Made by a program: the position numbers and the translations under genes
Notes under the pieces: generated by a model
Database searches by the model: none
What the model was told of the DNA's origin: nothing
Seen by the model: only the letters and a program-made list of their open reading frames with translations
In this document: positions 1 to 64,000 of the stretch, in pieces
Numbering within the stretch: the stretch's first letter is position 1
Layout of the letters: the number at the start of each line of letters is the position of its first letter
Source of the DNA: Yoonia vestfoldensis SKA53
GTDB lineage: Bacteria > Pseudomonadota > Alphaproteobacteria > Rhodobacterales > Rhodobacteraceae
Direction: 5' to 3'
Assembly (NCBI RefSeq): GCF_000152785.1
Contig: NZ_CH672414.1
Span: forward strand, 1-64,000
DNA: 64,000 nt

Positions 1-42
1 TTCAGTTGACTGGTACTAATTGCCCGATAGGCTTGATTTGAT
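1..42 (+). rRNA. 23S rRNA, 3' end (partial)
   Basis: The first about 40 bases match the conserved 3' tail of alphaproteobacterial 23S rRNA (ACTGGTACTAATTGCCCGAT, then AGGCTTGATTT). The rest of the gene lies to the left of the window. A 5S gene and an initiator tRNA-Met follow on the same strand, the usual end of an rRNA operon in Rhodobacteraceae. The exact 3' end is approximate. Confidence 0.9.
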
Positions 43-156
43 CCAGTAATAGTAAGACTGGCGAAAATCAGGATACATACACAAAACTACAGTCGTACAT
101 GACTTGGAACATAACGGTGTGCCCCTCAAAAGGCACATCGCTGGCGTTGTTTTTTT

Positions 157-274
157 GGTTTGGTGGTCATAGCGCGAGCAAAACACCCGATCCCATCCCG
201 AACTCGGCAGTTAAGTGCCGCAGCGCTGATGGTACTGCGTCTTAAGACGTGGGAGAGTAAGTCACTGCCAAACC
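157..274 (+). rRNA. rrf: 5S ribosomal RNA
   Basis: The terminal stem GGTTTGG/CCAAACC closes the molecule at 157-163 and 268-274. Conserved 5S blocks lie inside (CCCGATCCCATCCCGAACTC, then GATGGTACTGC and GTGGGAGAGTA). The length of about 118 nt is normal. It sits between the 23S tail and an initiator tRNA gene, as expected for the end of an rRNA operon. Ends are good to a few bases. Confidence 0.96.
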
Positions 275-355
275 TAATAAACAACGCCTCCTTGGAACAC
301 TCCAAGGGTATCTCTCTTACGATGCACCTACCAAAATAGGTGCGCCAAACATTGG

Positions 356-432
<77 letters not shown>

Positions 433-459
433 AATCACACATAATATCATTACCTTAAC

Positions 460-480
460 ACCCACCCTCGGGTGGGTCTT
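460..480 (+). terminator. terminator-like hairpin after the rRNA operon
   Basis: ACCCACCC at 460-467 and GGGTGGGT at 470-477 form a strong GC stem with a minimal loop, followed by CTT. It lies 27 nt after the tRNA CCA end and probably terminates the rRNA/tRNA transcript. The T-run is weak. Confidence 0.6.
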
Positions 481-895
481 GGCGTTTGAATACCACACTG
501 GACCGGTTGTGGACGCAAGCAAGGCGGCTGGCGGGCGACGGGCACCCTATGCAAAGAACGCTCAGCTTTGAAATCACCACTGAACACGTCGTCTTCAACA
601 CGCTGGCCTCTGCCGATCTCGTCATATGGATCTCGATTTGCCTGAAGGCGCTGGTCTACGCGACCACCGATGGCAGCGGGAAACGCTTTGACCCCGCTTA
701 CGCAACGCAGCCTGCCTAGGCGCGAGGCGCAGTCGCTGAAATCGCTTGCGGTAGGCGACACTGATCCGCACCATATTAATCACGACAGATGCCTTGAACA
801 CGCCCCAGCCGCGTCAAATGTCCAAGCAAATCGCAGGTGGCAAGTGCATTTTTGACACCGAAACACGCAACCCCAACAGACTTAGGAATAGGCAC
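481..895. other. intergenic stretch without a recognised gene
   Basis: 415 bases between the rRNA operon terminator and the DUF411 gene. Short open frames exist on both strands (for example 486-719 plus and 450-761 minus), but neither has a recognisable domain or a good ribosome binding site. Decayed gene material or a long leader are both possible. Confidence 0.5.
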
Positions 896-1345
896 ATGAA
901 ACGTAGAGATTTTTTGATCACCGCCTCCAGCGCTGCCGTTTTGGCTTTGCCGGTGCGTGCGGCTGTAGCCAAGATGCAGGTTCTCAAGTCGCCAACCTGT
1001 GGATGTTGTTCGGCCTGGGTGGCGCATATCGAGGATGCGGGACTGGTCGTTGAAACCCAGGACGTGTCGCAAGAGGTCTTGTGGGCGGCCAAAGACAAGG
1101 CGGGGATCACCCCTGAGCTGAGTTCATGTCATACAGGGTTCATTGACGGCTATGTCATCGAAGGCCACGTTCCAGCAGCGGATATCCAGCGGCTTCTGAC
1201 AGAGAGACCCGATGCGATTGGCCTGACCGTGCCCGGAATGCCAATTGGATCGCCGGGTATGGAAATGGACAATCGGCGCGACGCTTTTGATACGCTGCTT
1301 GTGCTGCGCGATGGCAGCATTGTCGTGTTTTCAAGCCATACCTAG
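896..1345 (+). CDS. DUF411 copper/metal-binding periplasmic protein
   Basis: 149 residues. The N-terminus (MKRRDFL, then a hydrophobic stretch ending near ALPVRAA) is a twin-arginine signal, so the protein is probably exported folded. The mature part has the DUF411 marks: a CGCC motif with W and H just after it near residue 40, then a C-H-T motif, GYVIEGHVPA, and VPGMPIGSPGME near the C-terminus. DUF411 proteins are small metal-binding proteins that usually sit in copper or silver resistance loci. Here the gene converges on a CopZ/CopA pair, which supports a copper role. The start at 896 was chosen because it places the RR signal at the N-terminus. An upstream in-frame ATG at 794 would bury the signal. 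Confidence 0.85.
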   Translation: MKRRDFLITASSAAVLALPVRAAVAKMQVLKSPTCGCCSAWVAHIEDAGLVVETQDVSQEVLWAAKDKAGITPELSSCHTGFIDGYVIEGHVPAADIQRLLTERPDAIGLTVPGMPIGSPGMEMDNRRDAFDTLLVLRDGSIVVFSSHT

Positions 1346-1390
1346 ATCTAATCAGCGCAGGCCGCTTCTGATCTTGAACAGGCCAAAACC

Positions 1391-1588
1391 TCAGATTGGG
1401 GTGGCTGGATAGCCTGCTTCGGCAAGGGCGGCTTGCACTATTGCAGTGTCCACGACGCTCCCCAGCGCGATCCGCCGTGTTTCCATGTCGAAATTGATTT
1501 GGGCTTCGGGATCGAGGCCTTTGATAGCTTTTTCGACGATCGTCTTACAGTGGCCGCAGCTCATGTCGGGAATATGGAATGTATTCAT
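1391..1588 (-). CDS. copZ: CopZ-like heavy-metal-associated chaperone
   Basis: 65 residues forming a single HMA ferredoxin-like domain. The metal site MSCGHC (M-x-C-x-x-C) is at residues 9-14, and the domain ends with the usual AGYPA loop. Such proteins carry Cu(I) to P-type ATPases. The gene lies 21 nt downstream of the copper ATPase on the same strand and is presumably co-transcribed with it. This suits the ATPase well, because the ATPase itself lacks a classical N-terminal HMA domain. The neighbour on the other side, the DUF411 gene, converges. Confidence 0.88.
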   Translation of the reverse strand: MNTFHIPDMSCGHCKTIVEKAIKGLDPEAQINFDMETRRIALGSVVDTAIVQAALAEAGYPATPI

Positions 1589-1609
1589 GCGTTTCTCCTT
1601 TTGACGCAG

Positions 1610-3943
1610 TTAAAGGTCAACACGTCGCAGACGCAATGCATTCGAGATAACCGAGACGGACGAGAGGCTCATCGCCGCCGCCGCGATCATGGGCGAGAGC
1701 AGCAGGCCGGTCACAGGGTAGAGCAGTCCAGCAGCGATCGGGATTCCAAGGCTGTTGTAGGCGAAGGCGAAGAACAGATTTTGTTTGATGTTGCGCAACG
1801 TCGCGCGGGCAAGTTTGCGCGCCCGCACGATCCCCATCAGGTCGCCGCCGAGCAGGGTGATGCCTGCGCTTTCCATCGCCACGTCAGCACCGGTGCCCAT
1901 GGCAATGCCAACATCCGCAGCGGCCAGCGCGGGGGCGTCGTTCACCCCATCACCTGCCATCGCAATCTTGTGGCCATCCTTGCGCAACTGGTCGATCAGC
2001 TTTTTCTTGTCTTCCGGTAGAACACCTGCGCGGACCTCATCAATGCCCAGCCTTTCGGCCACAGCCTTTGCTGTGCGTTCGTTGTCGCCCGTCGCCATGA
2101 TGACGCGCAGCCCCTGGGCGTGGAGTGCCTTGATCGCCTGAGCCGTGCTGTCCTTGATCGGGTCGGCTACTGCCACGATGCCTGCCAGCGCCCCATCGAC
2201 CGCGACGAACATCGCCGTCTTGCCCTCGGCGCGCAAAGCATCGGCCTTTTCTTCGGCAGCACCCGTGTCCAGGCCGATCTCTTGCATCATCGCCGTGTTG
2301 CCAAGGGTGACAGCGTGCCCGTCGATCTGTCCGCGCACACCCTTGCCGGTGACGGCCTCGAACTCGGTGGCCTCTTGCCTTGCGGCGCCTGCCGCTTCGG
2401 CCCCTTCAACGATGGCTTCGGCCAGAGGATGTTCGGACCCACGTTCAAGTGCTGCGGCCAGCGACAACAACTCCGCCTTAGTTACATCGCCCAGCGTCAC
2501 CTTGTCAGTCAGCGTGGGCTTGCCCATCGTCAGCGTGCCGGTCTTGTCGACGATCAGCGTGTCAACAGACGCCATGCGTTCCAGCGCCTCGGCGTCCTTG
2601 ATCAACACCCCCGCCTGCGCGCCGCGTCCCGCCGCCGTGGTGATCGAGATCGGCGTGGCCAGCCCGAGCGCGCAAGGACATGCGATGATCACCACCGAGA
2701 CGGCTGAAGCGATGGCAAAGACAAGCGCGGGGTCCGGCCCGAAGATCATCCAGACGACAAAGGCGAAGATCGCAGTGCCTACCACGGTTGGCACGAAAAC
2801 CGCTGACACGCGGTCAGCCAGTCCTTGGATTGGCGCACGCGACCGCCTCGCGTTCGACACCATCGTCACGATCTGCGCCAACACAGTGTCTGCACCGACC
2901 TTGCCCGCTTCGATTACCAACGCGCCGTTCTTGTTGATCGTAGCACCGGTCACAGCATCGCCGGGACCTTTTTCGACAGGCATCGCCTCGCCGGTCAGCA
3001 TGCTTTCATCCAGGCTGGAACGCCCCTCGATCACCGTTGCGTCCACGGGGACGGCATCGCCGGGGCGCACGCGCAGCCGGTCGCCCTCCATGATATTTTC
3101 CAGCGGTGCATCGTATTCCGTGCCGTCCGGCAGAATCCGCCGCGCGGTCTTGGGCGCGAGGTCAAGAAGCGCGCGGATCGCGTCTCCGGTACGTTCGCGG
3201 GCGCGAAGTTCCAGCACCTGGCCAACAAAGACCAGCGCCACGATCACCACCGACGCCTCAAAGTATGTGCCGACGCCCGCGCCCATGCGATACTGGTCTG
3301 GGAACAGTCCCGGCAGGAACGTTGCGAAGATCGAATAGAGATAGGCCGCCGACACCCCAAGGCTGATCAGCGTCCACATATTGGGCGATCGGTTCACGAC
3401 TGAATCCCAGCCCCGCTTGAAAAACGGCCATGCCGCCCAAAGCACGATGGGTGTGGCCAGAACAAATTCCAGATAGCTTGCGGTCTGATGCCCGATCCAA
3501 TCGCGCACCGGCAGGCCGACCAGCCCGCCCATGGTCAGCACGATCAGCGGCACCGCCGCCGCTGCAGAAATCCACATCCGGCGGGTGAAGTCGGTCAGCT
3601 CCTCACTAGGTTCATCCGACGGAAGCATCGGCTCCAGCGCCATGCCGCAGAGCGGGCAGGCTCCGGGCGCGTCACGGATGATCTCGGGGTGCATGGGGCA
3701 TGTGTACTGGGCATGCGCGGGCGCTGTCTTCTTCACCCCTGCCGCGCGGCCGGACGCGTAGTGCCACGGGTCGGCCTTGAACTTTGTCTGGCATTTCTCG
3801 GAGCAGAAATGGAAGGTCTCGCCCTCAAACTCCGCGTGCCGCCCGTCGGGCTTGACCGCGACAGTCATCCCGCAGACCGGATCCTTGGCCGTCTCTGCTC
3901 CCGCCTGCATTTCGGGTGCCGCGTGAGGGTGATCGTGGTCCAT
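1610..3943 (-). CDS. copA: copper-translocating P1B-type ATPase (CopA-like)
   Basis: 777 residues. In order: a YHS-type domain at about 20-65 (KDPVCGM, FCSEKC), a heavy-metal-binding segment at about 80-105 ([15 protein letters not shown]), then the transporter core with TGEAMP in the actuator, the CPC ion motif in TM6 near residue 422, DKTGT phosphorylation site near 465, HP locus, [10 protein letters not shown], and late-helix residues YN and MSLSSVS. The latter two with CPC are typical of Cu(I) pumps. Classical N-terminal HMA domains are replaced by the YHS and His/Cys-rich module. It exports Cu(I) across the inner membrane with the adjacent CopZ-like chaperone. Upstream lies IS debris, so the promoter is probably in 3944-3990. 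Confidence 0.93.
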
Positions 3944-3957
3944 GAGGTGCCAGCCTT

Positions 3958-4530
3958 TCAGTTGTTTCTCAGCCCAAGGCGTCCAGTCATTGGAACCTCA
4001 ATGGTCCTGTCACGTATTCGTGCCGCTCCAAGTGCTCGTTTAAGCCACTTTCGTTCGAAGGCGACACGGCTTTTCCAACCCAGTGCTGCGTGCGGACGGC
4101 GTGGATTGTACAAGCCGTTGATGTATTCGAAGAGCGCCATGAAAAACGGCTGCAGTGAAGCTCATATATTCGCCAAGTGACGATGAGAGCTGTTTTCGGT
4201 ACCCAGAGCCGACCGCACAGCCGACGATACGACGGCAATGCAAGCCCGGGATCACAGCCAAGTAAAGCCAGTCCTCACGGGTCCAAACAGAGCTGATATC
4301 ACCCGCCTAGTTCTGGTTTGGCGCTTCTGCCATGACGTCATGATCCAGCAGGTTCGACGCGATATTGAACTTATGATCACTGTCCACTCTGGGCAGATTA
4401 CTTTGCAATCGCCTGCGGGGCAATGGTCGTCACCTTGTGTGTGCGGGTTCTGGCCACGGATATGCCGTTCTGGCACATCAATCGGCCAACGCAGCGGTGG
4501 GCTGTAACCAGTCCAATGTCCTTCAGCTAT
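3958..4530 (-). pseudogene. decayed IS3-family transposase (OrfB remnant)
   Basis: Conceptual translation in shifting frames on the minus strand gives blocks of an IS3-family OrfB integrase core, in the right order: a CQNGISVARTRTHK-like segment near 4480, FNIASNLLDHDV near 4350, REDWLYLAVIPGLHCRRIVG near 4280-4210, and the C-terminal YINGLYNPRRPHAALGW near 4130-4080. Several frameshifts and internal stops separate them, and the catalytic DDE region is partly deleted. OrfA and clear terminal repeats are not visible. It is therefore a dead remnant lying between the copper genes and the catabolic operon. Confidence 0.8.
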
Positions 4531-4597
4531 GCGGTAATGTGTGGGCGAGTATAGCTGCCTATGACCCGTCAACCTAAGCAGGCTTTCGCCCGAGTGA

Positions 4598-5332
4598 TCA
4601 ATTCAACCTGACAGAAATGGCTCCAAGGCCGTCGATCTGCCCATGCACTTCGCAGGGAACATCAATATACGTCAGCGGATGAAGTGATCCTGTAATCACG
4701 ATTTGGCCAACCTGCAGCCCGCCACAATGTGTCCCGATCTTTGCCAAAAGCATCTTCAGGGTGGAAAATGCGGACCCACCCGGTACATCAGCAGGACCAT
4801 CCAACATAATATTATCCCCAGCCTGCATCCGGGCTTTGATATTACCAATGTCACGTCCGTCCCAGTCGCCCATCGTCGCCCCGATGATCAGCCCGTGATT
4901 GATCTGAAAGTCTGCGAGCTTGGCAATCGGGTCTTCTGCGAGGGGGGCGCGCAACCGGCTGTTCACCAGTTCGATCACTGGCACCGGCCGAACGCTACGG
5001 CAGAGTTTGGCTTCAAAATCGTCGGCTGATTGGTCAGGCAATGGCGCAACGATCTTCCAGCCCACTTCCAATTCAACCCCCATGACATCGCCTATCGCCA
5101 CGGTCGCACCAGATGCGAAAACGAAACCGGGTACGATCGGCGACATGATCGGCTCTTGCCCAGGCTTGAGTGCCGCCTTGAAACCGGCGATAGGCCCCAG
5201 TGCAGCGGACACCCGCGCTTGAATGTAATATGCCTCGGCATTTGTTTTGGGGGCAGGGCCATCAGGCGCACAGCGGTTGCCCGACTGATGGGCCTCGATC
5301 AGCGCATCTGCGAAAGCATCAAGATGTTTCAT
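4598..5332 (-). CDS. 2-keto-4-pentenoate hydratase / fumarylacetoacetase-family protein
   Basis: 244 residues resembling MhpD-type hydratases of the FAH superfamily, with the acidic metal-binding motif in GVELEVGWKI near residue 85. These enzymes hydrate or cleave 2-oxo acids with a divalent metal. The start at 5332 gives an ATGA overlap with the upstream racemase gene and puts GGAGG at a good 7-nt distance. The in-frame ATG at 5338 would be too close to that site. It is the last gene of the Dpp-type operon, so it may act on a 2-oxo acid released by the upstream amidase, racemase and RidA steps. The actual substrate is unknown. Confidence 0.78.
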   Translation of the reverse strand: MKHLDAFADALIEAHQSGNRCAPDGPAPKTNAEAYYIQARVSAALGPIAGFKAALKPGQEPIMSPIVPGFVFASGATVAIGDVMGVELEVGWKIVAPLPDQSADDFEAKLCRSVRPVPVIELVNSRLRAPLAEDPIAKLADFQINHGLIIGATMGDWDGRDIGNIKARMQAGDNIMLDGPADVPGGSAFSTLKMLLAKIGTHCGGLQVGQIVITGSLHPLTYIDVPCEVHGQIDGLGAISVRLN

Positions 5333-5982
5333 TGCCATTCCTCCATGATGCGCAGCATCCGGCGCGCTGCCTCTGGAATTGGTGCGATAAGATCGCAAGG
5401 TGCAAGTGGGCGTAAGCGTTCGGCAGATTGCCCTAAAGGTCCGCCGCCTATGATGACCGCCTGTGCACCCGCCGAGTGTGCCCTGTGCGTCGCGGCTAAT
5501 AAAGCTGCATCGAGTGCGTCCTCATCTGCGGACAGTATCACGGGGTCGCCATCTGTTAGAAAAGTCCCCAGATAGGCGCCGCTTGGGGCGGCGGTGCGCA
5601 TGAGCATGTCAATTCCGGACACCAGCCCTGGCGTATGGGTGACCACGGCATAACGTCGGCCGCCAGAGGCCGCGGCAATCGCCGCAGACTCGCCTATTCC
5701 GATGACAGGAATATCCAGTCGCGCCGCCAAAGCCGCGCGTCCGGGATCACCAAACGCGCACACAATGATCCCGCCCACAGCATCTGGAATCTCTGCCGCA
5801 GCCACATGTGCAGCCGCTGCATCAAGAAGCGTCATCGAGGTCAGCAACCCTGGTCCGTCTGGCGCAGTCCAGCCCTGTACGTCTGGCAGGATCGTGCTCG
5901 CGATTGCAGCCATCTCGCGGGTCGTCGCGCGATTGCTATTGGGGTTCATCAAAAGGACTGGTTGCCTTGGCTGTCGCGTCAA
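5329..5982 (-). CDS. Asp/Glu/hydantoin racemase-superfamily protein (atypical active site)
   Basis: 217 residues with the superfamily N-terminus (LLMNPNSN) and the VCAFGDPG loop at residues 74-81. Hydantoin and allantoin racemases normally carry Cys directly before the FGDP loop and a second Cys in a GGCxx-type loop. Here residue 76 is Ala, with a Cys one position earlier at 75, and the second loop reads IIGGGPLG without Cys. A two-base racemization mechanism is therefore doubtful. The gene overlaps RidA upstream and the hydratase-like gene downstream by 4 nt each. A racemase, isomerase or related lyase of the hydantoin pathway is the best guess. Confidence 0.75.
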   Translation of the reverse strand: MTRQPRQPVLLMNPNSNRATTREMAAIASTILPDVQGWTAPDGPGLLTSMTLLDAAAAHVAAAEIPDAVGGIIVCAFGDPGRAALAARLDIPVIGIGESAAIAAASGGRRYAVVTHTPGLVSGIDMLMRTAAPSGAYLGTFLTDGDPVILSADEDALDAALLAATHRAHSAGAQAVIIGGGPLGQSAERLRPLAPCDLIAPIPEAARRMLRIMEEWQ

Positions 5983-6443
5983 TTGAGTTCAACCACGGCT
6001 TCCACTTCGACCAATGCATTGGCTGGCAAAGACGCTACGTTGACAGCAGTGCGCGCGTGCCGTCCGGCATCGCCCCAAAGGTCGATGAAAAGCTGCGATG
6101 CGCCGTTCACGATTTGTGGTCCATCCGGATAGCCGGGGTCTGCGGCAACAAAACCACCAACCCGCACGATCTGGCTGACTTTCGTCAGGGACCCGGCGAC
6201 AGCACGTATCGAGAATAGAAGGTTCAGCGCGCACATTTGTGCGGCTTGTTGCCCAATGGCGGTGTCGAACCCGGTGCCAATGGGGCCAAAGTATTTTGGC
6301 ACGCCTTCCCATTCACAGATTTGACCGGACAGGAACAATAGATTGCCGGTGATCTTGCCGGGCAGAAACAAAGCCCGCGATGGGGCCGATGGTGGCAGCG
6401 CAAGGCCCAGTTTGCCTAGCTGCGCTTCGATGGGGCAACTCAT
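5979..6443 (-). CDS. RidA (YjgF/YER057c/UK114) family protein
   Basis: 154 residues. It shows the RidA C-terminal signature (HARTAVNVASLPANALVEVEAV) with the conserved Arg that binds substrate carboxylates, and the LSGQI segment near residue 38. RidA proteins hydrolyse reactive enamine/imine intermediates to 2-oxo acids and ammonia. Some family members act in ureide or pyrimidine breakdown. The gene is coupled by 4-nt overlaps to an amidase upstream and the racemase-like gene downstream, so a pathway-specific role in amide or ureide catabolism is likely. The exact substrate is not evident. Confidence 0.85.
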   Translation of the reverse strand: MSCPIEAQLGKLGLALPPSAPSRALFLPGKITGNLLFLSGQICEWEGVPKYFGPIGTGFDTAIGQQAAQMCALNLLFSIRAVAGSLTKVSQIVRVGGFVAADPGYPDGPQIVNGASQLFIDLWGDAGRHARTAVNVASLPANALVEVEAVVELN

Positions 6444-7618
6444 GTCGTGGTTCCTTTTGCCAGCGCATTAGCCAGCGCAATCAGCGATAAATCCGACCCG
6501 CGTGGCCCGATCAGAGAAAGCCCGAAAGGCGCGCCGTCGATACTGCCTGCGGGGAAAGTCACCTGAGGTAGCCCGACAAGCCCTGCCACGCACAAAAGAC
6601 GCATAGCGTCGTGGCGGTAGGTGTCGAACACCTCGATAGGCGCGTCCAAGCGAAACGGAGCCTCTGGTACGACGGGAGCGAGCAGCACGCCGGTGTCACC
6701 CAGAAGTGCCACAATTTTTGCGGCATAGTTGGCCCGCGCCTTTCGCGCATCGGCGATCTGCGCCTCTGCAAGCTGTTCTGCTGCGGCCACCCGCCCATGA
6801 ATGCCGCGCACCAAGGGCATCCCTGACGCTTTGATCCATGGCACGATTGCGGCTTTGGCATCGCCGCTGATCGTGGTCAGGAAAATGTCATATACAGCAG
6901 CTACCCCTTGCGGAAAAACTTCGACGTCTTGGGCTTGCAAGGCTCCAAAGACGCTGACGTATATCGCCTGTTGCTCCGCGGCCAGTTGCGCGATCATATC
7001 TGTCGGGCGCAGCAGCACAGGGTTTGGCGGTAAAGCGGCTGTATCCGGGCCGAGCAGCGCATCGGCAGCGCGGGCAAGTGTCGCGCCATCGCGCGCGAAA
7101 AGGCCAACAGCGTCATAGCTTGGCGCGAGCGGCTGAACACCGTCCAGACAGACCCGTCCATGCGTTGGACGCAGTCCCCAAATCCCGCAAAAGCTGGCTG
7201 GCGCGCGCACTGATCCGCCGGTATCTGATCCGATGGCAATATCGGCAAGTCCGCCTGCGACCGCAACTGCCGACCCCGATGATGACCCGCCGGGAATGCG
7301 GTCGGGGGCAGCAGGGTTCACAGGTGTGCCGAAATGCGCATTCATCCCGTACATCGACCAAGCAAGTTCATCAGTATGGGTCTTTCCGACAAACTGAGCG
7401 CCCGCATCTAACAGCCGCTGGGCCGCAGAGGCGGTTTTGCGTGCGACAGGGCTTTGCGCAAGCCGTGTTGGACAGCCCGAACCGGTGCGATAGCCTGCGA
7501 CGTCAAAGATATCTTTCACGGCCAGCGTGAGGCCCGCAAGAGGGCCATCGGCGGCATGGGCCACGCGAATTGCCTCATACGGCATGAAACAGTTGAAGGG
7601 GTCTTTGTCGATCAGCAC
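6440..7618 (-). CDS. amidase (amidase-signature family)
   Basis: 392 residues with the amidase signature: Lys in LAVKDIFD near residue 35, GGSSSGS, then the nucleophile region GSDTGGSVRAP. These supply the Ser-cisSer-Lys triad. At 392 residues it is shorter than GatA and closer to specialised amidases such as the AtzF or indoleacetamide groups. It starts 3 nt after the preceding ABC ATPase gene and overlaps RidA by 4 nt. It probably hydrolyses an amide or carbamoyl compound imported by the linked ABC transporter. Confidence 0.85.
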   Translation of the reverse strand: MLIDKDPFNCFMPYEAIRVAHAADGPLAGLTLAVKDIFDVAGYRTGSGCPTRLAQSPVARKTASAAQRLLDAGAQFVGKTHTDELAWSMYGMNAHFGTPVNPAAPDRIPGGSSSGSAVAVAGGLADIAIGSDTGGSVRAPASFCGIWGLRPTHGRVCLDGVQPLAPSYDAVGLFARDGATLARAADALLGPDTAALPPNPVLLRPTDMIAQLAAEQQAIYVSVFGALQAQDVEVFPQGVAAVYDIFLTTISGDAKAAIVPWIKASGMPLVRGIHGRVAAAEQLAEAQIADARKARANYAAKIVALLGDTGVLLAPVVPEAPFRLDAPIEVFDTYRHDAMRLLCVAGLVGLPQVTFPAGSIDGAPFGLSLIGPRGSDLSLIALANALAKGTTT

Positions 7619-7621
7619 AAT

Positions 7622-8602
7622 CTACTCCGCCAAGATGGGCGCATTGGGGTGGATACAGGCCACGCGGCGGCGGTCGTTTGGCGAATGAACCGGGGGCAGT
7701 GCCGCAAGACACTGCGGTTCAGCAAGCGGGCAGCGCGGCGCAAAAGAACAGGCATCTGGACGCGTGTCCAAGGGCGGCGGCGCGCCGGGGATCGCGTTCA
7801 AGCGTGCGCCGCGCGCTGCATCATGCAGGTTCGCCGCCAAGAGGCCGCGGGTATAGGGATGGCGCGGGTCTTTGATGATCTCGCGGGTGGTGCCTTCTTC
7901 AACGATTTGTCCCGCGTACATGACCGCGATGCGTTCGGACACTTCGACGGCCACGCCGATGTCATGCGTCACAAAGATCACGCCCATGCCAAATTCTTTT
8001 TGCAGGTCGCGCAGTAACAACAGGATCTGGATCTGCACCGTCGCATCAAGCGCAGTCGTTGGCTCATCCGCCAAAAGCAGCCTTGGACGGCAGGCCAGCG
8101 CCAGCGCGATCATGACCCGCTGTAACATCCCCCCCGACAGTTCATGCGGATAGTTGTGCAACCGTCGCTCGGGCGATGGAATCCGCACCCGTCGCAGCAT
8201 GTCCAAGGCTGTTGAAAGCGCCTCGTCTTTGCGCACGCCTTTGTGGCGCATCACGGATTCAGCGATCTGGTCGCCCACGGTATAGACCGGGTCCAGCGCA
8301 AGGCCGGGTTCTTGAAAGACCATGGAGACTTCTTCGCCGCGGTAGGCTTGAAGTTTCTTGCCCGACAGCGTGAGGACATCAACACCGTTCACGACGATAT
8401 TGCCGTCGATATGGCTGCGCTTGGGGGGCAGCAGCCGCAGCAGGGTTTTCAATGTCACGGACTTGCCTGATCCGCTTTCGCCCAGCAGGGCCATGGTTTC
8501 GCCCTGCTTGAGCGTCAGTGTCAGGTCATTGATCGCATGCACGGTGCGGGCACCGCTGAAGCGGACGTTCAAATTGCGGATATCGACAAGGTTCTCGGTC
8601 AT
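7622..8602 (-). CDS. peptide/nickel-type ABC transporter ATP-binding protein (DppD-like)
   Basis: 326 residues when started at 8602. Walker A is GESGSGKS, the signature LSGGM, and Walker B LLLADEP, followed by the C-terminal Dpp/Opp extension (CSFAPRCPLAEPQC) with clustered Cys residues. The start at 8602 gives an ATGA overlap with the upstream ATPase gene. A longer frame to 8740 has no domain support. It pairs with the DppF-like protein to energise uptake of the ligand bound by the solute-binding protein at 11547-13145. Confidence 0.9.
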   Translation of the reverse strand: MTENLVDIRNLNVRFSGARTVHAINDLTLTLKQGETMALLGESGSGKSVTLKTLLRLLPPKRSHIDGNIVVNGVDVLTLSGKKLQAYRGEEVSMVFQEPGLALDPVYTVGDQIAESVMRHKGVRKDEALSTALDMLRRVRIPSPERRLHNYPHELSGGMLQRVMIALALACRPRLLLADEPTTALDATVQIQILLLLRDLQKEFGMGVIFVTHDIGVAVEVSERIAVMYAGQIVEEGTTREIIKDPRHPYTRGLLAANLHDAARGARLNAIPGAPPPLDTRPDACSFAPRCPLAEPQCLAALPPVHSPNDRRRVACIHPNAPILAE

Positions 8603-9651
8603 TCGAACACGTCCTTTCCCGCCTTGCTGTGACCAGAGCTGATGTCGTGCAGGTGACAAGCCGCCAAGTGATCGGACCCGGCCGTCAAGGGGTGCAATAG
8701 GGGTACTTTGGCTTTGCACACGTCTTCGGAAAATCGGCACCGCGTATGGAACCGACAGCCAGAGGGCGGGTTGATCGGGTTGGGCGGATCACCGGCCAGT
8801 GGCGGTTCTTTCGTGCGGTTGTCGGGGTCCATCGACGGCATCGCAGAAAACAGCGACCGGGTATAAGGGTGCGCTTGCGAGGTCCAGATATCATCGACCG
8901 GGGCAATCTCGACCACTTCACCCAGATACATCACAAGGATACGGTCCGAAATGTAGCGGACCACGTTCAGGTCGTGGCTGATAAAAATATAGGTCAAACC
9001 AAATTCGCGGCGCAAGTCAGCCAACAGGTTGAGCACTTGTGCTTCGACCGATTTATCAAGTGCCGACACAGCCTCATCCAGCACCACCAATCGGGGCGAC
9101 ATGGCCAGCGCGCGGGCGATGTTGATCCGCTGACGCTGTCCGCCGGATACCTCGTGCGGATAGCGTTGGGCAAAGCGATCGGGCGCCAGGCCTACACGCT
9201 CCATCAGTTTTCGTGCGCGCCCGACCGGGTCGGACAGTCCCTGAATGCGCGCGCCAAAGGCTATCGAGGCTTCAATCGTCAGGCGCGGGTTCAGCGAAGC
9301 ATAGCTGTCTTGAAACACCATTTGCACGCCGCGCCGCAATTCGCGCAGGGACAAGGTGCCACCAAGGTCTTGGCCATCATAGATGATCTCACCTTTGTCT
9401 TTATCAAGCAGGCCAATCAGCAAGCGCGCGGTCGTGGATTTTCCACAGCCAGACTCGCCCACGATGCCAAGGGTTTCACCCTTTTTGACTTCAAACGATA
9501 CGCCGTCCACAGCCTGCACCACGGCCTTTTTGCCGCCAAAAATGCCACCGCGAACAGGGAAGTATTTCTGCAAATTGCGCACGATCAAAAGGGGTTGGGC
9601 CGGCCCGCCCTTATCTGGTTGGGTATCTGCCAAGGTTTCAGTCTTTGACAT
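8599..9651 (-). CDS. peptide/nickel-type ABC transporter ATP-binding protein (DppF-like)
   Basis: 350 residues. It has Walker A GESGCGKS, signature VSGGQRQR, Walker B LVVLDEA, and the oligopeptide-type C-terminal extension ([10 protein letters not shown]). It overlaps the DppC-like gene by 14 nt upstream and the DppD-like gene by 4 nt downstream. It forms the second nucleotide-binding half of the same importer. Nothing unusual is seen in its motifs. Confidence 0.9.
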
Positions 9652-10525
9652 TCATTGCACTCCTGACGCCGTCGCTAAGCAGGTTCAGGCAAAGCGAGGT
9701 GATAAAGATCATCAAACCGGGCAAGGCAGACAGCCACGGGTTGATATAGATGGCGGACCGCAATGTGTTCAGCATCAGCCCCCATTCAGGTTCGGGCGGG
9801 CGCACGCCGATCCCCAGAAAGCTAAGGCCTGCGGCAAGGATCATGCAGACGCTGGTCAGCGAGGTGGCATAGACAAAGATGGGTGACAGCACGTTGCCGA
9901 TCACATGCACCCGGATCACGGTCAGTGCATTCGCGCCCGATGCGCGGGCTGCGTCGATATAGTCCAGCGAACGTACGCCAGACGTCACCGCTTCTGCGAC
10001 CCGTGTGATGGGCGGGATAAAAACAATGGTGAGCGAAACAAGGCTGTTCAAGATCCCCGCGCCTAGCGCCCCCGAAATCGCGATTGCCAGCAGCACGGAC
10101 GGAAAGGCAAAAAACACGTCTACAGTGCGCATGATCACAGTATTGACCCAGCCACCCAAGTAGCCAGCGACAATCCCCAATGCGCCACCGATAAAGAACG
10201 CCAGCACAACAGGCATCAGACCGATAAACAGTGTCAGTCTGCCGCCATAAATCAGCCGCGCCAGCATGTCGCGGCCTTGTTCGTCGGTCCCAAGGATATG
10301 CCCTTCGGTCCCGATCGGGGCCAGCCGCTTGATCATTGATCCGGTGTAAGGATCAGCAAGACCCAGATAGGGTGCGAAGACAGCCGAGAGGATCAAAAGC
10401 AGAATGACGCCAAGGCAAATCATCGTAACCGGATCGCGGATCAAGCGCGATCCGACGCCGGACCAATAGCCTTTGCCAGCCTCCGAGATAGGGTCTTCCA
10501 GACCATGCGTCTCTATCAAAGCCAT
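9638..10525 (-). CDS. ABC transporter permease (DppC-like)
   Basis: 295 residues with about six membrane segments and the Dpp/Opp EAA-type loop ([22 protein letters not shown]). The N-terminus contains the OppC-type conserved stretch before the first helix. The start at 10525 has GAGGAG 8 nt upstream, which is better than the longer frame starting inside the preceding gene. It sits 4 nt from the DppB-like stop and partners with it. Confidence 0.9.
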
Positions 10526-10529
10526 CTGC

Positions 10530-11483
10530 TCAGCTCCTCTTGATACGCGGGTCAATGGCGGCTTGGGCCACATCGACGATCAGGTTCATCGCAACAAAGA
10601 AAAGCGCAAGGACAAGGATCGTGCCCTGCAAGAGCGGTAAATCGCGCTGGAAGATCGCATTGGACAACAAAAAGCCGGAACCGGGCCAGTTGAACACGGT
10701 CTCAATCAGGATCGACCCACCCAGCAGATAGCCCAGCTGCAAACCCATGACCGACAGCGCTGTGGCGGCGGCGTTGCGTGCGACGTGGCGCAATACATCG
10801 CCGCGGCTCATCCCTTTGGCGTATAGGGCGGTCACAAAGTCCTGGGTCAAAAGATCGCCCGCCAATGCGCGCACCGTTCGGGCGACGATACCGATTGGAA
10901 CGACCGCCAAAGTGACTGCAGGCAGGACCAGATGGCGCATATGCAGCCAATCCCACGCCCAATCCTGCGACCCGCCGGGGCCTGCGCCCATCGAGGGCAG
11001 CCAGCCAAGGTTTACCGAAAAGATGATGACCAGCACGATGCCCAGCCAATAATTGGGGACCGATACGCCTGCGATTGAAATCGCCGTGACGGCGCGATCC
11101 AGCAGGGTATCGCGGAAATAACCCGCGAGAAATCCAAGAAAAATACCGATTGGAAACGCAATCACAGCGGCGCTGAAGGCCAAAAGCAATGAATTCTGCA
11201 CTGCTCCAAAAACTTCGTCCGCGACGGGCCGACCGGTGGCAATGCTCTTGCCCATGTCACCCTGAAACAGGTTTCCGATCCAGATGGCATATTGCACCGG
11301 CAGCGGCTTATCGAGGCCATAGATAGCCCGCATCGCGGCTTGTTCATCCGCAGTGGCGTCAACCGGCATGATCGCCGTCAGTGGATCACCCGGCGCGATC
11401 TGGACCAGCATGAAACAAATGACTGACACTCCAAAGGCCACAGGCAGCATCAAGATCACGCGGCGAAGAAAATAGGTGAACAC
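10530..11483 (-). CDS. ABC transporter permease (DppB-like)
   Basis: 317 residues when started at the GTG at 11483, which has GAGGA at an 8-nt spacing. The first residues then read as a normal DppB N-terminus (FTYFLRRVILMLPVAFGVS). An upstream ATG lies inside the hairpin before the gene and is less likely. Six membrane segments and an EAA loop (FVTALYAKGMSRGDVLRHV) are visible. It forms the transmembrane pore with the DppC-like protein. A hairpin at 11510-11536 separates it from the solute-binding protein gene. Confidence 0.88.
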   Translation of the reverse strand: MFTYFLRRVILMLPVAFGVSVICFMLVQIAPGDPLTAIMPVDATADEQAAMRAIYGLDKPLPVQYAIWIGNLFQGDMGKSIATGRPVADEVFGAVQNSLLLAFSAAVIAFPIGIFLGFLAGYFRDTLLDRAVTAISIAGVSVPNYWLGIVLVIIFSVNLGWLPSMGAGPGGSQDWAWDWLHMRHLVLPAVTLAVVPIGIVARTVRALAGDLLTQDFVTALYAKGMSRGDVLRHVARNAAATALSVMGLQLGYLLGGSILIETVFNWPGSGFLLSNAIFQRDLPLLQGTILVLALFFVAMNLIVDVAQAAIDPRIKRS

Positions 11484-11509
11484 GGTGGCGGTCCTCAGAT
11501 AAATTAAGT

Positions 11510-11536
11510 CCCGCGCCATGACATGCATGGCGCGGG
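11510..11536 (-). terminator. hairpin between solute-binding protein and permease genes
   Basis: CCCGCGCCATG (11510-11520) and CATGGCGCGGG (11526-11536) form a perfect 11-bp stem with a 5-nt loop. No real U-run follows on the minus strand. It is therefore better read as an attenuating or mRNA-stabilising hairpin that lets the binding protein be made in excess over the permeases, a common arrangement in ABC operons. Confidence 0.65.
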
Positions 11537-11546
11537 GTTCTTGGCA

Positions 11547-13145
11547 TCATTCCATCGTGATTGACGAAAAGTTCTGGTACCAGTTCTGCGCCTGCACAAA
11601 GCCCTTTACGTTTGGTGCCAGCGCCCGTGGGGCCACGTCATGCGTCACCATCAGAAACAGCGCGTCATTCACGTATTTTTCGTGTGTTGCACGCATTACC
11701 GCGTCCTGCTCTTCAGCATCAAAGGTGTTCTTGATCTGGTCGAACAGCCCCTGCATTTCTGGATCACAGTAATGGCCCCAGTTGGTGCCGTTCGGGGCAA
11801 TCAGATCACATGACAGGTGACGGATGAGGCCGGTGAAGGGATCCTGGATGAAGTAGGTAAAGTTGATCGACATGGCACCCTCGACCGACGGGTCTTCGGC
11901 ACCTGCGCGCCACAGGTTGATCATCTGGTTCCACTCCACGACGACGAATTCGACGTCGATGCCGACTTGGGCAAGGTTTTGCTGGAGGTATTCGTTCATC
12001 GGCAGCGGCAGCATCTGGCCAGAGCCCGAGGGCGAAATCAGCGCCTTGACCTTGAGCGGGTTTTCCAGACTGTAACCGGCCTCTGCCAGCAAGGCTTTTG
12101 CCGCTTCGGGGTCATAGCGAACGTCAAAGGTTGGGGTGCCGAACCACTGGGAGGATGGCGGCAGGAAACCCTTTGCAGGGATCATCAGCCCACCCAGAAG
12201 CGCGCTCATGCCTTCACGGTCCACGGCCAGGTTCGCGGCCTGGCGCACACGGATATCGTTCCAGGGTGATCCTTCGGTGCGCGACAGATGCCATGTCCAG
12301 TTGTGTGGATATGCGTTTGAGGAGATCACAAACCCATTGCCGGTCATCGCCGGAATGGTGTCAGGTGCGGGGGCCTCGATCCAATCAACTTGGCCAGAGA
12401 GCAATGCGGCTGCACGCGCGTTTGGTTCTGGCAGTGGGATCAGCACCATTTTGTCGAGCTTGGGAATACGGGTTTCATCCCAATAGGCGGTGTTCGGCAC
12501 CAGTTCAGCCCGTTCGCGTGGCACGAAGGTTTCCAATTTCCACGGGCCCGTGCCAGAGGGGCTCGCTGCAAAGGCTTCCCAGTCCTTGCCGACAGCTTCA
12601 AACTGGGCGGGCGAGGATATCAAGATCCATGCAAGTTGATATGGCAAAGTCGCGTCAGGTGTCTTGGTGATGATCTCCAAGGTGTAGTCGTCGATGGCAG
12701 TATAGCTTGCGACCGCAGGAATACGCGACTTGCCTTGGGCTGCCTGACGGGAATCGTATTGCTCGGAGGTCTCATCAAGCAGCTTGTCAAAGTTCCAGAC
12801 GACGTCGGCTGCGGTAAAGGGGCTGCCATCGTGGTATGTGACGCCCTCGCGCAGGGTGAAGGTCCATTTGGTTTTGTCCGCGTCATCGACGGACCATGCG
12901 GTCGCCAGCCCCGGGATCAGGGCCGACGGCTTGTCTGCACTGGTCAAATCCCATTCGATCAGTGAATCATAAACCGTATAGCCCATGAACCGCATGCCTT
13001 CGCCACCTTGGTCAGTCTGCCCTGTGGTCAGCGGAATATCTGCGGCCGTCATGCCGACACGCAAAGTGCCTTGCGCCCATGCACCTTGGGCACACAGGGA
13101 CGCAGCAACCAGTAGCGTCGCGACCCCTTTCTTGAAATGTTTCAT
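11547..13145 (-). CDS. ABC transporter substrate-binding protein (SBP family 5, DppA-like)
   Basis: 532 residues from the ATG at 13145, which has GGAG 7 nt upstream and gives a clean Sec signal (KKGVATLLVAASLCAQGAWA). The mature part shows family 5 marks, for example TLREGVTYHDGSPFTAADVVWNF near residue 100 and VRQAANLAVDRE in the middle. It delivers a peptide-like or amide-containing ligand to the linked DppBCDF-type transporter. The downstream genes (amidase, RidA, racemase-like, hydratase-like) suggest an amide or hydantoin-derived substrate rather than dipeptides. It is the first gene of its operon, with a palindrome upstream at 13214. Confidence 0.88.
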   Translation of the reverse strand: MKHFKKGVATLLVAASLCAQGAWAQGTLRVGMTAADIPLTTGQTDQGGEGMRFMGYTVYDSLIEWDLTSADKPSALIPGLATAWSVDDADKTKWTFTLREGVTYHDGSPFTAADVVWNFDKLLDETSEQYDSRQAAQGKSRIPAVASYTAIDDYTLEIITKTPDATLPYQLAWILISSPAQFEAVGKDWEAFAASPSGTGPWKLETFVPRERAELVPNTAYWDETRIPKLDKMVLIPLPEPNARAAALLSGQVDWIEAPAPDTIPAMTGNGFVISSNAYPHNWTWHLSRTEGSPWNDIRVRQAANLAVDREGMSALLGGLMIPAKGFLPPSSQWFGTPTFDVRYDPEAAKALLAEAGYSLENPLKVKALISPSGSGQMLPLPMNEYLQQNLAQVGIDVEFVVVEWNQMINLWRAGAEDPSVEGAMSINFTYFIQDPFTGLIRHLSCDLIAPNGTNWGHYCDPEMQGLFDQIKNTFDAEEQDAVMRATHEKYVNDALFLMVTHDVAPRALAPNVKGFVQAQNWYQNFSSITME

Positions 13146-13213
13146 CTCACAACTCCATGTCAATTCAGGGCAGTTATCCTTCGCCCCCTGATCGGTACGT
13201 TGCGCGAAACCTC

Positions 13214-13227
13214 AATGGCATTCCATT
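13214..13227. promoter_or_regulatory. candidate operator AATGGCATTCCATT upstream of the Dpp-type operon
   Basis: AATGG-CATT-CCATT is an inverted repeat located 69 nt upstream of the solute-binding protein start. The same 14 bases recur at 26464-26477 before the Pot-type operon, and a close relative lies at 26610-26621. Shared placement before cluster promoters suggests a binding site for the cluster's GntR regulator. That link is inference. Confidence 0.6.
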
Positions 13228-13423
13228 CTATGGGCAAAGATCGAAAACCGAACGGTGCGAATGCCTTTATACCGACCAATAAAGGAGCGGCTTATTCAGC
13301 TATGATGCGTTTTTAGGCGTATACCGCATGGTCATTAATCTGGTTCAGCGCGTGGCAGGACGCATCTTGTGACGTTTCGACCATGCGCAAGGAATCAATT
13401 CGCTGAAGGGGCAGGCCTGTTGG

Positions 13424-14356
13424 CTAGCCTTTTGCGGGTGCGTCTTTTGCCGCAATCCGTGTGTAGGCTTCGGGTCTGCGGTGTTTTGCAAAATCGAAGA
13501 TATTTGCGCGGATCTCGGCGCAGCGGTCGAGGTCGCAGTCGGCCACGATGATCTCGTCTCCCAAAGTCTGGGCTTGCACGACAATCTCGCCGGTTGGCGC
13601 GACGATGGCAGAGCCACCGATAAGGTCGCACCCTTCCTCGATCCCTGCCTTGGCCACACCAATGACCCACATCCCATTGGCGTAGGCCCCGGCCTGAAGG
13701 CTTAGGTGATTGTGGAAATCCTGAAGGTGGTCGTGCTTGGGAGCGGGTGGGTAGTGGCGCGGCGTGTTGTAGCCAATCAAGACCATCTCGGCTCCGGCAA
13801 GGGCCAATTCGCGATAGGTTTCGGGCCAGCGCCTGTCATTGCAGATGGCCTGACCAATCTTGCCGCCCAAAGTATCAACCGCATGAAAACCAAAGGGACT
13901 GGGGTCAAAATAGCGCTTTTCAAGATGCTGAAACGGGCGCCAAGGCTCGTGTTCGGGATGTCCGGGCAGATGAACCTTGCGGTAGCGGTCAACGATCTGC
14001 CCTGCACCATCGACAAGAATGGCGGTATTATAGCGGTGCAGCTTGCCATCGTGCTGACACATCTCTGCATAGCCAAATGAAAATGCGATCCCAAGGGCGC
14101 GCGCCCGCGCAAACAAAGTTTCAGTGGCGGCGTTTGGCATTTCGGTTTCGAAGAATGCATCGACGTCGGCTTGATCTGGCATGAACCATCGCGGGAAAAA
14201 GCTGGTCAGGGCAAGTTCGGGAAACACCACAAGGTTTGCACCTTGCCGTGCGGCTTGATCAAGCAACGCAACCATCCGTTCGGCGGCTGAGGCGCGTGTT
14301 TCATCGCGAGAGATCGGACCCATCTGGGCCGCGGCGGTGCGGACCACCCGGCTCAT
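13424..14356 (-). CDS. N-carbamoyl-D-amino-acid amidohydrolase-like nitrilase-superfamily enzyme
   Basis: 310 residues. The catalytic triad of the carbon-nitrogen hydrolase superfamily is visible at E47 (FPELAL), K127 (YRKVHLPG) and C172 (ICNDRRWPE). Both the spacing and the CNDRRWPETYR motif match N-carbamoyl-D-amino-acid hydrolases. The enzyme converts N-carbamoyl-D-amino acids to D-amino acids, CO2 and ammonia, which is the second step after a hydantoinase. A hydantoinase gene lies in the same minus-strand series at 19534-20934. The gene is the last of the long Pot/TRAP operon. Its substrate range cannot be read from sequence. Confidence 0.88.
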   Translation of the reverse strand: MSRVVRTAAAQMGPISRDETRASAAERMVALLDQAARQGANLVVFPELALTSFFPRWFMPDQADVDAFFETEMPNAATETLFARARALGIAFSFGYAEMCQHDGKLHRYNTAILVDGAGQIVDRYRKVHLPGHPEHEPWRPFQHLEKRYFDPSPFGFHAVDTLGGKIGQAICNDRRWPETYRELALAGAEMVLIGYNTPRHYPPAPKHDHLQDFHNHLSLQAGAYANGMWVIGVAKAGIEEGCDLIGGSAIVAPTGEIVVQAQTLGDEIIVADCDLDRCAEIRANIFDFAKHRRPEAYTRIAAKDAPAKG

Positions 14357-14448
14357 GCGCTAACCCCGTGGATTGGCCTTGAAGTGTGGCGGTTCATTTG
14401 TGCCACCCCGGTCGTTTCGTTCCTGTTCTGGAGCAATGGATGGCGCTT

Positions 14449-15804
14449 TCAATCATTTGGGTCTTTGGCAATGGCAGGCCAAGCGAACGCGGCGGCACAG
14501 GCGCCGGCAACCGCAACGATAGAGCTTTCGGACCCCATGGGACCGATCAGTTGCATGCCAATTGGCAGACCTGCGGTTGGGGCAGGGAAGGCAACCGCGG
14601 GCAGGCCTGCTGCGTTGATCCATCCGGTATAGATTGCGTGCCCTCTGGGTCCGACGCTTTGTCCATCAATGGTGTCGGGAAATGGTTCTGCCGCAGGCCA
14701 AGGGTTTGCGGCTGCGGTCGGCATCAGGATCGCATCATATTGCTGAAAAAGTTCCGCAGTCTCGTGGCGCAGTTTGAAAACGAGATCGAGGATACGATAT
14801 AGATCAGCCCCCGATTTCTTGGCACCGGTTTTGGCGATCGCAATATATTTGGGATTGGCACTGACGCGGACTTCCGGGTGATCCTCAAGGTAGGCGGCAA
14901 GTCCGATTGCCCCGATGTCGGTCCAAACTGCGTTCAGTTGGCCAATGTCCAGCGGCATCGAACCTTTGACAACCGCGTGGCCCAGTGCAGACATCCGGTC
15001 ACATGTCGCGGTGAATGCGGCGCGAATTGTGGGGTCGCAAGGCGCGTCACCCAGTGTTGCGATGGCGAGAATGCTAAGCGGGCGCTCAGACGGGGCCTTG
15101 TTGGGGCCGCCCGAAAGCACGGTGTCGAGCAGCGTAAGATCGCGCGCACTGCGCGCAATTGGTCCGACGACTTCGAAATCCAGCAAGACCTGAGCAAGGC
15201 CACCGGCGCGTGGCACATGTCCAATCCCGGGTTTCAGCCCGAAAAGGCCGGTATATCCGGCAGGTCTGCGGATTGAACCGCCACCATCGGTTCCGATCCC
15301 TGCAAACGCAAGCCCTGCCGCAACTGCCGCCACGACGCCACCGGACGATCCGCCTGGCGTTAACGCGGGGTCGAAAGGGTTGCGCGTCACGCCAAAGGTC
15401 AGGTTATCGGTGTAGCCTTCGATGGCGAACTCTGGCGTGTTACCTTTGCCCAAAAAGATCGCCCCAGCCGCTCGGAGCCGGGCAATCGGTGCCTCGTCAT
15501 GGGTGGCAATCTGGCGGGCCAAATGTGCATTGCCCCAAGCAGCCGGCATACCTGCGGTGACAAGGTTGTCCTTGATGATCAAAGGCACGCCGTCCAGCGG
15601 GCCATTCGGCGCGCCTGCCCGCCATCGCGCCGTCGCGGCGACCGCTTCTGACAGGCCCAAGTCGTTCATCGCGGTATAGGCGTTCAAAGTGGAGTTCAAC
15701 ATCGCTATCCGCGCCAGCATCGCTTCAACGGCCTGCACAGGTGTCACCTGACCAGTCGCATATGCGGCAAGCAATGCAGTTACATCTGTTTGCCAGATAC
15801 TCAT
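14449..15804 (-). CDS. amidase (amidase-signature family)
   Basis: 451 residues from the ATG at 15804, which overlaps the stop of the TRAP large permease as ATGA. The longer frame to 15828 is not needed. Triad regions are LIIKDNL (Lys), PGGSSGG (cis-Ser) and GTDGGGSIRRP (nucleophile Ser). It resembles general amidases of the GatA-like group. Being coupled to a TRAP transporter, it probably acts on an amide brought in by that system. Confidence 0.86.
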   Translation of the reverse strand: MSIWQTDVTALLAAYATGQVTPVQAVEAMLARIAMLNSTLNAYTAMNDLGLSEAVAATARWRAGAPNGPLDGVPLIIKDNLVTAGMPAAWGNAHLARQIATHDEAPIARLRAAGAIFLGKGNTPEFAIEGYTDNLTFGVTRNPFDPALTPGGSSGGVVAAVAAGLAFAGIGTDGGGSIRRPAGYTGLFGLKPGIGHVPRAGGLAQVLLDFEVVGPIARSARDLTLLDTVLSGGPNKAPSERPLSILAIATLGDAPCDPTIRAAFTATCDRMSALGHAVVKGSMPLDIGQLNAVWTDIGAIGLAAYLEDHPEVRVSANPKYIAIAKTGAKKSGADLYRILDLVFKLRHETAELFQQYDAILMPTAAANPWPAAEPFPDTIDGQSVGPRGHAIYTGWINAAGLPAVAFPAPTAGLPIGMQLIGPMGSESSIVAVAGACAAAFAWPAIAKDPND

Positions 15805-17102
15805 CGGGCAAGGCTGCTGGGCAGCCACATGACAATGCTTGGCAAAAAGATCAGCATGGTTGCGAAAAGCAACATGATTGCGGCATAGGGCAATGCGCCG
15901 ACGATGACATCCATAAAGGGGCCTTTGTCGCTGCGCACACCTTGGACCACATAAAGGTTCATGCCGACGGGTGGGGTGATCATGCCAAGCTCGCTCATCA
16001 ACACCACGAAGATACCAAACCAGATCGGGTCAATCCCTGCCGCGATAATGATGGGCACGACAACGGGAATTGTCAGAACCTGCATCGAAAGCACATCCAT
16101 GAACATGCCCAGGATCAGGTAAAACAACATGAGCGCGAAGAGCAAAGCCGTCGATGTCAGCCCCAAACCACCGACCCAGGAGCTCATCGCGTTGGTAATG
16201 CCACCAAGCGCCAGAGTGACATTCAGCGTGAAAGCGGCGGCGATGATCAGCAGGATCATACCCGTCGTCTTGGCAGTCTGGCGAAAGCAGACGTCAAGGA
16301 AAGACAGGCTCAACCGTCCTTCGCGCCACACGAAAACAAGTGCTGCAATCACGGCAAGGGCGGCGCTTTCGGTGGGCGTGGCGATCCCCATGTAGATCGA
16401 CCCCATGATGATCGCGAAGACGACCGCTGGTGGTATCAGGTGACGCAGCGCGTGGATCCGCTCTGCGCGGCTGACCTGCAGCGGTTTGGACACATCATCG
16501 GGTTTCCAATAATGCTGGAGCGCAATCAGGATCATGAAGGAAAGCGTCAGCAAGATGCCCGGGATGATCCCTGCGATGAACAACTGGCCGACAGAAACAT
16601 TCGCCAGCGATCCATAGACCAGCAGGTTGACCGAGGGCGGGATCAGAATGCCCAAGGTGCCGCCTGCGGCCAGTGACCCCAGCGCGCGCGAGGACGAATA
16701 GTTCCGCTCGTTCAGCGAGGGTAAGGCTACGGTTCCGACCGTCGCCGCCGTAGCAACCGACGATCCCGAGGTGGCGGCGAACAGCGCACAACACCCGATG
16801 TTGGTATGCAGCAGCCCGCCGGGAAGACCACCAAGCCACATGGCCAAGGTCCCGTACATGCGGTCAGCGATCCCTGATCGCAACAGCAATTCGCCCAGAA
16901 GAATGAACAACGGGATCGCGGTCAGAACATTTTCGTTCTGCACCCCCCATAACACCGGCCCCATGCTCTCTAGCAGGACGGGACCATAAAGCAGCACGCC
17001 ACCCACGACGCCCATCGCGACCATGACAATCGCGACGGGAAATCCGATCAGCAACAGCCCCATCATCACTGAAAAACCGATGGCAATATCTGCAATCGTC
17101 AT
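15801..17102 (-). CDS. TRAP transporter large permease (DctM-like)
   Basis: 433 residues with about 12 hydrophobic segments and DctM-type sequences (GVQNENVLTAIPLFILLGELL, GTLGILIPPSVNLLVYG). It carries out Na+-coupled import with the small permease and the DctP-like binding protein. It overlaps the small permease and the amidase genes by 4 nt each. Confidence 0.93.
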   Translation of the reverse strand: MTIADIAIGFSVMMGLLLIGFPVAIVMVAMGVVGGVLLYGPVLLESMGPVLWGVQNENVLTAIPLFILLGELLLRSGIADRMYGTLAMWLGGLPGGLLHTNIGCCALFAATSGSSVATAATVGTVALPSLNERNYSSSRALGSLAAGGTLGILIPPSVNLLVYGSLANVSVGQLFIAGIIPGILLTLSFMILIALQHYWKPDDVSKPLQVSRAERIHALRHLIPPAVVFAIIMGSIYMGIATPTESAALAVIAALVFVWREGRLSLSFLDVCFRQTAKTTGMILLIIAAAFTLNVTLALGGITNAMSSWVGGLGLTSTALLFALMLFYLILGMFMDVLSMQVLTIPVVVPIIIAAGIDPIWFGIFVVLMSELGMITPPVGMNLYVVQGVRSDKGPFMDVIVGALPYAAIMLLFATMLIFLPSIVMWLPSSLAR

Positions 17103-17668
17103 TGGAGTTTGCCTTTGCGTTTCGCCAGTTCCTGAAGCTCGTCGACGAGTTCGTCGGCGGCCCCTTTGGGATTGAATTCGGCGGCCAATGTCCTGTGGTC
17201 ACCTGCGAAGAACAGCCAGGTTGCGCGCGCCGACAGAGCAATTGCCGAGATCGAAAAAATCGCGAGCGCCCCGTACCAAGCCGTTTGCGGCCAGATCAGC
17301 GGGGTGGCCCAAGGGGTTGCTGCCGTGGACCCGTAGGCCAACGTATCCTTCAGGACGAACCACCCCACATACAGCAGGAAACAGCCCAGCACTGCCATCG
17401 ACAATGCAGCAAGCCAGTCGATCAGCGATTGTACGAAAATCGGGAATTTTCGGTGCAGCACATCGATACGGATATGCGCCCGCTCTGCCAATGTCACGAC
17501 AAAGGCCAGCGACGATCCGAACGCCAGAATATAGCCGCCAAGCTCGTCCGCGCCCTGCAAGGAGGTATTGAAAACCTTACGCATCACTGTTTCGAGCGCA
17601 ACAAAGCACGACAAGAACAACAGCGACCAACCGAACAATCGGCTTATCCATGTGGCGATGAATTCCAT
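17099..17668 (-). CDS. TRAP transporter small permease (DctQ-like)
   Basis: 189 residues with four predicted membrane helices and a DctQ-type pattern (ALETVMRKVFNTSLQGADELGGY). The charged C-terminal tail extends slightly beyond the usual domain. It lies 58 nt after the DctP-like gene and overlaps DctM by 4 nt. It forms the membrane complex with DctM. Confidence 0.9.
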   Translation of the reverse strand: MEFIATWISRLFGWSLLFLSCFVALETVMRKVFNTSLQGADELGGYILAFGSSLAFVVTLAERAHIRIDVLHRKFPIFVQSLIDWLAALSMAVLGCFLLYVGWFVLKDTLAYGSTAATPWATPLIWPQTAWYGALAIFSISAIALSARATWLFFAGDHRTLAAEFNPKGAADELVDELQELAKRKGKLQ

Positions 17669-17726
17669 TTCCGTCCCTCACGTTGATGCAGGGTTGGGGG
17701 CGAAATGAACCGCCCCCGACAAGCGC

Positions 17727-18758
17727 CTAGTAACCTTTCGCGACACCGACCGTTTCCAACCAAGAAGAGGAGCAGGCAGGGTTGGTTGCGTCACAGATTT
17801 CCTTCCAGGCCGGGAAGGACACGTCAGTGACGGCTGTGCTGATCAGGGCCTTGTCCGCGTCGCTCACTTCGACCAGCGTCAGGTCATATAGCGTGCCTGT
17901 TTCGCAAGGTTGCTGGCCCACGTTGCATTGCACCGCATCCACGAACAGCTCTTCTGAATAGGTCCAGATGTCTTCGATCAGCGTGTCAAAGGCGGCCTGC
18001 ATCTTTTCCTGATCTTCGGCAGACAGGGCATTCCAAGTGTCCAAATTCATGCCATAGCCATTCATGGCCATCTGGAATGCGATGGGCATCATGTAGGATG
18101 TGACCTCGGGCCAGCCAGCAGAGTTGGCAGACGATGGCCCGGTGATCGCGCAATCAACCACGCCCCGCGCCAGCGATTGCTGCACATCACCAAAGGACAG
18201 CGGAACCGGTGTGCCACCGACCAGCGAGATGAAATTGGCAAGGTTCTGATCGTAGACCCGCACTTTCAGCCCGCTGAGGTCTGCAAGCGATGAAATCTCT
18301 GGTTCGCAGAACAGGACCTGCGGGCCAAAGGGCCAAACGCCAAGCAATTTCGTATTGAACTGTTCTTGAAGCCGCGCATCAACGACCGACTGGAATGCCG
18401 CAACGGTTTCTCTGCCGCTTGCGTAATCAGGGTTCAGGCCGACCAAATCCAGACCCAGAATTGTCGGCTCGTCGCGGGAAACCTGGCTTAGTCGCAGCGA
18501 AATGATGTCAAACAGCCCACTTTTTAGAACGCGAAGTTGCTCTGTATCCTTGATGCCTGTGATGTCGGCAGGCTGGAATTCAGCCGTGATATCCAGACCA
18601 GTGCTTGCGGCGAAGTCAGCAAAGAACGGGCCTTCGACGTTGTTTTGGATAAGGCCGGTCGCCGCCGGTTGGCCCATAACGCGCATGGTGGTTTCGGCGC
18701 TTGCTGGAACAGCCAGCGACAAAAGGGCAATGGTGCTGATAATATGAGTTGTTTTCAT
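17727..18758 (-). CDS. TRAP transporter substrate-binding protein (DctP-like)
   Basis: 343 residues from the ATG at 18758, which overlaps the upstream isomerase-like gene as ATGA. It begins with a Sec signal (TTHIISTIALLSLAVPASA). A DctP-type core follows, with the ligand-Arg region (LKVRVYDQNLANFISLVGGTPVPLSF) near residue 150 and GVVDCAITGP. The ligand is unknown. Gene context favours a carboxylate related to hydantoin, carbamoyl-amino-acid or arylmalonate-type chemistry. Confidence 0.9.
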   Translation of the reverse strand: MKTTHIISTIALLSLAVPASAETTMRVMGQPAATGLIQNNVEGPFFADFAASTGLDITAEFQPADITGIKDTEQLRVLKSGLFDIISLRLSQVSRDEPTILGLDLVGLNPDYASGRETVAAFQSVVDARLQEQFNTKLLGVWPFGPQVLFCEPEISSLADLSGLKVRVYDQNLANFISLVGGTPVPLSFGDVQQSLARGVVDCAITGPSSANSAGWPEVTSYMMPIAFQMAMNGYGMNLDTWNALSAEDQEKMQAAFDTLIEDIWTYSEELFVDAVQCNVGQQPCETGTLYDLTLVEVSDADKALISTAVTDVSFPAWKEICDATNPACSSSWLETVGVAKGY

Positions 18759-19537
18759 TGTTTCTCTCTTTGTTGGGAAGGATAGTGAAGGTCGGAAAAG
18801 AGCTGGAAGACGGATCCCCAATTGTTCACCCTGGCGGGATCAAGCCCCATTTCGCGCATGCAATGCGCGGCTGTTACGGATACGGAATCGAGGATCGGGA
18901 TGCCGGTTTCGGCTTCAAGTGCAGCCGCTTGAGGGGCGCCTCGGAAATTGGTGCAAAGGATCGAAATGGCCTGTGGTTTGCTTTTGGCCACCTCGCGGAT
19001 CATCCCCGCGATCTGATCGGCTGAATACGTCCCAAAGGCATGGTTCACTTTTTCTTCCAACCGCGCATCGGCGCTGACGGCGATCCCTTGCGACGCATAT
19101 TGTGCGACAATCAGGTCCTGAACTTCGGTCAGATAAGGGGTGACCAAACCCAGCGATTTCAGCCCCATGCCGCGAAATAGATGGTCATAGGCCAGACTGG
19201 TCGATGTCGCCTTGATCCCGGTTTCTGCTTCGATCATGGCGCAAAGGGCGCGGTCTTTCTCCAGCCCCAGCCAACTGGCCGATGTGCCGTTCCACGCAAT
19301 CAGATCGACCTTGGCTTCGGCCAGTGATCTGGCGGCTTCAAGGATCGGCGCGTCGGTGAATTGCCCTTGGCTGGCGTCCGACATCGAGATTTCAACAACC
19401 CGGAACCGCCCGAAATGCGCCGAGGCGGCGTCACCGAAAGGGGCGAACATGGCAGATGTATAGGGTTCAAGAACTGTGTTGGAGGAGGGTGTGAGCATCC
19501 CCACACGCTTTCCCGTCTGGCGTTCAAACACAGTCAT
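18755..19537 (-). CDS. maleate isomerase / arylmalonate decarboxylase-like protein (Asp/Glu racemase superfamily)
   Basis: 260 residues from the ATG at 19537 (ATGA overlap with the hydantoinase stop). The N-terminal MLTPSSNTVLEP motif is typical of this branch. The second catalytic Cys is present in ILCTNFRGAP. At the first site the usual C-T-S reads G-T-S (WNGTSASW). This single-Cys arrangement is known from arylmalonate decarboxylases rather than racemases or maleate isomerases. It may therefore isomerise or decarboxylate a dicarboxylate entering through the adjacent TRAP system. The activity itself is not provable here. Confidence 0.8.
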   Translation of the reverse strand: MTVFERQTGKRVGMLTPSSNTVLEPYTSAMFAPFGDAASAHFGRFRVVEISMSDASQGQFTDAPILEAARSLAEAKVDLIAWNGTSASWLGLEKDRALCAMIEAETGIKATSTSLAYDHLFRGMGLKSLGLVTPYLTEVQDLIVAQYASQGIAVSADARLEEKVNHAFGTYSADQIAGMIREVAKSKPQAISILCTNFRGAPQAAALEAETGIPILDSVSVTAAHCMREMGLDPARVNNWGSVFQLFSDLHYPSQQREKQ

Positions 19538-20934
19538 ATCAAGAACTCCGGCGCGGAGCGGGACAGATAGTCGCCCGTCGCGGCCCCCACGATTTCGCCG
19601 TCCTTGGCCACTGTCTGTCCGCGCAGCAGCGTGCGCACCGGCCAACCGGTCACCTCAAACCCTTCCCAAGGCGTGTAATCGGATCCGTGATGCAAGTCCG
19701 TCTGCCTGATCGGCTTGGTCAGGTTTGGATCCCACAGGGCGATGTCGGCATCGGCCCCAACACAGATGGCACCTTTGCGTGCGGCCAGCCCATACAGGCG
19801 GGCATGGTTTGTCGCTGTGATGGCTGCAAAGCGGGGCAGCGTGATCCGGCCCTTCATCACGCCTTCGGAAAACAGGATCGGCAGGCGCGTTTCGACACCG
19901 GGGATGCCGTTGGGAATATTGCGGAATGTGGCACGCGCACCTTGTGCGTCCTTGCCAGCGCTGTCGGCAAAGCGAAACGGACAATGATCGGATGAAAAGA
20001 GATCAAAGTCGCCTTGTTCCAGCCCGGCCCAGATCGCGGCTTGTTCCGCGCTGTCGCGTGGCGGCGGAGAGCAGACATATTTCGCGCCTTCAAAGCCCGC
20101 GCGATCCAGATCATCTGCGGTCAAAGTGATGTACTGAGGACAAGTTTCGGCAAAAACCTTGAGCCCACGTCGCCGCGCCCGCGTGATTTCTTCCAATGCG
20201 GCACCGTTGGAGACATGCACAATCGTCAAGGGAACCCCCGCGATCTCTGCCAGTGAAATCGCCCGATGTGTTGCTTCGCGTTCCACGGGGATGGGGCGTG
20301 TGCGCGCGTGGTGCACTGGTCCGGTGTTGCCTGACGCCTCGGCCTTGTCGCGCAGAAATTCGATGGCGTCCTCGTTCTCGGCGTGGACCATGACCATTGC
20401 GTTATGCGCTTTGGCCACATCCATCACGTCAAGGATTTCCCGATCAGACAGGGCCAGCCCGGCATAGGTCATGAAAACCTTGAAGCTGGTGTAGCCTGCC
20501 GCGAACAGGGCAGGTAGGTCCTGACCAAGGGTCTGGGCATCCGTATCCTTGATGATCAGGTGAAACGACACATCAACATGGCACTGTCCGTCGGCCTTGG
20601 CGTGGTAATCGTTGACCGCCTGCCGCAGTGTTACGCCGTCTTCAGGCAGACAAAATGGCATGACCGTTGTGTTGCCGCCGCAAGCCGCAGAGCGCGTCGC
20701 ACTGGCGAAATCATCCGCCATCTCGATGCCGGGACCAGAGGGTTGCGCAATATGCACATGGCTGTCGATCCCGCCAGGCAGGGCGATGAGGCCTGTGGCA
20801 TCAATCACTTCGTCAGCAGGGCCAAGATCCTGTCCAAGCGCATTGATACGCCCTTCTCGAATGCCGATGTCACATTCCACAACCTCTGCACCCGTAACGA
20901 CGCGGGCGCCGCGTATGATAAGATCGTAAGTCAC
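19534..20934 (-). CDS. D-hydantoinase / dihydropyrimidinase-family cyclic amidohydrolase
   Basis: 466 residues with the full metal centre of the family: H59 and H61 in DSHVH, the carbamylated Lys in SFKVFMTY near 150, His in VHAEN and VHVSN, and Asp in SSDHCPF near 320. It hydrolyses a cyclic diamide (5-substituted hydantoin or dihydropyrimidine) to an N-carbamoyl amino acid. Pairing with the N-carbamoyl-D-amino-acid hydrolase of the same operon favours a hydantoin substrate. Allantoin is a further option because of the PuuE-like gene nearby. It overlaps racemase-superfamily genes by 4 nt on both sides. Confidence 0.88.
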   Translation of the reverse strand: MTYDLIIRGARVVTGAEVVECDIGIREGRINALGQDLGPADEVIDATGLIALPGGIDSHVHIAQPSGPGIEMADDFASATRSAACGGNTTVMPFCLPEDGVTLRQAVNDYHAKADGQCHVDVSFHLIIKDTDAQTLGQDLPALFAAGYTSFKVFMTYAGLALSDREILDVMDVAKAHNAMVMVHAENEDAIEFLRDKAEASGNTGPVHHARTRPIPVEREATHRAISLAEIAGVPLTIVHVSNGAALEEITRARRRGLKVFAETCPQYITLTADDLDRAGFEGAKYVCSPPPRDSAEQAAIWAGLEQGDFDLFSSDHCPFRFADSAGKDAQGARATFRNIPNGIPGVETRLPILFSEGVMKGRITLPRFAAITATNHARLYGLAARKGAICVGADADIALWDPNLTKPIRQTDLHHGSDYTPWEGFEVTGWPVRTLLRGQTVAKDGEIVGAATGDYLSRSAPEFLI

Positions 20935-21686
20935 GAAGCGGCCCCCCCATGGTGAATGGCCATAGCGAGCGGTGCCGCGAGCCCAATGGATGTCTTTGCC
21001 GCAGGTTTGTTCACGCGCAGCGGCGTGGCTGCATGTGCCGTCATTCGCACAAGGGTCATCGCTTGCAGAACGGCGGCTGCGATAGGATCAATAACGATTG
21101 CTGGTACTTGTGATGCGATTTTGGGTGCGAGCCCTGCCAACGGGGCACCACCTAAGATGATGACGTCTGCATGATGACGTGTGGCGGCCGTTGTCGCCAT
21201 GGTGATGATGTCGGCGCCCAGATCTGTCTGAACGTCCGTCAGCCGGGCAGGTGTGATGTCGGGGGTAAGGACCCCTTTGAACCGATTTCCCAAGCCTGTC
21301 GCTTGCACGCATTCATCATACCACCGGGTCATGAGCGGCGAAAACGTCACAACTGCAAAGCTTTCACCAAGCAGTGCCGCAGTCATGACAGCGGCTTCTG
21401 CCATTCCGACAATGGGCAGGTCGAAAAGGTCTCTTGCCCCTTTCAGACTGGGGTCACCGAACGCCGCAATGACGACGGCATCAACCGTGCTGGCGTGTTC
21501 CGCGATCATCTCAAGGACAATCCCACCTGCGATCTGCGCCTCTGCGCGGCTTGCGATATAAGGAAATCCACGGGTTGCAGTAACGGGGATGATTTCTGCC
21601 AAGTCACCCACGGTGGCGCGGGCAATCGCAGCCATATTGTCCGTCATGGCTTGGGTCGTGTTGGGGTTCAGAAGAAGGATTCTCAT
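20931..21686 (-). CDS. Asp/Glu/hydantoin racemase-superfamily protein (no catalytic Cys pair)
   Basis: 251 residues from the ATG at 21686, which begins directly with the conserved MRILLLNPNTT. Longer upstream frames lack homology. At the two positions where hydantoin racemases carry Cys, this protein has Ala75 (IAAFGDPS) and Gly/Ala (ILGGAPLAG). Both active-site thiols are therefore missing. It overlaps the hydantoinase by 4 nt and would fit as a hydantoin racemase by context, yet its chemistry must differ or it is non-catalytic. The C-terminal 30 residues extend beyond the common domain. Confidence 0.8.
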   Translation of the reverse strand: MRILLLNPNTTQAMTDNMAAIARATVGDLAEIIPVTATRGFPYIASRAEAQIAGGIVLEMIAEHASTVDAVVIAAFGDPSLKGARDLFDLPIVGMAEAAVMTAALLGESFAVVTFSPLMTRWYDECVQATGLGNRFKGVLTPDITPARLTDVQTDLGADIITMATTAATRHHADVIILGGAPLAGLAPKIASQVPAIVIDPIAAAVLQAMTLVRMTAHAATPLRVNKPAAKTSIGLAAPLAMAIHHGGAAS

Positions 21687-21762
21687 ACGGTGCCCCCGGT
21701 ATCTGACAGCTCTGGGCTGGTGCGGCATTTGACGCTTCCGAAATGGCGTGCTGTGTGCAAAA

Positions 21763-22644
21763 TCATTGCGCATGCACCTTCCAATGGGCGGCAATCTCGC
21801 GTCTGGGCGCGATCCAAACGTCTGGTTTGCCGGTGATATGCGCGAGGACATCTTCGAGCCCTTTGATCCGGCCCGGTCTGCCAATCAGCCGCAAATGCAG
21901 GCCGATCGACATGATCCGCACCGCTCCGGCGCCCTCGGCGTAAAGCCGGTCGAATGCGCCGATCACATAGTTGGAAAAGTCGCTGTGTTGAACAAAGCCA
22001 CCGCCCGGTGAAAACCGCATGTCATTGGTGTCGAATGCATAAGGCAGGATGACGTGGGTCGCGTCATGCATCCGGGGGATATCGTCATCATAAACATCGC
22101 TGTCGTAGGCAAAGCCGCCGTGCTCGAGCAGTAAATCGCGCGTGTTCACTGATGGTGCCGAGCGCGTGTGCCACCCGACAGGGGCGACGCCGCAGGCCGT
22201 TTCAATGGCCGCATGGGTGCGCGCGATCATCGCCGCCTCGTCCGCACGCGCCATTTCGGCCTGCCGCTCCCAGCGCCATCCATGACAGGACACTTCGTGC
22301 CCGCGCGACACCACATCTTGCAATAACCAAGGCGATCTTTCGGCGGCGCGGCCGCAGCTGGAAAATGTGGCCTTTGCACCGTAGGTTTCAAAGGCCTTTG
22401 CGATGCGCGCATAGCCCTGACGCGTGCCATAGGTGAAATGCGTTTCCATGCAGGGGTCGGGGTATCCCACGACCTCTTCACGGATTTCATAGGTGTTTTC
22501 ATTGCGCTCGTCGCCATCGGCGATGGACAGTTCGGCACCTTCTTCCACGTTGACGACAAGCGATACCGCAAGCCGCGCGCCCTGTGGCCAGTTGGGCGGC
22601 GGTTCAGCGCCAAAATAACCTTTGAAATCGCGGCGTTCGGTCAT
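21763..22644 (-). CDS. polysaccharide-deacetylase-fold allantoinase-like protein (PuuE family)
   Basis: 293 residues of the NodB-fold branch that includes cofactor-independent allantoinase PuuE. Features are VVNVEEGAE near residue 30, ATFSSCGRAAER near 95, HEVSCHGWRWE near 120, and GWHTRSAPS near 165. Classical polysaccharide deacetylases have D-D/H-H metal ligands, which are only partly kept here, as in PuuE relatives. It could open allantoin or a related ureide. It is coupled by 4 nt to the PotC-like permease gene and lies 76 nt from the racemase-like gene. Confidence 0.78.
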   Translation of the reverse strand: MTERRDFKGYFGAEPPPNWPQGARLAVSLVVNVEEGAELSIADGDERNENTYEIREEVVGYPDPCMETHFTYGTRQGYARIAKAFETYGAKATFSSCGRAAERSPWLLQDVVSRGHEVSCHGWRWERQAEMARADEAAMIARTHAAIETACGVAPVGWHTRSAPSVNTRDLLLEHGGFAYDSDVYDDDIPRMHDATHVILPYAFDTNDMRFSPGGGFVQHSDFSNYVIGAFDRLYAEGAGAVRIMSIGLHLRLIGRPGRIKGLEDVLAHITGKPDVWIAPRREIAAHWKVHAQ

Positions 22645-23441
22645 GTTTCAATCATCCTGTTCAGGCCAACGGTGCGCGACGCCACGACCAGCACGATAAT
22701 CGCCATCAAGATCAGCCCAGACGACATCGCCGCAAGCGATGGGTCTGGCTGTTCTTCCAGATATTGCAGCATCTTGATGGGAAGCGTCTTGTTGCGGGCA
22801 TCGGTCAGAAAAATGGAGATCGGGTAGTTGTCCATCGACGCCAGAAAGGCGAACAGACCACCGGTCAGATAGGCGGGTGCAAGGTTTGGGATCAGCACCT
22901 TGAGGATCGCGCGCGGATAGCTCATGCCAAGTGTGCGCGCGGCATCAATGAGCGAGAAATCGAATGCCCCCATTGATGCCAGCAGCGTGCGCATCACGAA
23001 GGGCAGGGTGATCACGACATGCGCCAGCAGCAGCGACCAATAGGCGTCACGCAGGCCGATCTCTCGGAAGAATTGGAGCATGGCCACGCCCACGACAAGC
23101 CCGGGCATCATCAGCGGAGAGACCGTGAAAGTCGCAATCGCTTGCTTGCCGCGAAACTCGCCTCGGGCCACGGCGATGGCGGCCATGGTCCCTAAGACCA
23201 TCGAAATTGCTGTCGAAATGAAGGCAAGGTTGAGGGAAAGCTGCACCGCCTCCCACAGCCCGCTGCGTCGCTCAAGCGACCTGTACCACCGCAGCGACCA
23301 TTCAGGCGGTGGCAAGGTGTAGACTGACGATGACGTAAAAGAGGTGGCAACCGTGATGACGATGGGCAGCATCAGAAAAATGATGCATCCAATGCCAACC
23401 GCCCAGGCAAAGAAGATCGTGATGCGGTCCGTCTGGGTCAT
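22641..23441 (-). CDS. Pot/Fbp-type ABC transporter permease (PotC-like)
   Basis: 266 residues with six hydrophobic segments and an EAA loop (SLIDAARTLGMSYPRAILKVLIPN). It is the second of two permeases in a spermidine/putrescine-type importer. It overlaps the PotB-like gene and the PuuE-like gene by 4 nt each. Confidence 0.9.
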   Translation of the reverse strand: MTQTDRITIFFAWAVGIGCIIFLMLPIVITVATSFTSSSVYTLPPPEWSLRWYRSLERRSGLWEAVQLSLNLAFISTAISMVLGTMAAIAVARGEFRGKQAIATFTVSPLMMPGLVVGVAMLQFFREIGLRDAYWSLLLAHVVITLPFVMRTLLASMGAFDFSLIDAARTLGMSYPRAILKVLIPNLAPAYLTGGLFAFLASMDNYPISIFLTDARNKTLPIKMLQYLEEQPDPSLAAMSSGLILMAIIVLVVASRTVGLNRMIET

Positions 23442-24268
23442 TGTCGCGCCCCCAAACGGCCAGCAAGCCAGCTAGAGAACAAGACCACGAAGATGGCAAT
23501 CGCAAGCAGGACCGCAGAAATCGTAGACCCGAGTGGTTCATTGCGCAGGTACAAGAATGACCGGGCGATCAGCATTGATAACGTCTGCTGTCGTTCGCCG
23601 ACGATCAGGGACGGGATCACATACATCGAAATTGCCAATGAGAATGTGAAGGCCGATCCTGCAACGACGCCCGGCAGGCTCAGCGGCAAGGTCACGCGGG
23701 TAAACCGAAACCAAGGTGTGGCGCCCAAGGAAGAGGCGGCTTCGGGAAGCGAGCTGTTCAGTTGGCGGAGCACTGAATAGATCGGCAGCACCATAAAAGG
23801 CAGAAAGACGTTCGCCGCGCCGACAATCAGGGCTGTTTCCGTGAACAGCATGCGGACAGGCCCATCAGTCATTCCGATAGCCTGCAATGTGGTATTTAGA
23901 AATCCGTTCGACCGGAAAAGGATCGACCAGGCAAAGGCCTTGACGATCACACCCAGCGACATCGGCAGGACAAGCGCCACCATGAAGACGGTCAGCCAAA
24001 TGCCTTTCGCGCGCGCCATCGCAAAGGCTGTGGGGTAGGCTATCACCAATGCAAGAAGGGTGGTCAAAAGGGCCACGCGCAAGGTGCGCCACAGGACGGT
24101 CTGGTTGAATTCGTCCCTGAAGAAGTCGATGTAGGTGACCAGGGTCAGCCCTTCGGCGCCTTGAATGCTTTTGAACAAAAGCATCACAAGAGGTAGCGCA
24201 TAGATAATGGCCAAGAACGCCAATCCCGGCACAGCCAAAAGCGCGATCCGGTTGGAACGTGCGATCAT
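23438..24268 (-). CDS. Pot/Fbp-type ABC transporter permease (PotB-like)
   Basis: 276 residues with six membrane segments and an EAA-type loop (LPEAASSLGATPWFRFTRVTLPLS). It overlaps both the ATPase gene and the second permease gene by 4 nt. It forms the pore with the PotC-like protein. Confidence 0.9.
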   Translation of the reverse strand: MIARSNRIALLAVPGLAFLAIIYALPLVMLLFKSIQGAEGLTLVTYIDFFRDEFNQTVLWRTLRVALLTTLLALVIAYPTAFAMARAKGIWLTVFMVALVLPMSLGVIVKAFAWSILFRSNGFLNTTLQAIGMTDGPVRMLFTETALIVGAANVFLPFMVLPIYSVLRQLNSSLPEAASSLGATPWFRFTRVTLPLSLPGVVAGSAFTFSLAISMYVIPSLIVGERQQTLSMLIARSFLYLRNEPLGSTISAVLLAIAIFVVLFSSWLAGRLGARQ

Positions 24269-25359
24269 GCGGGCACCTCATGGATCAGCGTATCTGCGAC
24301 TGCCCAGCCCCAAGTGACGGTTTCGCCACGTGCATAGCCAGTCCGAATGCCGGGCAATTCACACAGGAATTTATCCGCGCCTGTTGTCACCCCGTGCAGC
24401 ACGGTTTTGGACCCGAGCGTCATGACATCATCCAGCTGCACTTTGATCTGGTTCATTTCTGTGCTGGGATCGGGTGTGATCAGTTCGGGTCGCACGCCCA
24501 CTTGTACTGGTGTTCCAACCACCAGCTGGGAATTTGCACGCACTTTGCCCACGTGCGTTTTGACTGTGGCGATGCCATCGGCCTGTGCGATGACATGGCC
24601 CGTCAGTCGTGTTGATAGCCCCACAAAATCCATGACGAAAGGTGAGGCAGGCTGCGCATAAAGTGTCGAAGGGTCTGCGAATTGTTCTATTCGACCGCTG
24701 TTCATGACCGCGATCCGGTCAGAGACGCCCATCGCCTCTTCCTGATCATGGGTGACGAAAATTGCGGTAATACCCCGGCTGCGCAGCAGCGCCTTCAATT
24801 CGATCTGCATGGTCTCACGCAGTTTTCGGTCAAGCGCGGAAAAGGGTTCATCAAGCAGCAACAGATCTGGTGAAACGACAAGCGCACGCGCGACGGCAAC
24901 GCGCTGTTGCTGGCCACCCGACAGGGCTGACACCGGGCGATCCGCAAAGGTGTCCATGCGGACAAGTGCCAAAGCCTCGGCTACGGGTGCTTTGACATCC
25001 GATTTTGACATGCCGCGTGCGCGCAGGCCAAAGGCTACGTTTTCGGCAACGGTCAGATGTGGAAACAAAGCGTAGTTTTGAAACACAACAGAGATGTTGC
25101 GCTTGTGCGCGGGAAGCGACGACACGTTGCGCCCGCCCAAAATGATATCGCCGGTATCTGCCTCCAGAAGGCCCGCGATGATGCGCAGCAATGTGGTCTT
25201 GCCGCAGCCCGAGGGGCCAAGAAGCGAGACAAGCTCGCCTTTGGCCACCCGAAAGTTCATGTTGTCCATGACCACGGTGCCTTTGAAGGATTTGGCGGCA
25301 CCCACCACATCAAGATAGCGGTGCGCCGGCGGACGCTGCTCCGTGGCCTGGGCAAACAT
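24265..25359 (-). CDS. Pot-type ABC transporter ATP-binding protein (PotA-like)
   Basis: 364 residues. Walker A is GPSGCGKTT, signature LSGGQQQR, Walker B LLLLDEPFSALD, followed by a C-terminal TOBE-type domain (about 280-355). The start at 25359 follows the binding-protein stop by 4 nt. It energises the PotBC-like permeases. Confidence 0.92.
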   Translation of the reverse strand: MFAQATEQRPPAHRYLDVVGAAKSFKGTVVMDNMNFRVAKGELVSLLGPSGCGKTTLLRIIAGLLEADTGDIILGGRNVSSLPAHKRNISVVFQNYALFPHLTVAENVAFGLRARGMSKSDVKAPVAEALALVRMDTFADRPVSALSGGQQQRVAVARALVVSPDLLLLDEPFSALDRKLRETMQIELKALLRSRGITAIFVTHDQEEAMGVSDRIAVMNSGRIEQFADPSTLYAQPASPFVMDFVGLSTRLTGHVIAQADGIATVKTHVGKVRANSQLVVGTPVQVGVRPELITPDPSTEMNQIKVQLDDVMTLGSKTVLHGVTTGADKFLCELPGIRTGYARGETVTWGWAVADTLIHEVPA

Positions 25360-25363
25360 ATGC

Positions 25364-26416
25364 TTAAATCGCCATCAGCTTGTCGAACCTGTCGATCCAT
25401 GCGGCGCGATTTGCTGCGACAAAGCTCCAATCCGGCGAATAAATTGGCACGCCGTCCGGAATGATTGCACCCGCAGTTACCGTTGTATTTGCCGGGACAG
25501 ACGAGGCGAAATCAGCAATGGCCGCCTGCATCACCGGGCCAAGCATTTCGTTGACATAGGCCTGCGCCAGTTCCGGGTTTGGGCCACCTTTGACCAGACA
25601 AATCCCTGATGGCATTGCAAAGATACCTTCGGCGGGGGCTGCAAGATCAACTGGCACGCCTTCGGCTTTGCGGGGTAGGGTGTAGGAAGAGAAATTACCC
25701 GACAGCATCGAAATTTCGCCCTGTTCCAGCAGGTTGAACGCTTGGCTCATTGTGGAATAGACGGTCAGCAGATTGGGCTTCAACTCTTCGAGCTTGGCGA
25801 AAGCTGCGTCGATTTCGTACTGCGCGTCGACGAAGGGCAAGCCCGATCCCAGCATCGCAGCTGACATCAAGGTCCACATGCCTTCTGTGTTTTGCAGCGA
25901 CGGAATGACGACCCGCCCGGCATTTGCGGGATCCCAAAGTGCGGCCCAGGATGACACACCGTTGGTCATGTTGGTGTTATAGGCGACGCCCGCCCAAGGC
26001 TGCACATAGTTGCACCACATCCCGTCCATATGCGTGGCGTCAGGGCGCAGATCGGTCATGTTCGGAACGGCGTCTGGCGTGATCGGCACCAGCAAATCGG
26101 CCTCGACCGCCTGGATCATCACCGGATCATCCATCTGCACGACAGAAAGATAAGGTGCATCTTTGTTAGACGACATCTTCTCTAGGTTCACGGAAGATTT
26201 CGTGCCTTCGAAAATGATGTCGGCGCCGATGGAGGCTTTCATGTGAGGGGTGACGAGGGCCTCCATCCACGCGGTGTGAGATCCCGCGCAGCCGATCACC
26301 AGTTCACTTGATTGTGCGCGCAGGATCGAGGGCGCGGCAAACGTTCCGACGGCCGCCATCGCGGAATTTCGGAGAAGCTTTCGACGGGTCAGGCCCCGTT
26401 CCATAATATGTGTCAT
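25364..26416 (-). CDS. Pot-type ABC transporter substrate-binding protein with Tat signal
   Basis: 350 residues from the ATG at 26416, which has AGGAAG about 8 nt upstream. The N-terminus RRKLLRNSAMAAVGTFAAPS is a twin-arginine signal. The mature part is a PotD/AfuA-type binding protein (NYVQPWAGVAYNTNMT, SGNFSSYTLPRKAEGVPV). The ligand is unknown. The linked genes argue for a ureide or hydantoin-like compound rather than polyamines. It is the first gene of the long minus-strand operon, and its leader carries the palindrome at 26463. Confidence 0.88.
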   Translation of the reverse strand: MTHIMERGLTRRKLLRNSAMAAVGTFAAPSILRAQSSELVIGCAGSHTAWMEALVTPHMKASIGADIIFEGTKSSVNLEKMSSNKDAPYLSVVQMDDPVMIQAVEADLLVPITPDAVPNMTDLRPDATHMDGMWCNYVQPWAGVAYNTNMTNGVSSWAALWDPANAGRVVIPSLQNTEGMWTLMSAAMLGSGLPFVDAQYEIDAAFAKLEELKPNLLTVYSTMSQAFNLLEQGEISMLSGNFSSYTLPRKAEGVPVDLAAPAEGIFAMPSGICLVKGGPNPELAQAYVNEMLGPVMQAAIADFASSVPANTTVTAGAIIPDGVPIYSPDWSFVAANRAAWIDRFDKLMAI

Positions 26417-26462
26417 CGTTGTTCTTCCTCTGTCAGGGTGGGTCCACTCTTTCGGCAGATCA

Positions 26463-26478
26463 AAATGGCATTCCATTT
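26463..26478. promoter_or_regulatory. candidate operator AAATGGCATTCCATTT before the Pot-type operon
   Basis: AAATGG-CATT-CCATTT is a perfect 6-4-6 inverted repeat, 47 nt upstream of the binding-protein start. Its central 14 bases are identical to the palindrome at 13214-13227. It lies in the divergent region between the minus operon and the plus-strand amidohydrolase. Confidence 0.65.
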
Positions 26479-26597
26479 GACACCATGGTCCTGTCCGGTG
26501 ATGGATAGCGATGAAAACAGCCCGAATTCTTGCTGTTGCGCGCAGATGACCGAATGACCCGCAGCATTTGCGCCCCGATGCTTAAGGAGTAAGCAGA

Positions 26598-27917
26598 ATG
26601 AAAATTCGGATGGCATGCCATTTGTACAATGTTGCACTTTTGTGCCCGACAGAGGGATTCGTTTCGAACGGGTCGCTCACAATTCGAGATGGCATCATCG
26701 CCGCGCGCGGCGCGGCACCCAATCCCGGTGAAACCGTGATTGATGGCAAAGGGGCGATGTGTCTGCCCGGATTGATCAACACGCACAACCATTCCCCATT
26801 GATGAGCGTGCGTGGCATGGTCGAGGATTTGGGATTTGCCCCGGCCTATACGCCGGGCGTGCCACAGGGGCATTGGCTGTCTTCGGAGGAAACGCAGATC
26901 CTTGCAAGGCTCGGCGTGATGGAAATGCTTTGTGCGGGGGCGACGACAATCGTCGATTATTACCGGATGCCCGATGCGCTTGCCCGCGCAGCAGAGGCCT
27001 TTGGACTGCGCGCCATGATCGGCGGCAGGGTGATGGATGCGGACACCGCAAGCTTGGCAAACGGTCGTTTTCTACACGATCCAAAGTTGGGAGAGGCCAC
27101 ATTGCGTGCGGCGCTTGATCTGATCGACACATGGGATGCCAAGGGCAATGATCGCATCAGCACGATCCTTGCCCCCCATGCCCCAGACACCTGTTCGCGG
27201 CAGATGCTGCACACTTTCGCTGATCTGTCCGCGAAGACGGGCAAGCAGGTTCACACACATCTTGCGCAATCCAAGATGGAGGTCGCACAGGTCAGATCCC
27301 GCGAGGGGCTGTCGCCTGCAGAATTACTGGAAGATGTGGGTCTTTTGTCGCCTGATCTGGTCGCGGCCCATTGTATCTTTCTGGACGAGGCCGACATCCG
27401 TCGGATTGGCAAGGCCGGTGTCGTGATCAACCACGCCCCGATTGGAAACGCAGCATTTGGCGCTGCCGCACCTGTTATCGCGCTGCGGGAGGCCGGCGCA
27501 AAAATAACCTTATGCACCGACACAAAATCCGCCGATATGTTCGAGGCAATGCGCATGGCCATCGCGGCGGCGCGGTGGCGCGCAGATATGGAATTTGTCC
27601 TTGATGCAAAAACCGTCTTTGGCTGGGGAACAGTGGACGCGGCGCGGGCTTTGAAGGGGCATGCGGCGTCGGGGACGCTTTCGGTGGGATCGCCTGCCGA
27701 TCTGATCTTGCTTGATCCCAACGCGCCCAACCTGCGGCCTGTCATCGATGGCTACGGGATTGTCGTGCATTCGGGATCGGCTGCGAATGTGACCGATGTG
27801 ATGGTCGCAGGTGAATGGCTGGTGAAAGATCGCATGCCAACGCGTGTCGATATGGATACCGTCATACGAGACGCACAGAAGGTCGCCGAAAATCTATGGA
27901 AGCGCGCCTCAGCCTAG
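26598..27917 (+). CDS. ATZ/TRZ-type amidohydrolase (chlorohydrolase/deaminase family)
   Basis: 439 residues. Metal ligands of the amidohydrolase superfamily are visible: NTHNHSP (H-x-H), His in HTHLAQS, His in AAHCIF, and Asp in LCTDTKS. Members deaminate or dechlorinate ring amines, or hydrolyse related N-heterocycles. The start at 26598 has AAGGAG about 9 nt upstream. A palindrome (26610-26621) lies within the first codons, so translation or transcription may be blocked there. An internal ATG at 26610 is an alternative start. It is divergent from the Pot-type operon and converges on the GntR gene with a 9-nt overlap. Its substrate is unknown. Confidence 0.85.
   Translation: MKIRMACHLYNVALLCPTEGFVSNGSLTIRDGIIAARGAAPNPGETVIDGKGAMCLPGLINTHNHSPLMSVRGMVEDLGFAPAYTPGVPQGHWLSSEETQILARLGVMEMLCAGATTIVDYYRMPDALARAAEAFGLRAMIGGRVMDADTASLANGRFLHDPKLGEATLRAALDLIDTWDAKGNDRISTILAPHAPDTCSRQMLHTFADLSAKTGKQVHTHLAQSKMEVAQVRSREGLSPAELLEDVGLLSPDLVAAHCIFLDEADIRRIGKAGVVINHAPIGNAAFGAAAPVIALREAGAKITLCTDTKSADMFEAMRMAIAAARWRADMEFVLDAKTVFGWGTVDAARALKGHAASGTLSVGSPADLILLDPNAPNLRPVIDGYGIVVHSGSAANVTDVMVAGEWLVKDRMPTRVDMDTVIRDAQKVAENLWKRASA
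26610..26621. promoter_or_regulatory. candidate operator ATGGCATGCCAT at the amidohydrolase start
   Basis: A perfect 12-bp palindrome closely related to the sites at 13214 and 26463 (ATGGCAT then T/G, CCAT). It lies over the 5' end of the amidohydrolase frame, 132 nt from the 26463 copy, so the two could act together on the divergent promoters. Confidence 0.55.
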
Positions 27918-28595
27918 GGCTTGACTGCGCAAGACATCTGTCACGCTCTGACCTGTGTTTAAAAGGTGCTTACGCCATATTTGGCGCGCTGCATCTGCAT
28001 TTTGGGTGCGGAGGGCAGCCATAAGCTGTTCATGCTCTTCAACTGCAGACTTCAGGCGATCGGGGTTCATAATTGCCATAAAGCGTCCTCGACGCGCCCG
28101 CGCCATCATCTTTGTATGCAGGTTCTGCAGGATGATATTGCCGCAGGCTGCAAGAATGGCGTCATGAATTTCAGAATTTAAGTCAAAATAGGCATCAGCT
28201 TCACCCGCCTGATAATGGGTCAGCATGGCTGCATGTAAATCCTCAAAGGTAGCAAGTTGCTCTTTGGTTATTCTTTCCGCCAAACGCTCTGCGGCCAGAC
28301 TTTCCAATGATGCAATCACGTCGAAGAGTTCCAGGGCTTCCTGCGCCAAGAATTCTGTTACCTGCGCACCCTTGTGACGCGAGATATCAATCAGGTTGTC
28401 TGCGTGAAGCAGTTTGAGTGCTTCACGGATGGGTGTCCGCGAAACATCCAGTTCCGCCGAGAGCTTGCGCTCAACGATCCGTGCGCCAGCAGGTAGGACG
28501 CCCCTGATAATGCGGTCACGCAAGATATCGGCCACCCACTGAGCAACTGCAGTCACGTCACCATTTGGTGCGCTTCGTGGCGGTGGTGTGTCCAT
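27909..28595 (-). CDS. GntR-family transcriptional regulator (FadR subfamily, FCD domain)
   Basis: 228 residues. The N-terminal winged helix (about 12-80) shows the GntR pattern (IIRGVLPAGARIVERKLSAE, then VSRTPIREALKLL). The helical FCD effector domain follows, with a metal/ligand pattern of Asp and His residues (FDLNSEIHDAILAACGN, VEEHEQLMAAL). FadR-type regulators bind short palindromes and are released by small carboxylates. As the only regulator in the catabolic region, it probably controls the operons preceded by the ATGGCAT(T/G)CCAT palindromes. No copy of that site was seen before its own start. Confidence 0.9.
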   Translation of the reverse strand: MDTPPPRSAPNGDVTAVAQWVADILRDRIIRGVLPAGARIVERKLSAELDVSRTPIREALKLLHADNLIDISRHKGAQVTEFLAQEALELFDVIASLESLAAERLAERITKEQLATFEDLHAAMLTHYQAGEADAYFDLNSEIHDAILAACGNIILQNLHTKMMARARRGRFMAIMNPDRLKSAVEEHEQLMAALRTQNADAARQIWRKHLLNTGQSVTDVLRSQALG

Positions 28596-29022
28596 GGTTT
28601 CATCCTGTCCTTTGGTCTACATTAGACGTTCACCCCATACATCAAAAGACCCAACTCGTTTCATGATGCGTAACACATCAGGCGCGCGGACCTTCATTCC
28701 CTTTTTCTGCGTTGAGCGATGCCCAAGTCAGATGCCCCGCCATTCAATGTTGCTGATGCAAGGGTGTACGCAGCGATCGGCAGCTTCGCCCTGCACTGCG
28801 GTTACACAAGATGGACGTCTCGAATGACCGCGCCGCAGCCGCTGGCCCTGCTTTGCGCGCTTGTCGGCGACCGACCAGACCACCCTTGCCGTCACGGTCA
28901 TCACAGCAAACGAAACCGAGAAATGTGATGAAACACCTGCGCGTCCCGAAAAGGCCTGCCAAAAAAACGAGGCCGCTGCCCTGTGAAAACGCCAGCACCA
29001 CACAACAACGCTTGTTGCTAGC
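28596..29022. other. intergenic stretch without a recognised gene
   Basis: 427 bases between the divergently oriented start of the GntR gene and the end of the solute-binding-like gene. It must hold the GntR promoter at its left end. Short open frames on both strands show no family resemblance and no convincing start signals. Nothing else is supported. Confidence 0.5.
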
Positions 29023-30033
29023 CTATTTTTCAGGGCCTAGTCCGGCAAGGCCAGTGGCCACATGCGCACCAGCCTGTGCGTACCACGCAGCGTCGCGCCA
29101 AAGCGCCGGAACATAGGTGCTTTGGTCACCGGCAAGCGCGGCAACAATGCCATCTGCGGGACGCAGCGTTGGCGACGATGCTGCCCCGCTTGGCAGTTGG
29201 ATCCATGATCTTCGCTGACCGATTTTTCCAGCCTGCACCACGGCGGCAATACCCGCTGTCACGGCAAGGTCCGCCTCGCCCGCCACTGCCATCGTCACCT
29301 GTCCTGTGGCGAGAAGCTGGGCAGCCTCGGCGTCGCTGTCGACCCAGATGATGCTGGGGGCGATGTCAAGAATTGCTGCGCGCGCGATCTGCATGCCGCG
29401 CGCAGAAGACAGGATGTCATAGACCTGAACTTCGGGCACGCCTTGTGCGAGGATTGCCCATTCAAGCAGCGCGCGTGGCGGCCACACGACCGCACGAGGG
29501 CCGGGAAACGACGCCGTATCAAATACCGCAAGCCCTGTTGATGGCGGCGAAAGCACAAAGGCATCAAGACGGTAGGCAAGCGCCTCGAAGCGGGTATCAT
29601 AAGTGAGCGCGCAACCGCTTTTTGCGCCGCCTTGGCCTGGCCGCCGGGCAAATCGCGTTGATATGTCAGCTGTGGTGGTTTCGCTCGTGGGGGCTTTTTG
29701 CAGCACACCGGCACCGCAGGCCGCGATTTCGGAAGCCTCGTCAAGCGCGATGATATCCCAACCGGCCAAAACGGCCTGCGCAATCGCAGCCTTGGCCCCG
29801 TCGAGTGCCACGATGCCCGTCCCTGTCGCTCTGGCTGGGTCGGGGACGACACGCACTTCGGACGACTGAAGAAGCGAAAGCCGCGCGTTCCGAGCAGGGT
29901 TATCGTCGGGGGTAGCCAGCACAAGAGGCGACTGAGCGAGCGCCGACCCGCAAAGCGAGCCCAAAAGGACCCAGGCGCCTAACGCTTTGGACAGGGCTGT
30001 TGCGGCTGTGCGGATGGGCTCAAAGACCGGCAT
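29023..30033 (-). CDS. periplasmic solute-binding-like protein
   Basis: 336 residues from the ATG at 30033, which lies inside the last codons of the CLC gene (14-nt overlap). A Sec signal ends near SALAQS (about residue 33). The rest looks like a class II periplasmic binding fold of the PotD/AfuA kind, but identity is too low to name a ligand. The tight overlap with a CLC chloride channel gene and the absence of permease genes suggest a sensor or orphan binding protein role. The longer frame to 30075 lies fully in the CLC gene and is less likely. Confidence 0.6.
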   Translation of the reverse strand: MPVFEPIRTAATALSKALGAWVLLGSLCGSALAQSPLVLATPDDNPARNARLSLLQSSEVRVVPDPARATGTGIVALDGAKAAIAQAVLAGWDIIALDEASEIAACGAGVLQKAPTSETTTADISTRFARRPGQGGAKSGCALTYDTRFEALAYRLDAFVLSPPSTGLAVFDTASFPGPRAVVWPPRALLEWAILAQGVPEVQVYDILSSARGMQIARAAILDIAPSIIWVDSDAEAAQLLATGQVTMAVAGEADLAVTAGIAAVVQAGKIGQRRSWIQLPSGAASSPTLRPADGIVAALAGDQSTYVPALWRDAAWYAQAGAHVATGLAGLGPEK

Positions 30034-31780
30034 TTTCTTCGTTCCTGAGTTTGGCAACAATATCGAGATAGGCACGCACGATCGCGGCTTCGGTTACAAC
30101 TCCCACCAAGTGCTGGCTGTCGCGGTCGACAATGGGGATCGCATCGCCAACGAAATCCTTGAGCAGGCGCATGGCGTCGCGGACGCTTGTGTCGGCATCG
30201 AACATCAATTGCGCTGGGCGCAGGATATCGGACACAGGCGCTGGTGAGCCTTCACCAAGGTCAACGATGCGAAGATAGCCGCGAAACAACCCATTGGCGT
30301 CGATGGCGTAGCCCTCGCTCCAGCCGTGGGCGTCCAATTCGGCGCGCACTGCATCTTGGCCCAGGCTGACATCAAAAATCGGCGCCTCGACAACGGCATA
30401 GTCACGCACCGCGAGCACGGACAATTGCGCCTCGGCTCGACCTTGCGACAGGTCGCAGCCGCGCAGGAAAAGCTGCATGTCAAACAGCGAGCGCCCAAAG
30501 AACCGGAAGGCCACGACATTCGAGAAAACGACGACCACCATCGAGGCAATAGCCAGCTCATAGCTGCGGGTGAGTTCAAACACGATCAGAATGGCGGTGA
30601 GCGGCGCCCCGATGACCGGGCTTGTCACGGCCATCATGGCGCAGATGACATAAACCGGAAACGCGGCAAGCCCTTCCATGCCCAGTGCCGTCAGCCCCGT
30701 CCAGACAAGCCCGCCCAGCATGGAGCCCACAATCAACGCCGGGCTGAACACGCCTCCGACAAACCCCATGCCAAGGCAGATCGCCGTGAGCACGATCTTG
30801 CCCACAAGGATCATCGCCATCTCCGAAGCGCCAAAGGCGCCTTGGATGGTGGCAAAGCGCAGCGTGTATTGCCCCAGCCCGGTAATCTCGGGCAGCCATA
30901 ACGCGCACAGGCCCACGGCAAGACCGGCCATGGCGCCGCGTGCCTCGGGCGGCAAGGCGATGCGCCCGCCGATCCGCGCGCCGGCCAGCAAGGTGCGCAT
31001 ATAAACGATCGACACCACGCCGCTGAGCAGACCCATCAAGGCGAAAATCGCGAATTCCGGCACATGTAGGCTTACCCCGGTTTGCACGACAAACACTGGT
31101 GCCCGCTCGAAAAGCACGTTGGCGACGACATAACCCACGGTCGATGCAATCGTGACAGGCGCGAAGGCCTGCATCGAGTAATGGCGCAAGATCGCCTCAT
31201 GGGCAAAGACAAGCCCTGCGATGGGGGCGTTGAACGCGGCTGAGATGGCCGCAGCTACCCCACAGGCGATGGCAATGGCGTTGATGTTGGGCACGGCGAG
31301 CTTCAACTTCTCTACTAGCCCGCCAATCACTGCGCCGAAAAACACCATCGGGCCATATTGTCCGACCGAAGCCCCGACCCCGAGCGAACCCAGCGCCCCG
31401 AGCGTCACCAGCAGGCCGGAACGGGTATCGGGCATTGACGTCTGAAGTTGCACGGCGCGGATGGCATCGGCAGGGCCTGCAGGCCTGTGGATGGGTGCCA
31501 GACGGAACACGATGAAGCTGACCAGCGCCCCACCACACATCGGCACACCAAGCGTGATCGCCAGCAGAACGGTGGGCGACAGCCCCGATTGTACTTTGGC
31601 ATAGGAACTGACCAGCAGCAGATCATTGAGCCACAGAACTGCTTCGACAAAGGCAATTGCGGCAATGGCAGTGACCGCACCAATGACCAACCCCACCGTC
31701 AACACGGTGACGATACGCCGAACCATCATGAATGGCGTCACGCCCAAGACGCTGGACGGAGTGTCGGGCACATGCGCCAT
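30020..31780 (-). CDS. CLC-family chloride channel with C-terminal CBS domains
   Basis: 586 residues. The membrane core (about 25-425) carries the CLC filter motifs GASVGQYGP near 136-144 and GGVFSPAL near 340. Two CBS domains follow (about 450-580), ending in IPIVDRDSQHLVGVVTE. In CLC antiporters the gating Glu occupies the position filled here by Tyr142. The internal proton Glu region reads FAHEAIL with Ala at the second Glu position. Both changes point to a channel-like rather than H+-coupled protein. GGGAG lies upstream of the ATG. The downstream binding-like gene overlaps its end. Confidence 0.88.
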   Translation of the reverse strand: MAHVPDTPSSVLGVTPFMMVRRIVTVLTVGLVIGAVTAIAAIAFVEAVLWLNDLLLVSSYAKVQSGLSPTVLLAITLGVPMCGGALVSFIVFRLAPIHRPAGPADAIRAVQLQTSMPDTRSGLLVTLGALGSLGVGASVGQYGPMVFFGAVIGGLVEKLKLAVPNINAIAIACGVAAAISAAFNAPIAGLVFAHEAILRHYSMQAFAPVTIASTVGYVVANVLFERAPVFVVQTGVSLHVPEFAIFALMGLLSGVVSIVYMRTLLAGARIGGRIALPPEARGAMAGLAVGLCALWLPEITGLGQYTLRFATIQGAFGASEMAMILVGKIVLTAICLGMGFVGGVFSPALIVGSMLGGLVWTGLTALGMEGLAAFPVYVICAMMAVTSPVIGAPLTAILIVFELTRSYELAIASMVVVVFSNVVAFRFFGRSLFDMQLFLRGCDLSQGRAEAQLSVLAVRDYAVVEAPIFDVSLGQDAVRAELDAHGWSEGYAIDANGLFRGYLRIVDLGEGSPAPVSDILRPAQLMFDADTSVRDAMRLLKDFVGDAIPIVDRDSQHLVGVVTEAAIVRAYLDIVAKLRNEENAGL

Positions 31781-32160
31781 CTATCATCTCCCGAATTATC
31801 TACAATTTTGTCTGCAGAAAACGTGCCAAGACGGTGCTATTTGGGTTGCACCAATTCCATAATGGCCCCTGGATCAGCGCGATTGGGATTTCGAAATGTC
31901 ATGTGGTGAAATCGCTGTCGTGGCAAAAGCAGCGACGCCACGGTTCTATTGCAGCAGCGCCAAAGCATGTTTCTGCACCAAATTGGACAAATAGATATCG
32001 TTGCGCTATCAGCCATTAGCGAGACGCAGCCAGCGTTGGCGCGGACACGGTCGCGCGCTGACATACCAACACATGCGTCAGCGGCACACCGCCACCAGCG
32101 ATCCGATCATTCGATACTTATCCAGCACGATCCCGAAAATATTTGAAGGAGACGAGAGCC
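31781..32160. other. intergenic stretch without a recognised gene
   Basis: 380 bases between the divergent CLC gene and the small plus-strand gene. It should contain both promoters. No conserved protein, RNA or repeat was recognised. Short frames here have no start signals. Confidence 0.5.
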
Positions 32161-32352
32161 ATGGCCAAGAACACGAATTTGAGCGGTTTCACGACAGCAC
32201 AAGCCAAATCAGAAACCACGATGGATAAAACGACCCGCGCCGTCAAACAAATCAAGGACGCGGAAACAAAGCATCGCGAAGACAAGATGGCCCGGCTGCG
32301 CAAGGCACGCCACGAAAGCGAAGCAGAAGCGCTTGGAAAACCGATAGCCTGA
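32161..32352 (+). CDS. small charged hypothetical protein
   Basis: 63 residues, start at 32161 with GAAGGAG about 10 nt upstream. An in-frame ATG 18 nt earlier is worse placed. The protein is very rich in Lys, Glu, Ala and Arg (KQIKDAETKHREDKMARLRK) and probably forms a long helix or is partly disordered. No known domain is seen. It is monocistronic, followed by an AT-rich region. It resembles the small basic stress- or DNA-associated proteins often seen in this family, but that is only a guess. Confidence 0.6.
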   Translation: MAKNTNLSGFTTAQAKSETTMDKTTRAVKQIKDAETKHREDKMARLRKARHESEAEALGKPIA

Positions 32353-32748
32353 CAAAAGGCGCCCTTGTGTCGCTGGGCGGTTGCCCACGTCCAAGAAGCC
32401 TGCCAAACCACCTTAGTCCAATATTGTGCGGCGGCTGCGCCCAGCGAAAGCGCGGCCGCTGTCGCGACATTGGCTAAAGGCAGATCAAAGCCATTAAGTG
32501 ATGCCAGACCGATTAGCTGGGCATCAATAAATCTCTAACGATGATATTATATCTAAAAGATATAGATAATATCTAAAGATACGCTTTTATTTACCCTTAA
32601 AGTAACAGAAAGATAAGTACAGATACTTTTTGTCCAAAAAAAACGTTGTTTATGTTTGATTACAAATATTGCAAATACCCAGCAAGTTTAGTGCATAGAT
32701 TCGTTCGCGCGGTTATAATTCCTCAATATAGAAGGTGCGACTAAAGCT
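32353..32748. promoter_or_regulatory. AT-rich regulatory region before the secretion operon, with paired palindromes
   Basis: The segment 32530-32740 is much AT-richer than its surroundings. It contains TATCT-AAA-AGATA at 32550-32562 and TATCT-AA-AGATA at 32570-32581. These are two palindromes 20 bp apart, on the same helix face. They precede two winged-helix genes and the type I secretion genes, and are good operator candidates for one of those regulators. No coding sequence is visible here. Confidence 0.55.
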
Positions 32749-33225
32749 ATGAGTAGCATTCAAAATGATCCCTCAAAACAATCAGTGATCCGCGAAATCG
32801 CCTATGTTCGGGCGATGGGTGCTGTGGATCATACATTGCGTGCGTCAGCCAACCTGGGCGTCTATGAATTTATCCTGCTCCTGCTCGAGCAGGGAGAGCC
32901 GGGGTTGCCGCTTTACGCGACATTGGATCGCGTAAAGTCGCGCTATACGACGCGGTCTGGAATGATCAAACGTATCGCGGAATTGCGAAAGCAGGGGCTG
33001 TTGATCGAACGAAAAGGCAAAAAGCAATCAGAGGTATTGCTACAGCCGTCGCAAGAGCTTGTCGATCAGTTGCTGCCGATCCTTGGAATAAGAGGAGACG
33101 CGCAACGCGTAAATTACTCTGGTGTCACTTTATGCCAGATACCTGATGAATCGAAGGAAATGAGAATATCAACGATCTTGTCGGCGGATACAAAGTCCAG
33201 CCTAACGCTTTTGCGCCAAGCATAA
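32749..33225 (+). CDS. winged-helix (MarR-like) DNA-binding protein
   Basis: 158 residues. The central part (about 35-105) has a winged-helix layout: helix YEFILLLLEQG, recognition-type helix TTRSGMIKRIAELRKQG, then a wing LLIERKGKKQSEVLLQP. This is the pattern of MarR-like regulators. No effector domain is recognisable at the C-terminus. A second, smaller winged-helix gene follows after 9 nt, then the TolC-like gene. The three appear to be one operon, suggesting control of surface protein export. The ribosome binding site (GAAGG) is unusually far from the ATG. Confidence 0.7.
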   Translation: MSSIQNDPSKQSVIREIAYVRAMGAVDHTLRASANLGVYEFILLLLEQGEPGLPLYATLDRVKSRYTTRSGMIKRIAELRKQGLLIERKGKKQSEVLLQPSQELVDQLLPILGIRGDAQRVNYSGVTLCQIPDESKEMRISTILSADTKSSLTLLRQA

Positions 33226-33234
33226 CGTTGAGAA

Positions 33235-33600
33235 ATGAAAAGCCCCATCGAAAAAGAGCTGGAACGTCTTAGGTATCTGGCAGCGACAAAGTCATTGAAA
33301 GTATTCATAAAGTACCCAGAGTATTGGGAGCTTATGCTTTTGATCGCGATCAACGAAAATAACCAAGAAATCGGGATAGAGGACTATCTCGACAATATTG
33401 CTACAATGCAAGTCAATCGTGTAACGGTTCGGAATTTTATCAAGGATCGCGTTGCCGAGGGAACCATAATATCGCGGCAGGGCGAAAAGAAGAGCCGCCG
33501 GATGCTGACATTGAGTGATAAGGTAACTGAAGAATTGAAAGATTACTTCCAATACTTCCATATCAAAATTAACCAATTCGCCCCAAGAGATGAAAAATGA
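33235..33600 (+). CDS. second winged-helix (MarR-like) protein
   Basis: 121 residues with the same layout as the preceding gene: a helical N-terminus (LRYLAATKSLKVFIKYPEYW), a recognition-type helix (VNRVTVRNFIKDRVAEGT), and a wing (IISRQGEKKSRRMLTLS). The two probably arose by duplication and could form a heterodimer. Its stop overlaps the annotated start of the TolC-like gene as ATGA, so it belongs to the secretion operon. No ligand domain is seen. Confidence 0.68.
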   Translation: MKSPIEKELERLRYLAATKSLKVFIKYPEYWELMLLIAINENNQEIGIEDYLDNIATMQVNRVTVRNFIKDRVAEGTIISRQGEKKSRRMLTLSDKVTEELKDYFQYFHIKINQFAPRDEK

Positions 33601-35033
33601 TCAGCTTTAAAAAATTGCACCTCGAAGTAAAGTCAGAAAATCCAAAGCGGGGCATGTCTCGAATGCATTTTTGCAGCCACCGGCTGAATTTGCTGAATGC
33701 CTTGGCGATTTCGACGGCTTTGGCCAGTTGCGGGCAATCGCCTGATGACATCGCGACGATGCGCGTCGTGATTGACGAACAAATTTTGTTGGACAGCCAA
33801 GATGTGGAGGCGACGGCTGCTGCTCCGCTGCCATTTGCGCAGTTCGAGGCCGCGCTTCTTTTGGCAGTATCGCAGAACGAATTGTATCGTGCCGCACTGG
33901 CGGCTGAAATAGCTGCGAAAGCCCAGGTAGAGGTCGCATCAAGCGGCACACGCCCACAGATATCAAGCAGCCTCAATGCCGGCCTGATTCAAGATGCGTC
34001 CAGCAACAATGGGGATGTCGAGAAGGGCGCTATTGCCGGCGTCAACTTATCGCAACTGATTTATGATGGCGGCGAAACAACAGCTAATATCAACCGGGCG
34101 AACGCCGAGGTTTTGATTGCGGAAGCCGACCGTATGGTCCGCGGAAATGATGTTGCATCTCGTGCATCCCAGGCATGGGTTGACGTGTGGAAACATCAAT
34201 CTCGCGCAGAACTACTTGCGTCACGCCTGACAAAGTTGAACGAACTTGTCGGCCAAATTGAACGTATGGCTGCAAATGGAATGGTTGACCGCTCCGTTGT
34301 CGATAGCGCGACGCGCGAGCGTTTAGAATTTGAAATGGTCGACCTCAATATTCAGGCTGATCTTCAAGATGCAGAACTGAGATTTGAGAGATTATTCAAC
34401 ACGTCTCCAGCTCGTTTACGCTTGCCTGAAAATGTGCTCACTGCAACTGACATCATGGCGGCAGCGAGCGCCCCAAGACAGGCGCCCGAATTGCAATTGA
34501 GCGCAGCAGAATTAATTGTCGCACGCAGCGCAGTTGCAAGGGCCGAGGCAGGATTTGAACCCCGCATCAGGTTGCAAGCCGGGCTGCGTTCGCCGGTCGA
34601 TCAACAAGACGATGCCAACGGATCGCTGGGCGTGGTCGTGGAATACGTCATCGGTGATGGCGGCCGCCGACAATCGCAGTTGGAATCCGCAACGGCCCAA
34701 ATGCAAAGATCAGAGGCACAATTCACGGCAAGCAAACAAGCGTTTGAAACAGAATTGAACATTTCAGTTGCACGGCTTGATGCAATTGAACGCAGCTTGC
34801 CGGTCGTGACACAACGTGAGGCGCTGGCCGCAGAACGGATCGAAACATTACAGTCGCAACTTGCCACTGGTCAAACAGGTCTAAGCCAGCTCATTGACGC
34901 TGAGATCGAGCTATATCGTGTGCGCGATCAGCTCGTTACGATGCGGGCCGAGCGGGAAATTCTCTTTCTCACCACCGGTGCGCGCCTGGGCCTGTTGGCG
35001 CGCCAGATCGGTTTGCTTGATGCGGATTCATAA
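33597..35033 (+). CDS. TolC-family outer membrane protein (type I secretion, lipoprotein signal)
   Basis: 478 residues if started at the ATGA overlap at 33597. Starts at 33654 or 33663 would give a shorter, more normal signal. A lipobox LASC lies at about residues 42-45, so the protein is probably lipid-anchored. The rest shows the two-fold TolC coiled-coil plan: long Ala/Glu-rich helices with GGETTANINRANAEVL near 165 and the repeat GGRRQSQLESATAQM near 355. It forms the outer-membrane duct of the secretion system encoded by the next two genes. Confidence 0.85.
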   Translation: MISFKKLHLEVKSENPKRGMSRMHFCSHRLNLLNALAISTALASCGQSPDDIATMRVVIDEQILLDSQDVEATAAAPLPFAQFEAALLLAVSQNELYRAALAAEIAAKAQVEVASSGTRPQISSSLNAGLIQDASSNNGDVEKGAIAGVNLSQLIYDGGETTANINRANAEVLIAEADRMVRGNDVASRASQAWVDVWKHQSRAELLASRLTKLNELVGQIERMAANGMVDRSVVDSATRERLEFEMVDLNIQADLQDAELRFERLFNTSPARLRLPENVLTATDIMAAASAPRQAPELQLSAAELIVARSAVARAEAGFEPRIRLQAGLRSPVDQQDDANGSLGVVVEYVIGDGGRRQSQLESATAQMQRSEAQFTASKQAFETELNISVARLDAIERSLPVVTQREALAAERIETLQSQLATGQTGLSQLIDAEIELYRVRDQLVTMRAEREILFLTTGARLGLLARQIGLLDADS

Positions 35034-35112
35034 ATAATCCTGCCACGGTAGTGTCCAGGCAAGCCCAGCAATCTGAAGTCGACGAAGCAAGACCAAAAGA
35101 AAGAATTTTCTA

Positions 35113-37317
35113 ATGCAAGGTTTTCAATCCAATCAACAAGAAACGGAAGACGCTGATCAAGCCGATCATCAGGTCGAATCGCGCGCGAACGGCGCAGATA
35201 CGCCAGATGTGGCTGGCGCCCCTGATGTTGAAACGGCGCAAAGTTTTGACGAAATGTCGTTAATTCTTGCGGTTAAGTTCATTCTTGCAAAAACAGGATT
35301 TAGTTTTTCAACTGCCGCGGTCCGCGATCTAGCAGAATTATCAAGCGACGTTTTTGGCCCTCGGGCAGCGGTCTCCGCGTTTCAACATCTGAATTTCGAA
35401 GCGAACTTTGGTGAAATGCCGGTTACCGCGCTGAAGCAAAACCATTGCCCGGCGATCGGATTCACGCATGGCGACCAGGCTGTCGTTATCACGTCTGTGG
35501 AAAAAGACGGCGCAATAGAAATCGTCCGCTTTAATAAAGACATGAGCCAGACGGTCGAACGTGTCCAAAAATCTGACCGTGCCGGTCTGTTGCAGCCGCA
35601 TTTCGTATTGTGCCGAAAAATGCATGTCAGCGTAAAGCCAAAGGGCAAGAACGACTGGTTTTTTGGGTCCTTTTTGCAAGGTAAATGGCTTTATGGACAG
35701 GTGATCATTGCGGCTGCGCTGACAAACTTTCTTGGCCTGTCCACATCCCTTTTCATCATGGTTGTTTATGATCGCGTCGTTCCAAACCAAGCGATTGAAT
35801 CTCTGATTGCGTTGACGATTGGGGTTATGCTGGCGCTTGGTTTTGATTTTATTATTAAAACGCTCCGATCGCAGTTCGTGGATCGCGCTGGAAAGCGTGC
35901 TGACTCGCGGATGTTGCGGCTGATCTTTGACAAGATCCTGAATATGAAACTGGATCATAGAAAACAAAAAGCTGGTGCAATGGCCAGTATTGTCAGGGAA
36001 TTTGATACTTTGCGCGAATTTTTTACATCGGCGACCTTGATTGCTGTTGTAGATATACCGTTCATTTTCTTCTTCATCTGGATCATTTCACTGATCGCTG
36101 GACCATTGGCAATCGTTCCGCTGATTGCGGTTCCGTTGGTGATCTTGTCGGGCTTGGTCATTCAACCCTTTCTGGCGTTGAACACAAAAAATGCCATGCA
36201 GAGCAACATGTCAAAACAGAGTGTTCTGGTCGAAACACTGAACGGGCTAGAAACTGTGCAGGCGACTGGATCTGGCCGCTTGATGCGCCGCAGGTTCGAA
36301 GAAGCCGCAGACGCCCAATCCGAGCTTGGACTGAAAAGCAGAATGTTGTCGCAGTTTGCCATCAATTCGGCGGCGTCTATCCAGCAATTTGCACAGATTG
36401 CGACGATTTTTTATGGCGTATTTCTAATTCAGGATGGCGTAATCACAATGGGGGCCATGATTGCGGCCGTCATTTTGGGTGGCCGGACGCTCGCGCCATT
36501 GTCACAGTTGGCGGCCGCGATGTCGCGCGCGAATGGCGCTCTCGAGGCCTATCGTTCGCTCTCAAGCGTAATGGCGTCAAGCAAAGACGACCCTGACGAC
36601 ACGGTGCAGCGCCTGAGCCGCCCCAAGATGTCTGGGAGTGTGGAACTGCGGGATGTGAGCTATTCTTTCCCGGGTTCGAATAACCCGATCATCAAGAATC
36701 TTTCGCTGAAAATCGAAGCTGGCGAAAAGGTGGCAATTGTTGGGCGGATGGGGTCTGGTAAATCGACCGTGTCGCGGCTGATTTCTGGCTTGATTGTGCC
36801 CAGTGAAGGCGCGGTGCTGATTGATGGTGTCGATGTCCGGCAAATTGATAAATCTGATCTTCGCCGTAATCTTGGCATCATGCTGCAAGACACATGGCTA
36901 TTTTCAGGCACAATCAAAGAAAATCTTCAGATGGGATTTTACGAATATGACGATGCGCATATTCTAGAGATCGCAAAAATATCTGGTGTCGATGATTTTG
37001 TCGCAAGCGATCCACGCGGCTATGAGATGGAATTGAAGGAACGCGGCGAAGGGCTGTCAGGTGGTCAACGCCAGTCGATCAATCTTGCGCGCGCATTGCT
37101 GCATGATCCGGCAGTTGTGGTGCTGGATGAACCAACCAGTTCCATGGATACCGTTACCGAAAAAGGCGTGGTTGAGCGGTTAAAGCGGTGGTCCGGCGAC
37201 CGGACCGTTATCATGGTGACGCATCGCAATTCGCTACTTGAATTGGCTGACCGTGTTTTGGTTGTTGATCGGGGCAGTATTGTTGCCGACACGACACCCG
37301 ACAGAATTAGATCATAG
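35113..37317 (+). CDS. type I secretion ABC transporter (LapB-like, with inactive C39-like domain)
   Basis: 734 residues. An acidic leader (1-55) is followed by a C39-peptidase-like domain (about 55-175) that lacks the catalytic Cys. This is the usual state in exporters of RTX adhesins, which are not cleaved at a leader. The ABC membrane domain spans about 190-470. The nucleotide-binding domain has Walker A GRMGSGKST, signature LSGGQRQS and Walker B VVVLDEPTS. It exports the large repeat protein encoded downstream, with the TolC-like and HlyD-like partners. No start other than 35113 is supported. Confidence 0.92.
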   Translation: MQGFQSNQQETEDADQADHQVESRANGADTPDVAGAPDVETAQSFDEMSLILAVKFILAKTGFSFSTAAVRDLAELSSDVFGPRAAVSAFQHLNFEANFGEMPVTALKQNHCPAIGFTHGDQAVVITSVEKDGAIEIVRFNKDMSQTVERVQKSDRAGLLQPHFVLCRKMHVSVKPKGKNDWFFGSFLQGKWLYGQVIIAAALTNFLGLSTSLFIMVVYDRVVPNQAIESLIALTIGVMLALGFDFIIKTLRSQFVDRAGKRADSRMLRLIFDKILNMKLDHRKQKAGAMASIVREFDTLREFFTSATLIAVVDIPFIFFFIWIISLIAGPLAIVPLIAVPLVILSGLVIQPFLALNTKNAMQSNMSKQSVLVETLNGLETVQATGSGRLMRRRFEEAADAQSELGLKSRMLSQFAINSAASIQQFAQIATIFYGVFLIQDGVITMGAMIAAVILGGRTLAPLSQLAAAMSRANGALEAYRSLSSVMASSKDDPDDTVQRLSRPKMSGSVELRDVSYSFPGSNNPIIKNLSLKIEAGEKVAIVGRMGSGKSTVSRLISGLIVPSEGAVLIDGVDVRQIDKSDLRRNLGIMLQDTWLFSGTIKENLQMGFYEYDDAHILEIAKISGVDDFVASDPRGYEMELKERGEGLSGGQRQSINLARALLHDPAVVVLDEPTSSMDTVTEKGVVERLKRWSGDRTVIMVTHRNSLLELADRVLVVDRGSIVADTTPDRIRS

Positions 37318-37336
37318 CACAGGCGGGATGCATTAG

Positions 37337-38647
37337 ATGTCATCAATCAACTTCAAAGCACTATCGCGCGACATGGCTGGCCGTGAGGGGCTGTCGGGAT
37401 CAACGATCTTGGCGACGATCGTCGTGCTGGTAGTTTCCATCGGCATCTGGGCCAATTGGGCTGAAATCGACAATGTCACGCGCGGCGAAGGTCGCGTTAT
37501 TTCATCCGTCCAAAACCAACTGGTTCAAGCCGCAGAAGGGGGCGTTATTCTGCGTCGCTTTGTGTCCGAGAACACGATTGTCGCTGCCGATGAAATTCTG
37601 TTTGAAATTGATCCTATTGATTCAAGCAGCGAATTGAACCGGCTGAACCAGCGCCTGACGGGCTTAGACGTCAAGGAATCTCGGCTGCGTGCCGAGATTG
37701 AAGGCTCTGAATTTGACCCGCCCAACCATGTCAGCGCGATGTCCCCGCTTGTCACATTGACCGAACAATCCTTGTTCGCCGCGCGCCGCGCAGAGCTTGC
37801 CGGGCGGATCGCGGTCCTCGAACAGCGGTTGCAGCAGCGGTCGCAAGATCTTGTTGCCGCTGAAAATGTATCTGGCACTGCCGAACGCACGGTGGCGCTG
37901 TTGCAAGAGGAAATCGAATTGGTCGAGCCGCTGGTGCGCGATAACATCGTGCCTGCGACGCGCTTGCTTGAACTGCGCCGGCAGATGGAACAGGCGCGCG
38001 GGGATGGTGAACGCGCGGCGGTGTCCATTGCTCAGGCTGGGTCAGGCATGGCCGAATTAGAGGCCGAGATCGCGAACGCCCGCGACAATTATACCCTGCG
38101 TGCCATGGACGAGTTGAACGATGTTGTCGCCGAGCAAAGCGAACTGCGCGAGGCATTGCCCAAATTGGAAGAACGGGTCAGCCGGACCATCATCCGCGCC
38201 CCGATGGAAGGTATCGTCAGCCGCCTGAATTTCCGTACGCCCGGCGGCTTTGTCGCGACCGGTGACGTGATGTTGGAACTGGTCCCGACCGGTGAAGCCC
38301 TGGTGGTCGAGGCCCGGATCATGCCGCAGGATATTTCGCGTATCCGTCTGGATGATGATGTGCGGATCAGGCTTTCTGCTTATGATTCGTCGAAATACGG
38401 TTCTGTCGCGGGGCGGGTGATCGAGATCAGCCCCGATGCGGTTGCTGACGAACAGAACCCCAATGCTGCCAGCAGCTATTTGGTCGAGGTCGCAATCGAG
38501 GGTGAATTGCGCGTAGATAGTGGCGAAATTGTGACACTTATCCCCGGTATGACAGCCACCGTAGATGTGCTTTCAGGCAAGCGGACGGTGCTGGAATATA
38601 TCTGGCAGCCGGTGGCAAAGATACAGGAACTGGCGCTGCGCGATTAA
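37337..38647 (+). CDS. type I secretion membrane-fusion protein (HlyD/LapC-like)
   Basis: 436 residues with one membrane helix near residues 20-42, a lipoyl-like half motif, a long coiled coil (about 95-285), and the C-terminal HlyD beta domain (IIRAPMEGIVSRLNFRTPGG, then PGMTATVDVLSGKRTVLEYI). The last motif is the HlyD-family signature. It lies 19 nt after the ABC gene and links the inner-membrane exporter to the TolC-like duct. Confidence 0.92.
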   Translation: MSSINFKALSRDMAGREGLSGSTILATIVVLVVSIGIWANWAEIDNVTRGEGRVISSVQNQLVQAAEGGVILRRFVSENTIVAADEILFEIDPIDSSSELNRLNQRLTGLDVKESRLRAEIEGSEFDPPNHVSAMSPLVTLTEQSLFAARRAELAGRIAVLEQRLQQRSQDLVAAENVSGTAERTVALLQEEIELVEPLVRDNIVPATRLLELRRQMEQARGDGERAAVSIAQAGSGMAELEAEIANARDNYTLRAMDELNDVVAEQSELREALPKLEERVSRTIIRAPMEGIVSRLNFRTPGGFVATGDVMLELVPTGEALVVEARIMPQDISRIRLDDDVRIRLSAYDSSKYGSVAGRVIEISPDAVADEQNPNAASSYLVEVAIEGELRVDSGEIVTLIPGMTATVDVLSGKRTVLEYIWQPVAKIQELALRD

Positions 38648-38897
38648 CGCGATCCGCGGGTAAAATTTGGTTAAAAACACCATATTTTTGGGGTTTCGGG
38701 GCAGGGTGGGGCGCAGGGCTTCATGCTGCCCCGCGCCCTATGCTGCAGTGCGCGGCAAGACCCGATGCCAAGCCATCAACGTCAAAAAGTGTTTATAAAT
38801 AAAGGTAAAGATGTCCCCCATTTTTGCATCTAAACCGATACGCGATTGGGGGCGAGTTTGCGAAGCCCTTAACAACATCGGTAAAAAAGGACCAAAA
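38648..38897 (+). promoter_or_regulatory. leader region of the large surface-protein gene
   Basis: 250 bases. A GC-rich inverted repeat around 38700-38745 probably ends the secretion operon. A second long-range pair, CCCCCA near 38816 and TGGGGG near 38848, could fold the leader RNA. AAAAGGA precedes the ATG at 38898. The surface-protein gene thus probably has its own promoter and a structured 5' leader, as expected for a strongly expressed surface protein. Confidence 0.5.
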
Positions 38898-41396
38898 ATG
38901 AACAAGATCGTTTCGACAGACTTCATCACGGATGATGTACAACGTCTGGTGCCCGTGGATGCAACCGCAACCACGCCAAAGAATGCCGCTGTTGCCAAGC
39001 TGATGAAAGCTTGGGAAGCGAAAACAACACAGCGCACTGCCAAGGGCGCTGGCCTGACACTGATGGCGCTCTCGCTGGCTGCTTGTAATGACGACAACAC
39101 CACCGCCGCCGCGCCAACGACACCAACGACACCAACAACACCGGTGACGCCAGCTGGCCAAACCTTCACGCTCACTCCACTTGTGGATATCGCTTCTGAT
39201 ACAACAGCGTTGACCGGCTCGGCCGCGTCGACCTTCCGTTTCACTGGCGCCGACGAAGTCGTGAATGGTATGACCGCAACAATGGCTGCGACTGACACGC
39301 TGCTGGATGGGTCGACCACTGACAATGATGTCCTGAACGTGACACTGACCGGTGCCACGACGATCACGACCATGAACATCGAAACGATTAACCTGTCCTA
39401 CGTTGTGGCTGCTGCTGACTTTACCGGCGCAAACACAGGTACAACGACGTACAATGTTTCGGGTGCGGTTGCTGGTGTACTGTCGACACCTGCTTCTGCG
39501 GCTACAATCGCGCTGAACGACTATGATCGTGTTTTGACCGTTGAGGGCCTGACACTGACCGGAACGACAGCCGCTGGTAGTGCAGAAAGCATGAGCATCG
39601 CCCTTTCTGGTGCGTCATATGGTACGACGGCTGCAACCCAAACTGGTGTGACAATCGACGGCACCGATGGCGAGCAGCTGGAAACGCTGAACATTGCGTC
39701 TAACGGCTCCTCGGCCAACAGCTTTGCGCTGGCGTTTCAGAGCACTGAAACCGTGGGTACTTATACGATCACTGGTGCGCAGGACCTTACGATGCGGGTC
39801 GCTGATGCCAAGGTTTCCGGTACAACGATCAACGCAACCGGCAACACCGGCACAGTTGCAATTTCGCTCGACACCGGTTCCGGTATCACTGTAAGCGCTG
39901 CCAACTGGACAGGCGTTGACAACATCGTTCTGCGTGACTCCGACACCACCGCTGGTGCTGCGACCCTCAACTCCACAGCCTCCGGCCAGAACGTCGTTGT
40001 GGCGAACTCTGTGTCCACTTTGACTGTGGCTGCGACTGGTGCGACATACACGGCGCCAGCAGCTGCTGCATCGTTGGAGCTGAATGGCACATCCACAACT
40101 TCTGGCGTGACTGTCACGACCTATGCCGTGCAGAACGCAACAGCGTTGAACCTGTCGTCGCTTGGCCTTGCTTCCAGCACTTCGACAACAGCCGCGAACA
40201 CGATTTCTAACCTTGACGGCGATTTCACGAGAATCAACATCACCGGTGATACATCGCTTGCAATTACTGATTTGGACATCGAGGCGACTGAAACAGCCAC
40301 GACTGCCACTACGGCTCGCGCAGTTGTGCTTGATGCATCTGCGATGACTGGGAATGCATTCGTGAACATCACTGCATCGGCAGACTCCAAGGTGTCGTAC
40401 TCGATCACTGGTACCGCTGGCGCAGATACAATCGTAATGAACCAGTCAGGCGGTACTGTGATTTCTGGTGCCGGAAATGACACTGTCACGAGCGGAAATG
40501 GTGCCGATACCGTCAGCCTGGGTGCAGGTACAGACACTTACAACGTAAGTTTCGGTGTTGATACGCTGACTCTTGGGGCTGGTAATGACACTGTTGACAT
40601 CGATGCGGCTACTGCGTCTGCCGTGGCACAGGTGTCTACTGTTGTTAACAGTACTGCTACATACACTCATGTTGGTACAGTTTCGGATACAATCTCCGTG
40701 ACAATTAATGGAACAGTGTATTCAACCACTATAGGCGCTGCCGGCGGTACCGCAGACATTGCTGCAGCATCATCGCTGTCACAGTTTATCACGGAGCATG
40801 CAACTGATATTCTGACTGCTCATGGTATCAGCGTTACTAACGTAGTTGCCAGTACCGCTACAGATGATATTATTGCAACCGGCAAGGCGGATGGTACCGC
40901 ATTTACAATCAGTGCGCGCACTGTTGACGCCAGCAACTCCAACGCCCAAGCTGATCTTACTATAACTGCAACCACTGAGGGTTCTGCAGCTAAGGATGTT
41001 GCCACAACAATCACGGACTTCGTGGCGGGTGATATCATTAACACAGTTGGCCTGACGGCGCTGGGTACTGGTGGGTACGTTGAAGGTCTTGCGAATGTCA
41101 GCAATGTGACTGAACACGGTGTAATCGTTATCACTGATGCATCGTATGCGTCCGTGGCTGCCGCTGAAGACGCGCTGCAGACGAAGACAGCAGCAACTAC
41201 AGGTGACGTCACAACGACAACTGCAGGCATTGTTGTATTCTTGAACAGCACTACTGGGACAGCTCAGGCATTCCTGGACAACGACATTGATAGTGACGGC
41301 ACTCTCGCTGATAGCACAGTGGTCTTCACGTTCAGCAACATCACAAACCTGACCGACCTGGCGTCGATCATGTCCGCTGATAGCTTCGTGATCTAA
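38898..41396 (+). CDS. large RTX/beta-strand-repeat surface protein (complete, locus A)
   Basis: 832 residues. The N-terminal head (1-65) is helical and charged and ends in a lipobox-like LMALSLAACN. A Thr/Pro-rich linker follows, coded by a 9-bp tandem repeat (about 39112-39150). The body is Thr/Ala/Gly-rich with many short beta-strand repeats. Near residue 530 is a block of glycine-Asp repeats (GAGNDTV, GNGADTV, GAGTDTY, GAGNDTV) of the RTX Ca-binding type. The C-terminus (LASIMSADSFVI) looks like a type I secretion signal. The upstream TolC/ABC/HlyD genes are the likely exporter. The SapC gene downstream suggests an S-layer or similar coat. Codon use between about 40620 and 40990 is visibly more A/T-rich. 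Confidence 0.8.
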   Translation: MNKIVSTDFITDDVQRLVPVDATATTPKNAAVAKLMKAWEAKTTQRTAKGAGLTLMALSLAACNDDNTTAAAPTTPTTPTTPVTPAGQTFTLTPLVDIASDTTALTGSAASTFRFTGADEVVNGMTATMAATDTLLDGSTTDNDVLNVTLTGATTITTMNIETINLSYVVAAADFTGANTGTTTYNVSGAVAGVLSTPASAATIALNDYDRVLTVEGLTLTGTTAAGSAESMSIALSGASYGTTAATQTGVTIDGTDGEQLETLNIASNGSSANSFALAFQSTETVGTYTITGAQDLTMRVADAKVSGTTINATGNTGTVAISLDTGSGITVSAANWTGVDNIVLRDSDTTAGAATLNSTASGQNVVVANSVSTLTVAATGATYTAPAAAASLELNGTSTTSGVTVTTYAVQNATALNLSSLGLASSTSTTAANTISNLDGDFTRINITGDTSLAITDLDIEATETATTATTARAVVLDASAMTGNAFVNITASADSKVSYSITGTAGADTIVMNQSGGTVISGAGNDTVTSGNGADTVSLGAGTDTYNVSFGVDTLTLGAGNDTVDIDAATASAVAQVSTVVNSTATYTHVGTVSDTISVTINGTVYSTTIGAAGGTADIAAASSLSQFITEHATDILTAHGISVTNVVASTATDDIIATGKADGTAFTISARTVDASNSNAQADLTITATTEGSAAKDVATTITDFVAGDIINTVGLTALGTGGYVEGLANVSNVTEHGVIVITDASYASVAAAEDALQTKTAATTGDVTTTTAGIVVFLNSTTGTAQAFLDNDIDSDGTLADSTVVFTFSNITNLTDLASIMSADSFVI

Positions 41397-41422
41397 TCAC
41401 GTGACGGCTGAAATATAGGATT

Positions 41423-41452
41423 GGCCCGCTTCGGCGGGCCTTTTCCTTTTTT
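41423..41452 (+). terminator. Rho-independent terminator after the locus A surface protein
   Basis: GGCCCGC (41423-41429), a TTCG loop, and GCGGGCC (41434-41440) are followed by TTTTCCTTTTTT. It is a textbook terminator 27 nt after the stop, so the downstream cassette is read separately or by leak-through. Confidence 0.88.
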
Positions 41453-41498
41453 ATATTCGCTTTTGACGATTGTAGCCTGTCCAGCATCGTCGTCAGCG

Positions 41499-41519
41499 CC
41501 CCGTGCGCAAGTGCGGGGG
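41499..41519 (+). promoter_or_regulatory. conserved hairpin upstream of sapC, locus A
   Basis: GCCCCGTGCG, a short AA-containing loop, then GTGCGGGGG. The same hairpin occurs in front of the other two sapC genes (53157-53187 and 58246-58276) at a similar distance from the ATG. Conservation in all three cassettes suggests a regulatory RNA element or a second terminator. Confidence 0.6.
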
Positions 41520-41546
41520 TTCTCACTAAACAACGTCAGGAACACC

Positions 41547-42428
41547 ATGCCCCGCTATGAGCTGATCACCAAAACCGGCTTTGCCGCGCAGGCCTGGCGG
41601 CGAGTTGACAGCTATGCTTTTGCCGCTACGGATGCCGTGGCCCCCTTGGTGGTGCAGGAACTGGCCAAGGCCTGCATGAGCCTGCCCATCGCCTTCATCC
41701 AACAAAACGACGCCTTTGTCCCCCATGCCGTGCAGGGGCTGGAACCCGGCCGCAACCTGTTTGTCGTCAACGGCACATGGGTCACGCCCTACACCCCCGC
41801 TGTGTACCGCGGTTATCCTTTCGGACTGGCGCAGGGCGACGGCGATGATCTGCATCTCTGCATTGACATGGACAGCGGTCTGGTCGGCGCGGGCGAGGGT
41901 TTTGACCAGCCGTTTTTCGACGAGGCGGGCGAGGCCGCGCAACCGGTCAAGGACGCGCTGAATTTCCTGCAACAGATCCACCGCAACCGTGCTGTGACCC
42001 AGCGTGTGTGTGCCGCACTGGCCGCCGAAGACCTGTTCCAGCCCTGGCCCCTGACCGTGCAAAGCCCCGACGGCGAACGCCGCGTCGATGGCCTGTTCCG
42101 CATCGACGAGGCGCGGTTGAACAGCCTCGACCCCGATGCCTTGGCCCGCGTCCAAAAGGCCGGTGGTCTGGCCGTGGCCTATTGCCAATTGCTGAGCATG
42201 GGAAACATTCAAACGCTGGGCCTGATCCAGCGGAAGCTGGCGGAGGTCAAAACACGGATGCCAGAGATGTCAGATCAAATCGACGTCGACGGCATTTTGC
42301 AGCGGCATAAATCCTCCGAGCCGGAACAAACCCTGGAACCGGTCTCAAACGACAATGTCGTCAATATTGCTTCAGACGAGGGCGATTTCGATCTCTCAGC
42401 GTTCGTGAAGGCCAAGCAAGACGATTAA
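41547..42428 (+). CDS. SapC-family protein (cassette A)
   Basis: 293 residues, start ATG at 41547 with AGGA just upstream. The family pattern is visible throughout: MPRYELITKTGFAAQAWRR, LPIAFIQQNDAF, GYPFGLAQ, FLQQIHRNR, and YCQLLSMGNIQTLGLI near the end. SapC proteins are named from the surface-array locus of Campylobacter fetus and occur near surface-layer and secretion genes. Their biochemical role is not settled. No signal peptide or membrane helix is seen, so it is probably cytoplasmic. Two close paralogues lie at 53212-54093 and 57342-58223. Confidence 0.85.
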   Translation: MPRYELITKTGFAAQAWRRVDSYAFAATDAVAPLVVQELAKACMSLPIAFIQQNDAFVPHAVQGLEPGRNLFVVNGTWVTPYTPAVYRGYPFGLAQGDGDDLHLCIDMDSGLVGAGEGFDQPFFDEAGEAAQPVKDALNFLQQIHRNRAVTQRVCAALAAEDLFQPWPLTVQSPDGERRVDGLFRIDEARLNSLDPDALARVQKAGGLAVAYCQLLSMGNIQTLGLIQRKLAEVKTRMPEMSDQIDVDGILQRHKSSEPEQTLEPVSNDNVVNIASDEGDFDLSAFVKAKQDD

Positions 42429-42499
42429 ACATCACAGCAGCACAGCGGCTAGACCGCACTGCATGTCGTGAACAGAACCGCATCAATTGAGAGATACAG

Positions 42500-42703
42500 A
42501 TGACTGACACCAAAGCAGCTACTATCACCATCGACGATAAGGCATACGAACTTACCGATTTGACCGAGGCTGCACGCGCGCATATCGCAAACATTCAGTT
42601 CGTCGACGCGCAGATCCGGCAGTTGAATAATGAATGGGCGGTTTGTGATACGGCTCGGATGGCTTATGAGGCGGCGTTCAAGCGGGAACTGGCCAAGACC
42701 TGA
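42500..42703 (+). CDS. DUF6447-like small protein, type a (cassette A)
   Basis: 67 residues. It begins with a short beta hairpin (ATITIDDKAYELTDL) followed by one long helix (QFVDAQIRQLNNEWAVCDTARMAYEAAFKREL). This plan matches the DUF6447 family as I recall it. The function is unknown. It always follows sapC and precedes a second protein of the same plan. The paralogues in cassettes B and C share most residues. Confidence 0.72.
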   Translation: MTDTKAATITIDDKAYELTDLTEAARAHIANIQFVDAQIRQLNNEWAVCDTARMAYEAAFKRELAKT

Positions 42704-42753
42704 TCCGGCGAAACGCTCATTGAATACCAACACTGACCGATAGAAAGACCACC

Positions 42754-42951
42754 ATGCCCAAAATCAGCGTAGACGGCACCGAATACGACACCGAGAACCT
42801 GAGCGTGAACGGCAAGGCCCAATTGGCCAGCCTGCAATTCCTGGAAGTGCAGATGCAAAAGCTGAAGAACGAAATTGCTGTGTATCAAACAGCGCGTGCC
42901 GGTTACGCCGCCGCGCTGAATAATGAGCTAGCAAAGATTGAGGCAGCGTAA
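42754..42951 (+). CDS. DUF6447-like small protein, type b (cassette A)
   Basis: 65 residues with the same hairpin-plus-helix plan as the preceding gene (ISVDGTEYDTENLSVNGKAQL, split before QFLEVQMQKL). The helix ends with NNELAKIEA. The two types may pair through their helices. It starts 50 nt after type a and ends 4 nt before the exported protein gene, so the cassette is an operon. Confidence 0.74.
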   Translation: MPKISVDGTEYDTENLSVNGKAQLASLQFLEVQMQKLKNEIAVYQTARAGYAAALNNELAKIEAA

Positions 42952-42955
42952 AGCG

Positions 42956-43237
42956 ATGAATACAATCACAGCCGCGATATTGGCTGTCGGCATGATCGGG
43001 GCGGCAGCTATGCTGTCGGCCTATTCACCCATGGCCGTTGCGCAGACCCAGCCTGCACCAGATACCAATACTGTATTGAACACTGGCACAGATGCCCTGC
43101 TGACCATGCCGCTGCTGGCTGATAAGGGGTGGTTCGTCCACGCGTATGGTGGCCGTGTGCGCGCCTGTACGGCGGATGGGGCCAGTGTCGCAGGCGAAAG
43201 ACCCGCGCCCAAATGTTCGCAGTGGAGCGAATACTGA
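42956..43237 (+). CDS. small exported protein of the SapC cassette (A)
   Basis: 93 residues. An N-terminal hydrophobic segment (AAILAVGMIGAAAMLSAYSP) ends in a possible signal cleavage at AVAQT. The mature part is short, with a two-Cys end (ACTADGAS, then PKCSQW) that could form a disulfide in the periplasm. The start at 42956 is shared with the copies in cassettes B and C. No known family. It closes the cassette. Confidence 0.7.
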   Translation: MNTITAAILAVGMIGAAAMLSAYSPMAVAQTQPAPDTNTVLNTGTDALLTMPLLADKGWFVHAYGGRVRACTADGASVAGERPAPKCSQWSEY

Positions 43238-43953
43238 TATGCGCATCTGCCCTCTGGAGCTGTTTCTGGAGGGTCTGCGCGTCTGACGCTGGGTATCCAG
43301 CCTCAGAGCGCTGTACGGCGTATGTAGGCGAGGCCCAGCTGTATCGTCGGGCCTAGGTTCACAGGACCAAGGTCCGAGATTCATGACCCATGGTCCGCTA
43401 ACCCCAAGATCCGAGGTTCAAGACCCACCCCTCAAGCCCCGTGGTCCGTGGTCCAAGGCTCCCTCTCCAATTGCCGATGTCCCCGGTCCAAGCACCAACA
43501 CCCCACCCAGCACGCTAGAGGGCTGCCCCCCTGAGAGTCCCTGCGCCGCTTGCCCGCCGTGATGGCCCACCGGCGGCACAGCACCTCCACGCCCCGCCCT
43601 AGGCTCTCTCATGCGGTCTGTGTGGCCGTTAGCCATTCTGATGGGCGCCGCACGCGCCAAGCCCCGGCACAGCCCTCCTGTGACTCCGCCTACGCCCGCT
43701 GGCCACGGCGAGCTACCCACCCCAAGCTATCCCGCTAGCAGGCCTCCACGCAGCCCCTGTATGTCGCAGCGCGCGGCACGTACCACGTACCACGCACCTC
43801 GGCTGCACCGCATGCTTGCTGCGGAATCATATGTGTTATAGTATTACATATAGATGGGGCCGCAGAGGGGTTTGTGTTGATTGGGGGGATCCGAGGTCCG
43901 TGTTGCACGGAGCAGGAAGTAAGGCCCGTGATCCGCGTTGCACGGTGTGTCGG

Positions 43954-43987
43954 CCAAGGACCAAGGACCAAGGACCAAGGACCAAGT
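43954..43987 (+). repeat. tandem 7-bp repeat CCAAGGA (4 copies plus partial)
   Basis: CCAAGGA repeats four times from 43954 to 43981 and ends with CCAAG. Scattered relatives occur at about 43370, 43440, 44130, 44420, 44505, 44565 and 48265. The array may expand or contract by slippage. Confidence 0.85.
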
Positions 43988-44265
43988 GCCACTTTACACG
44001 GACCGTAGTCGAAGGCCAAAGACCCGACAGGAGAGGCCCACATTCCACGGTGTGGTGGGCCAAGGCGTCACGGCCCACGGCACGCCCAGCCGCAACGCGC
44101 AGCCCGTACCTCGCAACCCGCACCTCGGTCCTTGGTCAGACTGCGCCGATACCGCGGGGCAGTCCGGAGCAGACGGAGACGACTTGTATGCCGACAACAA
44201 GCCCAAATGAAATTGGGCCCAGCAGAATTTGGCAACCAAACAAGTATAGGTGCTTGCTACAGCAA

Positions 44266-44292
44266 GGGGGGGCCAAAAAAGGGGGGTGGGGG
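44266..44292 (+). repeat. G-rich tract (G7, A6, G6, G5)
   Basis: G7 at 44266-44272, then CC and A6, G6 at 44281-44286 and G5 at 44288-44292. On the plus strand it could fold as a G-quadruplex. On its own it has no recognised role. Confidence 0.6.
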
Positions 44293-44602
44293 TCCGGCCT
44301 GCGTCGTTTCATCGGAATGGAAAGGCTCCAGTAACCCCCAGAGCTGGGGTGCGCTTGTTTGGGGTGGTCGTAAATTCAAGGGTGTATGGCTGATCGGTGG
44401 CGCGGATTATCTGGAAGCGGGCAAGGACCAAGATGCGAGGATCAAGGGTCAGGGCGCGAGATCCGAACGCCAACTGCCTTGAAGCGGTCGGTGGCGCGCA
44501 GCGGTCCTCGGACCTTGGACCTTTGCTTTGTGGAGCGGGGTCAGCTGGGTGGAGCTTCGCGGTCCTCGGAACTTGGATCTTGGTAGATAATGGAGGCTGG
44601 CG

Positions 44603-44956
44603 ATGAACGATAAATTCCTCGAGTGCGGGCGGCTCTGGCAACTCGGACCTGACTGGCGAGGGCAGCGCTGCGGGGCCAAAACACGGGCCGGTACGCCCTG
44701 CAAGAATCCGGCAGTCACGGGCAAGGCGCGCTGCCGGATGCACGGTGGCAAGTCGACAGGGGCCAAGACAGCGGAAGGGCGGGCGAAGCTGAGTGCTTTG
44801 CACCTCAAGCACGGGCGGTCCACGACCGCGGCCAAAGCGGAAGCCAAGCGGCGGGCGCAGGTCGGGCGTGAGATCCGTGCGGAGCTGAGGGACATCGAGC
44901 GCGAGGCGATTGCGGGTGGGTGGCTGGCCAAAACTTGGAAAGACCAATTTGAATAG
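44603..44956 (+). CDS. HGGxSTG-motif protein (phage/element-associated)
   Basis: 117 residues. Cys residues in RCGAKTRAGTPCKNPAV and CRMHGGKSTGAKTAEGR form a small probable zinc site with the named HGGxSTG motif. The C-terminus is a charged helix. Proteins with this motif are common in prophages and integrative elements. Their function is unknown. GGAGG lies about 8 nt before the ATG. It is the only plus-strand gene of the element at 44.6-50.3 kb and sits next to the iteron-like array. Confidence 0.75.
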   Translation: MNDKFLECGRLWQLGPDWRGQRCGAKTRAGTPCKNPAVTGKARCRMHGGKSTGAKTAEGRAKLSALHLKHGRSTTAAKAEAKRRAQVGREIRAELRDIEREAIAGGWLAKTWKDQFE

Positions 44957-45157
44957 GCCAATTGTTCATGCCGCCCTCTGTTCATCCGTTCACCCCCCTA
45001 AAGGGGGGATGAACTGAACATGGCGATGAGCGCTGTTGTTACAGCTGGTGAACACGTGGAAACCCTTGTTTTATTGGCTCCTAGGCGTCCCTGTTCACGT
45101 TGGTGTGGTTGCGTGAACAGAAGCTGAGCAAAAGGGCGTGAACACTTGGCGTGAACA
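44957..45157. repeat. iteron-like array of TGAACA/TGTTCA, candidate replication origin
   Basis: At least eight exact copies of TGAACA or its complement occur in 200 bases (44963, 44979, 45015, 45049, 45092, 45114, 45139, 45152), plus near copies at 44988 and 45010. A C6/G6 hairpin (44993-45008) sits in their midst, giving a nested inverted structure. The array directly adjoins the RepA-like ATPase and the primase-polymerase genes. This is the layout of an iteron-type origin in a replicating integrative element. Confidence 0.65.
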
Positions 45158-46273
45158 TTAGAACGGGATTTGAAACCGCTCCGGATTAGGCGGTGGATCA
45201 TACCGGTCGGGAAAGGCTTCGTGCAGCGCGTAGCGCCCGTAGTCCGTGAGCCGCGTACCACGGGCGTCCTTTTCTATCATCCCGTCTTTCGCAAGCTTTT
45301 GGATGACTTTGTTGGCTTTTCCCGCCGAGCAGCCAACCTTGGCTGCTATAGCACGTTGAGTGGGTATTTTTTGCGATTCAGCGACAACGCGAAGAACCAT
45401 AATATCATCGCTCACCTCGAAGGCTGCGTGGTCGACACTGAATGCCAACTTGCCATCAGCGTCCTCATCAAGAACAGCGACGAAGTTGGCATTCTCCGGC
45501 GCACGCCCACGGATTTTCGAGAAACTCAATTCAAAGTTGGCGCCTTGGTGGAAGATAGCGCCCCCTTCGGGTTTCTTGAGTTCAATGACGTAGTCCATCG
45601 GGACCTCGATGATCGACGCACCGCGCTGTTTCCCAGCTTTGTTGGTATGGTGAACGACTAACACGGCGTATGTGCTGTGGCGCAACTTCACCAAGAAATC
45701 GACCAGACTTTGCGTCTCAGTGTTGGAGTTTTCGTCCACGCCGCGCCGCAACGTTGACAGATTATCCAAGATGATCAGCCCGGGCCTGCGGCCCTCAGCC
45801 TCCAACGCGTTAAGCATTGCCTCAATCTGGCTTTGCTCTGTCCGGTCATCTAGGCAGACTGGACGACCTTCTTGGTAGAGCTCTTCGCTCGGGAGGATGT
45901 CGAGGCTGTCCAGCTCCTGACCGCCGCTTAGCGCCTTTATGCGATCGCGGATGTCGATCGTTTGCATTTCGCCATCGACATAGAGCACCCGTGTTTGCTG
46001 GTGGATCTTCCAGCCGAGAAACACACCTTGCCCAGTTGAGATGGCAACACCGAGTGCGAGGGAAAACCACGACTTCCCAATGCCACGCGGCGCGACGACC
46101 ATGCCGAAACTTGAACGGGGCATGAAGGTCGAGAGCAACATTTGTTTCGGGGGCATGTCCCGTTTCATCAGCTCAGTCGCGCTGACGACGAACGGAAAAA
46201 GGTTTCGGGGAGGCGGGGCCTGGTTTGGCATCGCCTGCGCGAGAAGTTCTTGTAACTGGCTATTCTCTGTCAT
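45158..46273 (-). CDS. RepA-like AAA/RecA-fold ATPase (element replication)
   Basis: 371 residues from the ATG at 46273 (ATGA overlap with the prim-pol gene). Walker A is APRGIGKS, and Walker B is LIILDNLSTL near residue 180. The order and spacing resemble the hexameric RepA/KaiC-like helicases of plasmids and phage satellites. The C-terminal 80 residues form a winged helix (IPTQRAIAAKVGCSAGKANK) that could bind the adjacent iterons. It probably unwinds the element origin with the primase upstream. Confidence 0.82.
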   Translation of the reverse strand: MTENSQLQELLAQAMPNQAPPPRNLFPFVVSATELMKRDMPPKQMLLSTFMPRSSFGMVVAPRGIGKSWFSLALGVAISTGQGVFLGWKIHQQTRVLYVDGEMQTIDIRDRIKALSGGQELDSLDILPSEELYQEGRPVCLDDRTEQSQIEAMLNALEAEGRRPGLIILDNLSTLRRGVDENSNTETQSLVDFLVKLRHSTYAVLVVHHTNKAGKQRGASIIEVPMDYVIELKKPEGGAIFHQGANFELSFSKIRGRAPENANFVAVLDEDADGKLAFSVDHAAFEVSDDIMVLRVVAESQKIPTQRAIAAKVGCSAGKANKVIQKLAKDGMIEKDARGTRLTDYGRYALHEAFPDRYDPPPNPERFQIPF

Positions 46274-47052
46274 TTCCGCAACTCCCGCTTCAGGATTGAA
46301 CAAAAAACCTCATCAACCTCTTTCAAAATAAGCGGCTCTGTCATGAGCGTTTTGTTCATGTGATGGGCGAGATCGTGAACTTCCTGAGGGGAATAGACTT
46401 TCAGCAAGTAGCCGATGCGCGATGCGAGCTCACTGTTGCGTTGGCCTGTGACGATTGGGGTAGTGAGCCGTTCCCCAACGTCCGAGCGTGTGTATCCGTT
46501 GGTTGTTTGGGTTCCACTCGAGGGGGTCGCGGCGTAGATCAGCCTCTTTAAATCAGCCGGCATGGGTGCAGGCCGCCACGTAAAACCAGATACGCTGTGA
46601 TCCCAGCGGTACATGCCCTTCTGGGACGTGCTGCCAAAACTGATAGCATTCGCGCCACTGCCGCGGATGTCGATGCCCGGCCCGAGCTTCCCGACGGATG
46701 AGGGCAGACCCTCTGAACCGGTACGAAAATACAGATGAATTCCGCCCGACGGTGTTCGAACCAACATCGTCGGGGGCAAGTCATCAATCAGGCCACGCAA
46801 AGTTTCGATCCCGTTTACACCTCCTTTCACATCGAGATCGACGACAGTGACGCCGTTAATTGGGCCCGTTGGGATGGCGGTCATAGCATTCGGGAAATTC
46901 CCGAACAGTTCCTCGATGCCCGCCTTGTCATTGGTGGCTCTTCCGAAGGGATCTTTCACGCATGGCTTTTTCTGCTGGTTTGACGGAAAAACGCGATAGC
47001 CAGTTGTGCCTGCAACCATCAGTGCGACTTCGAGGGGTGTCATGTCGCTCAT
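46270..47052 (-). CDS. prim-pol domain DNA primase/polymerase
   Basis: 260 residues from the ATG at 47052. The N-terminal prim-pol pattern is clear: GYRVFPSNQQKKPCVKDPF, the D-x-D acidic pair in VVDLDVKGG near residue 80, RTPSGGIHLYFR near 105, and GIDIRGSGANAI. It makes primers for element replication. It overlaps both neighbours by 4 nt, so AlpA, the unknown protein, prim-pol and RepA-like ATPase form one operon. Confidence 0.87.
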   Translation of the reverse strand: MSDMTPLEVALMVAGTTGYRVFPSNQQKKPCVKDPFGRATNDKAGIEELFGNFPNAMTAIPTGPINGVTVVDLDVKGGVNGIETLRGLIDDLPPTMLVRTPSGGIHLYFRTGSEGLPSSVGKLGPGIDIRGSGANAISFGSTSQKGMYRWDHSVSGFTWRPAPMPADLKRLIYAATPSSGTQTTNGYTRSDVGERLTTPIVTGQRNSELASRIGYLLKVYSPQEVHDLAHHMNKTLMTEPLILKEVDEVFCSILKRELRK

Positions 47053-47651
47053 GCTGCGTCCCTCCCTAACAGAGTGGCCCAATCGTCTGGTGACAGCTCC
47101 ATGATATCGCGGTTGGTGAAGGTGCCACCGTTGAGCTGTTGGAGCGACATCGCCAAGCTGGCGCGCTGAAAACCGATCACGGTTTCACCCGCTGTCGAAA
47201 ACAGCGCCCAGCTGTCGTCTGGCACAAGAACGATGCTTGGATCCTTCGTCCGCATGCCTAGAGGAAAACCAAAGGGGGACTTTATCACCACTGTGTCGAT
47301 GAGCGTTATCCGGCCCGCGGCAAGGTCGACCGTTTTTGTGCGTGTCACGAGATACCTATCTGGGTCGAAGAAGCGTCTTGCGAGTTCCGAGGGACGATCC
47401 ACGCCGACCGGTACGTTTCGAAGCAGGATCGCAAGGCCTTTTGAGCTACTCCGTAGCCCGACCAAACCCTTCTTGTGACGCTTAAAGTCGCGCACCATTT
47501 GGGCCTCGCTTTGAGCGGGCGCACCTTGTGAAAGGGGTGCTACCCCTGGCAGACATGCCGCAGGGAAGGCTCCTGACCAGTCATAGGCCTGCTGTGCAGC
47601 GGCAATCAGTGCTGCCTTTGTCTGTTTAGACATCATGAAAACTTCAGACAT
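47049..47651 (-). CDS. hypothetical protein of the element replication operon
   Basis: 200 residues from the ATG at 47651, which overlaps the AlpA stop by 8 nt. No family was recognised. The C-terminal half is mixed alpha/beta (ITLIDTVVIKSPFGFPLG, IVLVPDDSWALFSTAG). There is no signal peptide or membrane segment. By position it may help replication, excision or regulation of the element. A frame upstream of 47651 lies inside alpA and is not used. Confidence 0.6.
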   Translation of the reverse strand: MSEVFMMSKQTKAALIAAAQQAYDWSGAFPAACLPGVAPLSQGAPAQSEAQMVRDFKRHKKGLVGLRSSSKGLAILLRNVPVGVDRPSELARRFFDPDRYLVTRTKTVDLAAGRITLIDTVVIKSPFGFPLGMRTKDPSIVLVPDDSWALFSTAGETVIGFQRASLAMSLQQLNGGTFTNRDIMELSPDDWATLLGRDAA

Positions 47652-47865
47652 CGGAGCCCCCTTCCTTGTTGGAAGAGAGCCATGCTTCGAGATCACTCTC
47701 GCGCCAGCCGACGATGCGTTCGCTGACGGCGATACGCGGCGGCATGCGGCCCTCACGGTGCAGATTGCGGACATGCCGCGTGCTGCAGCCCAAAAGTTCG
47801 GCTACCTCATCGATGCGAAGTAGAGGGCTGATTGGGCGGTTTACGCCTGTATTAATACTGGACAT
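47644..47865 (-). CDS. AlpA-family helix-turn-helix (excisionase-like) regulator
   Basis: 73 residues with the MerR-like HTH of AlpA/excisionase proteins (LLRIDEVAELLGCSTRHVRNLHREGRMPPRIAV, split around ST, then GWRESDLEAWL). These proteins activate int genes or direct excision of integrative elements and satellites. It is the first gene of the replication operon. A small hairpin sequesters its ribosome binding site. Confidence 0.85.
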   Translation of the reverse strand: MSSINTGVNRPISPLLRIDEVAELLGCSTRHVRNLHREGRMPPRIAVSERIVGWRESDLEAWLSSNKEGGSDV

Positions 47866-47871
47866 TTTTTT

Positions 47872-47897
47872 CTCCTGTCCGTTGGCGGGGGCAGGAG
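47872..47897 (-). promoter_or_regulatory. hairpin covering the alpA ribosome binding site
   Basis: On the minus strand CTCCTG (47897-47892) pairs with CAGGAG (47877-47872). The second arm is the Shine-Dalgarno sequence, 6 nt (all A) before the ATG at 47865. Folding would hide the site and throttle AlpA translation. Confidence 0.5.
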
Positions 47898-48342
47898 TCT
47901 GATCTATGCACGTGGCAGGCTGACGTCCTACCCCGGTTGCGATGGGGGCTGGAGGAACGCTGCAAACTGTCGTTTTTAAGAAATATCCAGCCCTCGGTGG
48001 GGGACTTCAGACATCTACGCTTGCCCTAGATTGTCAGAGTCTTGAGCTGGTTCTTGCGGAACCACGTGGTCTTGCGAGGCAATCACGCCTCTGGCTAGAT
48101 TCAACGGCCAAGCAGCTTAACCAGGGACGCTCTGCCGCCCCACGCTGCTAATGCGAAAAATACAGAAATAACAGGATAGGTCAATATAGAAGATGGAGCG
48201 CGAACTCACTCGAACTAATAGGTTAGTTTTCAGATGCTTGGACGAGATAACCCATTGTTCCTCGGAGGACCAAGGACCACCTACCTCTACAGCGTGGTCC
48301 GAGAAACGAAGCAGCCTTGAGCACAGGAGACGCCCACGCTCA
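47898..48342. other. intergenic stretch without a recognised gene
   Basis: 445 bases between alpA and the antitoxin gene. It should carry the alpA operon promoter on its left side. A GGACCAAGGACCA repeat word sits near 48269, related to the repeats at 43.2-44.6 kb. No coding sequence is supported. Confidence 0.5.
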
Positions 48343-48666
48343 CTACGCGCCGTTCAGCGCTGCGAGGGCAGCCTCTGGCGCACGGTCCAATATCTTGAGG
48401 AGCGCCTTTGCAGGGCCGGTCGGATAGCGCTTGCCTTGCTCCCAGTTCCGAAGTGTGTCGATAGGAACGTCAAGCTTTGTGGCCAATTGGACCTGCGTCA
48501 GGCCTAGCCGCCTTCGGATCTGGCGCGCGTAATCGCCTGCATCGGCAAGCGCAGCCAGATCGTCCTCTAGCATATGGCGTTTGATTTCCGCCTCAGTGGT
48601 GGCGTCAACCCGCGAGACATCAATACGCCCTGCTGGGGCTGCGCCGTCAGTTTTGTAAACGCCCAT
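48343..48666 (-). CDS. XRE-family antitoxin (partner of BrnT-like toxin)
   Basis: 107 residues. The C-terminal half is an XRE helix-turn-helix (RRRLGLTQVQLATKLDVPIDT, read in two parts, then LRNWEQGKRYPTG). The N-terminal part probably contacts the toxin. It overlaps the toxin gene by 20 nt, downstream of it, in the toxin-first order typical of BrnT systems. Usual BrnA antitoxins are ribbon-helix-helix proteins, so this is a variant partner. Confidence 0.8.
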   Translation of the reverse strand: MGVYKTDGAAPAGRIDVSRVDATTEAEIKRHMLEDDLAALADAGDYARQIRRRLGLTQVQLATKLDVPIDTLRNWEQGKRYPTGPAKALLKILDRAPEAALAALNGA

Positions 48667-48922
48667 ATCGTTTCACCTCTCTTTGGTTGGCCTTCCGCGC
48701 CGAGATAATCCTGAACCGTCCACCGCGTTGAGTAAATACCACCACGAACAACCGTCCGGTAACGGTGCCATAAACTTGGTAGCGGACTTCCCCATAGATC
48801 ATGCGGTCATCGGGCAACACAGTCCGGCCTGGATCGAAGAACACTTGCGTTGCATAAGCAAAGTCAAAGCCCCGCTGCCGAAGGCATGCCTCACTTTTAT
48901 CGTCATCCCATTCGAACTCCAT
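48647..48922 (-). CDS. brnT: BrnT-family RNase toxin
   Basis: 91 residues matching BrnT: MEFEWDDDKSEACLRQRGFD at the start, FFDPGRTV near 27, and GRFRIISARKANQREVKRY at the end with the catalytic Arg/His-type residues. BrnT is a RelE-like ribonuclease. It forms a module with the XRE antitoxin and probably stabilises the integrative element. Confidence 0.85.
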   Translation of the reverse strand: MEFEWDDDKSEACLRQRGFDFAYATQVFFDPGRTVLPDDRMIYGEVRYQVYGTVTGRLFVVVFTQRGGRFRIISARKANQREVKRYGRLQN

Positions 48923-49013
48923 GCCCTAAAGTAGGCCATTGAACGACTGCATTCAAGTGGGATTACTCGGCGTTATCGCTTGGCCATTTGACAACCGGAA
49001 TGCCAAATCAAAC

Positions 49014-50150
49014 AGGCCGGACATTTCTGCCCAGCCTGTCTGCTGTCATGGTCGCGTTGCAGGGCGCACGGCTATAGCTTCAGCACAGCCGACCTTCGAT
49101 GACATCGCCATGTGACCCCATCCCGAGCGTGGCGGCCATGGCGGCGGTCCCAATGTTGGACGCGTCCAGCAGCGTCTCTTGGGTCAGGTGCGCGTAGCGT
49201 TGCGTAGTCTTGATCTGCGTGTGGCCCAAAAGCTTCTGGACCTCATAAATGGAACGGCCGTTGTTGATCAGCAGGCTGGCGAAGGTGTGCCGCAGATCGT
49301 GCATGCGAACATCTGGCAAACCTGCTCTCCTGCGTGCTGTGTCCCATGCGTAATAAATATGGACATAGGGTTTGCCGGTCTTGGGGTTCCCGAAGATATA
49401 CTGGGAGCGTGATACGCCCTGCATCTGGTGCAGTACCGCCATAGCCCCGTCGTTAAGGGGGAGATGGCGGGCATAGCCGGACTTGGTGTCAGGTATCCGC
49501 CACTTCCCCGTTGTCAGGTTTATGTCCTGCCATGTCGCATGCAGGACTTCGTTGCGCCGCGCCCCTGTTAACAGCAAAAAGGCTACGACATGTTTGAGCA
49601 TCGTGTTCTGCGAACTGCAGATTTCGGCATAAAGCCGTGCCATCTCGTCTGCCCTGACATACCGCTCTTTTTTGTTGTTCTCCTTGAGCAGACGAACCCC
49701 ATGTGTCGGATTCTCCTTCACGCCGGCGATCTTCCAGTCGCGCCATGCCGTGTTGAACATATACCGCAGCAAGATGAGCCGACGATTCACCGACCCAGGC
49801 GCTGCGCCAGCCTTCAAGCCAGCTTGCTGCATGCTAAGTACATCCTCCGTGGTGATCTCATCTAGATGTTTCTTGCCGAACGCGGGGATGAGGTGGGTGC
49901 GGATCAACGTCTCGTCTGTTTTCCATGACCGCTTGTTGGCCTGAGAGAACGGCATGTAGCTGTTCCAAGCGAAGGCCTCGAAGGTCGGGACCAGTTTCTT
50001 GCCAGCCCTCTCCTTGAGCGGGTCGACCCCCATCGCGATCTTGTTGCGCATCCTCTCGCACAATGTCCGAGCCTGAGGCAGGGTCACATCACCAGCATCG
50101 GCCAGCTTGATGTAGCGCGTCTTGCTGCGATCATCGGAGTAGCGCAGGTA
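49014..50150. repeat. inverted repeat arm, partner at 60985-62133
   Basis: Almost all of integrase 1 plus about 65 nt beyond its stop is nearly identical, including synonymous sites, to the reverse complement of integrase 3 and its tail. The similarity breaks abruptly near codon 38 of each gene. The arm is about 1.14 kb. Confidence 0.85.
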
Positions 50151-50285
50151 ATAGGTCCGTCCACCTGAGATCCGCACTTCGAGCGCGAGGCCCTTTGCGC
50201 GTCGATCAAAGAAAACTTCCTTCCGTTTTGAGTCTGGACAGACTACGGTAGCCACCAAGGTGGATGTCAGTTCAACTGCGGGCAT
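49080..50285 (-). CDS. tyrosine recombinase/integrase 1
   Basis: 401 residues. The N-terminal arm-binding domain (1-90) is of the P4/DUF4102-like kind, and a core-binding domain follows. The catalytic domain carries Arg in LTGARRNEVL near 250, HDLRHTFASLL, and HTQIKTTQRYAH with the nucleophilic Tyr. The first 38 residues differ from integrase 3, while the rest is nearly identical. It is divergent from an XRE gene across a 57-bp region with a perfect palindrome. It is probably the integrase of the element to its left (AlpA to HGGxSTG protein) and could act on the junction at 50746. Confidence 0.9.
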   Translation of the reverse strand: MPAVELTSTLVATVVCPDSKRKEVFFDRRAKGLALEVRISGGRTYYLRYSDDRSKTRYIKLADAGDVTLPQARTLCERMRNKIAMGVDPLKERAGKKLVPTFEAFAWNSYMPFSQANKRSWKTDETLIRTHLIPAFGKKHLDEITTEDVLSMQQAGLKAGAAPGSVNRRLILLRYMFNTAWRDWKIAGVKENPTHGVRLLKENNKKERYVRADEMARLYAEICSSQNTMLKHVVAFLLLTGARRNEVLHATWQDINLTTGKWRIPDTKSGYARHLPLNDGAMAVLHQMQGVSRSQYIFGNPKTGKPYVHIYYAWDTARRRAGLPDVRMHDLRHTFASLLINNGRSIYEVQKLLGHTQIKTTQRYAHLTQETLLDASNIGTAAMAATLGMGSHGDVIEGRLC

Positions 50286-50317
50286 TGTAGTCCCCTATGA
50301 TTTTGAAAGTATATATA

Positions 50318-50332
50318 TGACTTTAATAGTCA
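50318..50332. promoter_or_regulatory. palindrome TGACT-TTAAT-AGTCA in the integrase/XRE divergent region
   Basis: A perfect 5-5-5 inverted repeat in the 57-bp gap between integrase 1 and the XRE gene. It is a natural operator for the XRE protein, which would then repress both integrase and itself. A related pair TAGTCT-GATA-AGACTA lies at 50725-50740. Confidence 0.6.
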
Positions 50333-50342
50333 CGAGGGACTG

Positions 50343-50636
50343 ATGTCAAGCAGAACAGACGAGATGAAGATATCGATCGTATTGCGGGCTGCTAGGTCTG
50401 GTTTAGGTATATCGCAAGCTGATCTGGCATCGGAGCTGGGCGTATCGCAGTCGACGATAACCCGGTGTGAACGAGGCGCAGGCTCGTTCCCAGCCAATAT
50501 CCTGCTACGCGCCATCAGCTTCTTCAGGGCGCATGATATTGATATTACTGGCGTTCTTGAGGACAACCCAACCGTTGTCTTCAGGTCGCAGATGTTTGAG
50601 ACGCTCGAGAAGAATAGAGAGACATCGCCCGATTGA
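50343..50636 (+). CDS. XRE-family HTH regulator (integrase 1 side)
   Basis: 97 residues with an HTH at about 12-65 (LRAARSGLGISQADLASELG, VSQSTITRCERGAGSFPAN). A short C-terminal strand region follows. It is homologous to the XRE protein at 60445-60846, which holds the same place beside integrase 3. It is divergent from integrase 1 and ends about 90 nt before the headless surface-protein junction. It probably controls the integrase and perhaps transcription across the junction. Confidence 0.82.
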   Translation: MSSRTDEMKISIVLRAARSGLGISQADLASELGVSQSTITRCERGAGSFPANILLRAISFFRAHDIDITGVLEDNPTVVFRSQMFETLEKNRETSPD

Positions 50637-50724
50637 TCTGGCGACGATCTGCGATCGCGAAGCAAGATGGCGAAAGCAAATCAGCACCTACCAACCAAGG
50701 TATTTGGGTCATACGTAGGTACAG

Positions 50725-50740
50725 TAGTCTGATAAGACTA
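50725..50740. promoter_or_regulatory. palindrome TAGTCT-GATA-AGACTA before the cassette B junction
   Basis: A perfect 6-4-6 inverted repeat just upstream of the junction. It shares AGTC/GACT half-sites with the palindrome between integrase 1 and the XRE gene, so it may be a second operator of that XRE protein. Confidence 0.5.
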
Positions 50741-50745
50741 ATTCA

Positions 50746-50779
50746 GTCGCTAAGTGACTCGTAAGACTCACTTTTCTGG
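50746..50779 (+). other. recombination junction B (candidate att/core site)
   Basis: GTCGCTAAGTGACTC (50746-50760) and TCACTTTTCTGG (50768-50779) are shared exactly and without gaps with the junction at 60365-60398. Inside is an inverted repeat AAGTGA-N10-TCACTT with a spacer that differs between the two copies (CTCGTAAGAC here). This is the shape of a tyrosine-recombinase crossover site. The surface-protein frame opens right after the TGA contained in it. Confidence 0.6.
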
Positions 50780-50877
50780 GAAGCCGATTCTGTTCGCTCA
50801 CTACAAGTACTGACACAGTAGCCGGTGGTACAGGCGACGATACAATCTCCGGCGCACGGGTCGATACCCTGCTAACT

Positions 50878-52983
50878 TTGAATACCGGCGATACCATCGA
50901 CGGTGGCGCTGGTACGGACACATTGTCCGCTACTTTGAGCGGTGGCCTTGCTACCAGCACGATCACAAACGTTGAAAATCTTGTTTTGACAGACCTAGCG
51001 GCAGGAGAGGTCGTATTTTCGACTTCTTCGGCCACATATATCTCGGGTGTGCAGAGCGTTAAGTATGTCCAGTCCGCTGGCGACATTACTTTGACGCGAA
51101 TTGTTGATGCGGCGTCGGTGACATTGGAAAACGTCGTTGATGACGTGACTATCACGTTTGCTGACACGGTGCTTGCTGGCACGAACGACACATTCACCCT
51201 TAACGTAAGCGGGTTCGTCCTGGCGGGTGGCGACGGCTTCGAAAATATTGATGTAGGGTCGGTTTCAGATACTGACGGTGACATTGAAACGCTGGTGATC
51301 AATGCAACTGGTGCAGCGTCAGACTTTAACGATCTGGACTCTGCTTTTGTTGAAGTTTCGACCGTGACTGTAACAGGTTCTGCATCTGTAGACTTTGGCG
51401 CAACGGCTGCATTTACTTCATTGGCGACCTTTAACTCTTCTGCATCGACAGGTGGCATGACGCTTCTCCTTGGTGCGGATGGCGTCTCCGGTACAACAAA
51501 CGCGAAGACGCTCACGTTTGGAGCTGGTGCCGACGCACTGGATCTGGGTGTGCTTGCACCGGCAGATATCGGTGTGTTGACAGTCGACATGGGTGCTGGT
51601 GCCGACACTGTCGACCTTGATGATTATGCTGACACTACAATGATAATCTCTGGTGGTGAAGGAACGGACACGCTCGTTTCTGCTGCTGTGATTACTGCAG
51701 CTAATGCGACTACTATTTCAGGTTTTGAAACTTTCGAGCTTGGTGCAAACGCAGGCACTCAGGTGATGTCGGATCTTGCCACCGGCAATACTTTTACGAC
51801 ACTGACTGCTGGTGCAGCAACCACGACTTTCACTAATGTTGGTGCTGCTGTGACAACGTTCAACCTGAAGGGTGGCGTCGCGACAACAGCTGCTACGTTG
51901 ACCAAGCTGATTGATGGATCGGCAGACAGCCTCACTGTGAAAGCCACAACCGCAGACGCAGGGTTGACGGGCGATCTCTCGATTGATGAAATTGAAACTG
52001 TGACCTTCGACTCCTCTGCTTTTAATCTCGTCGTTGCTGGCGACATCACGTCCACAGATTTGACTTCGGTAACTTTGGTCGGCACCAACTTGATTACGCT
52101 CGGTGCTAATGGAACTAAAGAGTTTAGCTCGACTAAGATTGCAACACTAAACGCAACTGGTGTAACTGGCACAGAGGCGGTGAATGTTTTCGCAATCAAT
52201 AACACCGTTGCGATGACCGTAACTGGTCCAGCTTCTACTGGAACATTCACCCTCGACACGGGTTCTGGTGCTGACATAATCACTGCTGGTAGTGGTATTT
52301 TGGATGTTGATGCCGGTGCAGGCGATGATACCATCACTGGTGGTGCCTTGGCTGACGTTCTTGAGGGTGAAGCGGGTAACGATACGATCACCGGTGGTGA
52401 AGGTGCTGACTACATTGGTGGTGGCGCAGGTGTCGATACTATAACACTGACTGAGACGACAGTTCTTGCTGACGAAGTGGAGCTTTCTGTTGGCGCCGCA
52501 AACTATGACAATATCATTGGGTTTGATTTCGGCGGAACTGCAACTGATGATAATCTCTCAGCATTGGATGCAACGTTTGCGTGGTTGGGTGTCGGCGCAG
52601 CCACTAACAATGACGGTGCAGTTGCTCTTTCAACCGGTGCATCAATCAAGGCAGCAGAAGTTGCCGACGACAACGCGACAGTCTTGACTATCTCTACTAA
52701 TGTCGCTGGTGGCACTTTCGCAGCGTTTATGGCTGGAACAATGACCGAAGCAACAATGGAAGCAAATGTTATTACGGCACTTGGTTTGACAGGAGCAATG
52801 TCAACGACTGATGTGATTATGGTACTAGTCGACGATGGTACGCACACTGGCGTGTTCAAATTCACCGGTGCTGACGCAGCAACTGACGACGCTGTTGACG
52901 CCGCTGAAATTGAAATCATGGCAGTGCTGAATGGTGTATCTGATGCAACCTCCATTCTTGCTGCTGATGTTCTGTTCGCCTAA
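50878..52983 (+). CDS. headless RTX/beta-strand-repeat surface protein (cassette B)
   Basis: 701 residues from a TTG at 50878. The frame is open from 50758, directly after the junction stop codon. The body resembles the locus A protein in type (short beta strands, GAGDDTI/GEAGNDTI/GEGADYI RTX repeats near 480-530, secretion-signal-like end ILAADVLFA). The helical head, lipobox-like segment and Pro linker are missing, and no good ribosome binding site or promoter precedes the frame. It is probably silent unless joined to a head elsewhere. Calling it a 5'-truncated gene is as defensible as calling it a gene. Confidence 0.75.
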   Translation: MNTGDTIDGGAGTDTLSATLSGGLATSTITNVENLVLTDLAAGEVVFSTSSATYISGVQSVKYVQSAGDITLTRIVDAASVTLENVVDDVTITFADTVLAGTNDTFTLNVSGFVLAGGDGFENIDVGSVSDTDGDIETLVINATGAASDFNDLDSAFVEVSTVTVTGSASVDFGATAAFTSLATFNSSASTGGMTLLLGADGVSGTTNAKTLTFGAGADALDLGVLAPADIGVLTVDMGAGADTVDLDDYADTTMIISGGEGTDTLVSAAVITAANATTISGFETFELGANAGTQVMSDLATGNTFTTLTAGAATTTFTNVGAAVTTFNLKGGVATTAATLTKLIDGSADSLTVKATTADAGLTGDLSIDEIETVTFDSSAFNLVVAGDITSTDLTSVTLVGTNLITLGANGTKEFSSTKIATLNATGVTGTEAVNVFAINNTVAMTVTGPASTGTFTLDTGSGADIITAGSGILDVDAGAGDDTITGGALADVLEGEAGNDTITGGEGADYIGGGAGVDTITLTETTVLADEVELSVGAANYDNIIGFDFGGTATDDNLSALDATFAWLGVGAATNNDGAVALSTGASIKAAEVADDNATVLTISTNVAGGTFAAFMAGTMTEATMEANVITALGLTGAMSTTDVIMVLVDDGTHTGVFKFTGADAATDDAVDAAEIEIMAVLNGVSDATSILAADVLFA

Positions 52984-53005
52984 CGCTCCATAGTTTTGCT
53001 GCAGT

Positions 53006-53025
53006 CCTGCCCCTTCGGGGGCAGG
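53006..53025 (+). terminator. hairpin after the cassette B surface protein
   Basis: CCTGCCCC, a TTCG loop and GGGGCAGG (53006-53025), followed by TTATCTTATC. It matches in position the terminators of loci A and C. Confidence 0.8.
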
Positions 53026-53156
53026 TTATCTTATCGAGATCTAACCTTACCAAACATCATCCTCGATGTTGAAACGATTTATGTCATCCAGCATTCGCTT
53101 GCTGTAAAACGCATTAGGCACCGATTGTTTCTGAGTTTGGTCCTCTCATGGTAAGT

Positions 53157-53187
53157 GAAAAGCCCCGTGCGAAAGTACGGGGTTTTT
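53157..53187 (+). promoter_or_regulatory. conserved hairpin upstream of sapC, cassette B
   Basis: GCCCCGT and ACGGGG (53162-53182) flanked by AAAA and TTTTT. It is the same element as at 41499 and 58246. Its flanks are also conserved with cassette C (CTCATGGTAAGT just before it). Confidence 0.6.
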
Positions 53188-53211
53188 CTGTAAGAATATG
53201 TTAGGAAGAAT

Positions 53212-54093
53212 ATGCCCCGCTACGAGCACATCACAAAAAACGGCTTTGCCGCGCAAGCCTGGCGGCGTCATAACAGCTACGCCTTTGCCGGCACGGATGC
53301 CGTGACGCCCTTGGTGGTGCAGGAACTGGCCAAGGCCTGCATGAGCCTGCCCATCGCCTTCATCCAGCAAAACGACGCGTTCATCCCCCATGCCGTGCAG
53401 GGGCTGGAACCGGGCCGTAACCTGTTCGTCGTCAACGGTAAATGGGTCGCCCCCTACACCCCCGCCGTGTATCGCGGTTATCCTTTCGCACTGGCGCAGG
53501 GCGACGACGATCAGCTCCATCTATGTATCGACATGGACAGCGGTCTGGTCGGCGCGGGCGAGGGTTTTGACCAGCCGTTCTTCGACGATGCGGGCGAGGC
53601 GGCGCAACCGGTCAAGGATGTGCTCAATTTCTTGCAACAGATTTACCGCAACCGCGCCGTGACCCAACGGGTGTGTGCGGCGCTGGCTGCCGAAGACCTG
53701 TTCCAACCCTGGCCGTTGAAGGTGCAAACCCCCAAAGGCGAACGCCGAATTGACGGCTTGTTCCGCATCGATGAGGCGCGGTTGAATAGCCTCGATCCCG
53801 CAGCGTTGGCCCGCGTCCAAAAGGCCGGTGGTCTGCCCGTGGCGTATTGCCAATTGCTCAGCATGGGAAACATTCAAACGCTGGGCCTGATTGCGCGGAA
53901 ATTGGAAGAGCTCAAAACGCGGATGCCCGAAATGACCGACCAGATTGATGTGGACGGGATACTGCAGCGGCATAAATCCTCCGAGCCGGAACAGACACTG
54001 GCACCGGTCGAAAACGACAATGTCGTCAATATTGCGGCTGATACCGGCGATTTCGATCTGTCCGCATTTGTGAATCCCAAACAGAACGATTAA
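53212..54093 (+). CDS. SapC-family protein (cassette B)
   Basis: 293 residues, full length, collinear with the cassette A protein and differing mainly in scattered residues (for example KVQTPKGERRIDGLFRI). All family motifs are kept (LPIAFIQQNDAF, YCQLLSMGNIQTLGLIARKL). The gene is intact even though its surface-protein neighbour is headless, so it may be expressed from its own promoter in the 53026-53211 gap. Confidence 0.85.
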   Translation: MPRYEHITKNGFAAQAWRRHNSYAFAGTDAVTPLVVQELAKACMSLPIAFIQQNDAFIPHAVQGLEPGRNLFVVNGKWVAPYTPAVYRGYPFALAQGDDDQLHLCIDMDSGLVGAGEGFDQPFFDDAGEAAQPVKDVLNFLQQIYRNRAVTQRVCAALAAEDLFQPWPLKVQTPKGERRIDGLFRIDEARLNSLDPAALARVQKAGGLPVAYCQLLSMGNIQTLGLIARKLEELKTRMPEMTDQIDVDGILQRHKSSEPEQTLAPVENDNVVNIAADTGDFDLSAFVNPKQND

Positions 54094-54164
54094 GTAGGGA
54101 TAGTGCGCGGTCGCCGGACGGCAGCGCGTGACGTGGACAGAACCGCAAAAACTGAGAGAGCCAA

Positions 54165-54368
54165 ATGACTGATACCAAAGACGCCAAGATCACCATAGAC
54201 GAGCAAGAATACGCGGTTGCTGATTTGACCGAGGCTGCGCGTGCAAATATCGCCAATATCCAGTTTGTGGATGCGCAGATCCAGCAGTTGAATAACGAAT
54301 GGGCTGTTTGCGACACCGCCCGCATGGCCTACGAGGCGGCATTCAAGCGGGAACTGGCCAAGGCCTGA
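54165..54368 (+). CDS. DUF6447-like small protein, type a (cassette B)
   Basis: 67 residues, collinear with 42500-42703 (AKITIDEQEYAVADLTEAAR, then QLNNEWAVCDTARMAYEAAF). Hairpin plus long helix. It is intact and follows sapC by 71 nt. Confidence 0.72.
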   Translation: MTDTKDAKITIDEQEYAVADLTEAARANIANIQFVDAQIQQLNNEWAVCDTARMAYEAAFKRELAKA

Positions 54369-54421
54369 GCGCCAACCTGTTTGCTGCTAATTGCTTCAAT
54401 GATAGATGGAAGAGCCTAAAA

Positions 54422-54619
54422 ATGCCCAAAATCACCGTAGACGGCATCGATTATGACACCGAGAACCTGAGCGTGAACGGCAAGGCCCAATTGGCCAGCC
54501 TGCAATTCCTGGAGGTGCAGATGCAAAAGCTGAAGAACGAAATTGCTGTGTATCAAACAGCGCGTGCCGGTTATGCTGCTGCTTTGCAAAACGAGCTTGC
54601 CAAAATCGAGGCAAAGTAA
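54422..54619 (+). CDS. DUF6447-like small protein, type b (cassette B)
   Basis: 65 residues, nearly identical to 42754-42951 (ITVDGIDYDTENLSVNGK, then QNELAKIEAK). The start at 54422 matches the other copies. A longer frame upstream has no support. Confidence 0.74.
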   Translation: MPKITVDGIDYDTENLSVNGKAQLASLQFLEVQMQKLKNEIAVYQTARAGYAAALQNELAKIEAK

Positions 54620-54623
54620 CGCG

Positions 54624-54884
54624 ATGAACACAATCACGGCCGCGATATTGGCTGTCGGTATGATCGGGGCGGCAGCCATGCTGTCGGCCTATTCACCGAT
54701 GGCGATTGCCCAGACCCAGCCGGCACCGAATAGCGGCACGGACGCCCTGCTGACCATGCCGCTGTTGCAGGACAAAGGTTGGTTCATCCACGCCCATGGC
54801 GGCCGTGTGCGCGCGTGTACGGCGGATGGGGCCAGTGTGGCAGGGGACAGGCCCGCGCCAAAGTGTTCGGAATGGAGCACGTAG
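54624..54884 (+). CDS. small exported protein of the SapC cassette (B)
   Basis: 86 residues, collinear with the cassette A copy but lacking seven residues after QPAP. The hydrophobic N-terminus and the two-Cys end (ACTADGAS, PKCSEW) are kept. It closes cassette B. About 235 nt without a gene follow before integrase 2. Confidence 0.7.
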   Translation: MNTITAAILAVGMIGAAAMLSAYSPMAIAQTQPAPNSGTDALLTMPLLQDKGWFIHAHGGRVRACTADGASVAGDRPAPKCSEWST

Positions 54885-55119
54885 TAAAGACCTTGGGTGG
54901 TTAACAGCGGGTGACGCCATTGTTGCGGATATCGCGACGGGGGCCGATACTAGCGCCACGATGGCTGTATCCAGCACTGGTCTCTTGCTGCGCGGCGCTG
55001 GGGCCACGCAGGACCAGATTAACCGCACTGCGTGGCTATTTGGGTTCGATGCGCCCGAGGCGGCGGCCTGACAGGTCTTGCACAACTGCCCAAAGATAAT
55101 CGTCTTGCCACGCTTTTTG

Positions 55120-56457
55120 TTATCCAGCCGGGTGCATCTGTGAACCAGGGTCCAACACTTGCCCTATGGCTGCATTCGGCATCTCCGATCCGGTAGAAAT
55201 GGCGGCTCTGCGTCTGTTTCCAGCCTGTCGGTCCGGGGCCAGTTCCACCGCGTCATAGATATCGCCTTCGATCACATTGCGCTGTGGAACCATCCCCAAG
55301 GTCGCGGCCACCGCAGCTGTCCCGATGTTTGACGCATCAAGCAAGGTTTCTTGCGTAAGATGCGCGTAGCGTTGTGTCGTTTTGATCTGCGTATGCCCGA
55401 GCAGTTTTTGGACTTCATAGATTGAGCGGCCATTATTGATCAACAGGCTGGCGAATGTATGACGCAGATCATGCAGGCGGACATCGGGTAAGCCAGCCTT
55501 CACGCGTGCGGAATTCCAAGCGTACCAAACATGCACATAAGGCTTGCCTGTTTTGGGATTGCCAAAGATGTAATGCGATTGAGAACGGCCCTGCATCTGT
55601 TGCAGCACCGCATATGCACCGTCATTCAGCGGGACATGGCGCGCGAAACCAGACTTTGTTTGCGGAATGCGCCACATGCCTTTGATCAAATCAACATCTT
55701 CCCAGGTGGCATGCAGAACCTCGTTCCGGCGTGTCCCCGTTAGCAGCAAGAAAGCGACGATATGTTGCAGCATCTTGTTTTGGGACTCTTTCACCGCCCG
55801 GTAAAGCAGCGCAAGCTCTTCGGCTCTTACATATCGTTCTTTTTGGTTGTTTTCCTTCAGCAGACGAACGCCATGCGTGGGGTTGCCTGTAACGCCCGCG
55901 ATCTTCCAATCGCGCCACGCCAGGTTGAACATATAACGCAACAAAATCAGCCGTCGATTGATCGAGGCGGGCGCTGCGCCGGCTTTCAGGCCAATCTGCT
56001 GCAAGCTCAGAACATCCTCGATAGTGATCTCATCCATATGCATGGTCCCCAATTGTGGGGTCAGATGTGTGCGGGCCAAAGTCTCGTCGGTTTTCCAAGA
56101 CCGCTTGTTTGCCTGCGCAAATGGCAAGTAACGCTCGCGTACAAAATCACCAAAAGTGGGCACCAGCCGTTTGACGGCCCTTTCGGCAAGGGGGTCAATG
56201 CCCAATGCGAGCTTGTTGCGGTGTTGGCGGCACAAACCTCGGGCCTGTGGCAGCGTGATATCGCCCACATTGGCGAGCTTGATATAGCGGGTCTTGCTCC
56301 GATCGTCGGTGTAGCGCATGTAATAGGTCATGCCGCCGGATGTGCGCACTTCAAGCACAAGACCTTTCACACGACGGTCAAAAAAAACTTCCTTGCGCTT
56401 CGTGCTAGGGCAGACTGCAGATGCGACAAATTGTGCAGTCAGATCAATGACGGGCAT
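55120..56457 (-). CDS. tyrosine recombinase/integrase 2 (central)
   Basis: 445 residues. It is the same family and domain plan as integrases 1 and 3 and clearly related to them, but more diverged across the whole length. The catalytic region is intact (LTGTRRNEVL, LHDLRHTFASLL, HTQIKTTQRYAH). The C-terminus runs about 40 residues longer than in the others and that tail has no domain character. It lies at the centre of the mirrored cassettes B and C, with no XRE gene beside it. Insertion of this unit may have cut the end of cassette C. Confidence 0.9.
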   Translation of the reverse strand: MPVIDLTAQFVASAVCPSTKRKEVFFDRRVKGLVLEVRTSGGMTYYMRYTDDRSKTRYIKLANVGDITLPQARGLCRQHRNKLALGIDPLAERAVKRLVPTFGDFVRERYLPFAQANKRSWKTDETLARTHLTPQLGTMHMDEITIEDVLSLQQIGLKAGAAPASINRRLILLRYMFNLAWRDWKIAGVTGNPTHGVRLLKENNQKERYVRAEELALLYRAVKESQNKMLQHIVAFLLLTGTRRNEVLHATWEDVDLIKGMWRIPQTKSGFARHVPLNDGAYAVLQQMQGRSQSHYIFGNPKTGKPYVHVWYAWNSARVKAGLPDVRLHDLRHTFASLLINNGRSIYEVQKLLGHTQIKTTQRYAHLTQETLLDASNIGTAAVAATLGMVPQRNVIEGDIYDAVELAPDRQAGNRRRAAISTGSEMPNAAIGQVLDPGSQMHPAG

Positions 56458-56652
56458 GGTGGTATCCTTTGATTACAATACGTTAGCAGAAGATCGGAAT
56501 CATAAAGACGGACGTTGTTCGACTTAATAGAACAAGCTCCATGCTTTTTTGAACTTTTTTCTTGCTGTGGTTGTGGCGGCATGTCCGTTTGCACCAGCGA
56601 CAGGGATGCCGGCGGTCGCCGATCGCCGGACACCATACTGGCCCTAATGGCC

Positions 56653-56820
56653 CTAATGGTTGGCCGCTTTCGGGGTAAACAGCGGCATGATCAGCGGCGC
56701 ATCTGTGCCGCTATTCGGTGCCGGCTGGGTTTGAGCAAACGCCATCGGTGAATAGGTCGACAGCATGGCTGCCGCCTCGATCATACCGACAGCCAATATC
56801 GCGGCGGTGATTGTATTCAT
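56653..56820 (-). CDS. small exported protein of the SapC cassette (C), 3' truncated
   Basis: 55 residues. It matches the copies in A and B to about residue 48 (TAAILAVGMIEAAAMLS, then TQPAPNSGTDAPLIMPLF) and then runs into unrelated sequence (TPKAANH). The conserved two-Cys end is lost. The break lies 195 nt from integrase 2, so a recombination or insertion event there probably removed the end. Confidence 0.65.
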   Translation of the reverse strand: MNTITAAILAVGMIEAAAMLSTYSPMAFAQTQPAPNSGTDAPLIMPLFTPKAANH

Positions 56821-56824
56821 CGCG

Positions 56825-57022
56825 CTACTTTGCCTCGACTTTGGCAAGCTCAGCTTTCAAGGCGGTGGCATAACCGAAGCGGGCAGTCTGATATGCGGAA
56901 ATTTCGTTTTTCAGATGTTGCATCTGCACGTGTAAAAATTGGATGCTCGCTAATTGCGCCTTTCCGTTCACGCTCAGACTTTCCGTATCGTATTTTATTC
57001 CGTCTAAAGTAATTTTTACCAT
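56825..57022 (-). CDS. DUF6447-like small protein, type b (cassette C)
   Basis: 65 residues, related to 42754-42951 and 54422-54619 but more diverged (QFLHVQMQHLKNEISAYQTA, KAELAKVEAK). It ends 4 nt before the truncated exported-protein gene, as in the other cassettes. Confidence 0.72.
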   Translation of the reverse strand: MVKITLDGIKYDTESLSVNGKAQLASIQFLHVQMQHLKNEISAYQTARFGYATALKAELAKVEAK

Positions 57023-57069
57023 TTCTTCATTTCATATTTTGTTATAAAAATAATGCTCGTTTTGCAGGA

Positions 57070-57273
57070 TCAGGCATTTTGCATTTCACGGCTAAATGCA
57101 GCGGTATAGGCCATGCGGGCGGTGTCGCAGACAGCCCATTCGTTGTTCAACTGCTGAATCTGCGCATCCACAAACTGGATATTGGCAATATGCGCGCGCG
57201 CTGCCTCGCTCAGATCTGCAATCATGTATTGCTTATCGTCGATCGTGATTTTGGCATCCTTGGTGTCAATCAT
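57070..57273 (-). CDS. DUF6447-like small protein, type a (cassette C)
   Basis: 67 residues, collinear with the type a copies (AKITIDDKQYMIADLSEAAR, QLNNEWAVCDTARMAYTAAF). It follows sapC C by 68 nt. Intact. Confidence 0.72.
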   Translation of the reverse strand: MIDTKDAKITIDDKQYMIADLSEAARAHIANIQFVDAQIQQLNNEWAVCDTARMAYTAAFSREMQNA

Positions 57274-57341
57274 CTGTCTCTTTCATTTCTTCAGGTCTAT
57301 TCGCAGAATACGGCTTCACAAGAACCGTCATCGAGGCTGAT

Positions 57342-58223
57342 TTAATCGCGGTGTTTGGAATTCACAAAAGAGGACAGGTCAAAGTCGCCTTCGTCGGCAA
57401 CGACATTAACCAGATTGCGGTCATTGTCTGTTTCCAAACTGTCCAGATTATCATTCGCTTTGTGCCGCTGCAAAATACCATCGACGTCGATTTGATCTGA
57501 CATCTCTGGCATCCGGTTTTTCACCTCGTCCAATTTGCGCGCAATCAGGCCCAGCGTTTGAATGTTTCCCATGCTGAGCAATTGGCAATACGCCACAGGC
57601 AGACCACCGGCCTTTTGAACGCGGGCCAAGGCTTCGGGATCGAGGCTATTTAACCGTGCCTCATCAATCCGGAACAGGCCGTCCACACGGCGTTCGCCGT
57701 CGGGGCCTTGCACGGTCAAAGGCCAGGGTTGGAACAGGTCTTCGGCGGCCAGCGCCGCGCAGACACGCTGGGTCACGGCACGGTTGCGGTATATCTGCTG
57801 CAGGAAATTCAGCGCGTCCTTCACCGGTTGCGCAGCCTCGCCCGCCTCGTCGAAAAACGGCTGGTCGAAACCCTCGCCCGCGCCGACCAGACCGCTGTCC
57901 ATGTCGATGCACAGATGGAGCTGATCGACCTCGCCCTGCGCCAGTGCGAAAGGATAACCGCGATAGGCGGCGGGGGTATAGGAGGCGACCCATGTGCCGT
58001 TGACCACGAACAGGTTGCGGCCAGGTTCCAGCCCCTGCACAGCATGGGGAACAAACGTGTCGTTTTGTTTCATGAAGGCAATAGGAAGACACATGCAGGC
58101 TTTGGCCAATTCCGTCACCACAAGCGGAGCGACAGCATCCGTAGCGGCAAAGGCATAACTGTTATGACGCCGCCAGGCTTGCGCGGCAAAGCCGGATTTG
58201 GTGATCAGTTCATAACGGGGCAT
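57342..58223 (-). CDS. SapC-family protein (cassette C)
   Basis: 293 residues, full length and close to the A and B copies, with changes mostly in the N-terminal part (LVVTELAKACMCLPIAFMKQ) and the acidic C-terminal tail. All family motifs are intact. The hairpin at 58246-58276 lies just upstream. Confidence 0.85.
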   Translation of the reverse strand: MPRYELITKSGFAAQAWRRHNSYAFAATDAVAPLVVTELAKACMCLPIAFMKQNDTFVPHAVQGLEPGRNLFVVNGTWVASYTPAAYRGYPFALAQGEVDQLHLCIDMDSGLVGAGEGFDQPFFDEAGEAAQPVKDALNFLQQIYRNRAVTQRVCAALAAEDLFQPWPLTVQGPDGERRVDGLFRIDEARLNSLDPEALARVQKAGGLPVAYCQLLSMGNIQTLGLIARKLDEVKNRMPEMSDQIDVDGILQRHKANDNLDSLETDNDRNLVNVVADEGDFDLSSFVNSKHRD

Positions 58224-58245
58224 GGTGTTCCTGACGCTTTAAAAT

Positions 58246-58276
58246 GAAAAACCCCGCACTGACGCACGGGGCTTTT
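58246..58276 (-). promoter_or_regulatory. conserved hairpin upstream of sapC, cassette C
   Basis: On the minus strand AAAAGCCCCG pairs with CGGGGTTTTT around a short loop. It is the same element as at 41499 and 53157, at a like distance from the sapC start. Confidence 0.6.
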
Positions 58277-58408
58277 ACTTACCATGAGAAGGACCAAAAC
58301 TCAGAAAACACCGGCGCCCAATGCGTTTGGCAGCAAATGAATGCTCAGTGGCACCGTCGGCTTCAACATCAAACCTGATGCTTGGTAAGATTGGTTTTTG
58401 GTGTTTGC

Positions 58409-58431
58409 GCCCGCCCCCGAAGGGGGCAGGC
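58409..58431 (-). terminator. hairpin after the cassette C surface protein
   Basis: GCCTGCCCCC and GGGGGCGGGC on the minus strand form a 10-bp stem with one mismatch around a short CTT-type loop. It is equivalent to the terminators at 41423 and 53006. A T-run is lacking. Confidence 0.7.
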
Positions 58432-58451
58432 ATAACGTTCTACAAACCGTG

Positions 58452-60353
58452 TTATGCGATAACGTCGGTCGCAAAGAGTGGGAGCGTTGTCACACCGGTC
58501 AGCTGGATGAAGATACCATTTGCTTCAACGTGGGTAAGAGCGTCTGCAGTTGTTTCGACGTATACATACGTATTGCCATTAAACACCGCGAACGACACGC
58601 CCTCGACTGTTGTGTTGGCTGCGACCATTGCAGTGGCAATTTGAGCATCTGTAGAACCAGCAGCGAGTGCAGTAACTGCTGCTTGAACAGCAGATTGCTG
58701 AGCCGACACAATATCGGTATTGCCGAACTGAAGTTTATCAGTACCAGCCACGAAGTCAGTTATTATATCCGCAACAGCAGCACCGTCAGCACCAGCGTTG
58801 TCGCCAGCCGCAAATGCAAACGTATCTGCGCCAGCCCCACCAGTCACTGTGTCTGTACCATCACCGCCGGTGATTGTATCATTTCCAGCACCACCAATAA
58901 TCACGTCAGCCTGACCCGAACCAGTGATCGTATCAGCCCCAGAACCGCCCGTGATCGCCACACCATTTGTCGCAAAGGTCGCTGCGCTCAAAGTGTTTGT
59001 CCCTGTAGAACCTGACGCGTCGAGGGTGAAGTTCGAGGTCGCCATGTTTCCTGTTGTAAAGGAGTGGTTACCAGCACCAAACAACTTAACGCTTGTCAAG
59101 GAACCAGAGGTTGCTGCCGACTGTACAATCTCAGCCGCATCCACAGAGGTCACTTCAAGATTTTCCACACCGGCAAGTGTCAGGTTAGACGCTGCGCCGT
59201 TGATGTCTTCGTTAAGGGTTGAGTCACCATCACTGTATGTGATCTTGACGGTATCAATCTGACCAACCGTCGTAGCGCCCTTAACACCGATCGTAGTGGT
59301 AGCGTTGCCAGCGATCATAGTCACCGCAGCAGCCTGCGTGGCTGTCAAATCTGTCACACCGGTAGCTGCACCGCCTGCAGTGATCCCTACAGCAGTAATG
59401 CCGGCAATATTATCCAAATCAACGGACACGCCATCAGCTACGTTCAAAGTTTCAAAGTTGGTGTACTTTGCACCCAAGGTGGCCGAGGCAAGTTGAGCTG
59501 AGGCCGCAACGACAAGCGTGTCTGTCCCTGCACCTGCGTTTACAGAACCAGTCGTCAGAACTGCGGCTGTGGTGAAGGTATCATTACCTGCGCTGCCGGT
59601 AGTTGCACCGGTCACAAGCGTGCTAAGAGTTGCAACAACACCGCCAGTGTTTGCCGATGCAGTCACGGTTGCAAAATCAGCGTCCAAAGTTCCGAGCGTC
59701 ACTGTACCAGCACCTGTGATTGTCAGGGTCTGCGCAGCAGCATTGGCGCCTACGGTCAAGCCCGTCGTTGTAAGAGCTGTCGAAGCATTAATAGTTACCG
59801 CAGTTGGTGTACCGGTTGTGGAGATGGCGCCAGTTGTGTTAGCAGCACCCGAAGATGTTATCGACAAAGACGTCAGGCCAGTACCGTCAACAGCGATTGC
59901 ACCAGCGGTCACACCGCCTGTAATTGTCAACTCTCCGCTTGTTGCCGCAGCAACGTAAGTAGCCGTAGTGGCACCATTTGTCGCAACACCATTGCCGGTT
60001 ACCTGAATGGCGGTTGTGTCTGCAAGGTTTGTGAGCGTCAAAGCGTCTGTTGACAGATTGTTATTGATCAACGTGACGCCAGGCAAGTTTGCGCCCGAAA
60101 GTGTGACGCCCGCGGTTGATACAGCACGGATTTCAACAGTCTCAACATTGGTTATCGCAGCACCGTTTGTCGCGTCTGTAATTGCCGTGGTCCCTTGAGT
60201 TGTGATTTTCAGGGTATCACTTCCAGCAGCACCATTGATGTTATCCGCTGCGTTGAGTGTGGAGCTTGCCGGTGTCTGAGCATCAACCAAGCCGGAAACG
60301 GTATCATCGCCAGCCCCGCCAACGATCGTATCCAGACCTGCAGTGAGCGACAC
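58452..60353 (-). CDS. headless RTX/beta-strand-repeat surface protein (cassette C)
   Basis: 633 residues from a GTG at 60353. The frame is open from 60386, right after the TGA inside the junction. It opens with VSLTAGLDTIVGGAGDDTVSG, an RTX-like start. The body is rich in Thr/Ala/Gly strands, and the C-terminal third holds a fine RTX block (GSGADTI, GAGNDTI, GDGTDTV, GAGADTFAF) before a secretion-signal-like end (LPLFATDVIA). As in cassette B, head, linker and ribosome binding site are missing. Internal sequence is unlike B and A apart from motifs, so these are variant bodies. Confidence 0.76.
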   Translation of the reverse strand: MSLTAGLDTIVGGAGDDTVSGLVDAQTPASSTLNAADNINGAAGSDTLKITTQGTTAITDATNGAAITNVETVEIRAVSTAGVTLSGANLPGVTLINNNLSTDALTLTNLADTTAIQVTGNGVATNGATTATYVAAATSGELTITGGVTAGAIAVDGTGLTSLSITSSGAANTTGAISTTGTPTAVTINASTALTTTGLTVGANAAAQTLTITGAGTVTLGTLDADFATVTASANTGGVVATLSTLVTGATTGSAGNDTFTTAAVLTTGSVNAGAGTDTLVVAASAQLASATLGAKYTNFETLNVADGVSVDLDNIAGITAVGITAGGAATGVTDLTATQAAAVTMIAGNATTTIGVKGATTVGQIDTVKITYSDGDSTLNEDINGAASNLTLAGVENLEVTSVDAAEIVQSAATSGSLTSVKLFGAGNHSFTTGNMATSNFTLDASGSTGTNTLSAATFATNGVAITGGSGADTITGSGQADVIIGGAGNDTITGGDGTDTVTGGAGADTFAFAAGDNAGADGAAVADIITDFVAGTDKLQFGNTDIVSAQQSAVQAAVTALAAGSTDAQIATAMVAANTTVEGVSFAVFNGNTYVYVETTADALTHVEANGIFIQLTGVTTLPLFATDVIA

Positions 60354-60364
60354 AGTGTGGGTTT

Positions 60365-60398
60365 CCAGAAAAGTGATTCCGGAGAGTCACTTAGCGAC
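60365..60398 (-). other. recombination junction C (candidate att/core site)
   Basis: The reverse complement carries GTCGCTAAGTGACTC (60398-60384) and TCACTTTTCTGG (60376-60365), aligned without gaps to junction B. The inverted repeat AAGTGA-N10-TCACTT is kept, but the spacer differs (CTCTCCGGAA). In tyrosine recombination a differing spacer would block crossover between B and C while allowing each to pair with its own partner. Confidence 0.6.
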
Positions 60399-60444
60399 CA
60401 AAAGACCGCATGTGATCCATATGACCAAATCTATACCTAATTTA

Positions 60445-60846
60445 TCATTTTGGGTTAGACGTTTTTGGGTCGGATGCCACCTCATCGAACGACCCATCTG
60501 CGCCCATGCCAGCGGTTATCGCAGCCTCAATTAGGTGCAGCTTGTTATCGGGCACCGTAAGGCGGAGATCCCCCTCGATAGTCAGGTCAATCATCACGCC
60601 TGCACTACGGAACACACTTAAAGCATACTCTAGGTCTCCGCTGGAGATGGATCCCGCGGCTGTCTCCGCACGGGCCAATTTAGACTTCGATATCCCCATA
60701 TCCTGAGCAAAAGTCACCTGCGACAGACCTAATATTGACCTACCAGCCCTCAGGGCTGCTGCCAGCTTGATGGTATACTTGCGCCTTGGGTGAAGCACTG
60801 GTATTGATTCTGGACTATCTGACCAATTATTTGCTTTATCGCTCAT
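60445..60846 (-). CDS. XRE-family HTH regulator (integrase 3 side)
   Basis: 133 residues. The HTH at about 25-80 (LRAGRSILGLSQVTFAQDMG, ISKSKLARAETAAGSI) is homologous to the XRE protein at 50343-50636. The C-terminus is longer. A GTG at 60798 is a possible later start, which would leave more room for a promoter shared with integrase 3, only 13 nt away. It probably represses the integrase and reads toward the headless gene. Confidence 0.78.
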   Translation of the reverse strand: MSDKANNWSDSPESIPVLHPRRKYTIKLAAALRAGRSILGLSQVTFAQDMGISKSKLARAETAAGSISSGDLEYALSVFRSAGVMIDLTIEGDLRLTVPDNKLHLIEAAITAGMGADGSFDEVASDPKTSNPK

Positions 60847-60859
60847 TCGGAGGCCTCTT

Positions 60860-62065
60860 ATGCCAAAAGCTAGACTCGACTCCCAGTTTGTATCTCATGC
60901 CGACTGCCCAGAAGGCAAACGCAAACAAACCTATTTCGACACGTCGACGCGAGGGCTCTGTCTGGAAGTGCGTATCTCTGGTGGGCGGACCTATTACCTG
61001 CGCTACTCCGATGATCGCAGCAAGACGCGCTATATTAAGCTGGCCGATGCTGGTGATGTGACCCTGCCTCAGGCTCGGACATTGTGCGAGAGGATGCGCA
61101 ACAAGATCGCGATGGGGGTCGACCCGCTCAAGGAGAGGGCTGGCAAGAAACTGGTCCCGACCTTTGAGGCCTTCGCTTGGAATAGCTACATGCCGTTCTC
61201 GCAAGCCAACAAGCGGTCATGGAAAACAGACGAGACGTTGATCCGCACCCACCTCATCCCCACGTTCGGCAAGAAACATCTAGATGAGATCACCACGGAG
61301 GATGTTCTCAACATGCAGCAGGCGGGCCTGAAGGCGGGGGCAGCGCCTGGATCCGTCAACCGGCGGCTCATCTTGTTGCGGTATATGTTCAACACGGCAT
61401 GGCGCGACTGGAAGATCGCCGGCGTGAAGGAGAATCCGACACATGGTGTTCGTCTACTCAAAGAAAACAACAAAAAAGAGCGGTATGTTAGGGCTGACGA
61501 GATGGCACGACTTTATGCCGAAATCTGCAGTTCGCAGAACACGATGCTCAAACATATTGTCGCCTTCCTCGTGCTAACAGGGGCGCGGCGAAACGAAGTC
61601 CTGCACGCGACGTGGCATGACATCAATATGACAACGGGGAAGTGGCGAATACCTGACACCAAGTCTGGCTATGCCCGCCATCTCCCCCTCAATGACGGGG
61701 CTATGGCGGTCCTGCACCAGATGCGGGGCGTATCACGCTCCCATTTCATATTTGGGAACCCAAAGACGGGCAAAGCCTATGTTCACATCTGGTATGCTTG
61801 GAACACCGCGCGCAAAAAGGCTGGGTTACCAGACGTCCGCATGCACGATCTGCGGCACACATTCGCCAGCCTGCTGATCAACAACGGGCGTTCCATTTAC
61901 GAGGTCCAAAAGCTTTTGGGCCACACGCAGATCAAGACCACGCAACGCTACGCGCACCTGACCCAAGAGACGCTGCTGGACGCGTCCAACATTGGCACAG
62001 CCGCTATGGCCGCCACGCTGGGGATGGGGCCACATGGCGATGTCATCGAGGGTCGGCTGTGCTGA
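60860..62065 (+). CDS. tyrosine recombinase/integrase 3
   Basis: 401 residues, GGAGG just before the ATG. From about residue 38 to the end it is nearly identical to integrase 1 (catalytic Arg, HDLRHTFASLL, HTQIKTTQRYAH). The first 38 residues (MPKARLDSQFVSHADCPEGK and so on) differ. These form the arm-type DNA-binding end, so the two enzymes may recognise different arm sites while sharing catalysis. It leads a second element that continues to the right with AlpA. Confidence 0.9.
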   Translation: MPKARLDSQFVSHADCPEGKRKQTYFDTSTRGLCLEVRISGGRTYYLRYSDDRSKTRYIKLADAGDVTLPQARTLCERMRNKIAMGVDPLKERAGKKLVPTFEAFAWNSYMPFSQANKRSWKTDETLIRTHLIPTFGKKHLDEITTEDVLNMQQAGLKAGAAPGSVNRRLILLRYMFNTAWRDWKIAGVKENPTHGVRLLKENNKKERYVRADEMARLYAEICSSQNTMLKHIVAFLVLTGARRNEVLHATWHDINMTTGKWRIPDTKSGYARHLPLNDGAMAVLHQMRGVSRSHFIFGNPKTGKAYVHIWYAWNTARKKAGLPDVRMHDLRHTFASLLINNGRSIYEVQKLLGHTQIKTTQRYAHLTQETLLDASNIGTAAMAATLGMGPHGDVIEGRLC

Positions 62066-62133
62066 AGCTCTAGCTGTGCACCCTGCAACGCGACCCTGAC
62101 AGCAGACGGGCTGGGCAGAGATGTCCGGCCTTT
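60985..62133. repeat. inverted repeat arm, partner at 49014-50150
   Basis: Matches the reverse complement of the integrase 1 region almost base for base, including the sequence past the stop codon up to ATGTCCGGCCT. The pair flanks about 10.8 kb and could support inversion by homologous recombination. Confidence 0.85.
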
Positions 62134-62140
62134 TTTGCGA

Positions 62141-62527
62141 TCACACATCCCACACTGGCCCACCATAGGCCTTCAGCTTTGCATCGTTACTGACCAGCAC
62201 AAAGCCCTCTGCCATCGCCTGTGCGACAAGAATCCGATCAAAGGGGTCCGCGTGGATTGGCGGCAGGGTTGGCACGCGCAGTACATGCGCACTCTCGATT
62301 GCCAGTTCCGCGTAATCATTGGCCACAAGCCCAAGCCGTAGCTCTGCAACGTCGACCCGAAAGTCATCGCGCCCCAGTGACGCCTTAATGGCCACTTCCC
62401 ACAAGCTCGCCACGCTGAAGTACAGGCTATTTCCAGTGTCAGCGATCATCGCCTGTGCCTTTGCCGACAATCGATCAGGCGTATATGCAGCCCACAACAA
62501 GATGTGCGTATCCAAAAGCAGCTTCAT
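62141..62527 (-). CDS. vapC: VapC-family PIN-domain RNase toxin
   Basis: 128 residues with the PIN acidic residues: D in LLLDTHILLW, E in SLWEVAIK, D in DPFDRILVAQA, and D in VSNDAKL. It cleaves RNA when free of antitoxin. It overlaps the antitoxin gene by 4 nt in the usual antitoxin-first order. Confidence 0.9.
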   Translation of the reverse strand: MKLLLDTHILLWAAYTPDRLSAKAQAMIADTGNSLYFSVASLWEVAIKASLGRDDFRVDVAELRLGLVANDYAELAIESAHVLRVPTLPPIHADPFDRILVAQAMAEGFVLVSNDAKLKAYGGPVWDV

Positions 62528-62763
62528 GCCTCAGTGCCCGCAAACATCTGTGCGATCTCGTCGGCAGACATCTCATCAAAATCTACTGGCACTGTCCCTT
62601 TGCCCGCAAGAAAGCCAAGCCGCTTTTGCAGCTGTCCTTCCAGCATGGTCACCTTGACCATTGGCCTGCCAGACTTGGCAATGACAAACGCCTCGCCTTT
62701 TGCCGCGGCCTCAACCAATTTGGACAGATGCGTCTTGGCTTCGTGGATGTTGATGGTTTTCAT
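62524..62763 (-). CDS. vapB: Phd/YefM-type antitoxin (VapB)
   Basis: 79 residues. The N-terminal Phd/YefM fold (INIHEAKTHLSKLVEAAAKG, GEAFVIAKSGRPMVKV) binds DNA, and the acidic C-terminus neutralises VapC. An AT-rich promoter with TTTAAACTTAGTTTATAA lies just upstream (about 62774-62792) and is a likely autoregulated operator. Confidence 0.88.
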   Translation of the reverse strand: MKTINIHEAKTHLSKLVEAAAKGEAFVIAKSGRPMVKVTMLEGQLQKRLGFLAGKGTVPVDFDEMSADEIAQMFAGTEA

Positions 62764-62842
62764 ATGTGGCGCCTTAGTTCTTTAAACTTAGTTTATAAGC
62801 GAATACTGAAACCTGTCAACAGCGTCGGGATGTACCCTTGCA

Positions 62843-63523
62843 ATGCGCCAGTTAAACGACGCATCGGACACGAACCGCAGAAGCAGAATGGATTTGAAGA
62901 TGCCAAAAAAGGTTTCGCCTCTAAACAAGCGAAAGGGGTTCGTGGGAATAGACCCTGACCAATCCCTTAATGAGATCTTGGAGTTGATCAGTGACCGGCC
63001 TTGTCCAGCAGTTTGTAGCAAATTCTACCCAGACCGTGGACATTTTTACATGCTACATCGCTGGCTAGCATGCCTTCTTTTGGAGGAGGGGCTTCACGAG
63101 AGGAAGGCCACCCCTGAACTCGAGTTGGCGCAAGAACATCTTTGCCATGCATTGCTGTGTCTCGCCAACAATAAGCAAGCTGATTATTTATCGCCTGACA
63201 GGAAATCTGGGCCGCGACATCACGATGATAATGTCCGCGAAGCGACCCTTTGTGCCGCGGCTCGGTTTAACTATGCACAACTCATTGGCTTGCATAAAGG
63301 CGTAGAACGTTGGTGGGCTACGATTGTCCGAAAAAGTGACCCTTTATACAAGCTACCAACGAATCTTGGGAAATTAATCGGAAACGTGGAACAGGGTAAT
63401 AGTATTGCCGATAAATCGACCTTGTTATCATTTTATGCCTGCTTCATCGACGCCACGCCAAATGAAGCTGAGCAACACTCACTGCTCCTAAAGGAGCATG
63501 TCGAACGCATACTTCTGCCATAA
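62843..63523 (+). CDS. hypothetical protein of the second element
   Basis: 226 residues, with possible later starts at 62888 (MDLKMPKKV) or 62900. No family recognised. It is soluble and mostly helical, with several Cys and His residues in the middle (CHALLCLANN, HHDDNVREATLCAAARF). It lies between VapBC and alpA, an accessory position in such elements where defence or regulatory genes often occur. No function is proposed. Confidence 0.55.
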   Translation: MRQLNDASDTNRRSRMDLKMPKKVSPLNKRKGFVGIDPDQSLNEILELISDRPCPAVCSKFYPDRGHFYMLHRWLACLLLEEGLHERKATPELELAQEHLCHALLCLANNKQADYLSPDRKSGPRHHDDNVREATLCAAARFNYAQLIGLHKGVERWWATIVRKSDPLYKLPTNLGKLIGNVEQGNSIADKSTLLSFYACFIDATPNEAEQHSLLLKEHVERILLP

Positions 63524-63608
63524 TAAAACCTAGGACATACGGATTCTCGTAGGTTTAACACGCTCTCATACTGCTCTCATCGACCAACTTCGAACATGGA
63601 GAGCGAAC

Positions 63609-63809
63609 ATGGCCCATCATAGGACCTTACCACCCGAACTAATCCTCAGTGCCGAGATAATGGCACGGGTTCCTTATTCTTCGAACCACCTGCGCCGCCT
63701 CGAAGCGCAAGGTGACTTCCCCAGCCGCGTACGCATCGGCGCCAATCGCGTCGCATGGCTGCGTGATGAAGTGGAGCAATGGCTCACCGAGCGGATGGAG
63801 GGACGGTGA
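63609..63809 (+). CDS. AlpA-family helix-turn-helix regulator (second element)
   Basis: 66 residues. It has the MerR-like HTH of AlpA proteins (LILSAEIMARVPYSSNHLRR, LEAQGDFPSRVRIGANRVAW, LRDEVEQWL). It has the same role and relative position as alpA at 47644 in the first element. GGAG precedes the ATG. It overlaps the next gene by one base (TGATG). Confidence 0.85.
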   Translation: MAHHRTLPPELILSAEIMARVPYSSNHLRRLEAQGDFPSRVRIGANRVAWLRDEVEQWLTERMEGR

Positions 63810-64000
63810 TGGAGTTCGAAATCAATATGCAGCTGCTTTCAACACCAGCGGATCTATCTCTGCGAGATAAAAAAGCACTTGCTGCAGCCAGTTGGGTCAG
63901 GATGGGTATCGACATCATCCTTGTGGAGCATGGCATACCCATTAAGGATACACGCTCGCGCGCCGAACGCATGTCCCCAGTCGACACCTACTTTTACGTC
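63809..64000 (+). CDS. hypothetical protein, cut by the window end
   Basis: The first 64 residues are visible (MEFEINMQLLSTPADLSLRD and on). No family recognised. It starts with a TGATG coupling to alpA, like the unknown gene that follows alpA in the first element, so it may be a replication-operon gene. No stop inside the window. Confidence 0.6.
   Translation, partial: MEFEINMQLLSTPADLSLRDKKALAAASWVRMGIDIILVEHGIPIKDTRSRAERMSPVDTYFYV

What the first reader, a model, noticed from the sequence alone, without database searches (positions are those of the whole stretch)
38898..62065. A SapC-linked type I-secreted surface protein with two silent, headless cassette copies and three integrases
Sequence shows three cassettes of fixed order: RTX/beta-strand-repeat protein, SapC, two DUF6447-like proteins, small exported protein. 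Only copy A (38898) has the N-terminal head and a normal start. Copies B (50878) and C (60353) start just after a shared junction and lack head, linker and ribosome binding site. Three tyrosine recombinases lie among them. In Campylobacter fetus, silent sap surface-layer genes are activated by DNA rearrangement at a single promoter (established knowledge). A similar store of variant surface genes here is inference. The alternative is that integrative elements repeatedly target the 5' end of these genes and leave headless bodies.
Basis: partly seen in the sequence, partly recalled or inferred. Interest (0 to 1): 0.9.

Follow-up and report, generated by a model that had tools for sequence, protein, structure and literature searches.

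The report
Surface-protein swapping mobile-element stack
A bacterium carries a stack of mobile DNA elements that appear to insert at one exact spot inside a surface-protein gene, each bringing a new body for the protein and pushing the previous body downstream as a start-less spare, and some phage-bearing DNA shows the same layout.

Summary
Every body in it, headed or headless, begins at one short DNA site, CGCTCACT, in the codons of a hinge motif (TFTLT in the headed copy). At the hinge the leucine-threonine pair is written CTCACT in 9 of 10 genes examined, against 3 of 145 such pairs inside the same genes: the DNA itself is conserved, as expected of an attachment site. A second species of the genus has the same locus with a near-identical head, four other bodies and the same integrase family. 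Two plasmids and two prophage contigs show both ends of an element: the upstream hinge joins a head in frame to a complete body; the downstream hinge, beside the integrase, starts a headless body. So the elements carry the replacement body, and headless copies are displaced earlier ones: a last-in, first-displayed stack. Switching back is geometrically possible but not shown. Nearest known analogue: orphan toxin tails of CDI/Rhs loci.

The parts
33597..35033 (+). TolC-like outer-membrane component of the adjoining type I secretion system
   Evidence: PF02321 OEP, E 1e-32; 77% identical match in G028
35113..37317 (+). ABC-transporter component of the type I secretion system
   Evidence: PF00005 and PF00664; 90% identical match in G028
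37337..38647 (+). HlyD-like adaptor of the type I secretion system
   Evidence: PF13437; 95% identical match in G028
38898..39170 (+). constant head of the surface protein (N-terminus and TP-rich linker)
   Evidence: only head in the array; 95% identical over 66 aa in G028, 58-59 of 60 bases per block
39169..39176 (+). hinge A, CGCTCACT: proposed attachment site inside the codons of TFTLT
   Evidence: core CGCTCAC(T/A) at 8 of 8 bodies of own genome and G028
39171..41396 (+). body A, now joined to the head (741 aa)
   Evidence: PF00353; matches the body at the same place in G028 over about 100 aa only
41547..42428 (+). SapC, cassette A
   Evidence: PF07277, E 7.3e-63
42500..42703 (+). DUF6447 protein 1, cassette A
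   Evidence: PF20045, 31.1 bits, cut-off 27
42754..42951 (+). DUF6447-like protein 2, cassette A
   Evidence: PF20045, 20.2 bits, below cut-off
42956..43237 (+). small exported protein, cassette A (93 aa); export inferred from its N-terminus
45158..46303 (-). AAA ATPase of element 1
   Evidence: PF13481, E 1.7e-30
46270..47082 (-). primase-polymerase of element 1
   Evidence: PF09250, E 1.8e-25; PF08708
49080..50285 (-). Int1, tyrosine recombinase of element 1
   Evidence: PF00589, PF13356
50343..50636 (+). HTH regulator between Int1 and hinge B
   Evidence: PF13560, 39.6 bits; 84% identical counterpart beside an integrase of G028
50795..50802 (+). hinge B: right end of element 1
   Evidence: CGCTCACT; in-frame TGA 13 codons upstream, no ATG/GTG/TTG
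50797..52983 (+). headless body B (728 aa)
   Evidence: PF00353
53212..54093 (+). SapC, cassette B
   Evidence: 89% identical to A
54165..54368 (+). DUF6447-like protein 1, cassette B
   Evidence: PF20045, 23.0 bits, below cut-off 27
54422..54619 (+). DUF6447-like protein 2, cassette B
   Evidence: repeat D1, 91% identical to the A copy; no Pfam hit at E 0.001
54624..54884 (+). small exported protein, cassette B (86 aa)
55120..56457 (-). Int3, tyrosine recombinase without an adjoining hinge (taken as a remnant)
   Evidence: PF00589; no hinge within 1.6 kb
56653..56820 (-). small exported protein of cassette C, cut short (55 aa)
56825..57022 (-). DUF6447-like protein 2, cassette C
   Evidence: by similarity in reading, not Pfam-tested
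57070..57273 (-). DUF6447-like protein 1, cassette C
   Evidence: by similarity in reading, not Pfam-tested
57342..58223 (-). SapC, cassette C
   Evidence: 85% identical to A
58452..60347 (-). headless body C (631 aa)
   Evidence: PF00353, three stretches
60342..60349 (-). hinge C: right end of the inverted element that carries body D
   Evidence: CGCTCACT; in-frame TGA 13 codons upstream, one GTG between
60445..60846 (-). HTH regulator between Int2 and hinge C
   Evidence: PF13560, 28.3 bits
60860..62065 (+). Int2, tyrosine recombinase
   Evidence: PF00589, PF13356; 91% identical to Int1
62141..62527 (-). PIN-domain protein of the Int2 element
   Evidence: PF01850, E 2.3e-12

Best explanation
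The array is a stack of mobile elements that use a coding hinge as their integration site. A constant gene start (secretion genes plus a head of about 90 residues) ends at a hinge whose DNA, CGCTCACT, encodes part of TFTLT. A tyrosine integrase of one subfamily recombines an element into this hinge. The element's left end is itself a hinge followed by a complete new body, SapC, two DUF6447-type genes and a small exported protein; its right end is the integrase, an HTH regulator and an attachment arm that supplies an in-frame stop. Insertion therefore fuses the new body in frame to the resident head and pushes the old body with its own SapC cassette downstream, where it has no usual start codon and is presumably silent. 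Repetition gives a last-in, first-displayed stack: A is on show; B, C and D are displaced. Prophages and plasmid-borne elements with the same integrase subfamily have the same layout elsewhere. Shown: the anatomy, the shared DNA core, integrase adjacency, head constancy against body exchange between two species, and elements with both ends visible. Inferred: that this integrase does the cutting, that bodies A-D were exposed in turn, and that the gain is a changed cell surface (for example against phages or grazers).
For: Core CGCTCAC(T/A) at 8 of 8 hinges of own genome and G028. Hinge codons CTCACT 9 of 10 (own 4, G028 4, pA62H2 2; the tenth CTCACA) against 3 of 145 internal LT pairs. Between own and G028 the head agrees at 58-59 of 60 bases per block, the TP-rich linker at 43-45, the body after the hinge at 19-32, while genes beyond the array (HK, LPD, rnpA) are 92-93% identical proteins. 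Among the 8 bodies no BLAST alignment longer than 300 residues exceeds 41.2% (short ones reach 58%), against 78-95% DNA identity for SapC. Between hinges A and B the only other CGCTCAC(T/A) is at 48337, at no body. All 6 headless bodies of own and G028 adjoin an integrase. A headed and a headless hinge bound a segment in 6 of 6 examined loci that show a head: own A/B (11.6 kb apart), G028 g4/g3 (14.9 kb), Pseudomonas plasmid pA62H2 (7.7 kb), P. pseudonitzschiae plasmid p4 (15.5 kb), IMG/VR contig 3300023179_007765 (hinges 370 and 56175, with terminase, portal and tail genes between) and contig 3300044606_000259 (hinges 514 and 54765). Of integrases at least 40% identical to Int1 with at least 1.4 kb of 5' flank, 13 of 18 lie within 1.6 kb of a hinge and body (one of the 13, G857, was found through the hinge pattern); below 40%, 0 of 7. 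Two contigs have two integrases and two headless bodies in tandem.
Against: No excision, circle or empty site was seen; the 30 P. pseudonitzschiae plasmid records that hold the head also hold the displaced fragment. Int3 has no hinge, and C and D are inverted, so later rearrangement must be assumed. Four other integrases of at least 40% identity do not sit at a hinge: G490, G659, L074, and L069, which has a body without hinge, so the subfamily has other targets or decayed sites. Nine further records show a headless hinge but no headed one: G692 (no headed hinge found in the 40 kb fetched) and eight phage-type records (L065/G849, L067/G850, L071, L075, G863, G864, G867, G868) whose left end is not on the record or in the parts read. 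Outside own and G028 the core varies in its first bases and once inside (CACTCACT in G692 and the p4 head, CCCTCACT in L065, TGCTCACT in L071, L075 and the G865 head, TGCTCATT in p4's fragment), so only CTCA is strictly common. The locus was found in 2 of 56 genomes of the genus. The protein database search could not be made.
Confidence: 0.85

Rival explanations
1. Programmed surface variation in the manner of Campylobacter fetus: the headless bodies are a standing reserve, and the integrases move them to the single head by excision (A out, B on) or inversion (C or D on), within a growing population.
For: Hinges A and B are direct, A and C/D inverted, and all keep the same reading frame at CTC ACT. 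All 8 bodies in the two species are uninterrupted and all 28 SapC pairs have dN/dS 0.08-0.17 with no stops, so stored cassettes are not decaying freely.
Against: No alternative junction was seen; only one assembly per species was at hand. Intact bodies are also expected if insertions are recent, and intact SapC if it has its own promoter. No body of one species has a close counterpart in the other (best long alignments 38-41%), which speaks for import rather than reshuffling of a fixed set. In p4 the displaced body is a fragment of 100 codons.
Confidence: 0.3
2. Simple insertion debris: elements target the 5' part of body genes and carry no body of their own; headless bodies are dead remains and body A is a separate intact gene.
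For: All 6 headless bodies of own and G028 adjoin an integrase. The displaced copy of p4 and the body beside the L069 integrase are eroded. In nine records no headed hinge was seen.
Against: Where a head is visible, the partner of the integrase-side hinge is the head's own hinge, 6 of 6, so the body lies inside the element. Head constancy with body exchange between species is unexplained.
Confidence: 0.08
3. Tandem duplication of a headed gene followed by loss of heads and fast divergence or gene conversion of bodies, with integrases present by chance.
For: Cassettes are homologous and in series; SapC copies are 78-95% identical at DNA level.
Against: Heads would have had to be lost at the same base in unrelated bacteria and phage contigs; the sequence before the hinge is integrase flank that resembles other integrase flanks, for example D and g1.
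Confidence: 0.03

Closest known systems
Orphan cdiA-CT/cdiI and rhs-CT arrays (contact-dependent inhibition and Rhs loci)
   Same: One full gene with a constant N-terminal part, followed by displaced C-terminal modules with their partner genes, in tandem, with integrase genes between; both a fossil record and a silent reserve have been proposed (PMC4927057, passages read).
   Different: Here the exchanged part is a secreted surface-protein body with SapC/DUF6447 genes, not a toxin with immunity gene; the joint is a short DNA site next to an integrase, and phage contigs have the layout. The passages read suggest transposition, site-specific and homologous recombination, without naming a site.
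Campylobacter fetus sap surface-layer locus (recalled, no paper on it read)
   Same: One start, several silent surface-protein bodies, inverted copies; the SapC family name.
   Different: Recalled: C. fetus cassettes share long conserved 5' ends and switch by inversion within the cell. Here the stretch shared by all copies is about 8 bp and the bodies lie on integrase elements.
Lysogenic conversion and integration with replacement of a gene's 3' end (e.g. e14 in icd; recalled)
   Same: Integration inside a coding sequence with an element-borne replacement of the end of the gene.
   Different: Here the replaced part is most of the protein (631-932 aa in own genome) and differs strongly, so the product is changed rather than restored.
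Integron cassette arrays (recalled)
   Same: Promoter-less cassettes stacked, newest next to the start.
   Different: Each element here has its own integrase and the join is a protein fusion; attC sites were not looked for.

Membership tests
Tyrosine recombinase (Phage_integrase, PF00589) | catalytic domain with R, H-x-x-R, H and Y residues, and an arm-binding domain | tested here: met
   PF00589 and PF13356 in Int1, Int2, Int3; R243, H329, R332, H355, Y364 invariant in the four integrases (the role of these residues is recalled)
CDI/Rhs orphan-module array | displaced C-terminal coding modules without start downstream of an intact gene | tested here: met
   (C has one GTG just before the hinge; g3 an ATG 26 codons before it)
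CDI/Rhs orphan-module array | modules encode a toxin with its immunity protein | tested here: not met
   Pfam finds RTX repeats, SapC and DUF6447 and no toxin or immunity family in the modules scanned; VENN or Rhs motifs were not searched for
Campylobacter fetus sap system | long shared 5' identity between silent and expressed copies (recalled) | tested here: not met
   only the short core is shared by all; B and C share a 40-nt flank at 83%, which headed A lacks
Campylobacter fetus sap system | switching within a population by inversion | not testable with these tools
   needs reads or cultures
Type I-secreted RTX surface protein | RTX nonapeptides and adjoining secretion genes | tested here: met
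   PF00353 in A, B, C, D; TolC-like PF02321, ABC PF00005/PF00664 and HlyD PF13437
Surface-layer (crystalline) protein | forms a two-dimensional array on the cell | not testable with these tools
   no structural or microscopic test
Integrative element / temperate phage with attL and attR | same core at both ends of the element, integrase at one end | tested here: met
   6 of 6 examined loci that show a head
Integrative element / temperate phage with attL and attR | excised circle or empty site observed | tested here: inconclusive
   none found; the only strain series at hand is occupied, 30 of 30 records

The most novel reading that the evidence does not exclude
A class of mobile elements, including temperate phages, has made the hinge of a host surface protein its integration site and carries interchangeable surface bodies, so that each infection re-dresses the cell in a new coat while the old coats are filed in order and can be put back on by excision or inversion; for phages this would be receptor exchange and superinfection exclusion by protein fusion.
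Probability: 0.35. Interest if true: 0.95.

Novelty: new variant of a known kind. Interest (0 to 1): 0.87.

Why it matters
It would give a mechanism for very fast turnover of bacterial surface proteins: whole bodies exchanged in one site-specific step, in frame, with the secretion genes and head kept. It ties together integrative elements, plasmid-borne elements and phages that use one short site, and would explain arrays of start-less surface genes. It makes testable predictions: an integrase assay on the hinge, circles containing a body, and lysogens with a changed surface. None of the 39 titles listed by nine paper searches describes it; the lists were read as titles and abstract starts, one search showed 8 of 665, and the library holds open-licence papers only.

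Tried and rejected
Considered and rejected: simple duplication with head loss (heads would end at the same base in unrelated hosts); pure insertion debris (the body lies inside the element where both ends are visible). A DNA-pattern search for hinge-bearing genes in 398 genomes of the phylum found 0, but the pattern ends in a GG that hinge A itself lacks, so it is weak evidence. An attempt to find an empty site among P. pseudonitzschiae plasmids failed because all 30 are occupied. No consensus promoter was found before the head; two promoter-like matches near Int1 are about one sd above shuffles, so the single-promoter idea is untested. Contigs L099-L102 were read for the far end of the phage but show other genes there, so SapC as phage cargo rests on one contig end (L096). 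No structure prediction was made.

Faults of mine: the joined own sequence carried one base too many after 64000, so D coordinates there are one too high, queries from beyond 64000 were read out of frame (the identities of HK, LPD and rnpA are void, as are its bodyD, prim2 and hel2 queries) and Int4 is missing from the table and void in that; corrected from then on, and HK, LPD, rnpA and body D were repeated. In one search the L075 hinge was read one base off; one search corrects it. The 25 of 27 includes seven hinges found with patterns that contain CTCACT (G857 both, G863, G864 first, G865 second, G867 first, G868) and three called by a CTCA regex in the same records, so I rely.

Full report
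1. What is there. The window is bases 1-64000 of contig C1 of a 3.07 Mb genome. Between a type I secretion operon (TolC-like 33597-35033, ABC 35113-37317, HlyD-like 37337-38647) and a histidine-kinase/dihydrolipoyl-dehydrogenase region at about 76-79 kb (named by reading) lies one array of 36.1 kb from the head to the end of Int4. On the plus strand: head A, body A, SapC, two DUF6447-type genes, a small exported gene, element genes (AAA ATPase, primase-polymerase), Int1, an HTH gene, headless body B with its cassette, Int3. Then, inverted: cassette C, headless body C, HTH gene, Int2, element genes (PIN protein, PriCT_1 primase, a helicase-like ORF by reading), cassette D, headless body D, Int4. 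Int2, Int4 and Int3 are 91, 81 and 77% identical to Int1. The first-stage reader saw three of the four copies, since the fourth is outside the window.

2. The hinge. Head A ends and every body begins at CGCTCAC(T/A). In A: CCTTCACGCTCACTCC, reading F-T-L-T. In B, C and D: TCGCTCACT, preceded not by a head but by the flank of the integrase. Upstream in frame B and C meet a TGA after 13 codons and D after 6; B and D have no ATG, GTG or TTG in that stretch, C one GTG; of the three headless bodies of G028, g1 and g2 meet a stop after 6 codons and g3 after 35 with one ATG between. In 38650-75100 the core occurs six times on both strands: the four hinges, 48337 and 60037. The leucine-threonine pair at the hinge is written CTCACT in 9 of 10 genes (own four, G028 four, two of plasmid pA62H2; the tenth CTCACA), against 3 of 145 LT pairs elsewhere in the same bodies. 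The constraint is therefore on DNA and not only on protein. Larger counts (16 of 19 with one row misread; 25 of 27 against 4 of 399) include hinges that were found through the motif and are not independent. In other hosts the first bases vary (CACTCACT, CCCTCACT, TGCTCACT, and TGCTCATT in the p4 fragment).

3. The second species. Of 60 genomes searched, own included, the head gives a strong match besides own only in G028, with weak ones in G014 and G008 that were not examined further. Of 56 genomes of the genus only own and G028 have this SapC type at E 1e-30, four copies each, all in the array; of 394 family genomes from 393 genera only own has it at E 1e-50, and only own has the integrase at E 1e-80. 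G028 has the same neighbours on both sides (kinase, dehydrogenase and rnpA products 92-93% identical), a head 95% identical over 66 residues, four bodies, and integrases 82 and 86% identical to Int1 plus one of 44% and one of 24%. In blocks of 60 bases the head agrees at 58-59, the TP-rich linker at 43-45 and the body at 19-32. The longest good body alignments between the species are B-g2 38% and C-g3 41%, while SapC copies are 78-95% identical at DNA level with dN/dS 0.08-0.17 in all 28 pairs and no stops. The SapC tree mixes the species except that g1, g2 and g4 group together. The integrase flank of D and that of g1, both beside the kinase, are alike up to the hinge, while the bodies after it are not: one search gives only a weak match (28%) between D and g1, and g1 is not among the matches of body D shown. 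G028 also ends in an inverted unit there, so this inversion is probably older than the split (inference).

4. Elements with both ends visible. (a) Pseudomonas sp. ANT_H62 plasmid pA62H2: DUF4214-headed protein with hinge at 1698 of L048, VapE-annotated protein, integrase (45% to Int1, here on the same strand as the body), headless body from 9370, DUF6447, SapC (47% to A); the core occurs once more in the stretch, at 24458, away from any body. (b) P. pseudonitzschiae plasmid p4: DUF4214-annotated headed protein with hinge at 29062 of L042, relaxase, integrase (55%), HTH, headless fragment from 13599 of 100 codons that is 94.5% identical over 293 bases to the start of the full body. (c) IMG/VR contig 3300023179_007765, 59 kb: head (cut by the contig end) joined at hinge 370 to a full body, a methyltransferase-like gene and others, phage early genes, terminase large subunit, lambda-type portal, minor tail protein, integrase 54360-55517 (40%), and hinge 56175 with a headless body followed by a start of a DUF6447-like frame by reading. 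(d) Contig 3300044606_000259, 55 kb: ORF from base 1 with DUF4214 and RTX matches, hinge 514, D5-type primase, a tail-hub protein, integrase 52946-54106, hinge 54765, and a headless body that runs 186 codons to the end of the record (bases 18001-44999 were not read). With own and G028 these are six loci, and in all six the upstream hinge is headed and the downstream one headless. Contigs 3300042691_056010 and 3300027291_000115 have two different integrases and two headless bodies in tandem. Nine records, G692 and eight phage-type ones, show a headless hinge without a headed one in what was held or read.

5. How specific is the integrase? Among integrases at least 40% identical to Int1 with 1.4 kb or more of 5' flank, 13 of 18 have a hinge and body within 1.6 kb; one of the 13 (G857) was found through the hinge. 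The misses are Int3, G490, G659, L074 and L069; L069 has a body whose start is deleted. Below 40%, 0 of 7. Left out before the count: integrases with shorter flanks, L066 (same DNA as L065), matches under 250 residues, and the records fetched later. So the hinge is the usual but not the only neighbour of this subfamily.

6. Reading. The pair of hinges that bounds each element is taken as attL/attR; the only partner of hinge B at a body in direct orientation is hinge A, 11.6 kb away, so element 1 begins with body A. Insertion at a hinge gives head plus new body, and old body plus cassette downstream behind an in-frame stop. The inverted part (D, Int2, C) is the same unit turned round: between hinges D and C lie body D, its cassette, element genes and Int2. 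Int3 is taken as a remnant at the point where the two orientations meet, and there the last gene of cassette C is cut. Which insertion came first is not dated.

7. Function. Bodies carry RTX repeats and adjoin secretion genes; exposure on the cell is inferred. That SapC genes of headless cassettes stay under purifying selection suggests use, recent arrival, or expression of their own; these are not separated here. Changed phage receptors are the likeliest gain where a phage is the carrier (inference). Phage contig L096 has the end of a SapC gene (52% to A) directly before an ImmA-like and an HTH gene (by reading), and 3 of 8 of its proteins match the hinge phage G849 at 64-77%, which fits phages carrying whole cassettes, but L099-L102 show other genes there.

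8. Comparison. The nearest described case is the orphan array of CDI loci: displaced cdiA-CT/cdiI modules in tandem with integrase genes, explained either as a fossil record or a silent store (PMC4927057, passages). Campylobacter fetus, integrons and e14 are from memory. No listed title of nine paper searches describes this arrangement; the term DUF6447 is in no paper of the library. I call it a new variant of a known kind: orphan-module displacement, here with a defined DNA site and integrase, on surface proteins, and shared with phages.

Noticed in passing
window 43340-44560; L016 about 67-68 kb (C1): Apparently non-coding stretch with many copies of short motifs such as CCAAGGACCAAGG and TCCGAGGTCC in element 1; translated ORFs of the Int2 element suggest similar text there.
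   Followed up: no
window 44603-44956; C1:66808-67344: Small protein with an HGGKSTGAKT motif in both elements; no Pfam match at E 0.001 for the window copy.
   Followed up: no
G000:C1:1532303-1533022: A fifth, distant SapC gene (32% identity) with one in-frame TGA, outside the array.
   Followed up: no
L047 (Pseudomonas canadensis plasmid NZ_CP145492.1) 9153-10930: DUF6447 and SapC stand alone after a stretch resembling one upstream of VapE in pA62H2, without annotated body or integrase next to them; possibly a deletion scar.
   Followed up: no
L104:5492-7027 and bases 22438-23973 of the G692 stretch (L059 and L060): A methyltransferase-like protein (PF10119) follows the phage-carried body and, 76% identical, the headless body of G692; it may be a cassette gene in other hosts.
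   Followed up: partly
L040:1962 region (G028 body g3): Body g3 has an ATG 26 codons before the hinge, so it might be translated with a short new N-terminus.
   Followed up: no
window 41420-41450: GC-rich hairpin with T-run after body A, folding z-score -3.0 for 41390-41470: the transcript of body A may end before SapC.
   Followed up: partly
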